From Tachypleus tridentatus (lineage: Eukaryota; Arthropoda; Merostomata; Xiphosura; Limulidae), in assembly GCF_004210375.1 (NCBI RefSeq), contig NW_027467782.1:31165276-31229275 (forward strand): a stretch of 64,000 nucleotides of DNA. The letters run 5' to 3'. The notes beneath the pieces are model-generated. The model made no database searches, was not told where the DNA came from, and saw only the letters and a list, made by a program, of their open reading frames with translations. Made by a program: the position numbers and the translations under genes. This document shows, piece after piece, positions 1 to 64,000 of the stretch. Positions within the stretch are counted from its first letter, which is position 1; each line of letters starts with the position of its first letter.

Positions 1-275
1 AAAACTATGTGTTATGATCTTACATATTGCAATTTCAACTTGCAGTGTGAATTGTGGGTTGAATCCTCGTCCAAACAAACATGGTTGTTTTTTCAGCCAA
101 GTAATCATCATAATATTATAATCAACCCTACTTTTCTTCAATAAAAAGTAACCCAAAAGTTGACAGTGGGTATTGATGACTAACTGCATTTTCGTTAATT
201 TTTCCTAAGCTAATTTTGGGATACCTTTTGTGTGGCTTGATGAAAAATTTCAAATAAACAAACAGACTTAGATAT
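1..275 (+). repeat. Very old copy of the long tRNA-headed SINE
   Basis: The order of blocks matches the better-preserved SINEs at 8049 and 15775: a B-box-like stretch near 45-65, a 'cagcca' block, a 'ttataat' block, an 'agtaacccaaaagttg' block, 'gtgggtattgatgact', and a tail rich in aaacaaacag near 265. It is heavily diverged and the head lies at or before the window start. Confidence 0.55.
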
Positions 276-1270
276 GTTCATTTTAAGTTAGTTTCCTAAT
301 CTGACGCTAAACAAAATCCTTTTAAGTGTTGCTTCTGAAATTGCTGGGAATTCCTCATACAGATACTTGAAACAGTCACCATCTTTGTTTAAGATCATTA
401 CAAACTGATCTATCAAGCCCAGTTTTATGCGAAATGAAGGTAATAGGACATTCTTTTGTCAACCAAACTTTCATATTTAATGTTTTAATTCTGGTATCTG
501 GCTGACTTTGTGTAACCATTACTTCTTATCCAGCATTGATTTTGTGTCATTTATCCCATTTCACACACAAAATGTGAAAACTTTGTCTGACTGGGTGTTT
601 AATACAACAACATTCAAAGGACTTTAAACTTTCCACAAAATAGCCAGCCATGTTCTATGTATTAGACCTTATTAACAAGAATTTTGATAATTTTGTATGT
701 TTCCTTCAAGTGAATCGATTGACTAATAGGAACAGATGCATATATGTTACTGTTTTGAAGGACAACATATTCTGGACCTATATTGAAGGTATCAGTGAAC
801 AATATCCACTCTTCATTCACAGGCTGCAACTTGTAGTATTCATCAATATTGTTTCAATAAAGCAGTGAACATTCTTGCTAAATGTACAAAATAAATTGTT
901 TTTTTTATTTCTAGAAGCTTCGGTCTGGAGTTATTTGGCATTATGGCCATTTTTAGAAAGTAAAATTAGAAGTTTTAAAAGACTTGTAGCAACATTTTAA
1001 TAATTATAACTCACCAGGATGAATAATGAGTAGTTCAAACAGCACAGCATTAGACACTTGAAGTTGGCCTTTCCAGTTCTGGTTTTGAGCTATTTGATGT
1101 ATTGGCCATTTTTTAATTTCAAATCAAACTACATGGACTTTGATTCTTAAAAGAAAATTACATTAAAAACATGTAATGTATTAATTAAAATTTAAATGGC
1201 ATTAAAAAGATTAATGGTCTTTAAAAACTAAAATATTTGTAATGTTACTGATAGACCATGGGACAAAACA
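276..1270. other. Intergenic, nothing recognised
   Basis: AT-rich sequence with only short open frames. The 72-codon frame at 650-868 has no recognisable domain, and I see no splice context supporting it. Confidence 0.5.
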
Positions 1271-1273
1271 TGT

Positions 1274-1960
1274 TTAAATTGGTGCCATCATTGAGAGCCG
1301 TAAACGACAGCAAGACAGTAAAATGTGGCTTGTTGTGACCTGAATGTTACAGAGACAACACAGTGGTGCATCAGTGCCAGATAAAAGAAAACAGTGAGTT
1401 AAAAAACTGTGACCAATGCATAGTCTAATTAAGAAAACTTCCTCTTTTTGATCCTTATGGAAGCAAGACGGCCAAAGTTCAATAGAGGGTTTTATTTGGA
1501 AAAGCTTGTTTTCACGTTGCTCACTCTTAAGCCAACTGGCACAGAGCCGAGTCTTGAATACAGGACCATAGTCCATGTATGGAACGGACACAGTAGTGAT
1601 AGTGCCAGAGCAGACAGATTTAGCTGCAGTATCAGCAAGCTCATTCCTGTAAATACCAACATGGCCTGGCATCTAGAAAAACTTGATAGAAGTAGATATT
1701 AAAAGAGAAATAGGCCAGTTGCTTTTGAATATTGGTGAGAACTGATGTGAAGCAATTCCAGAGTCAGTAGAGAACAAAGCGAGTCAGTACAAATAGTGCA
1801 ATTTAAGTCCTGCTTTGCTTCTATGTGATCCAGGGCAAGAGAACTGGCATACAGTTCAGCAGAGAACACAGAAAATGTTGAGGGGATTCTGTGTGCAACC
1901 ACCAAACCACAACAAACTATGGCAGTGCCCATACAGTCACCTGATTTTGAACCATCCTTT
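1274..1960 (-). mobile_element. LINE fragment: RNase H end of a Jockey/R1-type ORF2
   Basis: Minus-strand reading gives the start of an RNase H domain (DGSKSGD, then SAELYA, CTDSLCSLL), then PGHVGIYRNELADTAAK, and a C-terminal region with CxxC...H spacing (LCCLCNIQVTTSHILLSC). The catalytic pattern D-E-D is visible. It is split between two frames (1699-1932 and 1274-1672), so it carries at least one frameshift. Only the 3' part of the element is present, as expected for a 5'-truncated LINE insertion. It may belong to the same lineage as the reverse transcriptase at 9604-11043, which lacks exactly this part. Confidence 0.8.
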
Positions 1961-1992
1961 TATTCCTATTTATATGGATGGTTTGAAATCAG
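1932..1992. repeat. Short inverted repeat at the 5' edge of the LINE fragment
   Basis: The stretch 1935-1958 (cagtcacctgattttgaacc...) recurs inverted at 1975-2000 (ggtttgaaatcaggtgactc). Both copies encode the same start of the RNase H domain (DGSKSGD). A fragment of the same LINE therefore lies in the opposite orientation directly next to it. Confidence 0.7.
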
Positions 1993-2065
1993 GTGACTCT
2001 GAGAAATATATGTAATAATTTTACAATCTTAGAGTATGTGATGTTACACGTGTTAAGGCACTGAT

Positions 2066-2905
2066 TGTCAGACCAAAATGACAATAAAAGTTGTGCACTT
2101 TGAAAACGGAGGAAAACATCGGATTTTTCGCCAAAACGCATGCGTGTCCAATAAATGTATTTGAAAGATCTGCATGTTCTGCAAGTGCAACATGTGCAAA
2201 ATTCCTATAAAAGTGATGGGTTCTCGGTTTTCATAGCTCAGTGTTAAGCCACCGACACGCAATACAATTATGCCAAGACTGACTGAAGCACAACGCAGCA
2301 ACGCCATTGGTCGCTTGGAAGCAGGCGAATCTCGATCAGATGTTGCCACAGCTGTGAATGTCCACCAAAGCACCATCACAAGGCTATGGAATCGTCACCA
2401 ACGACATGGATCAACTCGTGACCGTCCACGATCTGGCAGACCTCGTGTAACCATGCCCGCACAAGATCGCTACATCCGGTTACGTCACCTTCGGAATAGG
2501 ACTACCACTGCGACGTCTACTGCCTCAAGAGACCTTTTGCACATTCGAGGGAATCTTACGGCTCAACGATACGTCGACGAGATTCTTAGGCCCCATGTGC
2601 AACCCATCATGGTGAACGTCAACGACGTTTTCAACATGACAACGCCCGGCCTCACACAGCCCGACTCACCACTGTCTTCTTGAGACAGGTCACCAGATTT
2701 AAACCCCATCGAACATCTTTGGACCGACGTCTGCAACGGCGACAACCTCAACTACAGACTCTACCTCAGCTTGCAGCAGCTTTGCAGGCTAAGTGGACAG
2801 CCATTCCACAGGATGTGATTTGTCATCTCATCGCTTCCATGGGCAGGAGATGCCAAGCAGTTATTGATGCTCACGGGGGGCATACTCGTTATTGACATTG
2901 AGTGG
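2066..2905 (+). mobile_element. Tc1-like DNA transposon with internally deleted transposase
   Basis: The transposase starts at 2270 (MPRLTEAQRSNAIGRLEAGE) with a paired-type helix-turn-helix (VHQSTITRLWNRHQ) and the linker GSTRDRPRSGRPRVT. The DNA-binding half runs to about residue 95. The sequence then jumps to a late part of the catalytic domain (RGNLTAQRYVDEILRPHV), so most of the DDE core is deleted. A frameshift or stop near 2680 follows. The C-terminal end continues in neighbouring frames to 2895 (SPDLNPIEHLW motif near 2692-2725; final GGHTRY). The 5' non-coding part begins near 2066; clear matching inverted ends were not found on the 3' side. Non-autonomous fossil. Confidence 0.85.
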
Positions 2906-4210
2906 CGTTAAACTTTAACTAGTGAGCGTGGACTTCGTCTTTGCAGACTTTGGATGTTCAGCAGTGAATGTGCAAAGTTTTACACATGTCATACAGAACT
3001 ACCCGAAATAAACTTGTTAACAATATGTTTCATATTTTGCCTTTTGCGTTTCTTTTTTGGAAGAATATATATAAAGAATGTGTTTGGCGACTTTGTGAAG
3101 ACCTAAAAGTCTTTTGAATGTTGTTGGATTAACAATACTGTTATACAAAGTTTCTGCGTTTGTGTGAAATGGGACAAGCAAAGTACTAAATCAGCACCGG
3201 ATAAAGAAGTAATGGCCACCCAGAGTCAGCCTGATAGCAGGATAGAAAACATTGAACGTAAATGTTTGGTTGACACAAAGAAAGTCCTATTAGCTCCACT
3301 TCAAATTAAAGTGTTAACTCTTTCAAGTCTCTGTATGGACAATTTCCAACTTTTTCCGATACGACACTTAAAGAAAGGACTTTGTTTGACCTCGGATTAG
3401 AAAATTGACTTTTGGCATTGTTTCACTTCAAGTATCTATGTGTGTATAAATAGCTTACATACTGTAGAATACATTTATTGTTAATAGGCGATTAAATGAG
3501 CAATATAAAAGAATAATGAATTAAATAATTCATTACGATTATTTGTCCAAGTTTTCAAATTATTGTCACAATTGTTAATACCACCCGAATGTACTGGGTA
3601 TATCCCATCATTCAGAAATAATCCAAAAACCAATGTCAGTCTAGTCGAACATCATGGAAAATCGTAAAAAAGAAATTAAATTTAGTAATGGTACAAAGCT
3701 TAGTGTTCACACTAACAACGATTCAACTTCTACTGTCTTTCACTGTCTAAACCTCGTTTTAGAAACACAGTTACAATTAAATACATTATAAAAGAAAGCA
3801 AATGGATAGAAGCCTGCACCTAATATTTCGACTAATTGTACTCCCAACCTCCACCGTTCCAAAACAAAAGATATGTAAAAATGTTTACCCTACCATAATA
3901 TGTGTGTGTGATTTTTATTTTATCATTATTCATGACAGCTGACTGGATTGACATCACTGTTTGGATTTTGACTGATAGTTGGGATATCCCATAGGCATTA
4001 TCCATTATGACAATAAGTTGGTAACATGGACCAATAAAATCAATGTGATACTGATATATATAAATAAATTTGGAAATTAACCGAAATTATATAGTAAAGC
4101 ACATACATACTCAAATAGAAGTTATACAAAACAAACAAAACCAATACGTAAGTGGTACGCAAACACTAACCATGCTCTTACTAACACCATGTTAAACATA
4201 ATAATGGATA

Positions 4211-4486
4211 TTTTAATTCTTTTTGTTTATATGTGGAGACATTATTAAATCCTGCGTAACTCCAATGTAAAAGGTAACACTGGCTATGTCGGTATATTTG
4301 ATATAGTAGAGACACTTTCACCACTATCTGTAAACATTTCAATTTTTTTATTCATATGTGGGGACATTATTAAATCCTGGGTGGCTCCACTGTGAGAGGT
4401 AAAATTTAACACTGGTCGTTGTTCCAGCTATGTGGATATATTTGATACAGTAAACACATGGTCACCACTATCTGTATATATTTTCA
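4211..4486 (+). repeat. Two-copy tandem duplication (unit about 125-145 bp)
   Basis: Both units contain, in order, 'atatgtgg(a/g)gacattattaaatcctg', 'gtaacactgg' or 'taacactgg', 'atatttgata', 'agtagagacac' or 'agtaaacac', 'caccactatctgta' and 'catttcaatttttt' or 'tattttcaattttttc'. The second unit has a roughly 20-bp insertion around 4405-4425. Confidence 0.75.
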
Positions 4487-4904
4487 ATTTTTTCACAAGC
4501 TTCATAATTTTTCTAATTATTTGAAAAATCAACAGAATAAGCTTTTATGTGCTTTTTCTCAACATATCATAAAGGAATAAAAATGTTTCATACTTTAAAT
4601 TAAATGTCAGAAATATATTTCCATACATAAGCATGAAAATTACGTGACAATATGTTTATACTTTTATATTATCACAGAACCAGTTTTATGTTTATAATTT
4701 AATATAATGTGCTGAAGTATTTACTTACAGCCCAGTTATGTTTTAATCATAATATATATATGTAATTATCATCATATTTTGAACTTTCTCTGTTAATTTG
4801 TATAAAAACAAAATTATTTATGGCATTGTCAGTTCATCACTAGATTGATTTATGACGTCTACAAACTAAACGGTAAAAGAATGTTTCTATTATTCGCTTT
4901 GCTC

Positions 4905-5015
4905 CCCGATGGTACAGAGGCGAGCTTACACATTTACATCGCTAAAATCACAGGTTTGATTCTACTTGGTAGACAGTGTAGATAGCCTGATGCGGCTTTG
5001 CTATAAGAAAATACA
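4905..5015 (+). repeat. Short tRNA-like SINE (second family)
   Basis: Head resembles a tRNA A box (gatggtacagaggcgagctt) and B box (aggtttgattct), followed by the family body 'gatagcctgatgcggctttgctataagaaaa'. The same arrangement occurs at 7925, 14998, 15668 and 17955. Confidence 0.7.
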
Positions 5016-6559
5016 TTACAATTCACTTACAAAATCCTTTTCAACTGTATAGATAGCTTTTCTCCAGAGCTACACAATTCACTTCCAATATTCACAAATC
5101 TTGTTGAAACAATAAATTTCTTAATTCTACAAATTTTCGTTAAAAGAATAGATAAGCAAACAACTAACTGTAAGCATAAAAAGTGTTTTATTCATGGTGG
5201 AACATATTACATGTTTCAAGAATACATTGGTCTGTCTTCTTAAGAAACAGAAAACATATGTTCACTATTTCTTACCATCAGTAAAACACTTCTTTATGTT
5301 TATAAATCGTTGTTTGTCAACCTACTGTTATAATTACACGATGTTCTTCACAAATAATGTGTTCAGTTAAAATGTTATTGATCAACTTAAGGTATTATTC
5401 AATACTTCCTACCAGTAGTCATATCCAGTTACAGTTTTAACGTCTTTACTTAAACCTAGTTTTTTTTTAGTTCTTGTTCAACATTTTCAAGTCTTTCTCT
5501 TCATAAATCACAGTTGTTGTACATTTAACTTTTCAAACAGCACTCGAACTACAAGTGTAAAAGTTATCTCTTTTTCCCTTTCCTTAAGTTTCTGATAAAA
5601 CATGAAAATAAGTTAAAAAATGATATAATATCGTAATGAAAATAAATGAATTAATGGGGAGTCTGTAAAATATTTTAAATGGAGATTTCATTATATCATA
5701 CCTTTATCATTAAAGTTAAGTACTTCTAAGTTTATATCGTAAATTCATAATAATATAAACATTTACAATTAAACAATTTCAGCAGGTCAGGGTAATAATC
5801 AGGGACTCAAAACTTGTAAAACTATTCACAAACCAAAAGAAGGAACTGTGTCGGTAGAAATGTTTATCAGATTAGGATAAACTTGAGTTTTGTTCTTTGT
5901 TCATTGTCTTCATCAGATTTAGAAGTGTTGGTTCCTTCAAACACTAGAACGTTTCTCCAGAGACTCTGTGCACCCAATGTAGCTAGGTAATTACTTTGTG
6001 GCACAAGAACTATTTTGATTATAGCTCTTTTGCTTCTTCAAGAAACTAATCAATTCTCCCCTTGTCGTCAGAGATGTATGATGGGAGGTAACTGGTTGCT
6101 TTTATTGTTCATCCATTGTCACCAAGAAGAAAAAATTGACAATTTGGTGAAATGTACACTTTTATCGACTAGTGTAGCAAGAGCGGCTCTTTAGAGGTGT
6201 CACATAAAGATATTCTATGTTGGGTGAGAAGCTTAAGAAGTATTGTGTTGTTTATGAGAAACATCTTTGTTATAACTTTTAACTGATAACTTTCAGACAT
6301 TTTCACATTGTAATTGTAGACAGTGCTTGAGATACTAACTCGTCAGCAATGGAAGATGAACCACAAGTGCATCAATTTTAATGTTTACTTGCTTTCAGCG
6401 ACCCTTTCTTGTTGGTGAAATATAGATAGTTTATACTGTCTCGTCCTTTCAGGCTATAGTTCAACAGAAGTGACCGACATGTTGAGGAACTAGTTTCAAA
6501 GCTGAATCAAGTTATGTATAGATAGAGTCGATAATTGGTGTGTCCCTTTAGTAGAATTT

Positions 6560-6960
6560 GGCATCAGCTAGGAGTATTGTAGTTGTCTGTTGATGTGTGC
6601 TTCCCAGTGTGCATGTCGCAGTAGAAATCTAGATTCGTCAGTCCAAACGACGTTTTTCCAATCTTCAATCATCCAGTTTTGGTGATCCCCTGTAGCCTCA
6701 TCTTCCTGTTCTAAGCTAACAAGAGTAAAACCCGGTGTGGCTTCTTGCTGATGAAGCCCAATATGCTTCTGCACATCATTGCTATAAAGAGTGGTTATTG
6801 TGGTCTTCCTGTCAGCTTGAACGAGTCTGGCCTTTCTCACTGACAGTGTTATTCCCACCAAACTGTTGCTCACTGAATTTTTTTTTATCACCATTCTCTG
6901 TAAACTCTGGAGACTGTAATGAGTTAAAATCCCATACTTTTTCATATGCAATTAAAATCA
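6560..6960 (-). mobile_element. Tc1-like transposase fragment, fish-type lineage
   Basis: The minus frame 6951-6568 (127 codons) keeps blocks of a Tc1 transposase: RKARLVQADRKTTITTLY in the linker and HQNWMIEDWKNVVWTDESRF around the first catalytic Asp (WTDES). It ends soon after this block with nothing of the remaining DDE core. Wording is close to the element at 44046-44841 but it is a separate, differently truncated copy without recognisable ends. Confidence 0.8.
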
Positions 6961-7418
6961 ACGCTCTGAAACAATAATATATATTGTATAAACCAATAAT
7001 TTAAAAATATATCTGGAAATGTATTTTAATAGATTTTAATTTCTGAAGAAAGAAAATTGTAACCAGTCATTTAATTTATTACTTGGTTGATCTATTAACG
7101 TTTTTAATAAAACTCTGATGTTTCAAATGACTTTATTACAACGTAAACTAATTTTAATTTGCTGATTTGTTGTTCGCCTGCATTGTATCGTGAATAAACT
7201 GTTAGGGCCATCTGATCAATGCTTTGAGTATTACTTAGAAACACAATTTGATTTGCTGTATATGTCCAAATTTATATATATATAAGTATGACAGAGAGAT
7301 GAATTTATTGGTAATAGTAAATTTGAGAAATATTTTCACAAAAGTATCTTTTCTATTTTGAAATAAACTTAATATTAAAGGTAAAATATTTATTAATATT
7401 AAGTCTTAGCATATACTA

Positions 7419-7651
7419 GGGCCGGGCATGGCCAGTTGGTTCAGGCGCTCGACATGTCTCTCTTTCAGCCGTGTGGGCGTTATTATACGATAGTTACTCA
7501 CTCTATTTCTTGGTAAAAGAGTAGCCCAGGAGATGGCAGTGGGTGGTAATGACTAGCTGGCTTCTCTGTAGCCTTACACTGCTAAATTAAGTACGGCCAA
7601 CGCAGATAGCCCTTTAAGAGTTTTGCTCGAAAATCCAAAAAACAAACAAAC
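7419..7651 (+). repeat. Long tRNA-headed SINE, B-box deleted
   Basis: Begins gggccgggcatggcc, keeps the A-box-like part, then jumps from 'gctcgacatg' to 'tctctttcagccgtg', losing the B-box segment present in the copy at 8049. The body (agtagcccaggagatggcag...gactagctgg...ttacactgctaaatta) and the aaacaaacaaac tail are present. Confidence 0.85.
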
Positions 7652-7830
7652 TGTATATTAGAGATTAAAATATTGTGTAAGTTTTGAGTCACACTATTAC
7701 TACTTCTTGTAAGAAGTAAGAATTATTTTCATTAAACTTGTATAGTTTATATGGTATTTGAATTATTATTGTCAATAACAACTCGGTGAAAATGAATTGA
7801 ACCGACTATGTATGACAAATATGTAAAAGG

Positions 7831-8040
7831 CCCCCATTGGCACAGCGGTATGTCTGCAGACTTATATTGCTAAAGACCGTGTTTCAATGGTCGTGATGGG
7901 TGGAGCACAAATATCCTTTTGGCTTCTTCCTTACCACGAGTGCGGCGGTAAGTCTATAGATTCACAATGCCAAAAGCAGGGGTTCAATTTCCCTCGGTAG
8001 GCTCAACAGATCGCCAGATGTGGCTTTACTATAAAAAACA
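7831..8040 (+). repeat. Two adjacent copies of the short tRNA-like SINE
   Basis: The first copy (7831-7914: cattggcacagcggtatgtc, then gtttcaatggtcgtgatggg) is followed directly by a second (7925-8040: acgagtgcggcggtaagtct, ggttcaatttccctcgg, cagatcgccagatgtggctt). Each has A-box-like and B-box-like blocks. The long SINE follows immediately at 8049, making a head-to-tail SINE cluster. Confidence 0.75.
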
Positions 8041-8048
8041 AACTTTTT

Positions 8049-8324
8049 GGCCCAGCATGGCCAAGTGTGTTAAGGCATTCGACTCGTAATCCGAGAGTTG
8101 CGGATTCGAATCCCGGTCGCAACAACCACGTTCGTCCTTTCAGCCATGGGAGCATTATAATGTGACGCTCAATCCCAATATTCGTTAGTAAAAGAGTAGT
8201 CCAAAAGTTGGCGGTGGGTGGTGATGACTCGCTATCTTCCCTCTTGTCTTACACTACTAAATTACGGACGGCTAGCGCAGATAGCCTTCGCGTAGCTTTG
8301 CGCGAGATTCAAAAGAAACAAAAT
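8049..8324 (+). repeat. Near full-length long tRNA-headed SINE
   Basis: Best-preserved plus-strand copy: tRNA-like head with A box (ggccaagtgtgttaaggc) and B box (ggattcgaatcccgg), body (agcattataatgtgac, agttggcggtgggtggtgat, ttacactactaaatta) and tail (agctttgcgcgagattcaaa). Serves as the reference for the other copies listed here. Confidence 0.9.
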
Positions 8325-8809
8325 TCCTTTGTTTTACCCATGTAGGTTAAATTGCACGTGTCACGACGTTTGACACGTTATTTTCAAAATTTTATGAACT
8401 AACATTTTTAACCACTCACGTCAATGAGATTAGCATCAAAACGTAGTTCATAATCTAAATTTTAAAATTATATATGTTTTAATTTCTTAATTTAAGAGGA
8501 AATGTAAAGACAAAAGTTAAGTATCTGTTACTGTATGTCACATAATACGTCCAGCTGTCTTGTTACTCAGTTTCTATTTCATCACGCCCACTATTCAACA
8601 TGTACAAATACATAAAGAATTAGAAACTCGAATTTGAGATTCAGACCTGATAAATACAAAATAAGAATCTCCCTCTTCTATGATTTGTCGAGATAACAAT
8701 ACATTTAGCAAATCAACTTGAGTAACTCCGCCCTTCAAACCAATCATTTGAAAGTTCTTAAGTACTATGACCAATAGAAAGAGTAAGTAGTAAGAACTAC
8801 GTAAACCTG

Positions 8810-9117
8810 CTTAGTCAGTTCCCAGTATACAAAAATCATACTTTCAGATCGTATCCCCGCTTCAACAGAATTACACATATCTGTTATTATTATTTAAGAA
8901 CATTTCTGTTACTACGGGTTGCCGTACTTCTCGTATTGTTATGTATTGTGTTTACGTTAATCGTGTTACCAATAGTGCACTGTGTACATGCCACAGTGGA
9001 ACGTATTGAAGTCAAATACGTATTCCAATTTCATTCAACTACAACTAAAGTTCTCGTAAGTTGTAGATTTACAAATGATTCACAGTTTTCACCGGAATTA
9101 CTGAGAAATCAGAACTG
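8810..9117 (+). other. Open frame with a strongly hydrophobic stretch, status unknown
   Basis: A frame open for about 100 codons has a long hydrophobic run (LLLRVAVLLVLLCIVFTLIV) followed by LPIVHCVHATVERIEVKYVF and stops at 9117. There is no in-frame ATG near the hydrophobic run. The ATG at 8941 is in another frame and stops after about 22 codons. A donor-like GTAAGT sits at 9055, and CCAAT-like motifs lie upstream near 8738 and 8769. It could be a 5' exon reached by splicing, or chance. No family recognised. Confidence 0.2.
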
Positions 9118-9603
9118 AACAGTCAAGATTTAGTTTAAGGTTTGTTTGTTTTTTATGTAATACTCTGACTGCGACTCTGATAGTGAGATAGGTACCAATA
9201 AAACATACGAATACAATTCAAAGTCGATTAGCACCAGACGTATCAAAAAGTGGTTGTTTTACTTACCTTTTAGCCGTTTATTCCTTTCTGTTAGCGCCAG
9301 TCGATTAATTAACAGACGTTTCCAGCTTGGTCTTCGTCAAGATATCTCCCAGCATTGTTTGCTTTTTATCTACAGTATTATTATGCCTTCTCTATTATCA
9401 TTATGATAGCGTTATAAACCTGTCTAACTGAGGCAAGAACGGTTTATGTACAATCATACCAATTATAGAGTTCTCATGCTGTTTGGAAATGGAGCACATG
9501 TTACAGCTCAGAGCTTGTCCTCGAATGTTTAGTCAATTACATAAGGTTAACACTCTTAATCCAAACCCTTTTCTAGACTAAAACACTGTAACAGTAACTT
9601 GTC

Positions 9604-11043
9604 TCAAACTCGAGCTAACATACAGTGAGTGAGTGCCAACCGATTTTTCAAGAGACATGGAGAGGTACGGAAAGCCCCAGTGCAGAGCCGAAGTCCTTGG
9701 TGTTGAACGGGGTCCAGCATCTTTAAGGCCGAGGGTCTGGCAGAGCCATAGACCATTGATCCATAATCAAGTTTCGATCTAATAAGAGCACGATATACCT
9801 TTAACATTGAACAGCGATCTGCCCCCCAACTGGTAGAAGAGAGAACACGGAGGATGTTCAGTGCTCTTGTGCATTTGACCCGAAGCTGCTTTAAGTGTGG
9901 TATAAAGGTCAGTTTACGATCAAAGATAAGCCCCAAGAACTTGGTCTCCGGGACCACTGGCAGCAAAACTTCACCGATATGAAGTTCAGGATCAGGGTGA
10001 ATACCCCGTCGACGGCAAAAGTGCATGCATACAGTTTTGGAAAGAGAGAAATTAAAGCCGTTCGCCATAGTCCACTTCCGTACACAATTGAGGGCGGTTT
10101 GTAGTTGCCGCTCAATAAATCTCATGTTTGACGACTGACATGAGATGTGAAAGTCGTCGACATACAGCCCATTCGCAACAGTGAGAGGGAGTTGTTCAGT
10201 GATGGCATTTATCTTTATACTGAAGAGTGTAACACTCAATACACAGCTTTGAGGGACTCCAAGTTCCCGTACAAAAGAACGGGAAAGTGTCGAACCCACA
10301 CGAACTTGAAATCTCCTGTCCATTAAATTTTTTTTAATAAACATGGGTAGATGGCCACGTAACCCATATGTATGGAGGTCTCGCAAAACGCCATACCTCC
10401 ATGTTGTGTCGTAAGCCTTCTCTATGTCAAAGAATATTGATACAAGGTGTTGGCGGTTGAGAAAGGCTTCTCTGATGGATGTTTCAAGACGAATTAGGTG
10501 GTCTGGGGTGGAGTGCTGTCGACGGAACCCACACTGGGTGGGCGAGAGGAGGTTGTTTGATTCAAGGAACCAAACAAGACGAGCATTAACCATCCTTTCT
10601 AATGTTTTACAGAGACAGCTCGTCAAAGCAATTGGACGGTAGTTTGAAGGAATCTTGGGATCTTTCCCTGGCTTAGGGAAAGGTAAAATAATAGCCTGGC
10701 GCCAGGCATCAGGAAAAACATTATCCTGCCAGATCCGGTTGAAAACAATCAGAAGGACATCAAGAGAAGCAGGAGATAGATGGTGCAGCATGTCATAATG
10801 AATATCATCAGGTCCAACAGACGTACTGGCAGACCGATGAAGGGCCATTTTTAGTTCCACCAGAGTAAAGGGACAATTATAGTCAAAGAAACAGTCAGTT
10901 CAAAAGGAAAGAGGTGATCGCTCTGCCCGAGTCTTGATGGCCAGGAAGGTGGAGGAACAAGCAGAAGTGCTAGATACCCGGCAAAAGCTTTCACCTAGAG
11001 TGTTAGCGATGTTCCGAACATCAGTCACCTCCTGACCATAAAT
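9604..11043 (-). mobile_element. Jockey-clade LINE, reverse-transcriptase fragment
   Basis: The open frame 10860-9604 (418 codons) is the middle of a non-LTR ORF2. In order: start of the RT region (KMALHRSASTSVGPDDIHYD), fingers motif (PFPKPGKDPKIPSNYRPIAL), TQCGFRRQHSTPDHL, first catalytic Asp in FFDIEKAYDTTW, ELGVPQSCVLS (usual PQGSVLS altered), the catalytic YVDD box (NGLYVDDFHIS), then KFLGLIFDRKLTF and the thumb. Similar but broken frames extend to about 11043. The endonuclease (5') and RNase H (3') parts are missing, so both ends are truncated. The long intact frame suggests a younger insertion than its neighbours. Confidence 0.9.
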
Positions 11044-11598
11044 ACATATGCAATTACGTAACTAAACAAATCGACTAGGTCATTAACAACAGATAATGTA
11101 CAAGTTTAAGATCTTGATCATTTGACATTTTCGAATTACAGTGGATATTAGTTGGCCCTGCAGTAGAGCCCTAGATTACAGGGTATCAGGATTTTATAGG
11201 GCCACGCGATTCTTTACAGTAGGTGTCTGTGATGAACAGCAGAAATAATCCGATTATTTTAAAATAATATATCAAAAGCAATTCAAACTTATATCACATG
11301 CTCATTACACAATTAATCACCAATGTTATATCCAGAGATTTAAATATACGTCTCTTTTCATCATGAGTCCACACGGGCTGGTTCAGTTACTTTATAAACC
11401 AACTGGCAAAATGTATAATTTATCTCTACTCTGTTATTACAATATGATATGTGATTATTATACTTTAAAAGTTGCCACTATATATTTTTTATGGCTACAT
11501 ATACAAACACAGTCTGGACCTGTTTAATTACATCTCTTATTAACGTATATAACTTTCACTAACTTACTTCTCTCTATTAATTTGGTTGCATAAATATA

Positions 11599-12586
11599 CA
11601 CTGCTGGCCAGAAAAATTAGCACATATACTACTGGCCAAAATTTTAAGGCCAATGAACATAAAGAAAAAAATGTGCATTTTGCATTGCTAGACTCAACCA
11701 CTTATTTGAGTTGAGCTTCGAAAGACGTAAATAAGAAAAGGGAAAATAAAAATAAAAAACTTTTTAGGATTAATAGGGAAAATGTGAATACTATGAAATT
11801 AGTATTCCAACGTTACTGACACGATAAGGATATCCCACCAGAGACATTTTCTACACGACACAGTGGAGGAGGTTCCATCATAAATTGGGGTGTTTTATCC
11901 TCCCATGGAACAATGGAGCTTCAGGTTATATTGGGGCGTCAAACAGCAGCTTGCTACATTGGCATGTTGGAGAGAGCATCTTTGTTGACTGAAGGCCCTC
12001 GCTTGTGTGGAAATGACTGGATCTTTCAGCAGGAGAACGCTGCAATCCACAATGCCCGCAGGACAAAGGACTTTTGTGTCGAATAACGTGATTCTTTTAG
12101 ACCATCCAGTGTGTTCTCTCGAAATGAACCACATTGAAAATGATTGTGGATGGATGACAAGGAAACTCTATAGAAATGGACGTCAACTTCAAACAGTGCA
12201 TAATCTTCGTGAAGCCATCTTCACCACTTGGAATAACATTCCAGCGAACCTTCTGCAAACGCTTATATCGACCATGCCAAAGCGAATGTTTCAAGGTATT
12301 CACTATGACGGCCGTGCAACTCACTGTTGAGACCTCTTGTTGGGCATTTCCTACCCTGTTTAGGACTTTCTTTGGTATGGTCTTAAACTTTTGACCAGTT
12401 AGTATTTCGGCTAATTTCATAGTGTTCACATTTTTCCTATTAAATGCAAAAAACGTTTTTGATTTTTATTTTGCCTTTTTTATTTTCATCTTTCGAAGCT
12501 CTACTCAAATAAGTGGTTGAGTCTAATAACGCAAAATCCATATTTTTTCTTTATGTTCATTGGCCTTACAATTTTGGCCAGCAGTG
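11599..12586 (+). mobile_element. Tc1/mariner element with long inverted ends and broken transposase
   Basis: Inverted ends of about 170 bp: cactgctggcc at 11599 and ggccagcagtg ending at 12586, flanked by TA on both sides. The left arm reads ...ggccaatgaacataaag...ctatgaaattag and the right arm is its reverse complement. Between them lies only the C-terminal part of a Tc1 transposase, spread over frames: a GGGSI-like block near 11870, then LCGNDWIFQQ-like, NAR, NNVILLDHP and MNHIEN, and TTWNNIPANLLQTLISTMPK ending at 12330. The DNA-binding domain and the first catalytic region are gone. The left end carries an extra 28-bp segment. Confidence 0.88.
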
Positions 12587-12949
12587 TATATTGGTTGGCT
12601 AAGACCTAGAACTTTCTACAAACTACGAGACATTATGATGTGGCAATACTCACTTAAAGAACGAGAAAAATTCAGAAGTCTTAGTAACATGACATAAATT
12701 TACAACAATTGAACATTGCAATAAATAACTCGTAAACAGTTTCATAAGCAAACCATAACTATCGCTTCTAAAAATAACTTACTTTAATGCTCGCACAGTA
12801 CAAAATAAAAAATACTTTCGTAATAAAATTAAAACAAACAGTGCGTATATCTCACAACAAGCCCCTCTTAGAAAAAAATTAAATCTTTTATATATATAAT
12901 ATATACACAGCCTGTTTTCAGTTCATCCACAAAATCTACTCTCACAATC

Positions 12950-13430
12950 TGAACCAATATTTGCAGTCTCCTTGATGGTCTCTCAATGCATAGAGTAGAC
13001 TTCGCCGTTACTGAATCCTTGTTCATGTCTTGATCTTACGTTGCACAAAGTATGTCTTACCTGGTCTATCTGTGAATACATCTTTCTGGAAGAGTAGATC
13101 TTAAAGTTCTTTTTTTCTGCTTGCTAGTCAGTTCTTCACTTATATTGACGTCCTTGTATGTCTTATCTCTACCCAGTAGTCTTATATCTAATGGGTCTTC
13201 ATCTCCTATGACAAAGCCACTATCTTCTGGTACTACATCTATGACATCAATACTTGCCATATCCATACGTGCCTCAATAACTGCATTCATTAGATTTTCT
13301 TTCATCACAAAGTAATTTCTCAATGGATTGACGTAGTAGATTTTGCTCTTCTGATTACTTTCACCCTACAGTCCAGTCTGGTGGGCATTTCTTGCACTTC
13401 AAATGGTCCTTTCCAATTCAGGGTGAGTTT
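12950..13430 (-). mobile_element. Broken Ty3/Gypsy fragment, Gmr1-like
   Basis: A small internal piece of a Ty3/Gypsy polyprotein on the minus strand. Parts seen: remains of an integrase C-terminal GPY/F-type region at the upstream end, a linker, and the lead-in to a reverse transcriptase (SEELTSKQKK-type block followed by a DVFTDRPGKT-type block). No LTRs, gag, protease or catalytic RT core are present. It is broken, with several breaks, and looks old. Integrase upstream of RT suggests the Gmr1-like group. Confidence 0.65.
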
Positions 13431-13499
13431 GCTGTTGCTTGTAAATAGCAAAATAAAGACCTCGAGAGAGCTGACAGATTTTCTTTTTTTAGTTTTTGA

Positions 13500-14990
13500 G
13501 GTCTAACATAAACCTTTGTGTGCTCTTAACTTCTGATTCTTTTTATCCATTCTCATCGTTTTAATGTCTGCATCAGAATTCATATTGTTCTTCTGTATAG
13601 CCATCTAAACGATCAGATATTGGACCAACTTTAAAAAAAAAATTGCTTGTGTTGGAGTAACATTGCTCTATTATCTATTTATTATTAGAAGCTGAAATAT
13701 TGTTAGCATCATGTTGGCTATAATCGTTTAGTCAATGTAAGGTTGATGAGCAATAAATAAATAAATAATAAACTGTTGACTCAAAATTTGTGTAACATAT
13801 ACTTACTGTTTGGGCGATGATAGGTCTAATGTCACAGCTATGTAATGCCTCAATAGAGAATTATTAATGTTTAGTACATACAATGTCACGGTTATGTAAT
13901 GCCTCAAAAGAGAAGTATTTATGTTTTCTACATACGACACTTTTTTATCCGTAGTACATTGTTAAAAGCATGATTTAAATTTCAAAACACTGAACTTTGC
14001 AATTAAATGAAATAATAATCAATTAACAATCTCAACAACATATACTCACCTAATTCAGAAAATATGGGACATTAATTTTAGTGCTTACATTTGACATCAA
14101 CATTCCCTCTGGTAAAAAAGGAAAAAATACAAGTGTCTTAGCTGGAAAACATAACCTACAACACCGCCCTTTCTCTGCACCATGAAGTCTCTCGAACAAT
14201 CCTATTTCCAAAAAGTAGTATTTAAAATTAAATTTCCATAGTTATCACTAAAATAACATTGATAGTTAATTACTTTAATATTCTTATTTCAATTATTAAT
14301 CAATTTCAATGTGTCTGTTGAATCTGCTGTCACACCAAACTGTGGCCAGGATTATGACATTGAGAAAATGAATATATTTCCCCAAATATGCCATGAAAAC
14401 TCATCCACGTTGTCATGCAGCCTATCAAGTGGTTGTGATGTACTTTTTCGAGTCATGATGCGACATACTCATGACCTATATTTATTTGAAATGATTTCTG
14501 TTGACGAATTCTCAACAATACGAACAGTGCTCGATGAAGTGAAAAATGGCTTGTGCTTTTTCGTTTCGCAGTAAACGTTTTCAGTATAAGCCGCAAGCAC
14601 ACGACTCCAAAATATTGGATGTCTGTAATATAACCATTATTATATTCATAACACTCGTGTCAAAGGCAAACAGAAACTTGCAGTCTTTGCTTTAATAATT
14701 TATCACTAGAGCATTAACTAGGGGCATACTTCAATGACTAAAAGGCATTTGGACAATATAGTAGTGATGAAAGCACCAACAATGGCAATTCCAGTTTTCT
14801 GATTTTATAAACACCTTACCTGTGATTTTTCCAAATTTATCTAAAGACGAATGTTCTAGAAAATTTCCTTAATACATGTTCATCATTTGGTTGTACATTT
14901 GTAACACCATCCTAATGAATCGGTTATTATAAATGTTAATTAACCTTGGGAACAAACTAATTAACAGCGGTGAGTCTATGAACTTATAAT
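13500..14990. other. Non-coding stretch, one unassigned frame
   Basis: AT-rich. The 87-codon frame at 14311-14574 has no domain I recognise and no clear splice sites. A short duplicated phrase is visible at 13826-13858 and 13880-13914 ('aatgtcac(a/g)g(c/t)tatgtaatgcctcaa(t/a)agagaa'). Confidence 0.45.
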
Positions 14991-15423
14991 GCCACAGGCC
15001 CTCTCTGATACAGCGATAAGTTTACGGATTTAGAACGGTAAAATCAGAAGTTCGATTCCTCTCGGTGGACACAGCAGATAGCTCGATGTGGTTTTGCTGA
15101 AATAAAAAAAACAACAACACACACACAACGCCATAATTCGGTATTCCTCTAGGTAGTCATAGCAAACAGTCCATTGTGGTTTTACTATAAAAACACAAAC
15201 AAACAAAATGACTAATTGACAAAATTTCAAACATTTTAAACTGAATATGTCAATGATTTGGTTTACATAAGAAACGAACATTAACGTATACAACTCAGCC
15301 CCATATGAATATTACGGTCATATTGATCTTCATATATATTTATATCTTTATTTATTTTATTCAATATTTTGACCTACAAATAGTCAAATGTTGTTTTCAG
15401 TGTTTGGAGCTAAGAACAGTGGT

Positions 15424-15535
15424 ACACCACGGTTTGTCTGTGCTATGCCCATCACGTATATCGACACCCGGATTCTAGTTTTATCATAATTCCGTAGATA
15501 TACCCATGTGCCATTGGGGAACGTCAAGTTTTATA
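15424..15535 (-). repeat. Short tRNA-like SINE inside duplication copy A
   Basis: Reverse complement shows a B-box-like part and 'gatgggcatagcacagaca', the pattern 'gtgggcagagcacagata' seen in the related copy at 32046. The same copy recurs at 17695-17805 in copy B, so it predates the duplication. Confidence 0.6.
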
Positions 15536-15667
15536 CTAATTATATATATAATTATACATATCCAGTCTTTCCAACACAAATTCGAGTTATAATATCGGCA
15601 GTGGGAAGAGCACAGATAGCCCATGATGTAACTTTGTTCTTAACAATAAACAAAGTTTTCCTTCTCT

Positions 15668-15755
15668 AATGTCCCTCTCTTGTATTGCGATAAGTCTAGG
15701 ATTTACAACGCTAAAATCAGGGTTTTTATTCTCTTCGGTGGACCCAACAGATAGA
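15668..15755 (+). repeat. Short tRNA-like SINE
   Basis: cttgtattgcgataagtcta, then gatttacaacgctaaaatca, then ttcggtggacccaacagata. Truncated by the long SINE that follows. The partner in copy B is at 17955. Confidence 0.7.
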
Positions 15756-15774
15756 AAAACATACACATAGAGTA

Positions 15775-16042
15775 TAGCCAGGTGGTTAAGGCACTCGACA
15801 CTTAATACGAGGGTCACGGGTTCGAATCCCTGTCACATCAAACATGCTCGCCCTCTCAGCAGTGGGGGCGTTATAATGTGACGGTTAGTCATACTATTCG
15901 TTGGTAAAACAGTAGCCCAAGAGTTGGCGGTGGGCAGTGATGACTCGCTGCCTTCTCTCTACTTTTACGCTTCTAAATTAGGGACGGCTAGCGCAGATAA
16001 CACTCGTGCAGCGCGAAATAAAAAAACAACAACAACAAAAAA
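15775..16042 (+). repeat. Long tRNA-headed SINE
   Basis: tRNA head (atagccaggtggttaaggca, B box gggttcgaatccctg), body (gggggcgttataatgtgacg, agttggcggtgggcagtgat), shortened tail (cagcgcgaaataaaa). The A and B boxes are close to those of a true tRNA, but the continuing SINE body shows it is not a tRNA gene. Confidence 0.9.
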
Positions 16043-17954
16043 CCTTCTCTAATACTGTAACACAGAATGTGCGTCTGTCTGTCTATTGGTCATGCACTGA
16101 TGTCATAGCAAAATACTGGGTGACTTAAATAGTTTGGCTTCCTCTCACTTACAGTAGTTTAGTGTTTATTGAAAATTAAAGACATATTTGGACTAAAATA
16201 TACAAAAAATTGCGACATTATAAGAACAGAAAGCTACTGTATTTTGTAACAGTAACTTACAAGTTTAGTTTATATTTGAATGTCTCTACTGTTTTAATTA
16301 TCTCAATAATAATTCATTGATGAAACCATGCCACACTACTAGTCTAAAACCTAATATTCAGTCAGTTCTGAATTATCGTACAAGCAATCAACAGACAGAC
16401 ACGCACGCGCGTCATTGCGAATGATTTTAATGAGACAATCTATGGAAAGAAAAACAAAGTGATTCCCTATATAACAATGTATATTTAGGCGAGCCAGCGA
16501 GTTTTAGTAACAGTGCGTTCATCAATAGTCTATACGTCATGTTGCCTAGCAATTATGATTAATTTGATATTGTTGTTAAGAGAGAGGCTGAGAATATCGA
16601 ATTAAAACTTGAGCTACGAATTTGAAAAAAATATTTGCTGTTTGCTACTATAAAGAGTCCGTTGGTTACTGAGGTTTGTTTTCATTATTTGTTTCCATTT
16701 TTTAAGTTTAAAATCGTAGAACAAGTAAGAGTAAAGGTTACCTTTATAAACGTATAACGTCCCATAAAAGACGAAGTGCATAAACCTAATAATCCGCGCG
16801 AGGCCTAATACTTTCGCTAGCAAACATACGAGGGTAGCTTTGGGCCCAAAGTGTGAAGACAAAATTTTTCTGTTAGATGCCGCTTATTTTTTTCTACTCT
16901 GGTTACTGTCCACAGCGACTAAATGATTTTCTCTCGTAGCATTTCAGTAAAAGTTTACAATGCCAATAAACGCTTCCTCTACAGTCGCGCAGATAGCCAA
17001 GTGATTTCCGCAATAGAACACCAAATCACCCTCTTACAGTCTATCAGAGAAATGGCTGTCTTATTATAAACCATATTTACAAGAAATTTATCGAAACTGA
17101 ATAAAAAGGTATTAGTGTCTCAATTTTGTCGTAGAAAGAGAATCGCTTCCTTCAATATATAAATTACAAGATCTCCTGTGTAAAGGTGCAGTTTCCAACA
17201 TTACAAAAATATATATGTTGTGTTGCGTAAATATAAAGAACGAAAACGAAGATTGGAATACAGCCGATATATTTATTATTAACACAAAGTTTCTGTCCTT
17301 TTACTCTTCACACAGTGTAACACTAATTCTCGTATTATCTCTATCACTTCAAAGTGGTGCAGGAGTTCGATTTCGATGTGGCTTTGCTGAAAGAAAAAAA
17401 ACAACACACACACACAACGCCATAGTCCGGGATTCCTCTAGGTTGCCATAGCAGATAATCAATTGTGGTTTTACTATAAAAACACAAACAAAATGACTTA
17501 CCGACAAAATTTCAAACATTATAAATTGAATATGTCAATAATTTGGTTTACATAAGAAACGAAGAATTAACGTATACCGCTCAGCCCCATATGAATATTA
17601 CGGTCATATTGATCTTTATATATTTATATCTTCATTTATTTTATTCAATATACCGCCCTCGAAAGAGTGAAATGTTGTTTTTAGTTTGTTGGAAGCTAAG
17701 AACAGTGGTACACCACGGTTTATCTGTGCTCTGCCCATCACGTGTATCGAAACACGGTTTCTAGCTTTATCGTAAGTCCGTAGATATACCCTTGTGTCAC
17801 TGGAGAACTTCAAATTTTATACTAATTATATGTATAATTGTACATACCCAGTCTTTCCAACACAAATTTCGGTTCTAATATCGGCAGTTGGCAGAGCACA
17901 GATAGACCATGATTTAACTTCGTTCTTAATAATAAACAAAGCTTTTCTTCTCTA

Positions 17955-18062
17955 ATGTCTCCTTCTGGTATAGCGGGAAGTCTAGGATTTACAACGCTAA
18001 AATTAGGGTTTTCATTCCGCTCGATAGACTCAGCAAAAGCCAGATGTGGCTTTGAGAAAAAA
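17955..18062 (+). repeat. Short tRNA-like SINE in copy B
   Basis: tctggtatagcgggaagtct, gatttacaacgctaaaatta, ccagatgtggctttgagaaa. Direct counterpart of 15668-15755, but with the downstream half preserved. Confidence 0.7.
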
Positions 18063-18095
18063 AACAAAAAACCACACATACACACACACACATGG

Positions 18096-18166
18096 GATAT
18101 AGCCAGGTTGGTAAGGCACTTGACTCGTAATCCGAGGGTCGCGGTTTCGAATCCCCGTCACACCAA
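18096..18166 (+). repeat. Head of the long tRNA-headed SINE
   Basis: atagccaggttggtaaggca, then tcgtaatccgagggtcgcgg, then ttcgaatccccgtcacacca. The body is missing. Confidence 0.85.
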
Positions 18167-18530
18167 ATACTGTAAAACTTCAGTGTTATCGTACTAGCAA
18201 ATCGACAGACAGACACGCATGTGCAAGATCGCGCATGTTTTTAATAAATGAGTCTGTGTAAAGAGAAAACAAAGTGTTCCCAATATAACGATGCATACAT
18301 AAGCGAGAGAGCGCGTTTTAGTAACAATGCCTTCCAACAATAGTCTATACGTCATGTTGCCTAGTAATTATTATTAACCTAATGCTGTTGTTAAGAAAGA
18401 GACTGAAAGTATCGAGTTAAAACTTGAGCCATGAAGTTGATCAAATATTTGCTGTTTGCTACTACAGAGAGTCCATCAATTAAAGAGGTTTGTTTTTTAT
18501 TATTTGTTTTTGTTTTTTAAGTTTAAAATT

Positions 18531-18622
18531 CCCTCTAGTCTTACACTACTAAATTAGGGACAGCTAGCACAGATAGCCCTCGAGTAGCTTTGTGCGAAAT
18601 TCAAAAACAAACTAACAAACTA
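18531..18622 (+). repeat. Tail of the long tRNA-headed SINE
   Basis: ccctctagtcttacactact, then aaattagggacagctagcac, ending aaattcaaaaacaaac. This 5'-truncated copy interrupts the duplicated block. Confidence 0.85.
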
Positions 18623-18705
18623 AATGCCGACATAGTTATCAACCTAATAATCCACGCGAAACCTAATACTTTAGTTAGCAAACATACGAGGACAGCTTTG
18701 AGTAA

Positions 18706-19360
18706 TATATTATTAATTGTTCCCTTATTTATACACAAGTTTTAACACTTCCAACACCTTGTCAGTGTTTTCTTAAATAATCGATACGTTTCATTTTCTC
18801 TCCATTATATATATCATTTTAATGTTTTACATTAGGTTTAATCTTAGTTTAAACAAGTCTTTTGACAAACATTTAGTTTTCTCTTACACGTATGGGGTGG
18901 CACGAAGTAACGTGTTTTTGGCTTCTTTATCTCATGGTCCCAATGGATATGAATCCTTGGGGTGGCTATCCTTAAATATATAGCACTATTCGCTGATACT
19001 TTTATAACACACCACAACATGAAACGCAGATCGTGTTTGTCAGCATCATATCTCGAACTCGAGATCCTCGATTCCCTAATCTGCTATGGTAACGACAATG
19101 CCACACTCAGGCCACTTTACGTTAGTGTAATGTATTTAGTGATCTATTAAACACTGTGCTAGCGACCACCAGCTTCTGCAACGTGCTACATTATACACTC
19201 AAGTCTTAAAGGTTCGTGTTATATTATAAGAAACAAAAACTCGAATATTATTGTCGTATTACACTCATCATTGTTTTTTTATTAAATCTTTTATTACTAT
19301 TATGAAAAGAAAGGTGATTATCATCACTAATATTTATCTATTTGTTCACTTTATTTTCAG
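18706..19360 (+). other. Intron or upstream region of the secreted repeat-protein gene
   Basis: AT-rich, no domain-bearing frame. It ends in a good polypyrimidine tract and acceptor (tttgttcactttattttcag, AG at 19359-19360). A 5' exon should therefore lie upstream, but I could not identify it. Confidence 0.45.
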
Positions 19361-20493
19361 AATTACAAACCCATGTTTTGGCAACGTATTCTTAGATTTG
19401 CTTGCCTGGTTTTGGTTGCCACAGTGGTGGAAGGACAGAAGATATATGACAATCTTTATCCTGACAAGTCTTCTTCCACTGATAAAAACGAACTACCGAA
19501 AATACCAAATCAAGGGTACAATAAGCAGAATGACATCCCTGCAGTAACGCATAAAAATAAACTAATGTATCAATATTTAGGCAATTGGATAATGAATACT
19601 TCAAAAAAATATCTTGATTTCGTTGGATCTGATCGTAATAATCCTGAACAGTATAACCACGATTACAGACTAGATCAGCGGCCATCCTACGGAAGTAGTT
19701 CTGAATTAAAGAAAATTGATATACCCATGAAAGATCAAAGTATATACAAATTTCTAAACAAAACTCATAATAAACATTACCAAAAGTTTAATTACGGAGA
19801 CGCCGACAAAGAAGAGCACACTAAAAACAATTTCAGTTATAATGGGACAATCCAGAAACTTTTTTGGGATAAAATCGAACTACTGAAAAGAGCAAATCAA
19901 GGGTACAATAAACAGAATGGCATCCCTCCAGTAACGCATAAAAATAAACAAATGTATCAATATTTAGCCAATTGGATAATGAATGCTTCAAAAAAATATC
20001 GTGATTTAGTTGAATCTAATCGTAATAATCCTGAAAAGTATAACCACGATTACAGACTAGACCAGCGGCCTTCGTACGGAAGTAGTTCCGAATTAAAGAA
20101 AATTGATATACCCGTGAACAAAGACGCCAACAAAGAAGAGCACACTAAAAACAATTCACAATTTTCCTTTCGCTCAAGAAAGAAATTTATGCATGAAATT
20201 ATACTCAAAGAAACTCTTAATTATATTATGAAACGTTTAATTAATGAAATGGCTAAAGAGCGAAGCGTTACTGGTATCAATCATACAAGAAGCACAGAAG
20301 AGCACACTAAAAACAATTCACAATTTTCCTTTCGCTCAAGAAAGAAATTTATGCATGATATTGTACTGAAAGAAACTCTTAATTATATTATGAAAGGTTT
20401 AATTAATGAAATGGCTAAAGAGCGAAGCGTTACTGGTATCAAACACACAAGAAGCACATCAACTGAGATTCCTACTACTGTTACACCATTGAA
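19361..20493 (+). CDS. Secreted, internally repeated protein of unknown function, main coding exon
   Basis: The exon is bounded by an acceptor AG at 19359-19360 and a strong donor GTAAGT at 20494. The ATG at 19373 is the first in the exon and starts a signal peptide (MFWQRILRFACLVLVATVVE, likely cut after EG or EGQ). It encodes 373 codons plus two bases. Architecture: unit A (about 74 residues) at residues 46-119 and 175-248, each running NQGYNKQN, THKNK.MYQYL.NWIMN.SK, NHDYRLDQRPSYGSSSELKK. Unit B (54 residues) occurs twice in tandem at residues 255-362 (EEHTKNNSQFSFRSRKKFMH, KETLNYIMK.LINEMAKERS), with a partial B (EEHTKNN) between the A units. The mature part is Lys/Asn-rich and basic, lacks cysteine, and has several N-X-S/T sites. 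Unit B contains a likely amphipathic cationic helix. No family recognised; function unknown. The frame, signal peptide and splice sites make it a convincing real gene. Confidence 0.8.
19508..19729 (+). repeat. Coding repeat A, first copy
   Basis: A 222-bp (74-codon) unit repeated in frame at 19895-20116. Ends at the phrase ELKKIDIP. Differences are mostly single substitutions. Confidence 0.9.
19895..20116 (+). repeat. Coding repeat A, second copy
   Basis: In-frame counterpart of 19508-19729 with the same length, separated from it by a partial unit B and a short Leu/Lys-rich spacer. Confidence 0.9.
20135..20458 (+). repeat. Two tandem copies of coding repeat B (162 bp each)
   Basis: Units 20135-20296 and 20297-20458 abut exactly and differ at about six positions by eye. 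This makes a recent in-frame tandem duplication of 54 codons. Confidence 0.92.
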
Positions 20494-21424
20494 GTAAGTA
20501 TGATTTTCTGCCCAATGTACGTGTATGTTAAATATTTAGCTGCATGACAAGTTTAAAACTTTAAACAGGTACTTTATAGACGTATCATATATACTATGTT
20601 TAGATAATTAGTTGTGAGCACAAAGGAAATTCTCTGGTTTAGGTTTACGATTGCAGACTAGGTAGACTAATTGTGTTTTTTTTAAACCTAACGTTTAAAA
20701 GAATAGAAAAATCAATAACCCAGACGCTTTTGGAAAGTGGACTTTCTTTCATCGGGAGTATTTATTTTATTACTGTTTATTTTACTGCCCGTAGATTTTC
20801 ATCTGTTATAAAACACCTCATTTTGCTTACAACGGCTTGTATGCGATTTGTTGAAGGTTTCTACAGCAGGCTAACTTTTCAACATCTAAATCATAGCTTC
20901 AACATTATGATCATTAAATATACGAGGGGTCCGTGTGGCCCCAGGTGTGAGGTGGATATTTTAACGTGTACTAACAAATGTTAAAACTAATAAATTTAAT
21001 TTATCTGATTTAGCATTGATATTTGACATTTTTCATCTTTAACAAACAAATGATTTAATTAGGGATACCTGCTCCACAAAGCTTCATTAAATGCCTATGG
21101 TAAACTGAGTCCTTTTTCTTTTCTTAAAATAGTTTGCCTTTTAACACAGTCTTAGTCCTATTCTTTGTTTTCATGTGTAAGAAGTTTCCCACTAATCTAA
21201 AGTACTGTAGAATCACATACAATATTCCTCTTTTTTATTTTTCCTTGTAGGTAATGTAGTATTAACAATTTGTTTACTGTCAAGGTTTTTATTTATCATG
21301 TCTTCATGGACTGTTCCTGTGTTAGATATTTAAAATATCAATTCTTTGTAATAATTTTCATCGATGTAGGTATTTTGTAAAAAAAAAAAAATACATTTTG
21401 GCATTTTGTTTATTTATTACTTAG

Positions 21425-21482
21425 GAGGAAAAGGGCGAATTTCAATGAAGACTTACTAAACCAGCCGAGGAAGCAAGGATAG
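21425..21482 (+). CDS. Candidate last coding exon of the secreted repeat protein
   Basis: An acceptor (tttatttattacttag, AG at 21423-21424) precedes a short frame that matches the phase left by the donor at 20494. The split codon AA|G gives Lys, followed by RKRANFNEDLLNQPRKQG and TAG at 21480-21482. The joined protein would be about 393 residues. The junction creates a polybasic KRKR run just before the final 15 residues, which could be a proprotein-convertase site. A poly(A) signal AATAAA is seen only far downstream near 22520. Phase agreement supports the exon; alternative acceptors exist (for example at 21250). Confidence 0.5.
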
Positions 21483-22060
21483 CCAACCTATCATGAATGG
21501 TCATCACATGCAGAAAAAAAAAGTGTACATTACTTGATCTTATCCTTGCTGTACCCTGTGACATGATGTTGCCTTTGTTCTTTGTATTTTGACACTGACT
21601 TTCTCAAATTAATGTTTATATTTGTTGATCTTGGTTAATATCATCACACTTGACACAATATGAGAATATTTTTTCTTCATCTTATTAGTGTTTATTATTA
21701 TTATTATTATTATACTTCTTTCTGCAATTTTTTTATTTGAAGTAGAAAATTTCAAAAGATGTCTTGGTTTGAGAAACATTTAATGAAAGTAAGTTATTTC
21801 AGTCTTTTGGTTATGGGAAAGAAATAACAGGTTCTATTTGTGTTTAGTAGTATTTTTGGAAGCCTAAGTTATGAAGGTAATTGTTTAGATGTCTAAATCT
21901 GCAGATGTCCATTCTGTTTTGTAAATAATATGAACATTCAGTGGAGGATATTTTTTGTGTGCATATAATTTAAAACATTTTCTGTCGGTGTGTTATGGTT
22001 GTGGTTATCTTTCAAAATTTATTTTATCAGTAAAAATGACTAAGTGTGTAGTTTGAATGA
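21483..22060 (+). other. Possible 3' UTR, no other feature
   Basis: AT-rich sequence with a TTA/ATT microsatellite near 21695-21712. Nothing coding seen. Confidence 0.35.
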
Positions 22061-22430
22061 TACTTTTGTCTTTACAAAATTAAACGCCCTTTGGAAAAAA
22101 TGAATGGCATTATAAGTTATTTCAAGGATACCATGCACTGAAATTATGTCAGACCAACCATTTTTCTTGTCATAATTACTTTGATATCAGCTGTGGTAAC
22201 TTTACAAAGAAACACATTCTGATTTGTTTACATTGTTCAGGTAACCAAGAGTAATGTGCAGTGGTGTAATTAAAGAAGAATGCTAACATTCAAGGATATT
22301 TTATTTTTAAATTGTACTTTTAAATTAAATCCTTCTTTTACATCATTGACAGGTCAAGACTACATTAATTTTTTGGGGTAAAATCTCTGGATAAGCAAAA
22401 AAAAAAAAAACATAAATGAAGTCGTTTAAT
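22060..22430 (+). repeat. Dispersed repeat, partner of 37485-37870 in inverted orientation
   Basis: Reads 'tttgtctttac.aaa.taaacgccctttgg', 'gaatggcattataa', 'tttcaaggataccatgcact', 'gatatcagctgtggtaactt', 'ggtaaccaagagtaatgtgc', 'tggataagcaaaaa'. The reverse complement of the same series is at 37485-37870. No coding content or known element recognised. Confidence 0.85.
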
Positions 22431-23033
22431 TTTGAAGCATCATTTAACAAGGGAATGAAATTTGAAAGCCTTCTGTACACATTTTGAATTTTTAAAAGTA
22501 CAAGTATTATTGCAAAAGAATAAATATATGAAAACTGACTCATTTTTACCAAACCAAACAACGAACTGGCATATGGCTCTACAAGGTGTCTTAATAACAA
22601 CAAGATCAAAGCATAGTTCCATAATCATCATTATTGTTATTTGTATATTCTGTGGCACCTTAAATTGTTATTTTTCATGCTACATTTTACTTGTCGATGT
22701 GTAAAACGTCAGAGATAATATTCTTCTAAAATGTATATACATTTTACCTGTAACATTCTGATGTACATTAATATTCTAACACGTATAAAATGAGAAAAAA
22801 ACGTAAACAGATGGCCAGTAGAAGACTTAGAAATAGGAGGTACTAACGTCGACACGATGGACGAAAATTGCGATAGTTTCAAAAGTAAAGAATATAAAGA
22901 AACTTAAATATAATGAATGTTAAAAAAGAAATAATTTGAATATATGAGGCCCTGAATCTCTAAACTCAATACTTCAAAAACCTTTATTTACATATACACC
23001 TTCAACGTATGTAAATTATTCTTTATTCAGACC

Positions 23034-23110
23034 GAGCCTCTCAGTGGCTCAGCAGTAAACTGAGGGATTTTAACACTATAAGTTTGTTGCTCTTTCCGTT
23101 GTGGATGGCA
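23034..23110 (+). repeat. Diverged short tRNA-like SINE
   Basis: tctcagtggctcagcagtaa, then gattttaacactataagttt, with a weak body downstream. Same layout as the copy at 28852. Confidence 0.45.
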
Positions 23111-23734
23111 TGCTCAGTGCAGATTTCTGGATATGTGAGTTTCCACCAAAAATTCGTGTTATAGGAAATTTTAAAGGCCGTCAATGTTTGAGAAACAGCG
23201 TGAGGTTTAATTTCTGTGTCACATTCTTGTTAAAAATGCTCAAGTATCTGCGGTCATGCGGCTGCAAGTATACAATGTCCTTATATGTAAAAATATAGGG
23301 CACAGTGACCTTAGTTAAAGTCGTCGCGAGAACGAGACAGCGATTTGATAATTAATCAAGACAAATTATCTACATTCATTCTACCCCTATGTATGGCCAT
23401 TACTTAAGTAATTAATTAAACACAAAAGTAACTTTATCAAACCTCACTCATTTTAACTGTAACACAGAATTGTGCATTTGTGTCTTTTAAGAGGAAAATA
23501 ACTTGGATAACTCCATCAATATGGGTATTAATAGGAGCTAAATAGGTATCAATTATAGTTAACAATGAACTCCATACTATATACATATTGCTGTGTATAT
23601 AAACAAACCTATTCCATATAATTTGAAGTTGCCTCTTTTCATTACATTCTGATTTCAAAACATATGTACGGTATTTAAGACGTAAAATAGGATAAAATAC
23701 AAACATAGAAAAATGTTACTGCTTATGTAGGTGA

Positions 23735-24125
23735 GGGTAATGGTAATGTAGTTTTGGTATGTTTGAGTTTTTCGAAAGCATTTAACAATGTGATACACAG
23801 AAGGCTTGTGAAAAAAAGTCTCGAAAGATGTGGGAAATAAGTTAGCAAATTGGGAAGAAGAGTGGCTGGATAAAAAAAGCATAGGGTTGTTACAAATGGA
23901 GTTCAGTCAAACTAGACTAATGTCACAAGTGGGGTACTTCAGGGCTAACTCTTAGGACCTTTGATCTTTTTGATCTACATCAATGATATAGGTGAAGGAA
24001 TAGTCAATAAATATTTAAATTTGCAGATGATATTAATGTCTTGGTTGTTGCTGATTGCAAAAAGGATGCTGCTGCTTTACAAAAGGATTTATATCATTTA
24101 TTGAGTTGGGCTAATAAATGGTAGG
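23735..24125 (+). mobile_element. CR1-like LINE, reverse-transcriptase fragment
   Basis: Across frames the plus strand keeps the order of a CR1-type RT: V.LSFSKAFNNVIHRRLVKK (first catalytic Asp replaced by Ser), a region ending HRVVTNGVQSN.TNVTSG, then VLQG..LGPLIFLIYINDIG, a FADD region partly lost near 24010, and a downstream ALQKDLYHLLSWANKW-like segment. Frameshifts and stops make it non-functional. Endonuclease and 3' ends are absent. Confidence 0.8.
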
Positions 24126-24129
24126 TGTT

Positions 24130-25055
24130 TTTTATATATTAAATACATGATTATAATTCGCAATTTGAATTATAAGTAATCCATGTATCTTTGTTTTCCA
24201 ATGTAGATTTTAAATCATTATTCTGAGCGTGTTTATAAATTGAGTGTCCGAATAATTTGCCTCTAAAACGTTTATTACATGTCCCTTTTAAAAAGTAACA
24301 ACATCTCGTAAGCACCATGCGACGCACCTTAAACCAAAATGTACTTATGATACATCCCTTTCTACTGCTACCCATAATGTAGCAAGAAGAGAATCGTTTT
24401 CCATTCTTTACTATTGTATTTAAAGCCTTGTCTACAGACAATGTGACAAAAGGAGATTTTCGACTTAAACCATCTGTAGCATTGAAAAGAATTTTGACTA
24501 ATGATGCAGAAAAAATTTCCAGTTTTCAGAGTAGTGACGCCACTTTTCTCCCCTGTATTCTTAAATACATGATCACCATCAGTATAGGGGTGTCGGGTAA
24601 ATGCTGCTATATTATCTGTAGATGTTTTTTTTATCGACTGGATGTGACGTAATCTGTTTCGTTTCTCCTGGAGAAATGGAAGTTTCACAAGGAATATTCA
24701 TATGAAGTCTTATTACAATTTTCCAAACACACCACGGGTACTGAAACTGCTTTGAAACTTTAAGCTCTTTACTGCTGAGCTACGTGGGGGAAGGTGGGGT
24801 GAAAAAACTTTAAAATATATCAAATTTTGGGAGGCAACAATGCCATACTTCTGAAGTTTGAAAGGTATATAGTTTTTTGCAATCTAAAAATTAAATATAA
24901 AGATGAAAGATATTAAATAATTAAATTGTGGTAAAAAGGTTATATGTGTGTAAACACAATGAAAATACACGTGAGCGCATGCGTCTCAATATCTACCAGC
25001 TCTGGAATATTTATATTCACACACATGCGTTATAGAAAAGCAAATCTTTCAATCC
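24130..25055. other. Unassigned stretch with two overlapping minus frames
   Basis: Minus frames 24441-24151 and 24688-24368 overlap. They are somewhat Lys/Cys-rich, but I recognise no domain. They may be part of a decayed element following the LINE fragment. Confidence 0.3.
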
Positions 25056-25060
25056 TTTCA

Positions 25061-25177
25061 GCCCGGCATGGCCAGGTGGTTAAGACACTCGACTCGTAAT
25101 CTGAGAGTCGTGATTCGAATCTCCATCTCACCGAACATGCTTGCCCTTTCAGCCTTGGGGGGCGTTTTAATGTGACT
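25061..25177 (+). repeat. 5' half of the long tRNA-headed SINE
   Basis: gcccggcatggccaggtggt, gactcgtaatctgagagtcg, gggggcgttttaatgtgac, then the sequence leaves the SINE. Confidence 0.85.
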
Positions 25178-25179
25178 AT

Positions 25180-27990
25180 TCTAAAATAGTTAACAATGTG
25201 GTCTTTGTGGTCTATCTTGATCAGAAATTCAAATCATATGAATGTATTCACGCAAAATTATTGTGATACCATTCAACCTATTTCTCTAATTGAGTGTCCA
25301 CAATATATTTATCTAACAAACTGATGCAATAAATAATGCGTTTTAATGCAGAGGTAAACCAGTGCTTGTATCTTAGTAATGCTGTTGTGTAAAAATATAC
25401 AATTAATTTCTTCTGGTGTCTTCAATCATGCATGATAAAATATATCTCATAGTTTTTCTTGTTGATATCAAGTGAATGTTTTATTCTTAACTTTCTTCAA
25501 TGTTTTTGAGGTATCTCATTTTTAAATATTTTTTTTAATTTTGATGCACTTTGTTTTAACTGCCATAAAATGGTTGATTTATTTCTCTTTTTATCTATCT
25601 GTATCTCTTACCATTTCTTTGTATCTATCAGTAACCAACACATATTGTTTGTAACTTTTCAAAACCTAAGCTTCGTGAAAAAAATCAGTAAAATGAGAAG
25701 AAAACAATATCATAAATGGATAAGTACATCATGTAGATATTAACAAAATACTACTTTAGCGTTGTAGATAGTTAAAAAATACTACATTTTAGCGTTGCTA
25801 TTCATGCATGTACACTATACTTTATCAAATTTTAGCAGGGTTTTGCTTTAAAAATACATTTTTAAAGTGTTTTATAATATTCTGTTTTTTGTTGTTGTTC
25901 TTTTTTGAATAACATAGTATTTATGTTTGGGAGTTTGAAAACTACATGCAAAAATATAAGAGGTAAACATTTTTGAAACTGTTTTGCTGTTATATTGTAG
26001 ACACATTTGTGGAATACTGAAGGTTAAGTACTATACATTAAAATTATTTTGAATATGCATATCAATAAATCACGAGACAAAAACAGCAAGACAAAATTAA
26101 GTCGATTTGTTTTTATCCATTCTAGTTACCAGCGAAAGTCAACATTCCCATTATTTTATAAAGGTCGAATAATCAACAGGCACACTTTTGAGCTGAAGTG
26201 TAATAACCATTCAATGTGCATCATCCAATCAAAAATAGGTATCGATTTATTCCCTCAAGAAATTGTGCACAAGTGTACTTAGATTATCAAAATTAAAGAA
26301 TAACCTCACACTTGATATTTATGTGACAAAATTGTAATTTCCATTAGAAATAATTTACCTATGTGTTTGTTGTTCGTAATAAAAAAACAAAAAATTGCTA
26401 TTACTTTGAAAAATGGTCTTAAATTTTACAACTTAAAACATTTTGTAAGGTTGAAATTTCACAGTAATAAAAGAAATTATAAAATATCTGATTTTAGTTT
26501 ATGCGTGTTTTTATTTAAAATAACAATGGTCATTTTAATTTATTGCCACTAGATGACAAACTTTAGCGCATGGTCGAAATGTTATTTTAATCTATGAGTT
26601 GTTTATGAATCTTCAGCTATCAAAAACAAGGATAACTTTCATTTAAAATATTTAATTTGCACCACCAATCAGTTTTTCTTTCTACGCACCGCTATTTCTA
26701 TAGTCAGTTAACTATTTTATATAAAATAAACATTTCTATGACTGAAGCAGTTTAAGGCTAAAGAAATGCTTTTCGTAACTTGAAGTTTATAAAACAACAC
26801 ATCTAGAATTCTCACGCTTGAATTTTCTTCCGCTCATTTAGAGATTAGATAGAATATTTATCGCGAATGATATTTTAAGTAACATAAATAATAGCTAATT
26901 ACGTTGAATATGATTTGCTTATGCACAAAAAAAAATACTGTTTTAATATTCTATTAGTTTTAAAATAATATGTGAATATTTGTATGGGAATAATGATTAA
27001 AATATCAATAATTTTTAGAAGGTCTAATGTGAGAAATGAAGTTGCACTTAAAAAATAAAAGAAAATTATAAATGACATTTATCGGTGCCTTCATTTAAAG
27101 CAGTTGCATTTATTTTATTTTTTTTATCACGAGGCAAAATAATAAATTATAAAATGAAAAAATAAAACCTGGAGCCCTAACATCAACATCGTGTCGATCA
27201 TGATGGCAGGCTAAGAATGATAAACGGATAATGTAAACTTTGAAACTGTGCAACAACATTGTATTCAGAAATCTTAGCTGTGAAGATGATAAAACAATAC
27301 AGTTACGTGGTATTTTATATTAAGTACCTAATTCGTAGAGCATAGTTATCCAAGAAGAAACAAAATATATCTCTTACGTCGAATAAGATATTAAACTGTT
27401 CTAGAAGCATTTTAGTCTAGTGTTGTTAATGATTTTGCAAAATCACACTCGAATTTAACATTTTATAAATGACTTGGACAACAGTGGATTTTACTAGTGA
27501 TGTTGCGAGATGTTGTACGGTGAAGCCGTAATACGACTACGTTGACACATCGTCCGAAACGACTCATGAATCTTCACGGACTTGGCTAGCTTTCAATAAA
27601 CATTATTAGTCTTATCTACATAAAAGATCACAATTTCTAATAAAGTATTTGTACTAAAAATTAATGTTTTAATATATGGAGTCCAAGTAGTCACTACTCC
27701 TAGTGTAAAGTGATTTCAATCTGATATTTAAAATACTTTTCTCCATTTGAAAATTAACAAATTTATTTTTTACGTAATCCGAAATAAATTTCTAACTTTT
27801 TTCGAGAAAGCTTCAAATATTATCTGCTACATTAACTTTCCTAATTTTATGTGAAATCGTAACCACCATACAAAATAAATTAAAATTATCCGTCTCCTTT
27901 CTTTCTATGGTAACTTTAAAATGTAGCAAGAAAACCATAGTTGCTTAAACGAAATAATATAAAGTTCTTAACGTTATACACCTGTTTTTA
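25180..27990. other. AT-rich intergenic DNA, nothing recognised
   Basis: Only short frames (for example 26049-26282 and 26361-26552) without domains or convincing splice context. Confidence 0.45.
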
Positions 27991-28000
27991 ATTACATTTA

Positions 28001-28272
28001 ATTGTCACGTGTAAGATACCAACTTCTACAGCTTCATTTCCTTTGTCCAGTGTCAGATAATGACTTGTACAGCTTTCTTTTATTTATCACATGTGAGATA
28101 CTGACCTATACAGATACTAGATTGTACAGCTTTCTTTCCTTTGTCACGTGTCACATACCAACTTATAAAGCTTAATTTCCTTTGTAACGTATCAGATACT
28201 GAAATATACAGCTGTTTTGATTTGTCACGTGTCAGCTACTGGCGTATATAGTTTCCTTTAATTTATCACATG
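28001..28272 (+). repeat. Degenerate minisatellite with CACGTG-bearing units (about 41 bp)
   Basis: Seven unit starts (tgtcacgtg or variants such as tgtccagtg, atcacatg, tgtaacgta) at about 28003, 28044, 28086, 28142, 28183, 28222 and 28264. Spacing is 39-42 bp except one 56-bp unit carrying a partial internal duplication (agatact...gtacagc). Each unit continues as 'agatac.gacttatacagcttt.tttcct'. Three units keep a perfect E-box CACGTG. Confidence 0.85.
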
Positions 28273-28661
28273 CAAAAGTTTTGAAAGCCAGCACAGTCCT
28301 CGGGGTAAACATTCTTCTCTTGCTCCCTTTCTCTCTCTTTTTTAACATTTTAAGAGCTTATTAAAGAGAAGATCCTAAATTAGAACAGTAACAAGTTCAT
28401 AAACAAGTCAAAATGATAGACGCAGCCGTTTTAGTTCAGAGTATAAGCTTGAAACATCAATAAAGTAACAACAGATATTTATTAAATGTATAAAGTAAAA
28501 AGTATTTGTTAGTTATTACTCAAGTTATAATATCAGTTATTTTTTAATCAAGAGTGTATATGGAAAGAAAAGCCAAAACTATGCTTTTATGATTAAATGA
28601 AGATATAGCTAAAAGATGCTTTGTGGGTTTTACTGTATAACCAAATTTCTTTCCTCCAGGT

Positions 28662-28784
28662 CCACGGGCAGCTGCCTCCATTGCTTCCATGTCAGCGCGT
28701 CTACTGACATGCTATTATAATCGCGGAATAAAACTTTGCATCAGAAAGTCCTCGACAACTTTAAATAACCAATCTGTTAACTAA
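28662..28784 (+). CDS. Candidate terminal exon, unidentified
   Basis: A good acceptor (accaaatttctttcctccag, AG at 28658-28659) is followed by a frame richer in G+C than its surroundings. It encodes about 40 residues starting PRAAASIASMSARLLTCYYN and ending in TAA. I do not recognise the protein and see no matching upstream exon, so it may be chance. Confidence 0.25.
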   Translation, partial: PRAAASIASMSARLLTCYYNRGIKLCIRKSSTTLNNQSVN

Positions 28785-28851
28785 AGTCATTTCAAAACAA
28801 TGTGTTTTGAGTTCTACTGTTTTATAGTTCTGATAGAAGAAATTATTAGCA

Positions 28852-28970
28852 CCACAATGGCTCAGGGGTATGTCAGCGGACTTACAATGCTAAACAACGG
28901 GTTTCAATACCGTGAGGGACAGAGTACATATTGTCTATTGCGTAACTTTGTGCTTAATTAAAAAACAAGG
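28852..28970 (+). repeat. Short tRNA-like SINE
   Basis: ccacaatggctcaggggtat, gacttacaatgctaaacaac, gggtttcaataccgtgaggg, then 'gtctattgcgtaactttgtgcttaa'. tRNA-like A and B boxes are present. Confidence 0.7.
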
Positions 28971-29583
28971 AAATATTAAATTTTTTCTTTCTGAGGCATC
29001 GCTAGGTACATAGAATCCTCGAATAATTATTTTAATAAACAGGAAGTAATGAAGTATAATAAAATATGTTTATGAAGTAGTGACCACTACAAGAACATAG
29101 CGAGAAAGTTGTCACTCTATGATCAAATGATATCTTGTTTAAAAAGAACTGACATTATCATAAACAACAGACGAATGATTCAAAACAGAGATTCAGAGAA
29201 ACCCGCTGATAATCTTCTGTTATGTGTTTAGACTGGAAGAAATAGATGCTGTCAAGATTAAAAGGTGGTATGAAACTTGGATGATGAACCTTGGATAATG
29301 GACCGACAGTACAGTATGGGCTGGTGCTTCCGGTGAATGATTAACTAACAAACTTAAAAGTTCGTAAACAGGAAAGAAACTTTGACCATTTGAAGATGTA
29401 TTCTAACGAGCTTAGAAATTCATAAACAGGAAGCGAGCTGGCACTTTGAATTATGAATAGGGCGACAAATCACTTCTCCACTCGTGTAAAAGGTTCTATA
29501 ACAGACGCCAGAATAGAGAAAAATATTGCAAGCACTCCGATCGTTCAAGGCGAAGGAGAAAAGATGTCTCTTACCGTTAGTAG

Positions 29584-29630
29584 AGTGCAGATAACTCTCG
29601 TGTAGTTTTGTGCCAAATTGAAAAGCAAAA
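29584..29630 (+). repeat. Tail fragment of the long SINE
   Basis: agagtgcagataactctcgt, then gtagttttgtgccaaattga, as in the 3' part of the full copies. Confidence 0.5.
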
Positions 29631-30102
29631 CCGTTAGTAGAAACGCCAATTCTGGCGTAAGCTCTTTGTAAGTATTAAAATGCTATTATTTCTTAAATAT
29701 CAGTCATCATGTTCAAAAGATAAATTGTGTAGATATTAAATGATTGTTGCCTTAAATAAACGTGTTATTGGAACTCTTAGTCTCGAGTCTCTTTGTTTCA
29801 ACTGTAAAGCCTCGAGTTAGTACCTGCGTGCTCCATTAGCCCACTGCATCCTTACTTTAAATAAATATTTCATGTTACAGCAGGCAATATTAGTCGAAAC
29901 TCCAACGGCTAGGCCGAAACATCACACTCTGCATGTCTTGAAGTCAGCTCACGACCACGTTACATTTCTTTCTGAAGCCGAACTGAATTTGTGGTATCTT
30001 TATGTGGATGTATATTTGATCACTTTTGCTTTTTTTACCGTCCCAAAATCCTGGCTTCAGTAAAAATTCCACTTAACACTAAACGTCGGGACTTTGAATC
30101 AA

Positions 30103-30643
30103 GGGTACAAATGTTCGGAAAGTCTTTTGTTTGTTTGTTTTGGAATTTCGCACAAAGCTACTCGAGGGCTATCTGTGCTAGGCGTCCCTAATTTAGCAGT
30201 GTAAGACTAGAGGGAAGTCAGCTAGTCATCACCACCCACCGCCAACTCTTGGGCTACTCTTTTACCAACGAATAGTGGGATTGACTGTAACATTATAACG
30301 CCCCTACGGCTGAAAGGGCGAGCATGTTTGGCGCGACGGGGATGCGAACCCGCGACCCTCAGATTACGAGTCACACGCCTTAACACGCTTGGCCATGCTG
30401 GGCCCTATAGTGCATAAGTCACTGTGCAGTTTTGTAATCATATTTTATTTAGTCTATTTCAAGCCAGCAACTGATAGCGGTGTTTAGAAACAAAATAAGA
30501 AGGATCCAGGCCTGTATTGATGTCAACGGGGTCACTTTCAACATTGTTTATGATTGTCACTCATATTTACTTCCTGTATTCTTTTTTGAAACATGTCTGT
30601 TAATAAATATTGTGCACAGTGACTTTCCGAACACCCTGTATAA
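30103..30643. mobile_element. Mariner-type MITE interrupted by a SINE
   Basis: The left end (tacaaatgttcggaaagtc, resuming after the SINE as actgtgcag) is the inverse of the right end (ctgtgcacagtgactttccg, then aacaccctgta), with TA at the borders. Without the SINE the element is about 255 bp and has no coding capacity, so it moved in trans. Confidence 0.75.
30125..30405 (-). repeat. Full-length long tRNA-headed SINE nested in the MITE
   Basis: Complete reverse-orientation copy: tail 'tttgtttgttttggaatttc', body 'ctactcgagggctatctgtg' and 'ccacccaccgccaactcttg', tRNA head 'gatgcgaacccgcgaccctc' and 'ggccatgctgggcc'. Flanked by a short target duplication (aagtc at about 30119-30123 and 30416-30420). 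Confidence 0.9.
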
Positions 30644-30644
30644 C

Positions 30645-32860
30645 TTTTTTTAAAAAATTAAGTGACTGATATCAATCATAAAAGAATAACTTTAAAAAAT
30701 TGTTGCCTGCAAAATTTATGTACATGTCGGTTCATGTATGTTTTTTTATCTCTGTGATTCACTAGAATAAGGCGTTGAAATTTATATAATTACTAAACAA
30801 CCACTGTAAATTATTATTACTGTGTGAAAAAATAAACATTAGTGTACAAATACATCATTCATTCCTAAACTTTTGTTTCGGCCATTGGTCTACCAGACCT
30901 GACACAGCCGTTAATTTTTTACAAGGTAACAATGCCGTAAGCGTCCACTAACAATTATATGCAGTGACGAATTTTATTAACACTATTACACTTTGATTTG
31001 TGTTGGAATTACGAGAATGTATCAAACTTTATATCTGAAGCTGGGATTTTCAAAATACGAAACAAACTTAATGAGACCTATCGTTATTGCTGTGTATATG
31101 TATAACTGAACGTCGGCTATATTTCATTACAAATATGACGTTTTGACTTCTAAAATATTGCGGGTTGTGCTCACAACTACAAGTTACTGCAATCCATTTC
31201 TATTATTTAACCTGTATGTTTTCAAAGACCACGGAGTTGGTCAGGAATCAGGTGAGTGGATGTATAGATTGTTACTACTACCGTGAGTTTTCAAAATCAA
31301 TCTCACCCTCACCATTGAACCTATAAACATGCGTGTAAATTATCCGTTCAATTTCCGAATGCCACGTCATTTTACACATAATTAGTGTCTTCCTGTGAAT
31401 AGGAAATTTGGCAAATTGCAACCTTGTAAAATGAACGACAAAGTATTCTGGTTACATGAACGTTGTATGCAAATTACTCTATAATTACACCTGCAATTAA
31501 ATGGCAGTCAGAAGACATTATATAAAACTTCTAAATTATAAAGCATGTTAAAGTAATTTGAAATCCCACTATGCGACGAATACAAGTTTTCAAAATGTTA
31601 AACGTGATACATAATAATTTAATTTCATTCATAAATACAATCTTTACAGAAAGAAGCATTGGTGTACTTGCTACATACAAAACTTAAGAATACATCTTTA
31701 AAACTAGAATACTACAGAAGTGAATGCTCATGACCTAAGCCCTTAAATCTAAGTATATTATTATAAACATGCCCAAGACCTATCAAATTCTGTGTACGCT
31801 ATTGTATTACAGAATGCAAGATATAGAGCAAACGCAGTAAATAACTAAGTATGTTGTAATTCAAATTATAACAACCATAAACCAAATTGCCAAAGATGTA
31901 GGCGATAAAAAAATTAGCGAAACAAACGAGTACGCCAAAATAACCAAACAATTAAAAAATAATATACTTATAATTGCTGAAAAACAAAACAAATTGAACT
32001 ATTGCAAAAGTAATACTATTTACAAAAAGGGTAACATAATATAAAATTGTTTGTTTTGTAATTAAGTACATAGCTATACAAAAGCCTATCTGTACTCTGC
32101 CCACCACTGGTATCAAAATCTGATTTTTAGGGTTCCAAGACTGAAGGTCTAACACAATTAATAACTAAATACGTATATAGTAAAGAGGAATACTATTATT
32201 CTTTGTTATCAAACACAAGATTTCTTATTCAAAGTACAGTTAAATTAATTTCCTCCATCGCAAATAGAATACAACTACCTCCAAGAAAAATCAACCACAA
32301 TAGTTTTAAATAAAGCTGTGAATGTAAAACAACAACAAAATGCATCATATCTCTCAAAACGATTAGCATAAATATATAATGTAGGAGCTAAAAGTTACGA
32401 CAATAATAAAAACTCGTATTTCGGAAACCAAAATAAAACATAAACAAAAAAAGATAACAATAATGAATTAACAAATTAAATAATAAACTTAAAAGTTTAT
32501 AAATATTATGTATTTTGATAAAATTGCTTGCAAAATTATTGAAAAAGAATACCAATTTTTAAGATTCATGTCACCTTATGAGATTAGCTGTATCAGAATG
32601 GTTCAAATCAAACCAATTGCAGTGAGGTTACCTTTTTTTGTCACTAAAAACACAATGCATAAATTAATGCTTCTGACATCCTAGTAACAGGTAAGAAACA
32701 TTCTGAAGACTGTAGACATTTTTGTTTCACAATTTATTTCTCATCAGAAAATTATTGTTTTGCATGTTGCATGTATGCAATTTCGTAGGAGAGGTAGCCA
32801 GAAAAAACACGCCAAAAATCATTTGTGATGACGAAAAACACACTTGAAGTAAAAATGTAT
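30645..32860. other. AT-rich intergenic DNA
   Basis: No coding feature recognised; one minus-strand SINE fragment lies at 32046-32150. Confidence 0.45.
32046..32150 (-). repeat. Short tRNA-like SINE
   Basis: The reverse complement reads 'attttgataccagtggtggg', then 'cagagtacagataggctttt', then 'atgtacttaattacaaaac'. Same family as the copy at 28852. Confidence 0.65.
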
Positions 32861-32869
32861 CTCAAAAAA

Positions 32870-33235
32870 GCTGGTATGGGTATAAAAACTTTTATTAAAA
32901 TAAAGTAGAGAACAACGTTTCGATGTTCTTAGGTCGTTTTCAGGTTAACAAAGAAAGAGTTTGTAAATGACCATTGCTGGGCACATGTATTAAAGGAGAG
33001 TGTAAACGTGTACGGGATCGTACATAGCGTTGCAGTTTGATGTTAGGCTATTCATTAGTGTAGTTATGTATAAAGGTGTTCCTTCACATTGGTTTTAGTT
33101 GTTGCATAAGTAGAACTTCTTTTATTTTGCGTTAGTTTCCCAAATTAGTATCTGGGCGTTTTCTATGGGCATGTTGTGCTTATTTGATTTGCAGTGTTCA
33201 AAAACATGTGAAGGTGTTTGTGTTCTTTGAATCTG
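32870..33235 (-). mobile_element. Penelope-like element, 3' terminal fragment
   Basis: The reverse complement carries the end of a GIY-YIG endonuclease-type region (FEHCKSNKHN-like near 33190), then the non-coding end with 'cctgaaaacgacctaagaac' and 'tcgaaacgttgttctctact', finishing 'actttattttaataaaagtt'. The same terminus recurs at 33722, 42340, 42737 and in the right arm. No intact frame. Confidence 0.75.
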
Positions 33236-33394
33236 GTTTCCAAACCATTGACAAAATTATATGCACACACCTAGATCAACAACAAACAAACAATAATCAA
33301 TTCGAGGATACAACAAACTACAAAACCTTACACTGCTGCACACCACAGTGAAAAAGATAACCAACATTTGTAAAACATCTTAATAAAACAACTT

Positions 33395-33800
33395 TCCAGT
33401 AAACACCAAATTTATTGAAAACCAAGTGGAAAACTAAAGCCCATACTATGTAAGAACTACACTGACAAACACAACACGCGCAGGTAGCCCTCGTGAAGCT
33501 TTGCGAGGAATTCAGAAACAAACACAACATAAGCATACTAAGTTGGGAAAGAAATGCGAAATCTAAGAAGTCCCACTGATACAACAACTACAGCCAATAT
33601 AAAGGAACATCTTTGTACCTGTACCAATTAATAACCTAACTGCAATGCCACCTACAATCCCTTACATGTTTACACTCTCGTTCCTGAGACATGTGCCTAG
33701 TTACAAACTTTCTCTTTGTTAACCTGAAGATGACCTAAGGTCGAAACATTGTTCGCTACTGTATTTTAATAAAGGTTTTAACACTCATACCAGTAGTAAG
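33395..33800 (+). mobile_element. Penelope-like element, 3' fragment in opposite orientation
   Basis: Begins with the conserved linker (VNTKFIE...K.SPYYVRTTLTN, frame-shifted), is interrupted at about 33479-33530 by a SINE-tail segment (gcaggtagccctcgtgaagc), then continues to the terminus 'aacctgaagatgacctaagg', 'tcgaaacattgttcgctact'. Forms a head-to-head pair with 32870-33235. Confidence 0.75.
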
Positions 33801-34002
33801 CTTCACTGTATAAAAGAACATTTTAAGCAAGGTAGAATTTTATTTTACCTTAGTTGCGTATTATTTATAATCTCTCTTCAGACAATAAGGAGGTATTGAG
33901 AGTTAGGAACGATTCAACATTGTGAAGTTACACACTTTTCATTATTTACATACAACTTCATTTCTCTAATAACAAATTGAATTTTTCTTTTCGATTTTAC
34001 TA

Positions 34003-34166
34003 CAGGGGATAGCGCGAACGCAGTCCTCCACTACCAAAAATTACACGCTCCATCATTCCCAGTTTGGGATAGTGGCATAGTTCCACCCACCCAGAGTGCA
34101 ATGGGCGAGCCTCGCTCTGGAGAAGCCACCTTGTTGATAATGGCATTCTCAGCGCCAGGTAAGTAT
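34003..34166 (-). ncRNA. U1 snRNA or U1 variant
   Basis: Exactly 164 nt. The 5' end (complement of 34166 downward) is ATACTTACCTGGCGCT, the 5'-splice-site recognition sequence. Stem-loop II has the U1A-binding CCATTGCACTC. A perfect Sm site AATTTTTGG lies at 34034-34042. The 3' stem-loop ends GGACTGCGTTCGCGCTATCC followed by CCTG. A 3'-box-like stretch (gtaaaatcgaaaagaaa) follows. Loop I, where U1-70K binds, reads ATTATCAACAAGG rather than the near-universal GATCACGAAGG, and the sequences that normally form the long-range H helix do not pair well. So this may be a divergent variant or a pseudogene rather than the main U1. Confidence 0.85.
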
Positions 34167-34447
34167 GCTCTATAACAACAACAAAACTGACAGGTATTTT
34201 GTTTTGAAGTACTCTATCCCCTCCGGGGGTGCTCAGAAAGATGGCCTTTCTCTTCGCCCCACTCGTGATTTTAGGGTATTGAAGCAGCTACCCAAAGAGA
34301 AGCGAAAAAAAAGTGACGGACGAGATCATCCTTAAATAAGGTGCGAACTCTGAGCAAGCAAGGAAGACGAAAGACCGACAAACTGACACCAGACACCCAT
34401 AGATGATATGCGAATACCACAAAATCAAGGGCCGATTTAGGGTCCAT

Positions 34448-34530
34448 CAGGGCGGCCGGGATCTGTAAATCCAATGCCAAAAGTTAGATGTGTGGGAAAC
34501 GGGAGAACCCAGGAAAACCCACTTTCACTA
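34448..34530. repeat. Direct repeat flanking the ORF1-like region, copy 1
   Basis: gggatctgtaaatccaatgc, then gtgggaaacgggagaaccca, then ggaaaacccactttcac. Matches 36060-36135. On the minus strand it reads GTGGGTTTTCCTGGGTTCTC, a phrase resembling a motif common in dispersed repeats of several metazoans. Confidence 0.7.
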
Positions 34531-34573
34531 GCTGGTACCAATGATCCAGCTAGTACCAGTTTAGCTCATTTCA

Positions 34574-35640
34574 CGAGGATGGAGGGTCGCACAGGGAGAA
34601 AAGTGGGACTATGTCACGATAATGTTTTACCCTTATCATTAACGTGTGAAAGTCATTGAGAGGTGGTGAGTCTACTGCACTGTACGACGAAACTCCAGGT
34701 TGGGGCTCTAGAACTTGTTCAAGTAGATTCTCTGGGTATTCCTCAGTCGTTTGGGAAAAGTTATGTCTTCTGTGTATTCTAATTTTAATAGCTTGACAGA
34801 TGGTAGGATGCTTATCTGTTATAGTTGACTTATCCGAATAGGTAGCTTGTGTAGTTTGCATCTGGGAAGACATTTTAGAGCGAAGTGTAATAGATGACGT
34901 CTCAGTGAATTTGTTGAGAAACTGAGGCTTGTTCTGTACATGACCAGTGGCCGTATCGTCGCTTTTCTGAGAATGGTTGTCGTTCTTCATGATAAAAGTT
35001 TGTGAAGAATTCGATGGCGGTTTGACAGGAGACGATTTGACTACAGACTTGGGGGGTGGGGTGGAAGAACGGATTAGATGATACGTTAGGTGGCGAAACA
35101 GATTCTGGTTGCTTGGGTATCCACGGATTGAGTGAGCGACGGCACTAAAATGATAGATGTGACAGTAACAACCATTACGTAAAATCGTATCGGCAATATG
35201 TTTAGTGGTTGTTACCATTTTCATGAAGTTGGTAGCTTGTCTGGAGGCTTTCGAGTAGATTCGGTGCACGGCGTATATCTCGAAATTTGTTTGACTTTCA
35301 ACAGCGCATTTGATTTCACTCGGTTGAATGGAATGGTATATTCTTCTCAGGAAAACAGAGAAAAGGTTTATGGGCCCTTAGTTGGTGAACATTTAATATT
35401 AATTTGAGTATTCCACGGCTCACAAAAGTATGATAAGTCCGTAGGCGTTGACGGCTGGAGGAGAATACCTCCCCGGCGAAGGATCTGGGTTCTAGATGGG
35501 TCTAAGGAAGCGCCAGGTTTAGCCTGCGCGATAAACGTGACTATTTGAAAAGGCGAGAGTTGGGGTGGCAGACCGTCGACGATTACGGGCGGGACAGGTG
35601 GCGAGATTGGCACAGTGGGACCAGTTAACGAGAACGTCAT
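34574..35640 (-). mobile_element. ORF1-like protein of a non-LTR element (tentative), one frameshift
   Basis: Minus frame from ATG at 35640 (MTFSLTGPTVPISPPVPPVI, VDGLPPQLSPFQIVTFIAQA, SRTQILRRGGILLQP) stops near 35368. The neighbouring frame carries on without a gap in sense (NLFSVFLRRIYH, CAVESQTNFEIYAVHRIYSK, then TPPPKSVVKSSPVKPPS and a Ser/Thr-rich tail) to 34574. The mix of a Pro-rich start, an RRGGILLQP-type strand and an AVHRIYSKA-type block recalls ORF1 proteins of Jockey-type LINEs, but no CCHC knuckles are visible. It could instead be an unrelated intronless gene. The shift at about 35360 looks like a single indel. Confidence 0.45.
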
Positions 35641-35689
35641 GCTGGTAAAGGGGAGGGAAAATACACGTCTTACTTGCTCAGTGTCAAAG

Positions 35690-35740
35690 CTAGGAATGAA
35701 CGAAAATGTTCTGTACTCTTCATGTAAGGCTTATATAAAC
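35690..35740 (-). promoter_or_regulatory. TATA-box-like promoter upstream of the ORF1-like frame
   Basis: On the minus strand TTATATAA (35731-35738) lies about 95 bp before the ATG at 35640, with an arthropod initiator-like TCATTC about 35-40 bp downstream of it (35693-35698). A core-promoter arrangement is plausible but unproven. Confidence 0.35.
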
Positions 35741-36044
35741 ACAAACGCAAACTAACGTGGCAGGGGTTTAGTTTAGAGAGAGAGAAATCTGAAGAATTCT
35801 CTCTCCAACTGGGGTGATCAGGAACGTTGTGGTTCCTCTTCCTCCCTTCTCGTGAAAAATTATTGAAATTTGCCTGGGGTTTTTGCCTTTCTTTTATTTT
35901 GACTCTTTTTAGGTGAAGGAGTGAGGCTGGTCATAATACTGATGAGCGAGACAAAGGCAGCACCGGAGAGACCAGCCAGGCCAGAATCCAAAAAGCAGAT
36001 TTCAAAGTAAATATGAACGCGAGACGACCCATTTCAGGGCAGGA

Positions 36045-36140
36045 CAATAATGTTGCCTTGGCTGGGATCTAAAGATCCAATGCCTGAGAATTGGATGTGG
36101 GGAAACGGAGTGCCCGAGAAAACCCACTTTCACAGGACAG
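36045..36140. repeat. Direct repeat flanking the ORF1-like region, copy 2
   Basis: gggatctaaagatccaatgc, then ggggaaacggagtgcccgag, then aaaacccactttcac. Same orientation as 34448-34530. Confidence 0.7.
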
Positions 36141-36840
36141 GTAAATCTTTCGGTGCCTGTAAGGTTTATCCTTTATGTACTTTGTTGTGTGATTTGTAAT
36201 TGCTGAAATATGTTGTATGGTGAAAAAAATGTGAAATGCCGTTTTTGATTTATGACTGTATGTTGTTAGCATGTTTTTTTTCATGTTAATCTTTTGTCGA
36301 AAGTGATGTATTTGCTCAAGTTAATAGGCGTACTTACGAATGAGAATTTTGCTTTTTCTAGAGTAATTTTTGTCTTTTTAGATTTTTGTTAAACGTGATT
36401 GCTTGCGATTTATTTGGATTAAAAACGCTCTCCACTTGTTACTCAGATTGTTTCATATTTCTTGAACGCACTGGGTTTTTTGAGGTAATCCAGATAGAAA
36501 GATCTTTCGTGTCTTGCTTAAGGCTTATGTAACAACACTTTGTAGTTTTAAATAAGGTGTAAAAATAAAATGTTTAATTAGTCTGAAAAACTTTTGTAAA
36601 TACTGAAACAACTTTCAAACTTTATAATGGAACGTTTTATTATCTAGCACTTTATTTATATAAAATAAAACGTTTTGTATAATTTCACATTTATGAAACG
36701 TAAAAGACATATTTGAGATTTTTAACCTCTCGATTGGAAGCGTTTGTCTTGACGGCTGCGCCACCTAGCGCTGTATTTTGTTTCTTTTCAACAACATTGT
36801 AGGTACAATTAAGTTGTATGGTTGTTTCTTTTATTTAAAA

Positions 36841-37029
36841 TTCTTTGTTTTTTGAATTTCGCGCACAGCTACTCGAGGGCTATCTGCGCTAGCCGTCACT
36901 AATCTAGCAGTGTAAGACTAAAGGGAAGGCAGATAGCCATCACCACCCACTGCCAACTCTTAGGCTACTCTTTTACCAACGAATAGTAGGATTGACCGAA
37001 CATTATAACACACCCACGGCTAAAACACA
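36841..37029 (-). repeat. Long SINE, tRNA head missing
   Basis: Tail and body (ctactcgagggctatctgcg, tcaccacccactgccaactc, cgaatagtaggattgaccga) are intact up to 'cacccacggct'; the tRNA-like head is absent, so it is 5'-truncated. Confidence 0.85.
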
Positions 37030-37484
37030 CAATATTTGCAAAAAAAAAAAAATCACGTTGGTGATGATAAGCGACCTGAGATACATTTCGACTAAACAGA
37101 GTTCATAGATTATGTTTGTTTGTAGCTAAGAAAAAATACTTTATGGATTGTAATGTGTTTTGCTCACCATAATTACAGAAATTGGGTTTCTGTCGTTATA
37201 CGTCCGCAGAATTACCGCTGTGTTACTGGTGAGAAGTGTTCATAGAAGTCCAACATTTCAATGAAAAAAAGAAAATTCACTATTAAATTGAAGGACAAAT
37301 GTTGACTTATTCATTTTCAAGAAACTGGTTTATTTTGACGAGTAAAGAAACTAGCACGTCACGTTTGACACAGAATGGCGAAGGTTCTTCAAATGTTAAA
37401 TACTCATTTGTATGCCTTCAAATCGCTTTATGTCAGGTTATTAGACAAATTTTATAAATTTAAGTTAACTTTATGAAATCATTA

Positions 37485-37870
37485 TAACAGAGCTATTTAC
37501 TACTTCATTTATGCTGTTTTTTTCTTTTTGCTTATCCAGTTATTTTTTCAAACAATGAATGTAGGTCAATTATATCATTGACCTGCCAATAACATAAAAT
37601 AAAACCTCAAGAAGGATTTAATTTAAAAATAAAATATCCTTGAATATTTGAATTATTCTTTAATTACATCACTGCACATTACTCTTGGTTACCTGAACAA
37701 TGTAAATGAATCAGAATAAATGTTTTTCTTTGTAAAGTTACCACAGCTGATATCAAGATAATTGTGACAAGAAAAATGATTGGTCTGACATAATTTCAGT
37801 GCATGGTATCCTTGAAATAATTTATAATGCCATTCATTTTTTTCCAAAAGGGCGTTTTATTTAGTAAAGA
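37485..37870 (-). repeat. Dispersed repeat, inverted partner of 22060-22430
   Basis: Reverse complement matches the series listed at 22060 through 'ggataagcaaaaa'. The match stops near the ends quoted. Confidence 0.85.
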
Positions 37871-38191
37871 CAAGCATGGACCCACAGTCTCAGCCAATTA
37901 CATCATGCATAAAAACACTTCATCAGGGTTAGCTTCCTAGTAGGAATTTGCAACATTATGTGTGACTCATTTCCAAATATCATTGCTAACAAGAAACAAA
38001 AAATCTCCTCAGTGTTTTGAGATTGGCTTGTTCTTTAACAGTATACACAGTTTAACTGGCTGGTTCTTTTCATTAACACAAAACAAATTTTGCAGCAACA
38101 CAAAAATTTAAAACTGTTGTCAGAGAAGGACTTGTTTTTTATTAAATGATACTCTCCCATAATTGTATATAAAAGTGGCTGAAAAATTTAC

Positions 38192-38319
38192 CTTGATGGT
38201 ATCATCTTTAATGTCATGTTCTGTTTCATACATGTCCCAATCCACTGCTTCACCCGTTATTTTGTGCGAGCCAGAAGGCATAAGTAATACAGTAAATTTA
38301 AACTGGGCCACCAGTTCTC
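38192..38319 (-). CDS. PA2G4: PA2G4 (EBP1) exon, left copy, most 3' exon seen
   Basis: 128 nt between acceptor CACAG (38320-38324 on the complement) and donor GTAAAT. Encodes GELVAQFKFTVLLMPSGSHK, then ITGEAVDWDMYETEHDIKDD, then TIK. This corresponds to the human segment GEFVAQFKFTVLLMPNG followed by the acidic region before the Lys-rich tail. It ends in phase 0. The last exon with the Lys-rich tail should lie at lower coordinates, but I could not find it. Confidence 0.92.
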
Positions 38320-41300
38320 CTGTGAGAAGAAAGGTAGAGCATGTTTTATAGTCATCATAATAACATTAACACATACAATAACAGAAGGCAATGTTTATGT
38401 AGAAACACGCATACAGTGAATGGATCAGTAAACTGTTTGAAGCATATCTACCAAAGATACTTGTTAACTTATATCTCACATTAGCTGCATGCTGTTCATA
38501 AACATGGACTTGTGTAACTGTTTGGATCCTTCATAAAAGTGCCAGTATTGCACATGGAATTTGACAACGAATATCAACAAAAACTTCATCACTAATTTAC
38601 ACTGCTGGTGGTTAACTGTGTGCCTTGTCTGGTTAAAATTCTTCTTCACTTTGCCATTATGGACCACTTATCAAAACTGTTAGGAAGGAAGCACAAAGGT
38701 TTCATGTTTTGTCTCTCAGAGAGAGACAAAGAAGTAATGTGAACGATTTATCAAATGTTCAGAAATTTAATGTTGTATAAATATATTACCAAAAATATTA
38801 AATAAATAAAGTAGTGCAAAATACGATAAGCAAGATAGATGATACAATAAAATCCGAAACTCTTAAATAAAAATACTTTTATGAATTGATGTTACATAAT
38901 GTAAGCTTTGGTGCAACATAAGTTTGTATAAATATCAACCTTGTTTGACACTAACTTGTAAGTTCTTTAAAAGTTTTATTTGCCTGATAATTACTTTTGT
39001 TTTCCAGTAAAAGCATAATTATCATGAATATTGTTTTTGTATCAGCATTTTTAGTAAACACTTAGTTTTATATCCCTGCAGAAGTGTAGTTTCTTTGAAT
39101 ATTCCTGTACTACATCCCAGCAGATTTCAATGATTGTACTCCTGCATGTTGTGTTGACTGACTACTACATATTTTTAACAAATAACATACTTTCACAGAA
39201 ATTTGGTGAAACATCCTTTAATATTCGTTGTTCTAGTTATTCATATGCATATTAATAGCACAATAAATTAGTAACCCTATCTCAACAGCTAATGGGTCAT
39301 AGGCCATGTCATTGCATTTGTTGACTTGCTCTTAAAGTTTTATTGAACTATTACTCTATGAACTTATCTCCCTAAGTTTGGGTTCAAACTGTACACAATA
39401 ATTCACATCTTCATATTAAACATTATTAAATTTTTTGTAATGTAAAAGTAAATATCAAACAAATGCATCTAAACGTTGATTTGTGTATGTCACATGGTAT
39501 GTTAAACTCAGTACTGGTTCAAATTAGATGTTTGTGACGCCAAAATACAAAGTCTATAGTTCCGTTTGAATTAGGAACTCAAATTATAAATATTGACAAA
39601 CTAGAACGTAAAACAGAATCTTTTGATCTTTATTTGCTGAGCTATCACTGTATTCATGCAGTGCAACAAACACAGTGGTCCTAGCTCACCTCTTTCAGTT
39701 CTGGAAATGGTCCCTTATATACATTTACTTCTAATATGCCATGTCAGTAAGCCAATGGAAGCTCAAAATTTCCCCTTAGTGATTTTCTCAGCCATTTTCA
39801 TAGAAAACAGTTTTCTTTCATTTTTTTTCGAAACAAACCTTTGTGCTGGTAAGTACAGTCTTCAGCCAGTTCAAGATTTTGTTATTGTTTGGAAACAAAA
39901 GCAGCTAAGTAATTAACTAGATAAATAATGGAATTCTATGGTACAAATGAAGAAATGTATGATTTTTTGGTTATTTAACTGTAAATATATCTGAAAACAA
40001 AAACAAATAATTTTCCTTCACATTCTCTACATGTTAAATTTCTTAAGGTGTAGCAAGCTATAAGCAGCAGAAACAAAATTGAAAGGTTATAACTAGAAGA
40101 GATAATTGTTTGCTTCACTTCTTTATTTACTGTTCTATGTTTTAAGAAAAATATGTTTAAGAAGTTGTAAGTAAATAGTAATAATACATATATTTATAAT
40201 TATTCAAACATGACTGTAATTTACCAAATACTAGTCCAATAAAACAAAGCCCAGATAGGTCACTTTGTGAAAACAAATAACAGTTTTATGTTATTGGATA
40301 TGGTAACACGAGTGCATGTGCTGTGTCATTGTAACTTCTGCATTGTTATTCAGACATGGCTTAAAGTTTAATATGGTTTGGTTTATTTTAAAGTTTGTGC
40401 AAAGCTACATGAGGGCAATCTGCACTAGCCATCCTTAATTTAGCAGTGTGAAACTAGAGAGAAGGCAGCTAGTCATCACCACACACTGCCAATTTTTATC
40501 AACAGTGGAATTGACCATAACATTATAACACTCCCATGGTTGAAAGGGTGAGCATGTTTTATGTGACGGAGATTTGAACCCACGATACTCAGATAATGGG
40601 TTGAGTGTCTTAACCACCTGGCCATGCCAGGCCGTAAAGGTGAATATAATAAAAATAATAAATCTAAGCTATTTGGTCTAAACACTTACATTTTTGTTTT
40701 ATATTCCATAGTCATTGTAGAATGAAAAAGGCATAATTAATATTCATTTCCTAAATATATTGACATGGTGATCAAAAGATTGGTCAAATCGAATGAACCC
40801 TACAGAGCTTCATTCACAAAAATAACAAAAATATAAAATTTTTCTTAAAAAATACTTGATAAAAACTATCTGAACTTTATAGGGACATTGCATGTGAAAT
40901 CTGAAAAGAAAGTTTAATCTTAAAATAAAACCTACTTTACATGTTAGATTGGCAACACGTAAAAATAAAAAGCGACAAGAAAAACATTACTTAACAATAA
41001 TCAAGAGTTGATAAAAAAAATCTGACAATTTGCATATGGAAGCCTTGAAATGTTTACTGATAATCTGCTAAATTTTGTGAACATGTGTTTACTAATTTAA
41101 AAGTAATCGAAATGTGTTGAAATGGTTATATGCTGGCAAAACTTCAAAAGTTAAAATAAACAAGATGATTAGAGAGAGAGGGGGGCAACTTACATAATTC
41201 CAAAAATTCTTTTCTCAAAATTTTGACACAATTACAGCATTTTGTTCATGTAGTTATCTTATAATAATGATTTTTTATTCTTAAATATCTTTTATAAAAA

Positions 41301-41372
41301 TAACAAATATGATTATGCTAAATTTCCACAATCAATAAATTAAAAAAAAATAGTATACAGCAATCAACAAAC
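38320..41372 (-). other. PA2G4 intron, left copy
   Basis: Non-coding apart from one long SINE (40381-40633). The stretch above about 40838 has its mirror image at the right end of the window. Confidence 0.7.
40381..40633 (-). repeat. Long tRNA-headed SINE in a PA2G4 intron
   Basis: Reverse-orientation copy: 'tttgtgcaaagctacatgag', 'tcatcaccacacactgccaa', head 'gatttgaacccacgatactc' and 'ggccatgccaggcc'. A small internal deletion removes the 'gggctactcttttac' part. Confidence 0.88.
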
Positions 41373-41467
41373 CTTCCTTTTCATATAAAACTGTGAAAGG
41401 TTCTATTAGTTTATGATTAACACATTCTACCACACCCATCCTGGCCTTCTTTTCATCTTCCAAGGCC
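41373..41467 (-). CDS. PA2G4: PA2G4 exon, left copy
   Basis: 95 nt encoding (R)[19 protein letters not shown] and [12 protein letters not shown](G). Almost identical to human [20 protein letters not shown], part of the methionine-aminopeptidase-like fold of EBP1, which lacks peptidase activity in the characterised proteins. Acceptor TTTAG and donor GTTTGT. Phases 2 and 1 match the neighbouring exons. Confidence 0.95.
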
Positions 41468-41639
41468 CTAAAGATAGAACAGAAAAGTATGTATATGTGC
41501 AATAGCAAAACAAATAGTTTAATTATTATAAATAATATTACCTGGATTTGATATACATATTCAATGAATCAGTGAAAAATAAATTCCTTTACTTTTACTA
41601 AAACATGTTCATATACTTATAACACATTATCTAGTTCTA

Positions 41640-42415
41640 GCCAACATTTTCATGATACAGATCGAATCTCAAGTGATCAATTCAGCCTTACACCCACCAC
41701 TATAATGGTACAGATATTGTGTCAATATAACAGCTGGACACACACTTATTTTTTTTTTCAACCACATTAACTCCATACACTAACCAAATAACATTTCTCA
41801 ACCTCAATATTGCAAGAACTGACACACAATTCAAAACAGAAATCCACAGAAAAATACCAATACTGGACTATAACAAAACACAACATTTTAGTATACATCA
41901 AATTTATTAATAAACCAGGTACAAAACTAAAGTCCATACTATGTAAAAACTACACTGACAAACACAACACCAACATTATTTATGAAATACAGTGTAAATG
42001 CCACAACTTTTATAATGGAGAAACAAGCAGAAAAATGGAAACTAGTTTCAATGAACACCAAAAAAAAACACCTTCACACATTTTCGAACATTGCAAATTA
42101 AATAAACACAACACAACCATGAAAAATACCAAGATACTAAGTAGAGATACAAATATATAAAAATAAAGAATCCCTACTTATAAAACAAAAAACCATAGTT
42201 AAACCAATATAAAGGAACACCTTTATGCCTATTCTAATTACTAACCTGACATCTAACTGCAACATCCCCCACAATTCTGTGCCCCTTTTCACTCTTGTTG
42301 CCAAGATATGTACCCAGCAATGGTCAATTACAAACTTTGTTGTCCGAAAGACGACCTAAAAAGGTCAAAACACCATTATGTATATTATTTTAATTAAAGT
42401 TTCAATATTCATACA
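41640..42415 (+). mobile_element. Penelope-like element: RT end, GIY-YIG region and 3' terminus
   Basis: Reads through a decayed RT end (ANIFMIQIESQ.., HPPL.WYRY) into the linker and endonuclease-type region: FINKPGTKLKSILCKNYTDK, IIYEIQCKCHNFYNGETSRK (GIY-YIG-like), NEHQKKTPSHIFEHCKLNKH. It ends with the family terminus at about 42340-42412. The frame 41810-42160 (116 codons) is the best-preserved part. Sits inside a PA2G4 intron on the opposite strand to the gene. Confidence 0.85.
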
Positions 42416-42639
42416 CACTGTTTTAAGAATACATTTATATTTCCCTTTTGACGTGGGTCAAAAGCTACATTTTTGTATTTCTTGACTCCATTCAAAATGT
42501 TATTCAACTACTATTTTATGAACTAATGTTAATAAGATTAATATGAATAATTAAAATGTAATCCAAATTTTAGTATTGTATGTTAGTTAATTTCTCAATT
42601 TAACAGAAATATTAAAAAAAAAGCCACCTAGATATTGGT

Positions 42640-42835
42640 ATGTTAAGTGCAACACCACCTACAATCCCTTACATGTTTACACTCTCGTTCCTAAGACGTG
42701 TTTGGCAACAGTCAGTTGCAAACTCCCTCTTTGGTAACCTGAAGATGACCTAAGAAGGTGGAAACGTTGTTCTCTACTTTATTTTAATAAAAGTTCTAAC
42801 AACCATACCAGCCGTCTTAAGATAAATTTTTACAC
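42640..42835 (+). mobile_element. Penelope-like element, terminal fragment only
   Basis: 'caccacctacaatcccttac', 'aacctgaagatgacctaaga', 'gaaacgttgttctctacttt', same as the ends at 33650-33800. No coding part. Confidence 0.8.
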
Positions 42836-43257
42836 TAAAATCATTCCCATCTCAAACACTTGGTGTAGAACAGACCACAGAATCTAAATTTTAAAGGTAA
42901 ACCTAGTTACAAAATGAAAAACGTTTCGACATTTACCTTGCAAACTCCTGAGCATAACAAATATTAAAGCACATACACACAAAAATATTTCACATTTATA
43001 ATTAATATATGAAAATAAAATATTTAATAAATCATTCTTTGTATGTGATAGTTGCATATTTTTCGTGTGTATAAAAGAAACATTTCATTAACAATGATTA
43101 ATCATTTAAGCAATGTAACCTACAATAAAAAGTTTTAAGTTTCTTAAGTACAACAGAGCAACTAAATAATTTGTATGAACTTTCAAATCTATTACCTTAT
43201 GTTTTAAGTATTATATTTGACATTAGACATGCATAAATAAAAAATCTTGACAAATAC

Positions 43258-43309
43258 CTCAAAGTGAAAGGCATGTTTCCAAACTTCTTTTCCACTTCAC
43301 TGAAAAATG
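43258..43309 (-). CDS. PA2G4: PA2G4 exon, left copy
   Basis: 52 nt between TTTTGCAG and donor GTATTT. Encodes (A)FFSEVEKKFGNMPFTL(R), matching human AFFSEVERRFDAMPFTLR in length. The right-arm copy lacks one of the two lysine codons. Confidence 0.95.
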
Positions 43310-44045
43310 CTGCAAAAGAAAACCAACATAATATATTCCCATTTACCCAAAGAAACTTCTAAATCACTAAAGGTTTACATTTCTGTAGAATTTTATTTTT
43401 TCATACATGTATGTGTGAGTGATACCAAGTAGAATTATGCACAACAAAACTTGCTCAAGACAAGTATTAGTACAAATATTCTTAACGTTTTTATTAACGT
43501 TTAATTTATTTGTCTACATAATCTGTTGCATTTCCAAGATACTTATTGTTTATACAATATTTTTAAACAGAGTTCTCTTCCAAGACAATATACTAACAAA
43601 GTAAAATGCCTCTACCAAAAACACAAGGGTAAACAAGTTGATCTATATATATATATATATATAAAATCATCCATACACACCTACATATGAAATCAGTAGA
43701 TACATTTCTTGAAGAAAATACAGTTACAGAAGTCATGTTTCAGATGCCTTGTTAGAAAAACCTGACGTTTTATGAATTTTTTAAAAATCAATATGAATTA
43801 TTCTAATTGCAGCCAACTACTGTAAGCCTACAGTGATTTCTTCTTAATTTTTATTTTAACACTGTGTTCAGATTACTAATAACAAATTAATGAAAAATTA
43901 AAGCTATACTTTTGAGAGACTCTTCTCGTGTTTCTCTTCTACACTTAAGTCTCAATAAATCTAACAAGACGTAAAGGTGTCTTAATGAATAAACTATTGC
44001 TTGTACCTAATGCTAAATTAAAAACAATTTTACACTATTACCTAA

Positions 44046-44841
44046 CACCCAGTGGCCACTTTATTAGGTACACCTATCTACTACTAGATAGGACCTCCTT
44101 CTGCCTCTAGAACAACCCGAATTCTTCACAATGTGGATTCAACAAGGTGCTAAAAACATTCCTTAGGGATTTTGGTCCATACTGACTCAATATCATAATT
44201 CAATTCTGGCTCCATGCTGGTTATGCCACATTCTGACCATACCATCTGCATGTTGCAGAAGAAATCGAATTTTTTCAGAACAGGCAATGTTTTTTCAATC
44301 TTTAATCTTCCAGTTTTGGTGATCCCATGCCTACTGTAGCTTCGTCGTCCTGTTCTTAGATGACAGAAGTGGAAGCTGGTAAGATCTTCTGCTGATGTAG
44401 CCAAACTGCTTCAACTTTCAATGTGTTGTGCATTCAGTGATGCCCCTCTGAAACTCAATGTTGTAAAGAGTGGTTATTTTAATATTTGTGGCATTTCTCT
44501 TAGCTTGAACGAGTCTGACCATTCTCTTCTGACCTCTCTCATTAACAAGGTGTTTTCACCCACATAACTGCTGCTCACTGGATGTTTTCTTTTTTGCACC
44601 ATTCTCTATAAACTCTAGAGATTGTAGTACATAAAAATCTCAGTTTCTGAGATGCTGGAACCATCACACCTGACACCAACAATCATTCCATGGTCAAAGT
44701 TGCATCTTCCCCATTCTAATGTTTGGTCGAACAACAACTGAACTATTTGACCGTGTCCACATGCTTTATATAGCGAGTCACAGCCACATTATTCACTGTT
44801 TGGTTATTTGCAGATGTACCTAATGAAGTAGCCACTGAGTG
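44046..44841 (-). mobile_element. Non-autonomous Tc1-like element of fish-type lineage
   Basis: Inverted ends: cagtggccactttattaggt at the left and its inverse 'acctaatgaagtagccactg' at the right. The minus strand keeps the front of a Tc1 transposase: HGMIVGVR, SISET, a REW..K block, then SAEDLTSFHFCHLRTG and a FDFFCNMQMVWSE remnant of the WSDESRF region, then jumps to the last residues (W.KIPKECF) and the terminus. So the catalytic core is mostly deleted. The wording and ends closely resemble a Tc1 lineage widespread in teleosts. Confidence 0.85.
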
Positions 44842-45792
44842 TATATATTACAAAAGAAAACTAGAAGCTCAAAATGTAAGGTTATGTAAAACTTGCCAAA
44901 ATTTTAATTTATTGTATTACATCTCATTTTTATATAAAGAAAGTCTGAGAGGTGTATTATACAGATCCTGCTTTAAATGTTTCCTCACATCAAAATGAGA
45001 AACCTTACATATTACTCTGGAAAAATATTCAATTTTTGTTTTCCTAAAACACTTGATAAATTAATGTGAGTAAGCAAATATGAAATACATTAAAGTATAG
45101 GTTGTACAAGTCTCAAGGAAGTCAGAACATACAACAATAATATTCCCAACCTTTATCAAAAAACAAGCTAAATTCCACCATGTTCAATATTACTGAATCA
45201 TGTTTGGACTGATTTATGAATATATTTTGACACCTCTTGTATTAAATGGAAACAGTATTGGAAACATTGACTCATATATTTATCTAATTAATAACTCTAT
45301 ATCGTCATGTGTAAAACATTTCTTCATAATGGTATAACTGCATATCCAAGCTAAAAAGTCAGCATTGTTGTTCACTGTGTAAATATGGCTGACATAGCGT
45401 CTGTCCCACATGAAGAATAAAAGTGTCAATTCATAACGCAAAAAAGTTAAAATAGTTTGCTTTCTCAGTGTCTTGATAAAATCTTTTGCTGACAATTTTG
45501 AAGAAAAGGAAATTTATGAGGTTTTGATAAAACAACAAGAGAAATATTGAGTTCACTGTAGCTTCAATAATTCCTGATGTATTTCAGGCACACTATTGTA
45601 TTAAAGAAGTTTAAAACATTAATATCAATCATCACAAACTAGTATGATGGACTGGGGATCAGACCCCATTAACTGCTTTCAATGAAAACAGGAGTGAGTT
45701 ATACAGAGATTCTAGCAACCCTTATTTAATGAAAAGATGCATATTAGGGTTATAGTTTTTTCATTACTTACATTTAATAAAGGTGTACTGAC

Positions 45793-45871
45793 CTACAGAT
45801 GCTTTCATCTTTAGTTGATAAATTTCATCTGTCTTCTTGTACACTGTTGTCCTTGTGTCCATTTCTCGGCC
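45793..45871 (-). CDS. PA2G4: PA2G4 exon, left copy, most 5' exon seen
   Basis: 79 nt between acceptor CACAG and donor GTCAGT. Encodes GREMDTRTTVYKKTDEIYQL, then KMKASV with a split final codon. Corresponds to human [20 protein letters not shown] followed by MKTSR. The residue before the split codon is Val here but the conserved Arg in the right copy. Upstream exons (the bulk of the protein) are not found anywhere in the window. Confidence 0.93.
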
Positions 45872-46279
45872 CTGTGAATACAATTTGTTAGAAACAAAAG
45901 ATTAAAAGACATTTGTCGATAATTCATTTTAATGTAAAAATACAGAAATGATGATATCTTTGTAAATTTAAATTTCACTTTAGTGAAGAAATTTTATTAT
46001 TACATGCTTACAACAGATTATCATCCATTTTTTCAATATTATTTATTGCTGCACTTGTCACGAGAAAGATTTGAAACTTTTGTTTGGCAACCAATGAATT
46101 ATTTAATGTATTATAATTTTTTTAGCAAATTTTCTAACTTGCACAGGGTTTACCAATTCATAAAAATTTCAGTTGATAACATATCTTTAGATGTTTTTCA
46201 CCTGTTTATGCATTGAATATCTGAACCACTGACACTGGAAACATTAGAGAGAGTTAGAAACATATGACTGTACCTTATA

Positions 46280-47215
46280 TATTAGGTAACTTGCCTTTAG
46301 AAAAGCATGTGGATATGGTACTGTAAATGTCAAGGTAATTCAGTCCTAGCAAGTGGAGATATGGAGCACAGTTGAAATGCCTTGGCTGAAGAAACCAGCG
46401 AGGATCTCCAACTCAGGGATGTTCTTCAAATCCCTCTCAATAATAACTCCTCATGAGAAATTCAATGTATCATGGGGTGTACATAATGAGTATACCCCCA
46501 ATAGACTTACAACTGAGGAGGAGTTTAGTGTGTTTCAGCACAGGTGTTTCCACCAAGATGTTGCCAGACTGTGAAGAGTCAGTAAACCACTTTAAAGTGT
46601 GGTCAGACAAAGAATGAAGTTTAAGAAAATTAGGTACAGATATCGAGTGACTTGGAGACTGTTGTTCAAAGTCTTCAAGATGTGGTCATTTACCAATGAG
46701 CTGTTTTTTACTATTTCATTTTCATTGAGATTTGGGAGATCCATAGTACAATGAGAAAGGTTCAGTGCCCATTGAGCCCGTCAACCATGGATTCAAGGAA
46801 TGCACTACAATGATAAATAAGGACACTGAAGCAACACCAAGGTTTTGTGGGAGGTATACCTAAACACCAGCATCAGATAAAATTTACAAAAAAACTGTTG
46901 AAAATGCCCAAAACTGATACTCACCTGACCCTAGACCAACAGAACTAGCCAACTGACCCTTGGAGGTGGAGGACCCAAAATCACCAATTCATGTGAATTC
47001 AAGGTCAAAGTGATGTAGTGGGGTTGGACCCCTCAACCACCAGGATCCTCTTCTCACCTTCATTGATCACCCTGCACAGCAAACATGTGGGTGAGTTTAG
47101 GTCACTGAGGAGGTAAACTGGAAAGACAGAACTTTGTCTGGGAGGCCCCCTCACTACATACAAGCATCCACACTGAGAGGACATGTAATGAATATTTCCA
47201 AGAAATAACAAATAT
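46280..47215 (-). mobile_element. LINE ORF1 relic (Jockey-type)
   Basis: Minus reading shows, with many stops, the order typical of these ORF1 proteins: an RILVVEGSNPTTSL start, later GNILVETPVLKHTKLLLSCK, YTPHDTLNFS.GVIIERDLK, IPELEILAGFFSQGISTVL and ITLTFTVPYP. No intact frame. The same relic lies inverted at 57290-58200. Confidence 0.6.
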
Positions 47216-47639
47216 TTGTGGTTTTACTATATTTTTTTATTGTGATTTGTTTACAGATAAAGAATTATAGGCATTATTATATTAAAACAAATATAAATAC
47301 AGTACTAGAAGTAACAGTGGAAACAGTTACTAAGAAAGAATATATAAAAGACAAATACTATGAGAATGCCACTCGTTTATAATGTGAAAATGAAATGAAG
47401 TACAAGCAGTTATACTATGCCCAGTAGTAGTATGAATTCAATCATAATTTTTAGGACCGAAATACTGATGACAAGTAGGTAGAAATTAATTTTGGCAAGT
47501 CTAGAATACTCTTTGCAAAAGAAGTGGCAAGACTCCACATTTTAGTGGCATTTGTATGCAATACATGAAACTGACATTCTAATAATAAAAGTGGTTGAGA
47601 TAGAAACCCCAGACTCTCCATAACTTGTGCTATGTATCA

Positions 47640-48150
47640 CAGGATACATAAGTATGAGGTAGATAATTAAGTGTAGATCTGGCCAATAACCTTAAGGTGT
47701 GAATGTTACCTTTAGAACAGTAAGATACACAATGGCATAAAGTGGTCAGAGATGAGGTGAAGTTGTTTGCAAACAGCTGCTGAGAAAAGGCAGCTGAAAG
47801 GTTAAAACAAGCATTTGACCACAACAGTGGAACAAACAAAGATAAAGCTGAATGCTTTTTACAGATGAATACAAGTTATAATTGTTTAGTACAATCAACA
47901 ATAGTTTATTCAACAATGACAACAGAGAGAAGTATGGTATCATATCAATGTATGACATCTACAGTGAAGCATGGTGGGGAATCAATACAAGTGGAAAGCT
48001 GCATCTCATCCAACCAAGGTACAAATTTTGCTATACACTAATGAACCAAACAAAACTGCAGCTGTATCAAAACAGTGCACCCCATAATTCTTGGCACTAC
48101 AGAAATCCATTAGGTAGTATACCAGTCTGAATATCTGGGAAATGACATAT
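47640..48150 (+). mobile_element. Tc1-like transposase relic, another lineage
   Basis: Around 47830-47990 the plus strand keeps LQMNTSYN.. and MTSTVKHGGESI, equivalent to the PTVKHGGGSIMVWG block of Tc1 transposases; the rest is badly decayed. Mirror copy at 56320-56830. Confidence 0.5.
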
Positions 48151-49590
48151 GTAGTCCTTCACAATAGCATAAAATATTGACACAAATGAGAATCAATTGA
48201 TCATCCAAATACCACAAAACGTCCTAAATTTGCACTGAAAAACAGAAGAGGCACCTTTTTACTCGCAGTTTTATCAATTATCTTTCTGCCATTGCAAACA
48301 CACAAATCTGTGTTACCAGCATATCATAACACAATGCATGCACTAAGCATTCAAATGTGAAATATTACACAGGCCACAGAATGGTGATAAAGGAAACCCT
48401 ATTACCACAAAGAAAAACAATCACTCTCCAAACAGACACAGTACATAGCTAACACAGTGGACAGATATGGTAAAACTACTAGTTCATTGTTTCAAGTTGG
48501 GTTGAATGCTGAATCACAATTGGCTAAAACAGCTAACTCTTTTGCTAAACTTATGAAAATTTCATCAGGAATATTATAACACTTGCATTTCCTCAAGTGT
48601 TAATACATGTGGGCTGCTCTTACAATTTTGGCTTCATGGTAATTCAGTAACCCAAGCCTTCTTCTGAGAAAATGAAACAAAAATGGAGCATACTGGGTTA
48701 AAGAAAAGTAACGTGGCTGGTGAAAAAAATCAAAATGTGAATGAACTTTGTGATTCTGAGACTGATTCAAAGGAAAAAATATAGAAACTCTCCAGTACTT
48801 GTTCTAAACCCATACCTGATATTAATAGCCACAAAGACTTATTCTCACCCATGCCTTTGATTCCCCAAATAAGCAAGTGTTCACATACGCACTTCTCAAA
48901 AAAAAGAGAAAATTTGACTATTCATGGAAGAATGAGTGGTCTTAGTTGCAATTCAATGTAGATTAGGAGTTATATTCTGTGGATTTTTAGAAAGTGGTCA
49001 AATTTCTCTGATAGCCATTTCCAGTTGCTTGTGGGGTCTTGTAAGTTATATGCCTTCAAAGAACTCTTCAAAAACATGGAGAAAATGTTGAGACCTCAAA
49101 CGTGAACAAATGTAGAAAGCATAGGAAACCATAAACATCTGTAAAGGTGAGTTCACTGTAATTTCTAAATATTTGTCTGTATTGACAATAAAAACACAAC
49201 ATGCATATATTACACAAAAAACTAGCAATTTCCTGATTACACTCACAGCATAGTTTCACAATGCACTTAAAAGTTATCATACTCTGAATGTCACAAGGTA
49301 CCTTTCTCCAAAGTGAAACATAGTGTAACCCTAATACAATATTTTGAATGAAAAAGTAGGTGTAAATATTAGTACATTCCACTTCAGGTAGAGTCAAACA
49401 AGGAAATGAAATCAACTTGATAGATTCCATCTTTCCAATTGGCTTACAATTACTTTCATTTCACTAAGTTTAAACAAACGTCTTTAGGAAAATGAAATAT
49501 CCTAGCAGTAATTTTGTAAAACATACAAAAAAACCTTAGGACTAGTAGCATTACCCTTATTCAAAATCAAGTCTAATTTAACTTAATTGC
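48150..49590. other. Decayed element sequence, unassigned
   Basis: Minus-strand equivalent in the right arm (56137-55817) keeps a 106-codon frame (KYYTGHRMVVKETPLPQRKQ...) that I cannot assign. It may be the front of the hAT relic that follows. Confidence 0.3.
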
Positions 49591-49599
49591 AAAGCAGTT

Positions 49600-50960
49600 T
49601 TAACATGGCCTTAAGAAATCCATTTTCTCTTAAATTACTTGTCTAGTGAGCAAAATGAGAAGTTTATAAAGCTTTACTCAACAGGATATTGCATTGCAAA
49701 ATATGACATGTCTGTATCTGGCAAGAAATAGTGCAAGGTCATGTTTTCACTGATAATGAACACCAAAGTTTTTGCTTAGGATTGTAAATGTTAGCAATGC
49801 ATGGCAGAAAAAGCTTGTTGGATTTAGGTCAGATGGAGAAAGTATCAACTATGGTTCAAATGGTAGCATAGTAATCTTCCTGTAAAAACATGATGCATCT
49901 TGTAGGAATTCACTATATATCACACTAATTAGAGCTCACTATTTTGGATACATGTAAAGGGATAAAGCATGTAATCGAGTTTCAAACCAAAATGAGCAGC
50001 ATAATCAATTTTTGTTCAAACACTTTGATACATTTGCAAGAAATGAAGACTGCTGATTTGTTGAATAAAGTGACCAAAAAATTTGGGAAGTGGATTATCA
50101 TTTGATAGGCTGCTATAAAGCACAGGTTCACGAGTTATATGAAAACTAGAAAACCACAGTTTGTCCCCTTATATATATTGCTTCTAGATCAAACTCTGAT
50201 GAAGCTTCTGTTACCAAGGGGCACTTAAGGATGATCAAATCAGTTTATTTTACTTTCTCTCACAATGCAGCACCTTTCATTAAAAATTATGTACCAGTTA
50301 ACTTCTTCCTAGTCAGATAATTTAATCTTTGCTGACACTATGAATGAGATCATAACCACCCTACAAAAGTTAAATCAAATGAATACACAAGATGTACATC
50401 AAATTATGGAAATGAGTAAATATTTTGTATTTGAGTAGGTATGCGAATTAGATTTCAATCAGATGTTGGCAAGTATATAATTATTCTAAAATTTAGATCC
50501 AAAGTGCTGGGCAACAGGATCTAACAAGCTGCCAAACTATAGCAAAGACTAGCTTAAGAATCTGATCATTTACCACACTGAATGTTTATTTTCCAGTACG
50601 TCTGGTGGTCATGATTCAGAGGAGAGAGGCCAACATTCAAGTGAGCCACCCAAGCAGACTGTGATGCAAGAATATGAACACATTAAAAAAAAAAAAAAAT
50701 GTATCAAAACCTGTCCCTGCAAATAAAAGTTTATTTTTTCCCATGTTAAAGAAACTTCTTGGTGAAGAGTTTCACCATATTCTCCACTTAGGCAAATTAG
50801 TCCTAACAGCACTCTTTCTGTCTATAAATACAGCAGTATGTTAAAAGGGATTTTTCAGTTATGAAGAGAATCAAAAGTGACAACAAGACAAGGCCGATGG
50901 GATACACACTGTCAGTCCTGATGGTCATTTTTATTGATGGCCTCTGGTAAGCCAGTTTGA
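49600..50960 (+). mobile_element. hAT-type transposase relic (ZNF862-like)
   Basis: Despite stops, the plus strand follows a hAT-type core: SDGESINYGSNGS.. (right arm), KNMKHLVGIHCISH.LELTILD (the conserved IHCIAHRLEL block), TCKG.KHV, LQEMKTADLLNKVTKKFGKW, then TKGHLRMIKSVYF and a later SGGHDSEERGQHSSEPPK / ANKSLFFPMLKKLLGEEFH segment. Mirror copy on the minus strand at 53560-54900. No terminal repeats identified. Confidence 0.55.
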
Positions 50961-51439
50961 TCTTCACCCTGCAATAGACCTCTATGTAAAAGGCAGGAAA
51001 ACCCAACAGGAGACCAAAAACAAATCTTCACAACCACCATAAGCAATAAACCAAACCAAGGTTTGAAAACAATATGAAAAGTCACACAAAATTCATAAAT
51101 ATATTGTACATAAGATGAAATGTGAAAGAAAAGATTTTGTAATGCAGAAAGAAAAATTTCTTCAACCAATGACTGTTTTAACGATCTAACAATTATTGTC
51201 CATAATTCGCAAATAATGAGTGAGATGTATCTCTAGTCCCATGGTTTTCTCATGTTTTTATTGTATTGAAATTACTTATCTCTAGCATTACTGCCACATA
51301 TTTCTTAATGTGGATCAATAACTTCATTAATATACACCTTCTAAGTTCTGAGATGGCAGTGAGTATATGAAAATTTCAAATTGTGGTGTTTTTGAAGTGA
51401 TGCTACAAAGAATGAGACAAAAACCACGACCTTGCCTGT

Positions 51440-51714
51440 AAAAAGTTCTTGTGCAATTATTCTTTGTAGGCAGGCAACCAAGCAAGTGGCTAGATTTGGG
51501 AGAGCAACATAAGACATTTGGAAATATTTTCCACATTTATACTCTTATAAACTGTATGACAGTGGAAAACAAGGTGTTCTGCTGCATACCATATATTCCT
51601 GACATTTGGCTAAAACTAGTGAGAAAATATGGCATTCCAGTTAATACCAAATTTATTCAAAAACCAGGCAGAACACTGAGGTCTATACTGTGTAAAAACT
51701 GCACTGACAAACAA
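51440..51714 (+). mobile_element. Penelope-like element, linker region, cut by the gap
   Basis: FCCIPYIPDIWLKLVRKYGI, then PVNTKFIQKPGRTLRSILCK, NCTDK: the linker between RT and GIY-YIG endonuclease (compare LPYVPG...TLRSILV in the family). The sequence runs into Ns before the endonuclease. Confidence 0.8.
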
Positions 51715-52214
51715 NNNNNNNNNNNNNNNNNNNNNNNNNNNNNNNNNNNNNNNNNNNNNNNNNNNNNNNNNNNNNNNNNNNNNNNNNNNNNNNNNNNNNN
51801 NNNNNNNNNNNNNNNNNNNNNNNNNNNNNNNNNNNNNNNNNNNNNNNNNNNNNNNNNNNNNNNNNNNNNNNNNNNNNNNNNNNNNNNNNNNNNNNNNNNN
51901 NNNNNNNNNNNNNNNNNNNNNNNNNNNNNNNNNNNNNNNNNNNNNNNNNNNNNNNNNNNNNNNNNNNNNNNNNNNNNNNNNNNNNNNNNNNNNNNNNNNN
52001 NNNNNNNNNNNNNNNNNNNNNNNNNNNNNNNNNNNNNNNNNNNNNNNNNNNNNNNNNNNNNNNNNNNNNNNNNNNNNNNNNNNNNNNNNNNNNNNNNNNN
52101 NNNNNNNNNNNNNNNNNNNNNNNNNNNNNNNNNNNNNNNNNNNNNNNNNNNNNNNNNNNNNNNNNNNNNNNNNNNNNNNNNNNNNNNNNNNNNNNNNNNN
52201 NNNNNNNNNNNNNN
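51715..52214. other. Assembly gap of exactly 500 N
   Basis: A round 500-N run at the centre of the inverted repeat. This length is a default for scaffold joins, so the true distance is unknown. Confidence 0.99.
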
Positions 52215-52344
52215 ATTATCTTTTTTATTAAATTGGTGTTACTTCAGTCTGTAACATTGACATGAGATATTGTCCTCACCTGTTGTGATAACCCTGCTTC
52301 ATTTACTTTGTATTTTCTGCACCAAGCATTATGCATCTTTTTTT

Positions 52345-53050
52345 TTAGAAGTCTTTTTTAATAACTATCAGGTAGGATTTTAACACTGTATTGCTTTTAA
52401 TTGTAAATAGATGTTTTATACAAGTGTAATTTTCAAATTGTTTAGAATTGTGTGATCCATTTGTATCATGTAGAACACTTTGATTTCCACTGTCATACAG
52501 TTTATCAAAAGTATAAATGTCAAGGAAATATTTTCTAAATGTCTTATGTTGCTCTCCCAAATCTAGCCACTTGTTTGGTTGCCTGTCTACAAAGAATAAT
52601 TACATGAGAACTTTGTAAAGGCCTGGTTGTGGTTATGAGTGTTCCATAAACCTCTTTATAGTTAAGATATTATTTCAGCACAGGTTTGTATAGTTGGCAT
52701 CATTGTGTCTTTCTGGAAGGTGGAATCCTTTTTTATGAGTTATGCTTTTGAGGGTATGGCATGATGGATCAGAATCCATCCATACTTCTAAGTAGGAAAG
52801 AAAGTGATGACATCACTGGCTGCATTGTGGGAATTTTATCATGAGCAGCTGGTGAGCTCATCTTCTCAAAGTCCTCACCAGCTCATAAAAGTTTTCAAAC
52901 TCTGGTAAGCACAATATGTGGTTTGATAAGCATCTTTGTTTGGTGTTTCACAAACATGCTATAGACTTGGAGAGGCAGATATATGATTATTTTTATTTAC
53001 TGATTTATTTGATGGAAATCTTCTAAGATTGTTAATCTGTTTCTGTATAA
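52345..53050 (-). mobile_element. Penelope-like element, right arm, with about 450 bp absent on the left
   Basis: 52475-52575 mirrors the left arm at 51480-51580. 52600-53050 has no partner on the left, where the sequence jumps from 51430 to 51480. The minus strand of the extra part reads MDGFPSCHTLKSITHKKGFH and NDANYTNLC.NNILTIKRFM, plausibly the RT-thumb region of the same element. Inside 52215-52475 the arms are no longer alike. Confidence 0.6.
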
Positions 53051-53559
53051 AAACACAACATTATTTAACTCTTTCTGTCTCATTCATTTGTAGCATCACT
53101 TCAAAAACACCACAATTTGAAATTTTCATATACTCACTGCCATCTCAGAACTTAGAGAGGTGTATATTAATGAAGTTATTGATCCACATTAAGAAATATG
53201 TGGCAGTAATGCTAGAGTTAAGTAATTTCAATACAATAAAAACTGAGAAAACCCATGGGACTAGGGATACATCTCACTCATTATTAGCGAATTATGGACA
53301 ATAATTGTTAGATCGTTAAAACAGTCATTGGTTGAAGAAATTTTTTTTCTGTATTTACAAAATCTTTTCTTTCACATTTCATCTCAGGTGTACAATATAT
53401 TTATGAATTTTGTGTGTGACTTTTCATATTGTTTTCAAACCTAGGGTTTGGTTCATTTACTTATGGTGGTTGTGAAGATTTGTTTCTGGTCTCCTTTAGG
53501 GTTTTCCTGCCTTTTACATAGAGGTGTATTGCAAGGTGAAGATCAAAATGGCTTACCTG

Positions 53560-54900
53560 AGGCCATCAATCAAAATGACCATCAGGACTGACAGTGTGTG
53601 TATCCCATCGGCCTTGTCTTGTTGTCACTTTTGATTCTCTTTGTAACTGAAAATTCCCTTTTAACATACTGCTGTATTTATAGACAGAAAAGAGTGCTGT
53701 TAGGACTAATTTGCCTAAGTGGAGAATAAGGTGAAACTCTTCACCAAGAAGTTTCTTTAACATGGGAAAAAATAAACTTTTATTTGCAGGGACAGGTTTT
53801 GATACATGATGTTTCATGTGTTCATATTCTTGTATCACAGTCTCCTTGGGTGGCTCACTTGAATGTTGGCCTCTCTCCTCTGAATCATGACCACCAGACT
53901 TACTGGAAAATAAACATTCAGTGTGGTAAATAATCAGATTCTTAAGCTAGTCTTTGCTATAGTTTGACAAGTTGTTAGATCCTGTTGGCCAGCACTTTGG
54001 ATCTAAATTTTAGAATAATTATATACTTACCAACATGAGATTAAAATCTAATTAGCATACCTACTCAAATACAAAATATTTACTCATTTCTATAATTTGA
54101 TGTACATCTTGTGTATTCATTTGATTTAACTTTTGTAGGGTGGTTATGATCTCATTCATAGTGTCAGCAAAGATTAAATGATCTGACTAGGAAGTAGTTA
54201 ACTGGTGCATAATTTTTTAATGAAAGGTGCTGCATTGTGAGAGAAAATAAAATAAACTGATTTGATCATCCTTAAGTGCCCATTGGTAACAGAAGTTTCA
54301 TCAGAGTTTGATCTGGAAGCAATATATATAAGGTGACAAACTGTGATTTTCTAGTTTTTCATATAACTCATCAACCTGTGCTTAATAGCAGCCCATCAAA
54401 TTTTGGTCACTGTATTCAACAAATCAGCAGTCTTCATTTCTTGCAAATGTATCAAAGAGTTTGAACAAAAATTGATTATGCTGCTCATTTTGGTTTGAAA
54501 CTTCGGTTACATGCTTCATCCCTTTACATGTATCCAAAATAGTGAGTTCTAATTAGTGTGATATACAGTGAATTCCTACAAGATGCTTCATGTTTTTACA
54601 GGAGATTACTATGCTACCATTTGAACCATAGTTGATACTTTTCTCCATCTGACCTAAATCCTACAAGCTTTTCTGCCATGCATTGCTAACATTTACAATC
54701 CTAAGCAAAAACTTTTGATGTTCATTATCAGTGAAAACATGACCTTGCACTATTTCTTGCCAGATACAGACATGTCATTTTTTGCAATGCAATATCCTGT
54801 TGAGTAAAGCTTTATAAACTTCTCATTTTGCTCACTAGACAAGTAATTTAAGAGAAAATGGAGTTCTTCAGGCCATGTTAAAACTGCTTTGCAATTAAGT
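53560..54900 (-). mobile_element. hAT-type transposase relic, right-arm copy
   Basis: Mirror of 49600-50960. The frame 53838-53566 (90 codons) preserves the ANKSLFFPMLKKLLGEEFH segment better than the left copy, where a poly(A) expansion (50683-50699) interrupts it. Confidence 0.55.
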
Positions 54901-56319
54901 TAAATTAGACTTGATTTTGAATTAGGGTAATGCTACTAGTCCTAAGTGTTTTTTTTTTGTATGTTTTACACTATTACTGCTAGGATACTTCATTTTCCTA
55001 AAGACATTTGTTTTAAACTTAGTGAAATGAAAGTCATTGTAAACCAATTGGAAAGATGGAATTTATTAATTTGATTTGATTTCCTTGTTTGTCTCTACCT
55101 GAGTGGAATGTACTAATATTTGCACCTACTTTTTCATTCAAAAATATTGTATTAGGGTTACACTATGTTTCACTTTGGAGAAAGGTACCTTGTGACATTC
55201 AGAGTATGATAACTTTTAAGTGCATTGTGAAACTATGCTGTGAGTGTAATCAGGAAATTGCTAGTTTCTTGTGTAATATATGCATGTTGTGTTTTTTATT
55301 GTCAAATATTTAGAAATTACAGTGAACTCACCTTTACAGATGTTTATGGTTTCCTATGCTTTCTACATTTGTTCACGCTTGAGGTCTTTAACATTTTCTC
55401 CATGTTTTGAAGAGTTCATTGAGGCATATAACTTACAAGACCCACAAACAACTGGAAATGGCTATCAGAGAGAAATTGACCACTTTCCAAAATCCACAGA
55501 ATATATCTCCTAATCTACATTGAATTGCAACTAAGACCACTCATTCTTCCATGAATAGTCAAATTTTCTCTTTTTTTTGAGAGAGTGTATGTGAACACTT
55601 CCTTATTTGGGGAAGGCATGGGTGAGAATAAGTCTTTGTGGCTATTAATATCAGGTATGGGTTTAGAAAAAGTACTGCAGAGTTTCTATATTTTTCCTTT
55701 GAATCAGTCTCAGAATCACAAAGTTCATTCACATTTTGATTTTTTCACAAGCCACATTACTTTTCTTTAACCCAGTATGCTCCATTTTGTTTCATTTTCT
55801 CAGAAGAAGGCTTGGGTTACTGAATTACCATGAAGCCAAAATTGTAAGAGCAGCTCACATGTATTAACACTTGAGGAAGTGCAAGTTTTATAACATTTTT
55901 GATGAAATTTTTTATAAGCTTAGCAAAAGAATTAGCTGTTTTAGCCAATTGTGATTCAGCATTTAACCTAACTTGAAACAATGAACTAGTAGTTTTACCA
56001 TATCTGTCCACTGTGTTAGCTATGTACTCTGTCTGTTTGGAGGGTGATTGTTTTCTTTGTGGTAATGGGGTTTCCTTTACCACCATTCTGTGGCCTGTGT
56101 AGTATTTCACATTATGCAGAATACTTAGTGCATGCATTGTGTTGGTAACACAGATTTGTGTGTTTGCAATGGCAGAAAGATAATTGATAAAACTCAGAGT
56201 AAAGGTGCCTCTTCTGTTTTTCAGTGCAAATTTAGGACGTTTGTAGTATTTGGATGATCAATTGATTCTCCATTGTGTCAATATTTTGTGTTATTGTGAA
56301 GGACTACATATGTCATTTC

Positions 56320-56830
56320 CCAGATATTCAGACTGGTACACTACCTAATGGATTTCTGTAGTGCCAAGAATTATGAGGTGCACTGTTTTGATACAGCTGC
56401 AGTTTTGTTTGGTCCATTAGTGTATAGCAAAAATTCATACCTTGATTTGATGAGAAGCAGCTCCCACTTGTATTGATTCCCCACCATGCTTCACTGTAGA
56501 TGTCATACATTGATATGATACCATACTCTCTCTCTGTTGTCATTGTTGAATAAACTGTTGTTGATTGTACTGAACAATTATAACTTGTATTCATCTGTAA
56601 AAAACATTCAGCTTTATCTTTGTTTGCTCCACTGTTGTGGTCAAATGCTTATTTTAACCTTTAAACTGCCTTTTCTCAGCAGCTGTTTTCAAACAACTTC
56701 ACCTCATCTCTGACCACTTTATGCCATTGAGTATCTTACTATTCTCAAGGTAACATTCACACTTAAGGTTATTGGCCAGATCTACACTTAATTATCTACC
56801 TCATACTTATGTATCCTGTGATACCTACCA
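56320..56830 (-). mobile_element. Tc1-like transposase relic, right-arm copy
   Basis: Mirror of 47640-48150, with an 88-codon frame at 56594-56328. Confidence 0.5.
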
Positions 56831-57289
56831 CAAGTTATGGAGAGTCTGGGTTTTCTGTCTCAACCACTTTTATTATCAGAATGTCAGTTTCATGTATTGC
56901 ATACAAATGCCACTAAAATGTGGAGTCTTGCCACTTCTTTTGTAAAGAGTATTCTAGACTTGTCAAAATTAATTTCTACCTACTTGTCATCAGTATTTTG
57001 GTCCTAAAAATTATGATTGAATTCATACTACTACTGGGCATAGTATAACTGCTTGCACTTCATTTCATTTTCACATTATAAAGGAGTGGCATTCTCATAG
57101 TATTTGTCTTTTATATATTCTTTCTTAGTAACTGTTTCCACTGTTCTGCTTCTAATACTGTATTTACACTTGTTCTAATGTAATAATGTCTATAATTCTT
57201 TATCTGTAAACAAACCACTATAAAAAATTTAGTAAAACCACAATTTTTTGTCATTTCTTAGAAATATTCATTACATGTCCTCTCAGTGT

Positions 57290-58200
57290 GGATGCTTGTA
57301 TGTAGTGAGGAGACCTCCCAGAGAAAGTTCTGTCTTTTCAGTTTACCTCCTCAGTGACCTAAACTCACCCACATGTTTGCTGTGCAGGGTGATCAATGAA
57401 GGCGAAGAGGATCCTGGTGGTTGAGGGGTCCAACCCCACTACATCACTTTGACCTTGAATTCACATGAATTGATGGTTTTGGGTCCTCCACCTCCAAGGG
57501 TCAGTTGGCTAGTCCTATTGGTCTAGGGTCAGCCTGCATTACCAGTTTGGGCATTTTCAACAGTTTTTTTTGTGAATTGTATCTGATGCTAGTGTTTGGG
57601 TATACTTCTCACAAAACCCTGATGTTACTGCAGTGTCCTTATTTATCATTGTAGTGCATTCCTTGAATCCATGGTTGACAGGGTCAATGGGCACTGAACC
57701 TTTCTCATTGTACTATGGATCTCCCAAATCTCAGTGAAAATGAAATATTAAAAAACAGCTTATTGGTAAATGACCACATCTTGAAGACTTTGAACAACAG
57801 CCTCCAAGTCATTTGATATCTGTACCTAATTTTCTTGAACTTCATTCTTTGTTTGACCAAACTTTAGGGTAAAAGTCTCCTTTTAATCACAAAGGAATAA
57901 AGTGGTTTATTGACTCTTCACAGTCTGGCAACATCTTGGTGGAAACACCTATGCTGAAACACACTAAACTCCTCCTCAGTTGTAAGTCCATTGGGGTATA
58001 CTCATGATGTACTCTCCATGATAGATTGAATTTCTCATGAGGAGTTATTATTGAGAGGGATTTGAAGATCCCTGAGTTCAAGATCCTTGCTGGTTTATTC
58101 AGCCAAGGCATTTCATCTGTGCTCCATATCTCCACTTACTAGGACTGAATTACCTTGACATTTACATTATTATATCCACATGCCTTTTTTTAAGGCAACT
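57290..58200 (+). mobile_element. LINE ORF1 relic, right-arm copy
   Basis: Mirror of 46280-47215. Confidence 0.6.
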
Positions 58201-58613
58201 TACCTGATATATAAGGTATAGTCATATGTTTCTAACCCTCTCCAATGTTTCCAGTGTCAGTGGTTCAGACATTCAATGCATAAACAGGTGAAAACATCTA
58301 AAGATATATTATCAACTGAAATTGTTATGAATTAGTAAACCCTGTGCAAGTTAGAAAATTTGCTAAAAAAATTATAATACATTAAATAATTCATTGGTTG
58401 CCAAACAAAAGTTTCAAATCTTTCTCATGAGAAGTGCATCAATAAATAATATTGAAAAAATGGATGACAGTCTGTTGTAAACATGTAATAATAAAATTTC
58501 TTTACTAAAGTGAAATTTAAATTTACAAATATATCATTTCTGTATTTTTACATTAAAATGAATTATTGAAAAATGTGTTTTAATCTTTTGTTTCTAACAA
58601 ATTGTACTCACAG

Positions 58614-58692
58614 GGCCGAGAAATGGACACAAGGACAACAGTGTACAAGAAGACAGATGAAATTTATCAATTAAAGATGAAAGCATCTAGAG
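58614..58692 (+). CDS. PA2G4: PA2G4 exon, right copy
   Basis: 79 nt, acceptor CACAG and donor GTCAGT. Encodes GREMDTRTTVYKKTDEIYQL, KMKASR. It keeps the Arg conserved in human PA2G4 that the left copy has as Val. No upstream exon lies between here and the gap. Confidence 0.93.
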
Positions 58693-59629
58693 GTCAGTAC
58701 ACCTTTATTAAATGTAAGTAATGAAAAAACTATAACCCTAATATGGATCTTTTCATTAAATAAGGGTTCCCAGAATCTCTGTATAACTCGCACCTGTTTT
58801 CATTGAAAGCAGTTAATGGGTCTGATCCCCAGTCCATCATACTAGTTTGTGATGATTGATACTAATGTTTTAAACTTCTTTAATACAATAGTCTGCCTGA
58901 AAATACATCAGGAACTATTGAAGCTACAGTGAACTCAATATTTCTCTTATTGTTTTATCAAAACCTCATAAATTTCCTTTTCTTCAAAATTGTCAGCAAA
59001 AGATTTTAGCAAGACACTGAGAAAGCAAACTATTTTAACTTTTTTTGCGTTATGAATTGACACTTTTATTCTTCATGTGGGACAGACGCTATATCAGCCA
59101 TATTTACACCGTGAACAACAATGCTGACTTTTAGCTTGGATACACAGTTATACCATTATGAAGAAAAGTTTTACACATGACAGTATAGAGATATTAATTA
59201 GATAAATATATGAGTCAATGTTTCCAACACTGTATACATTTAATACAAGAGGTATCAAAATATATACATAAATCAGTCCAAACATGATTCAGTAATATTG
59301 AAGATGGTGAAATTTAGCTTGCTTTAGGTTGGGAATATTTTTGTTGTATGTTCTGACCTCCTTGAGACTTGTACAACCTATATTTTAATGTATTTCATGT
59401 TTGTTTACTCACATTACTTTATCAAGGGTTTTAGGAAAAAAATTAATATTTTTCCAGAGTAATTTTTAAGGTTTCTCATTTTGATGTCAGGAAACATTTA
59501 AAGCATGATCTGTATAATATACCTCTGAGACTTTATTTATATAAAAATGGGATGTAATACAATAAATTAAAATTTTGGCAAGTTTTACATAACCTTACAT
59601 TTTGAGCTTCTAGTTTTCTTTTGTAATAT

Positions 59630-60425
59630 ATACACTCAGTGGCTACCTCATTAGGTACATCTGCAAATAACCAAACAGTGAATAATGTGGCTGTGACTCA
59701 CTATATAAAGCATGTAGACGGGTCAAAAGTTCAGTTGTTGTTCGACCAAACATTAGAATGGGAAGATGCAACTTTGACCATGGAATGATTGTTGGTGTCA
59801 GGTGTGATGGTTCCAGCATCTCAGAAACTGAGATTTTTATGTACTACAATCTCTAGAGTTTATAGAGAATGATGCAAAAGAAAAAAAACATCCAGTAAGC
59901 AGCAGTTATGTGGGTGAAAACACCTTGTTAATGAGAGAGGTCAAAAGAGAATGGTCAGACTCGCTTGAAGCTAAGAGAAATGCCACAAATATTAAAATAA
60001 CCACTCTTTACAACATTGAGTTTCAGAGGGCATCACTGAATGCACAACACATTGAAAGTTGAAGCAGTTTGGCTTCATCAGCAGAAGATCTTACCAGCTT
60101 CCACTTCTGTCATCTAAGAACAGGACAACGAGGCTACAGTAGGGATGGGATCACAAAACTGGAAGATGAAAGATTGAAAAACATTGCCTGTTCTGAAAAA
60201 TTTGATTTCTTCTGCAACATGCAGATGGTATGGTCAGAATGTGGCATAACCAGCATGAAGCTGGAATTGAATTATGATATTGAGTCAGTATAGGCGAAAA
60301 TCCTAAGGAATGTTTCTAGCACCTTGTTGAATCCACATCGTGAAGAATTCAGGTTGTTCTAGAGGCAGAAGGAGGTCCTATCTAGTAGTAGATAGGTGTA
60401 CCTAATAAAGTGGCCACTGGGTGTT
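59630..60425 (+). mobile_element. Non-autonomous Tc1-like element, right-arm copy
   Basis: Mirror of 44046-44841 at the corresponding place in the same intron, so it was inserted before the two arms separated. Confidence 0.85.
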
Positions 60426-61116
60426 GGGTAATATTTTAAAATTGTTTACTTTAATTTAGCATTAGGTACAAGCAATAGTTTATTCATTAAGACATCTTTC
60501 GTCTTGTTAGATTTACTGAGACTTAAGTGTAGAAGAGAAACACGAGAGGAGTCTCTCAAAAGTATAGCTTTAATTTTTCATTAATTTGATATTAGTAATC
60601 TGAACACAGTGTTAAAATAAAAATTTAGAAATCACTGTAGGCTTACAGTAGTTGGCTGCAATTAGAATAATTCATACTGATTTTTAAAAAAATAATAAAA
60701 CTTCAGGTTTTTCTAACGAGGCATCTGAAACATGACTTCTGTAATTGTCATATGTAGGTGTGTATGGATTTATTTTTTTTTTAGATCAATTAGTTTACCC
60801 TTGTATTTTTGGTAGAGGCATTTTATTTTGTTAGTATATTATCTAGAAGAGACTCTGTTTAAAAATATTGTATAAACAATAAGTATTTTGGAAATGCAAC
60901 AGAATATGTAGACAAATAAATTTAATGTTAATAAAACCCAAGAATGTTTGTACTGATAATTATCTTGAGCAAGTTCAGTTGTGCATAATTCTACTTGCTA
61001 TCACTTACACACATACATGTATGAAAAAATAAAATTCTACAGAAATGTAAACCTTTAGTGATTTAGAAGTTTCTTTGGGTAAATGGGAATGTGTTATGTT
61101 GGTTTTCTTTTTGCAG

Positions 61117-61165
61117 CATTTTTCAGTGAAGTAGAAAAGTTTGGAAACATGCCTTTCACTTTGAG
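61117..61165 (+). CDS. PA2G4: PA2G4 exon, right copy, one codon shorter
   Basis: 49 nt. Encodes (A)FFSEVEKFGNMPFTL(R): one AAG codon missing relative to the left copy and to the human RR pair. Frame and splice phases are kept. Donor reads GTTATT instead of GTATTT. Confidence 0.93.
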
Positions 61166-61614
61166 GTTATTGTCAAGATTTTTTTATTTATGCATGTCTA
61201 ATTTCAAATATAATACTTAAAACATAAGGTAATAGATTTGAAAGTTCATACAAATTATTTAGTTGCTCTGTTGTACTTAAGAAACTTAAAATTTTTATTG
61301 TAGGTTATATTGCTTTAATGGTTGATGATCATTGTTAATGAAATGTTTCTTTTATACACACAAAAAATATGCAACTATCACATACAAAGAATGATTTATT
61401 AAATATTTTATTTTCATATATTAATTATAAATGTGAGATATTTTTTGTGTGTATGTGCTTGAATATTTGTTATGCTGAGGAGTTTGCAAGGTAAATGTCG
61501 AAACGTTTTCATTTTGTAACTAGTGTTATGTTTACCTTTTAAAATTTAGATTCTGTGGTCTGTTCTACACCAAGTGTTTAAGATGGGAATGATTTCTAGC
61601 ACAAAAATGTATGT

Positions 61615-61800
61615 TAAGACGGCTGTTATGGTTGTTAGAACTTATATTAAAATAAGTAGAGAACAACGTTTCCACCTTCTAGGTCATCTTCAGGTTACCA
61701 AAGAGAAAGTTTGCAATTGACTGTTCCCAAGCACATGTCTTAGGAACGAGTGTAAACATGTAAGGGATTGTAGGTGGTGTTGCACTTAACATACCAATAT
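61615..61800 (-). mobile_element. Penelope-like terminal fragment, right-arm copy
   Basis: Mirror of 42640-42835 ('ggtcatcttcaggttaccaa'). Confidence 0.8.
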
Positions 61801-62004
61801 CTAGATGGCTTTTTTTTTGAAATATTTCTGTTAAATTGAGAAATTAACTAACATACAGTACTAACATGTGGATTACATTTTACTGTTTCATATCAATCTT
61901 ATTAACATTAGTTCATAAATTAGTAGTTGAATAACATTTTGAAAGGAGTCAAGAAATACAAAATGTAGCTTTTGACCCACGTCAGTAGGAAATATAAATG
62001 TATT

Positions 62005-62785
62005 CTTAAAGCAATTGGTATGAATATTGAAACTTTAATTAAAATAATGTACATAACGGTGTTTTGACCTTCTTAGGTCGTCTTTAGGACAACAAAGTTT
62101 GTAATTGACCATTGCTGGGTACATATCTTGGCAACAAGACTGAAAGGGGCACAGAATTGTGAGGGATGTTGCAGTTAGATGTTAGGTTAGTAATTAGAAT
62201 AGGCGTAAAGGTGTTCCTTTATATTGGTTTAACTATGGTTTTTTTTTTTTATAAGTAGGGATTCTTTATTTTTTATATATTTGTATCTCTACTTAGTATC
62301 TTGGTATTTTCATGGTTGTGTTGTGTTTATTTGATTTGCAATGTTCAAAACGTGTGAAGGTGTTTTTTTTTGGTGTTCATTGAAACTAGTTTCCATTTTT
62401 CTGCTTGTTTCTCCATTATAAAAGTTGTGGCATTTACACTGTATTTCATAAATAATGTTGGTGTTATTTTTTGTCAGTGTAGTTTTTACATAGTATGGAC
62501 TTTAGTTTTGTACCTGGTTTATGAATAAATTTGATGTATAGTGAAATGTTGTGTTTTGTTATAGTCCAGTATTGGTATTTTTCTGTGGATTTCTGTTTTG
62601 AATTGTGTGCAGTTCTTGCAATATTGAGGTTGAGAAATGTTATTTGGTTAGTGTATGGAGTTAATGTGGTTGAAATAAAAAAAGTGTGCATCCAGCTGTT
62701 ATATTGACACAATATCTGTACCAGTATAGTGGTGGGTGTAAGACTGAATTGATCACTTGAGATTCGATCTGTATCATGAAAATGT
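62005..62785 (-). mobile_element. Penelope-like element, right-arm copy
   Basis: Mirror of 41640-42415. The minus frames 62712-62464 and 62891-62661 keep ANIFMIQIESQVINS, HPPLYWYRY (the region of the catalytic YxDD) and KPGTKLKSILCKNYTDK. Confidence 0.82.
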
Positions 62786-62839
62786 TGGCTAGAACTTGTG
62801 GCATGTGATTGCCCAGATTTAAGCCATTTATTTGTAGGT

Positions 62840-62960
62840 CAGTTTTCAAACTTTTTTTTAACCTGAAGATGATCTCAGAAGGTCGAAACATTGTTCTTTA
62901 TGTTAGTTTAAAAGTTTTGTTACCCACACCAGTTTTCTTGAGAATACATTTTCAGTCATT
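62840..62960 (+). mobile_element. Additional Penelope-like terminus, only in the right arm
   Basis: 'aacctgaagatgatctcaga', 'aggtcgaaacattgttcttt', 'ttacccacaccagttttctt'. No partner in the left arm. Confidence 0.7.
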
Positions 62961-63301
62961 TTCTTGTATGTCGGGTAAATATAAGTATTTGGGCCATTTT
63001 CGATGCAGACATTAATAGTTTTACATAAAAGATGAAAAACTTGTATTACTCATTGTGATAATGTTAATCGTTAACATATAAAGCTAATGTTATTGTTAGG
63101 TTTTTAAAGCTACATTGTTTTATGTGGTTGATTTGAATAGATAATGTGTTATAAGTATATGAAGATGTTTTAGTAAAGTAAAGGAATTTATTTTTCACTG
63201 ATTCATTGAATATGTATATCAAATCCAGGTAATATTATTTATAATAATTAAACTATTTGTTTTGCTATTGCACATATACATACTTTCTGTTCTATCTTTA
63301 G

Positions 63302-63396
63302 GGCCTTGGAAGATGAAAAGAAGGCCAGGATGGGTGTGGTAGAATGTGTTAATCATAAACTAATAGAACCTTTCACAGTTTTATATGAAAAGGAAG
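63302..63396 (+). CDS. PA2G4: PA2G4 exon, right copy
   Basis: 95 nt with the same protein as the left copy ([31 protein letters not shown]). Acceptor TTTAG at 63297-63301, donor GTTTGT at 63397. The following exon would lie past the window end. Confidence 0.95.
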
Positions 63397-63581
63397 GTTT
63401 GTTGATTGCTGTATACTATTTTTTTAAATTTATTGATTGTGGAAATTTAGCATAATCATATTTGTTATTTTATAAAAGGTATTTAAGAATAAAATCATTA
63501 TTACAAGATAACTACATGAACAAAAATGTTGTAATTGTGTCAAAATTTTGAGAAAAAGAATTTTTGGAATTATGTAAGTTG

Positions 63582-63585
<4 letters not shown>

Positions 63586-63613
<28 letters not shown>
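63586..63613 (+). repeat. CT microsatellite
   Basis: About 14 CT units. The mirror site near 41173 has only a few GA units followed by a G run, a length difference expected between alleles or after duplication. Confidence 0.95.
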
Positions 63614-64000
63614 AATCATCTTGTTTGTTTCAACTTTTGAAGTTTTTGCCAGCATATAACCATTTCAACACAGGCATGGTCCCTGTGGTTGACCCTGTAA
63701 CCCTTTTGTGCTTATTACAGTTTTCATTCGATTACTTTTAAATTAGTAAACACATGTTCACAAAATTTAGTAGATTATCAGTAAACATTTCAAGGCTTCC
63801 ATATGCAAATTTTCATATGTTTTTATCAACTCTTGATGTTTGTTTAATCATGTTTTTCTCATCGCTTTTATTTTTACATGTTGCCAATCTAACATGTAAA
63901 GTAGGTTTTATTTTAAGATTAAACTTACTTTTCAGATTTGACATGCAATGTCCCTATAAAGTTCAGATAGTTTTTATCAAGTATTTCTTGAGAAAAAGTT

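Follow-up and report, generated by a model that had tools for sequence, protein, structure and literature searches.

PA2G4 exons and neighbouring features

The window, by which is meant the whole stretch of 64,000 nucleotides of Tachypleus tridentatus DNA analysed here, carries exons of the gene PA2G4 in two copies, a left one and a right one. The exons were located by a tblastn search that took human PA2G4 as the query, and the residues given below are those of the human protein:

45797..45874, minus strand: left copy, exon for about residues 236-262
43257..43310, minus strand: left copy, exon for residues 264-281
41371..41469, minus strand: left copy, exon for residues 281-313
38192..38320, minus strand: left copy, exon for residues 313-355, outside the mirrored stretch described below
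58611..58688, plus strand: right copy, exon for about residues 236-262
61116..61166, plus strand: right copy, exon one lysine codon shorter than on the left
63300..63398, plus strand: right copy, exon for residues 281-313, with 0 substitutions in 99 bases against the left copy

Three exons are common to both copies, each of which reads away from a scaffold gap lying between them. The fourth exon was seen on the left only; its right counterpart would fall beyond the window. A composite peptide made from the exon translations aligns to residues 238-354 of the 394 in human PA2G4 (E 8.3e-43) and to the same residues of the 394-residue PA2G4 chain 3j2i_A, and its best structure chain is PDB 6swa chain t, a match to the C-terminal sequence of PA2G4 with E 6.7e-43. 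For residues 1-235, the same settings gave no convincing sense-strand match in either arm (best E 2.7 on the left and 1.3 on the right) nor a convincing match elsewhere in the window, in a search which found the later exons at E 8e-16, 3e-5 and 0.05 on the left and at E 1e-15, 0.002 and 0.008 on the right and which, its weakest exon match standing at E 0.05, short or diverged exons could escape. A weak match to residues 218-228, placed identically in both arms, was rejected as chance, being a short stretch between stops that is not protein-like onward. Since residues 1-235 were not convincingly found in either arm, the gap appears to cut PA2G4, with the 5' half hidden on both sides. The cut appears to lie, in both copies, in an intron upstream of the exon that starts at about residue 236.

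Among the other features of the window, an Rfam scan returned a full-length U1 spliceosomal RNA gene (34003-34166, minus strand; 126.3 bits at an Rfam cut-off of 69.5), about 4 kb past the last PA2G4 exon found, and nothing besides, and a scan for tRNA genes found none. A Pfam scan of 10 chosen open reading frames left six without a match, including both frames that hold single PA2G4 exons. The only domain above its cut-off was a reverse transcriptase (RVT_1, E 1.1e-31) in the open frame at 9607-10899 on the minus strand, a retrotransposon remnant; the other matches stayed below theirs. The 388-residue open frame at 19331-20494 (plus strand) contains internal repeats of 251 bp at 92% and of 162 bp at 96%, and has no Pfam match above cut-off. 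A local direct duplication pairs 15105-15700 with 17394-17986 and 16386-16842 with 18200-18700, the pieces being 73-93% alike and spaced by about 2,286 and 1,814 bases. Copies of a short interspersed repeat, which from its appearance we take to be tRNA-derived, lie in both orientations at 8042-8323, 15771-16047, 30118-30411, 36839-37025 and 40377-40640.

Mirrored arms on either side of a scaffold gap

The PA2G4 copies are part of a much larger inverted repeat, the elements of which are, from left to right:

40836..51589, plus strand: left arm as far as visible, its outer end fixed by the window edge opposite (self-BLAST)
51590..51714, plus strand: left contig end, with a copy of a dispersed repeat from about 51602 that is cut by the gap
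51715..52214, no strand: 500-N scaffold gap, the sole gap in the window
52215..52462, no strand: right contig end, whose best match elsewhere in the window reaches only E = 0.015
52463..64000, minus strand: right arm, matching the left arm in inverted orientation and truncated by the window end (self-BLAST)

When the window was compared with itself on opposite strands by BLAST, the dominant inverted match paired 41633-51423 with 62796-53072 over 9,896 columns at 93.2% identity, gaps counted. It is extended outwards by a match of 40839-41633 with 63997-63138 and inwards by one of 51422-51580 with 52634-52472, and looser scoring gives the limits 40836 and 64000 on the outside and 51589 and 52463 on the inside. 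The best inverted piece scores 14,852 bits; when the right arm was shuffled 20 times, no score exceeded 31.3 bits. The presence of an inverted repeat in the sequence is confirmed, and with it the description in the first-pass annotation of two arms of about 11 kb that mirror each other. The same annotation had both arms ending in one and the same PA2G4 intron, which merely reflects where the window stops: the right arm reaches base 64000, so that the apparent outer limit of the left arm is only the position opposite the window edge, and is without weight as evidence. The full repeat may extend beyond 11 kb.

The centre of the repeat had been described as a round 500-N scaffold gap, and it indeed consists of exactly 500 N. 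The gap lies between the arms, which cease to match before they reach it, leaving about 125 bp unmatched on the left and about 248 bp on the right. Some Hi-C scaffolders insert 500 as their default gap. The use of 500 Ns when joining scaffolds is stated in passages of two assembly papers (PMC10942973, PMC9835750). The sequences that abut the gap are unlike each other. The dispersed repeat copy at the left contig end is 76-77% identical to copies at 33364-33471, 41867-41964 and 62467-62565, of which the last two sit at matching places within both arms, and a search of the right contig end found no counterpart of it. This indicates that the two contigs differ structurally where they break.

One explanation for such an arrangement is a real inverted duplication, in which two PA2G4 regions would stand head-to-head, their 5' halves and promoters lying in a gap that is truly far longer than 500 bases, or in which both copies would have been truncated by rearrangement. 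Biological palindromes and inverted segmental duplications occur, such as on sex chromosomes, and two long inverted arms with a short centre are what the present locus has in common with them. However, continuous sequence through the centre is expected of a real palindrome, and a 500-N placeholder is found instead; PA2G4 appears interrupted in both arms, and the same 5' half is found in neither; the contig ends are unlike; and the arms are several per cent apart, as described below.

Divergence of the arms and of the PA2G4 copies

The first-pass annotation had asked for a self-alignment to obtain the identity of the arms. This was run and, in three local pieces, gave 440 substitutions over 10,563 aligned sites (4.2%), comprising 251 transitions and 189 transversions, together with 131 indels, 92 of them of 1 bp. 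A whole-length MAFFT alignment put the divergence at 6.2% (660/10,703 sites) and was set aside in favour of the local pieces because 171 of its mismatches fall in the last block, where the non-matching contig ends are forced together. About half of the 1-bp indels (45/92) fall at homopolymers, and sequencing error may therefore account for part of the difference between the arms. Two larger blocks lie between the aligned pieces:

52635..53071, no strand: 437 bp found in the right arm only (self-BLAST)
62797..63138, no strand: about 342 bp found in the right arm only, inside repeat-derived sequence

With these blocks, the spread of substitutions and the one-codon indel in an exon, the earlier description of scattered substitutions and of indels ranging from 1 codon to 450 bp is upheld. 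So is that of a difference in microsatellite length, an AG run being 17 bases longer in the right arm than in the left. Such differences bear directly on a further explanation, a palindromic chimera formed during library preparation or sequencing when a molecule is read through and back. False palindromes of read length have been described in assemblies, according to a passage in PMC9516828, but the arms of a chimera should copy a single molecule, whereas those found here differ by hundreds of substitutions, by many indels and by both large blocks, and are separated by a scaffold gap. A chimera of this kind is highly improbable.

The PA2G4 exons carry four substitutions in 233 sites, versus 436 in 10,330 elsewhere in the arms (Fisher P 0.066). 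Two of the four are silent and the other two fall in one codon. This codon closes a PA2G4 exon and normally encodes a conserved arginine; the right copy (58689-58691) has the arginine, the left copy (45794-45796) a valine. The indel within an exon leaves the right copy without one lysine codon. All exons are open and, read by eye, the splice sites look intact in both copies. This pattern is weakly in line with two copies that have been kept, and would be so for alleles and duplicates alike. The open exons with plausible splice sites, as well as the lower divergence of the exons, also speak for a real inverted duplication. Along the arms the divergence is uneven (variance/mean 1.81 for blocks of 250 sites, 2.63 for 500 and 2.21 for 1,000), and it shows no trend with distance from the centre (Spearman 0.07, P 0.66). 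Lacking a trend towards or away from the centre, the arms give no sign of ongoing gene conversion, which counts against a real inverted duplication, although an old duplication remains compatible with these data; neither the unevenness nor the absent gradient decides between alleles and old duplicates. Taking both sides together, a real inverted duplication is regarded as quite unlikely.

The uneven divergence would equally fit a misjoin of contigs from two real loci, be they paralogous segments or the homoeologous chromosomes of a polyploid, and a divergence of 4.2% is ordinary for a fairly recent duplicate. However, such a misjoin requires that both loci were broken at the same place beside the gap and became adjacent by mistake, and it offers no reason for their joint placement, unlike an allelic relationship; we consider it unlikely. 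As a difference between alleles, 4.2% substitutions is high for most animals. The genome mean heterozygosity of one horseshoe crab species is 0.8%, as given in a passage of PMC7210998, and if that mean applies here, the arms would differ by about five times as much. A higher divergence is, however, to be expected among contigs that escape collapse, an expectation in line with statements in PMC8081667.

A probable head-to-head join of allelic contigs and its consequences for annotation

When a haploid assembly retains both alleles of a region, the Vertebrate Genomes Project speaks of a false heterotype duplication (PMC8081667, PMC9516828), and these duplications are stated to arise where haplotypes diverge (PMC8081667). 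Such duplications are recognised, according to PMC9516828, by read depth falling to half, by an assembly gap separating the copies, by discordant reads and by k-mers of one-copy multiplicity, and a case listed there has exons missing from both gene models. Among their published marks are also genes cut in such a way that exons are lost, next to a gap that parts the two copies (PMC9516828, PMC8081667). The locus described here resembles such a duplication in having diverged copies on one scaffold, an assembly gap (the 500 N at 51715-52214) between them, a cut gene and missing exons. It also shows the spread of substitutions and indels that marks a false heterotype duplication, a trait which is not specific to alleles. 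Its geometry differs from that of the cases described in passages of the two papers, which are adjacent or tandem copies (PMC8081667, PMC9516828); the arms here stand head-to-head. The word "inverted" does not occur in the texts of PMC8081667 or PMC9516828.

The repeat is most probably an assembly artefact, in which two allelic contigs were joined in opposite orientation across a gap. The first-pass annotation had favoured haplotigs scaffolded in this manner, and the gap, the cut gene, the shared repeats, the small differences and the unlike contig ends support that reading. On this view the arms are alleles from a single diploid individual, whose homologous chromosomes would have been assembled into separate contigs owing to a divergence of about 4% and to numerous indels. 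The two contigs would break off within one upstream intron of PA2G4, close to where the alleles differ in structure by the repeat copy on one side, and this dispersed repeat may itself have caused the contig break. A scaffolding step would then have placed both contig ends together, in opposite orientation and with the 500-N placeholder between them, the join presumably being prompted by Hi-C or similar contacts linking the two copies. Little probability falls to a head-to-head PA2G4 duplication that is long-lived, about 4% diverged and has an unassembled centre in which the 5' halves of both copies lie, or to haplotypes long held apart, for example by an inversion; the divergence of such haplotypes, if real, would be several times that of the remaining genome.

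Left uncorrected, the scaffold would yield two PA2G4 gene models, each without its 5' half, as well as an apparent inverted gene duplication and an inflated copy number. The finding is chiefly of use in cautioning annotators not to count PA2G4 twice. Should the rare alternative be true, either a housekeeping gene would have persisted for long as an inverted duplicate, or the locus would hold a pair of haplotypes of unusual age.
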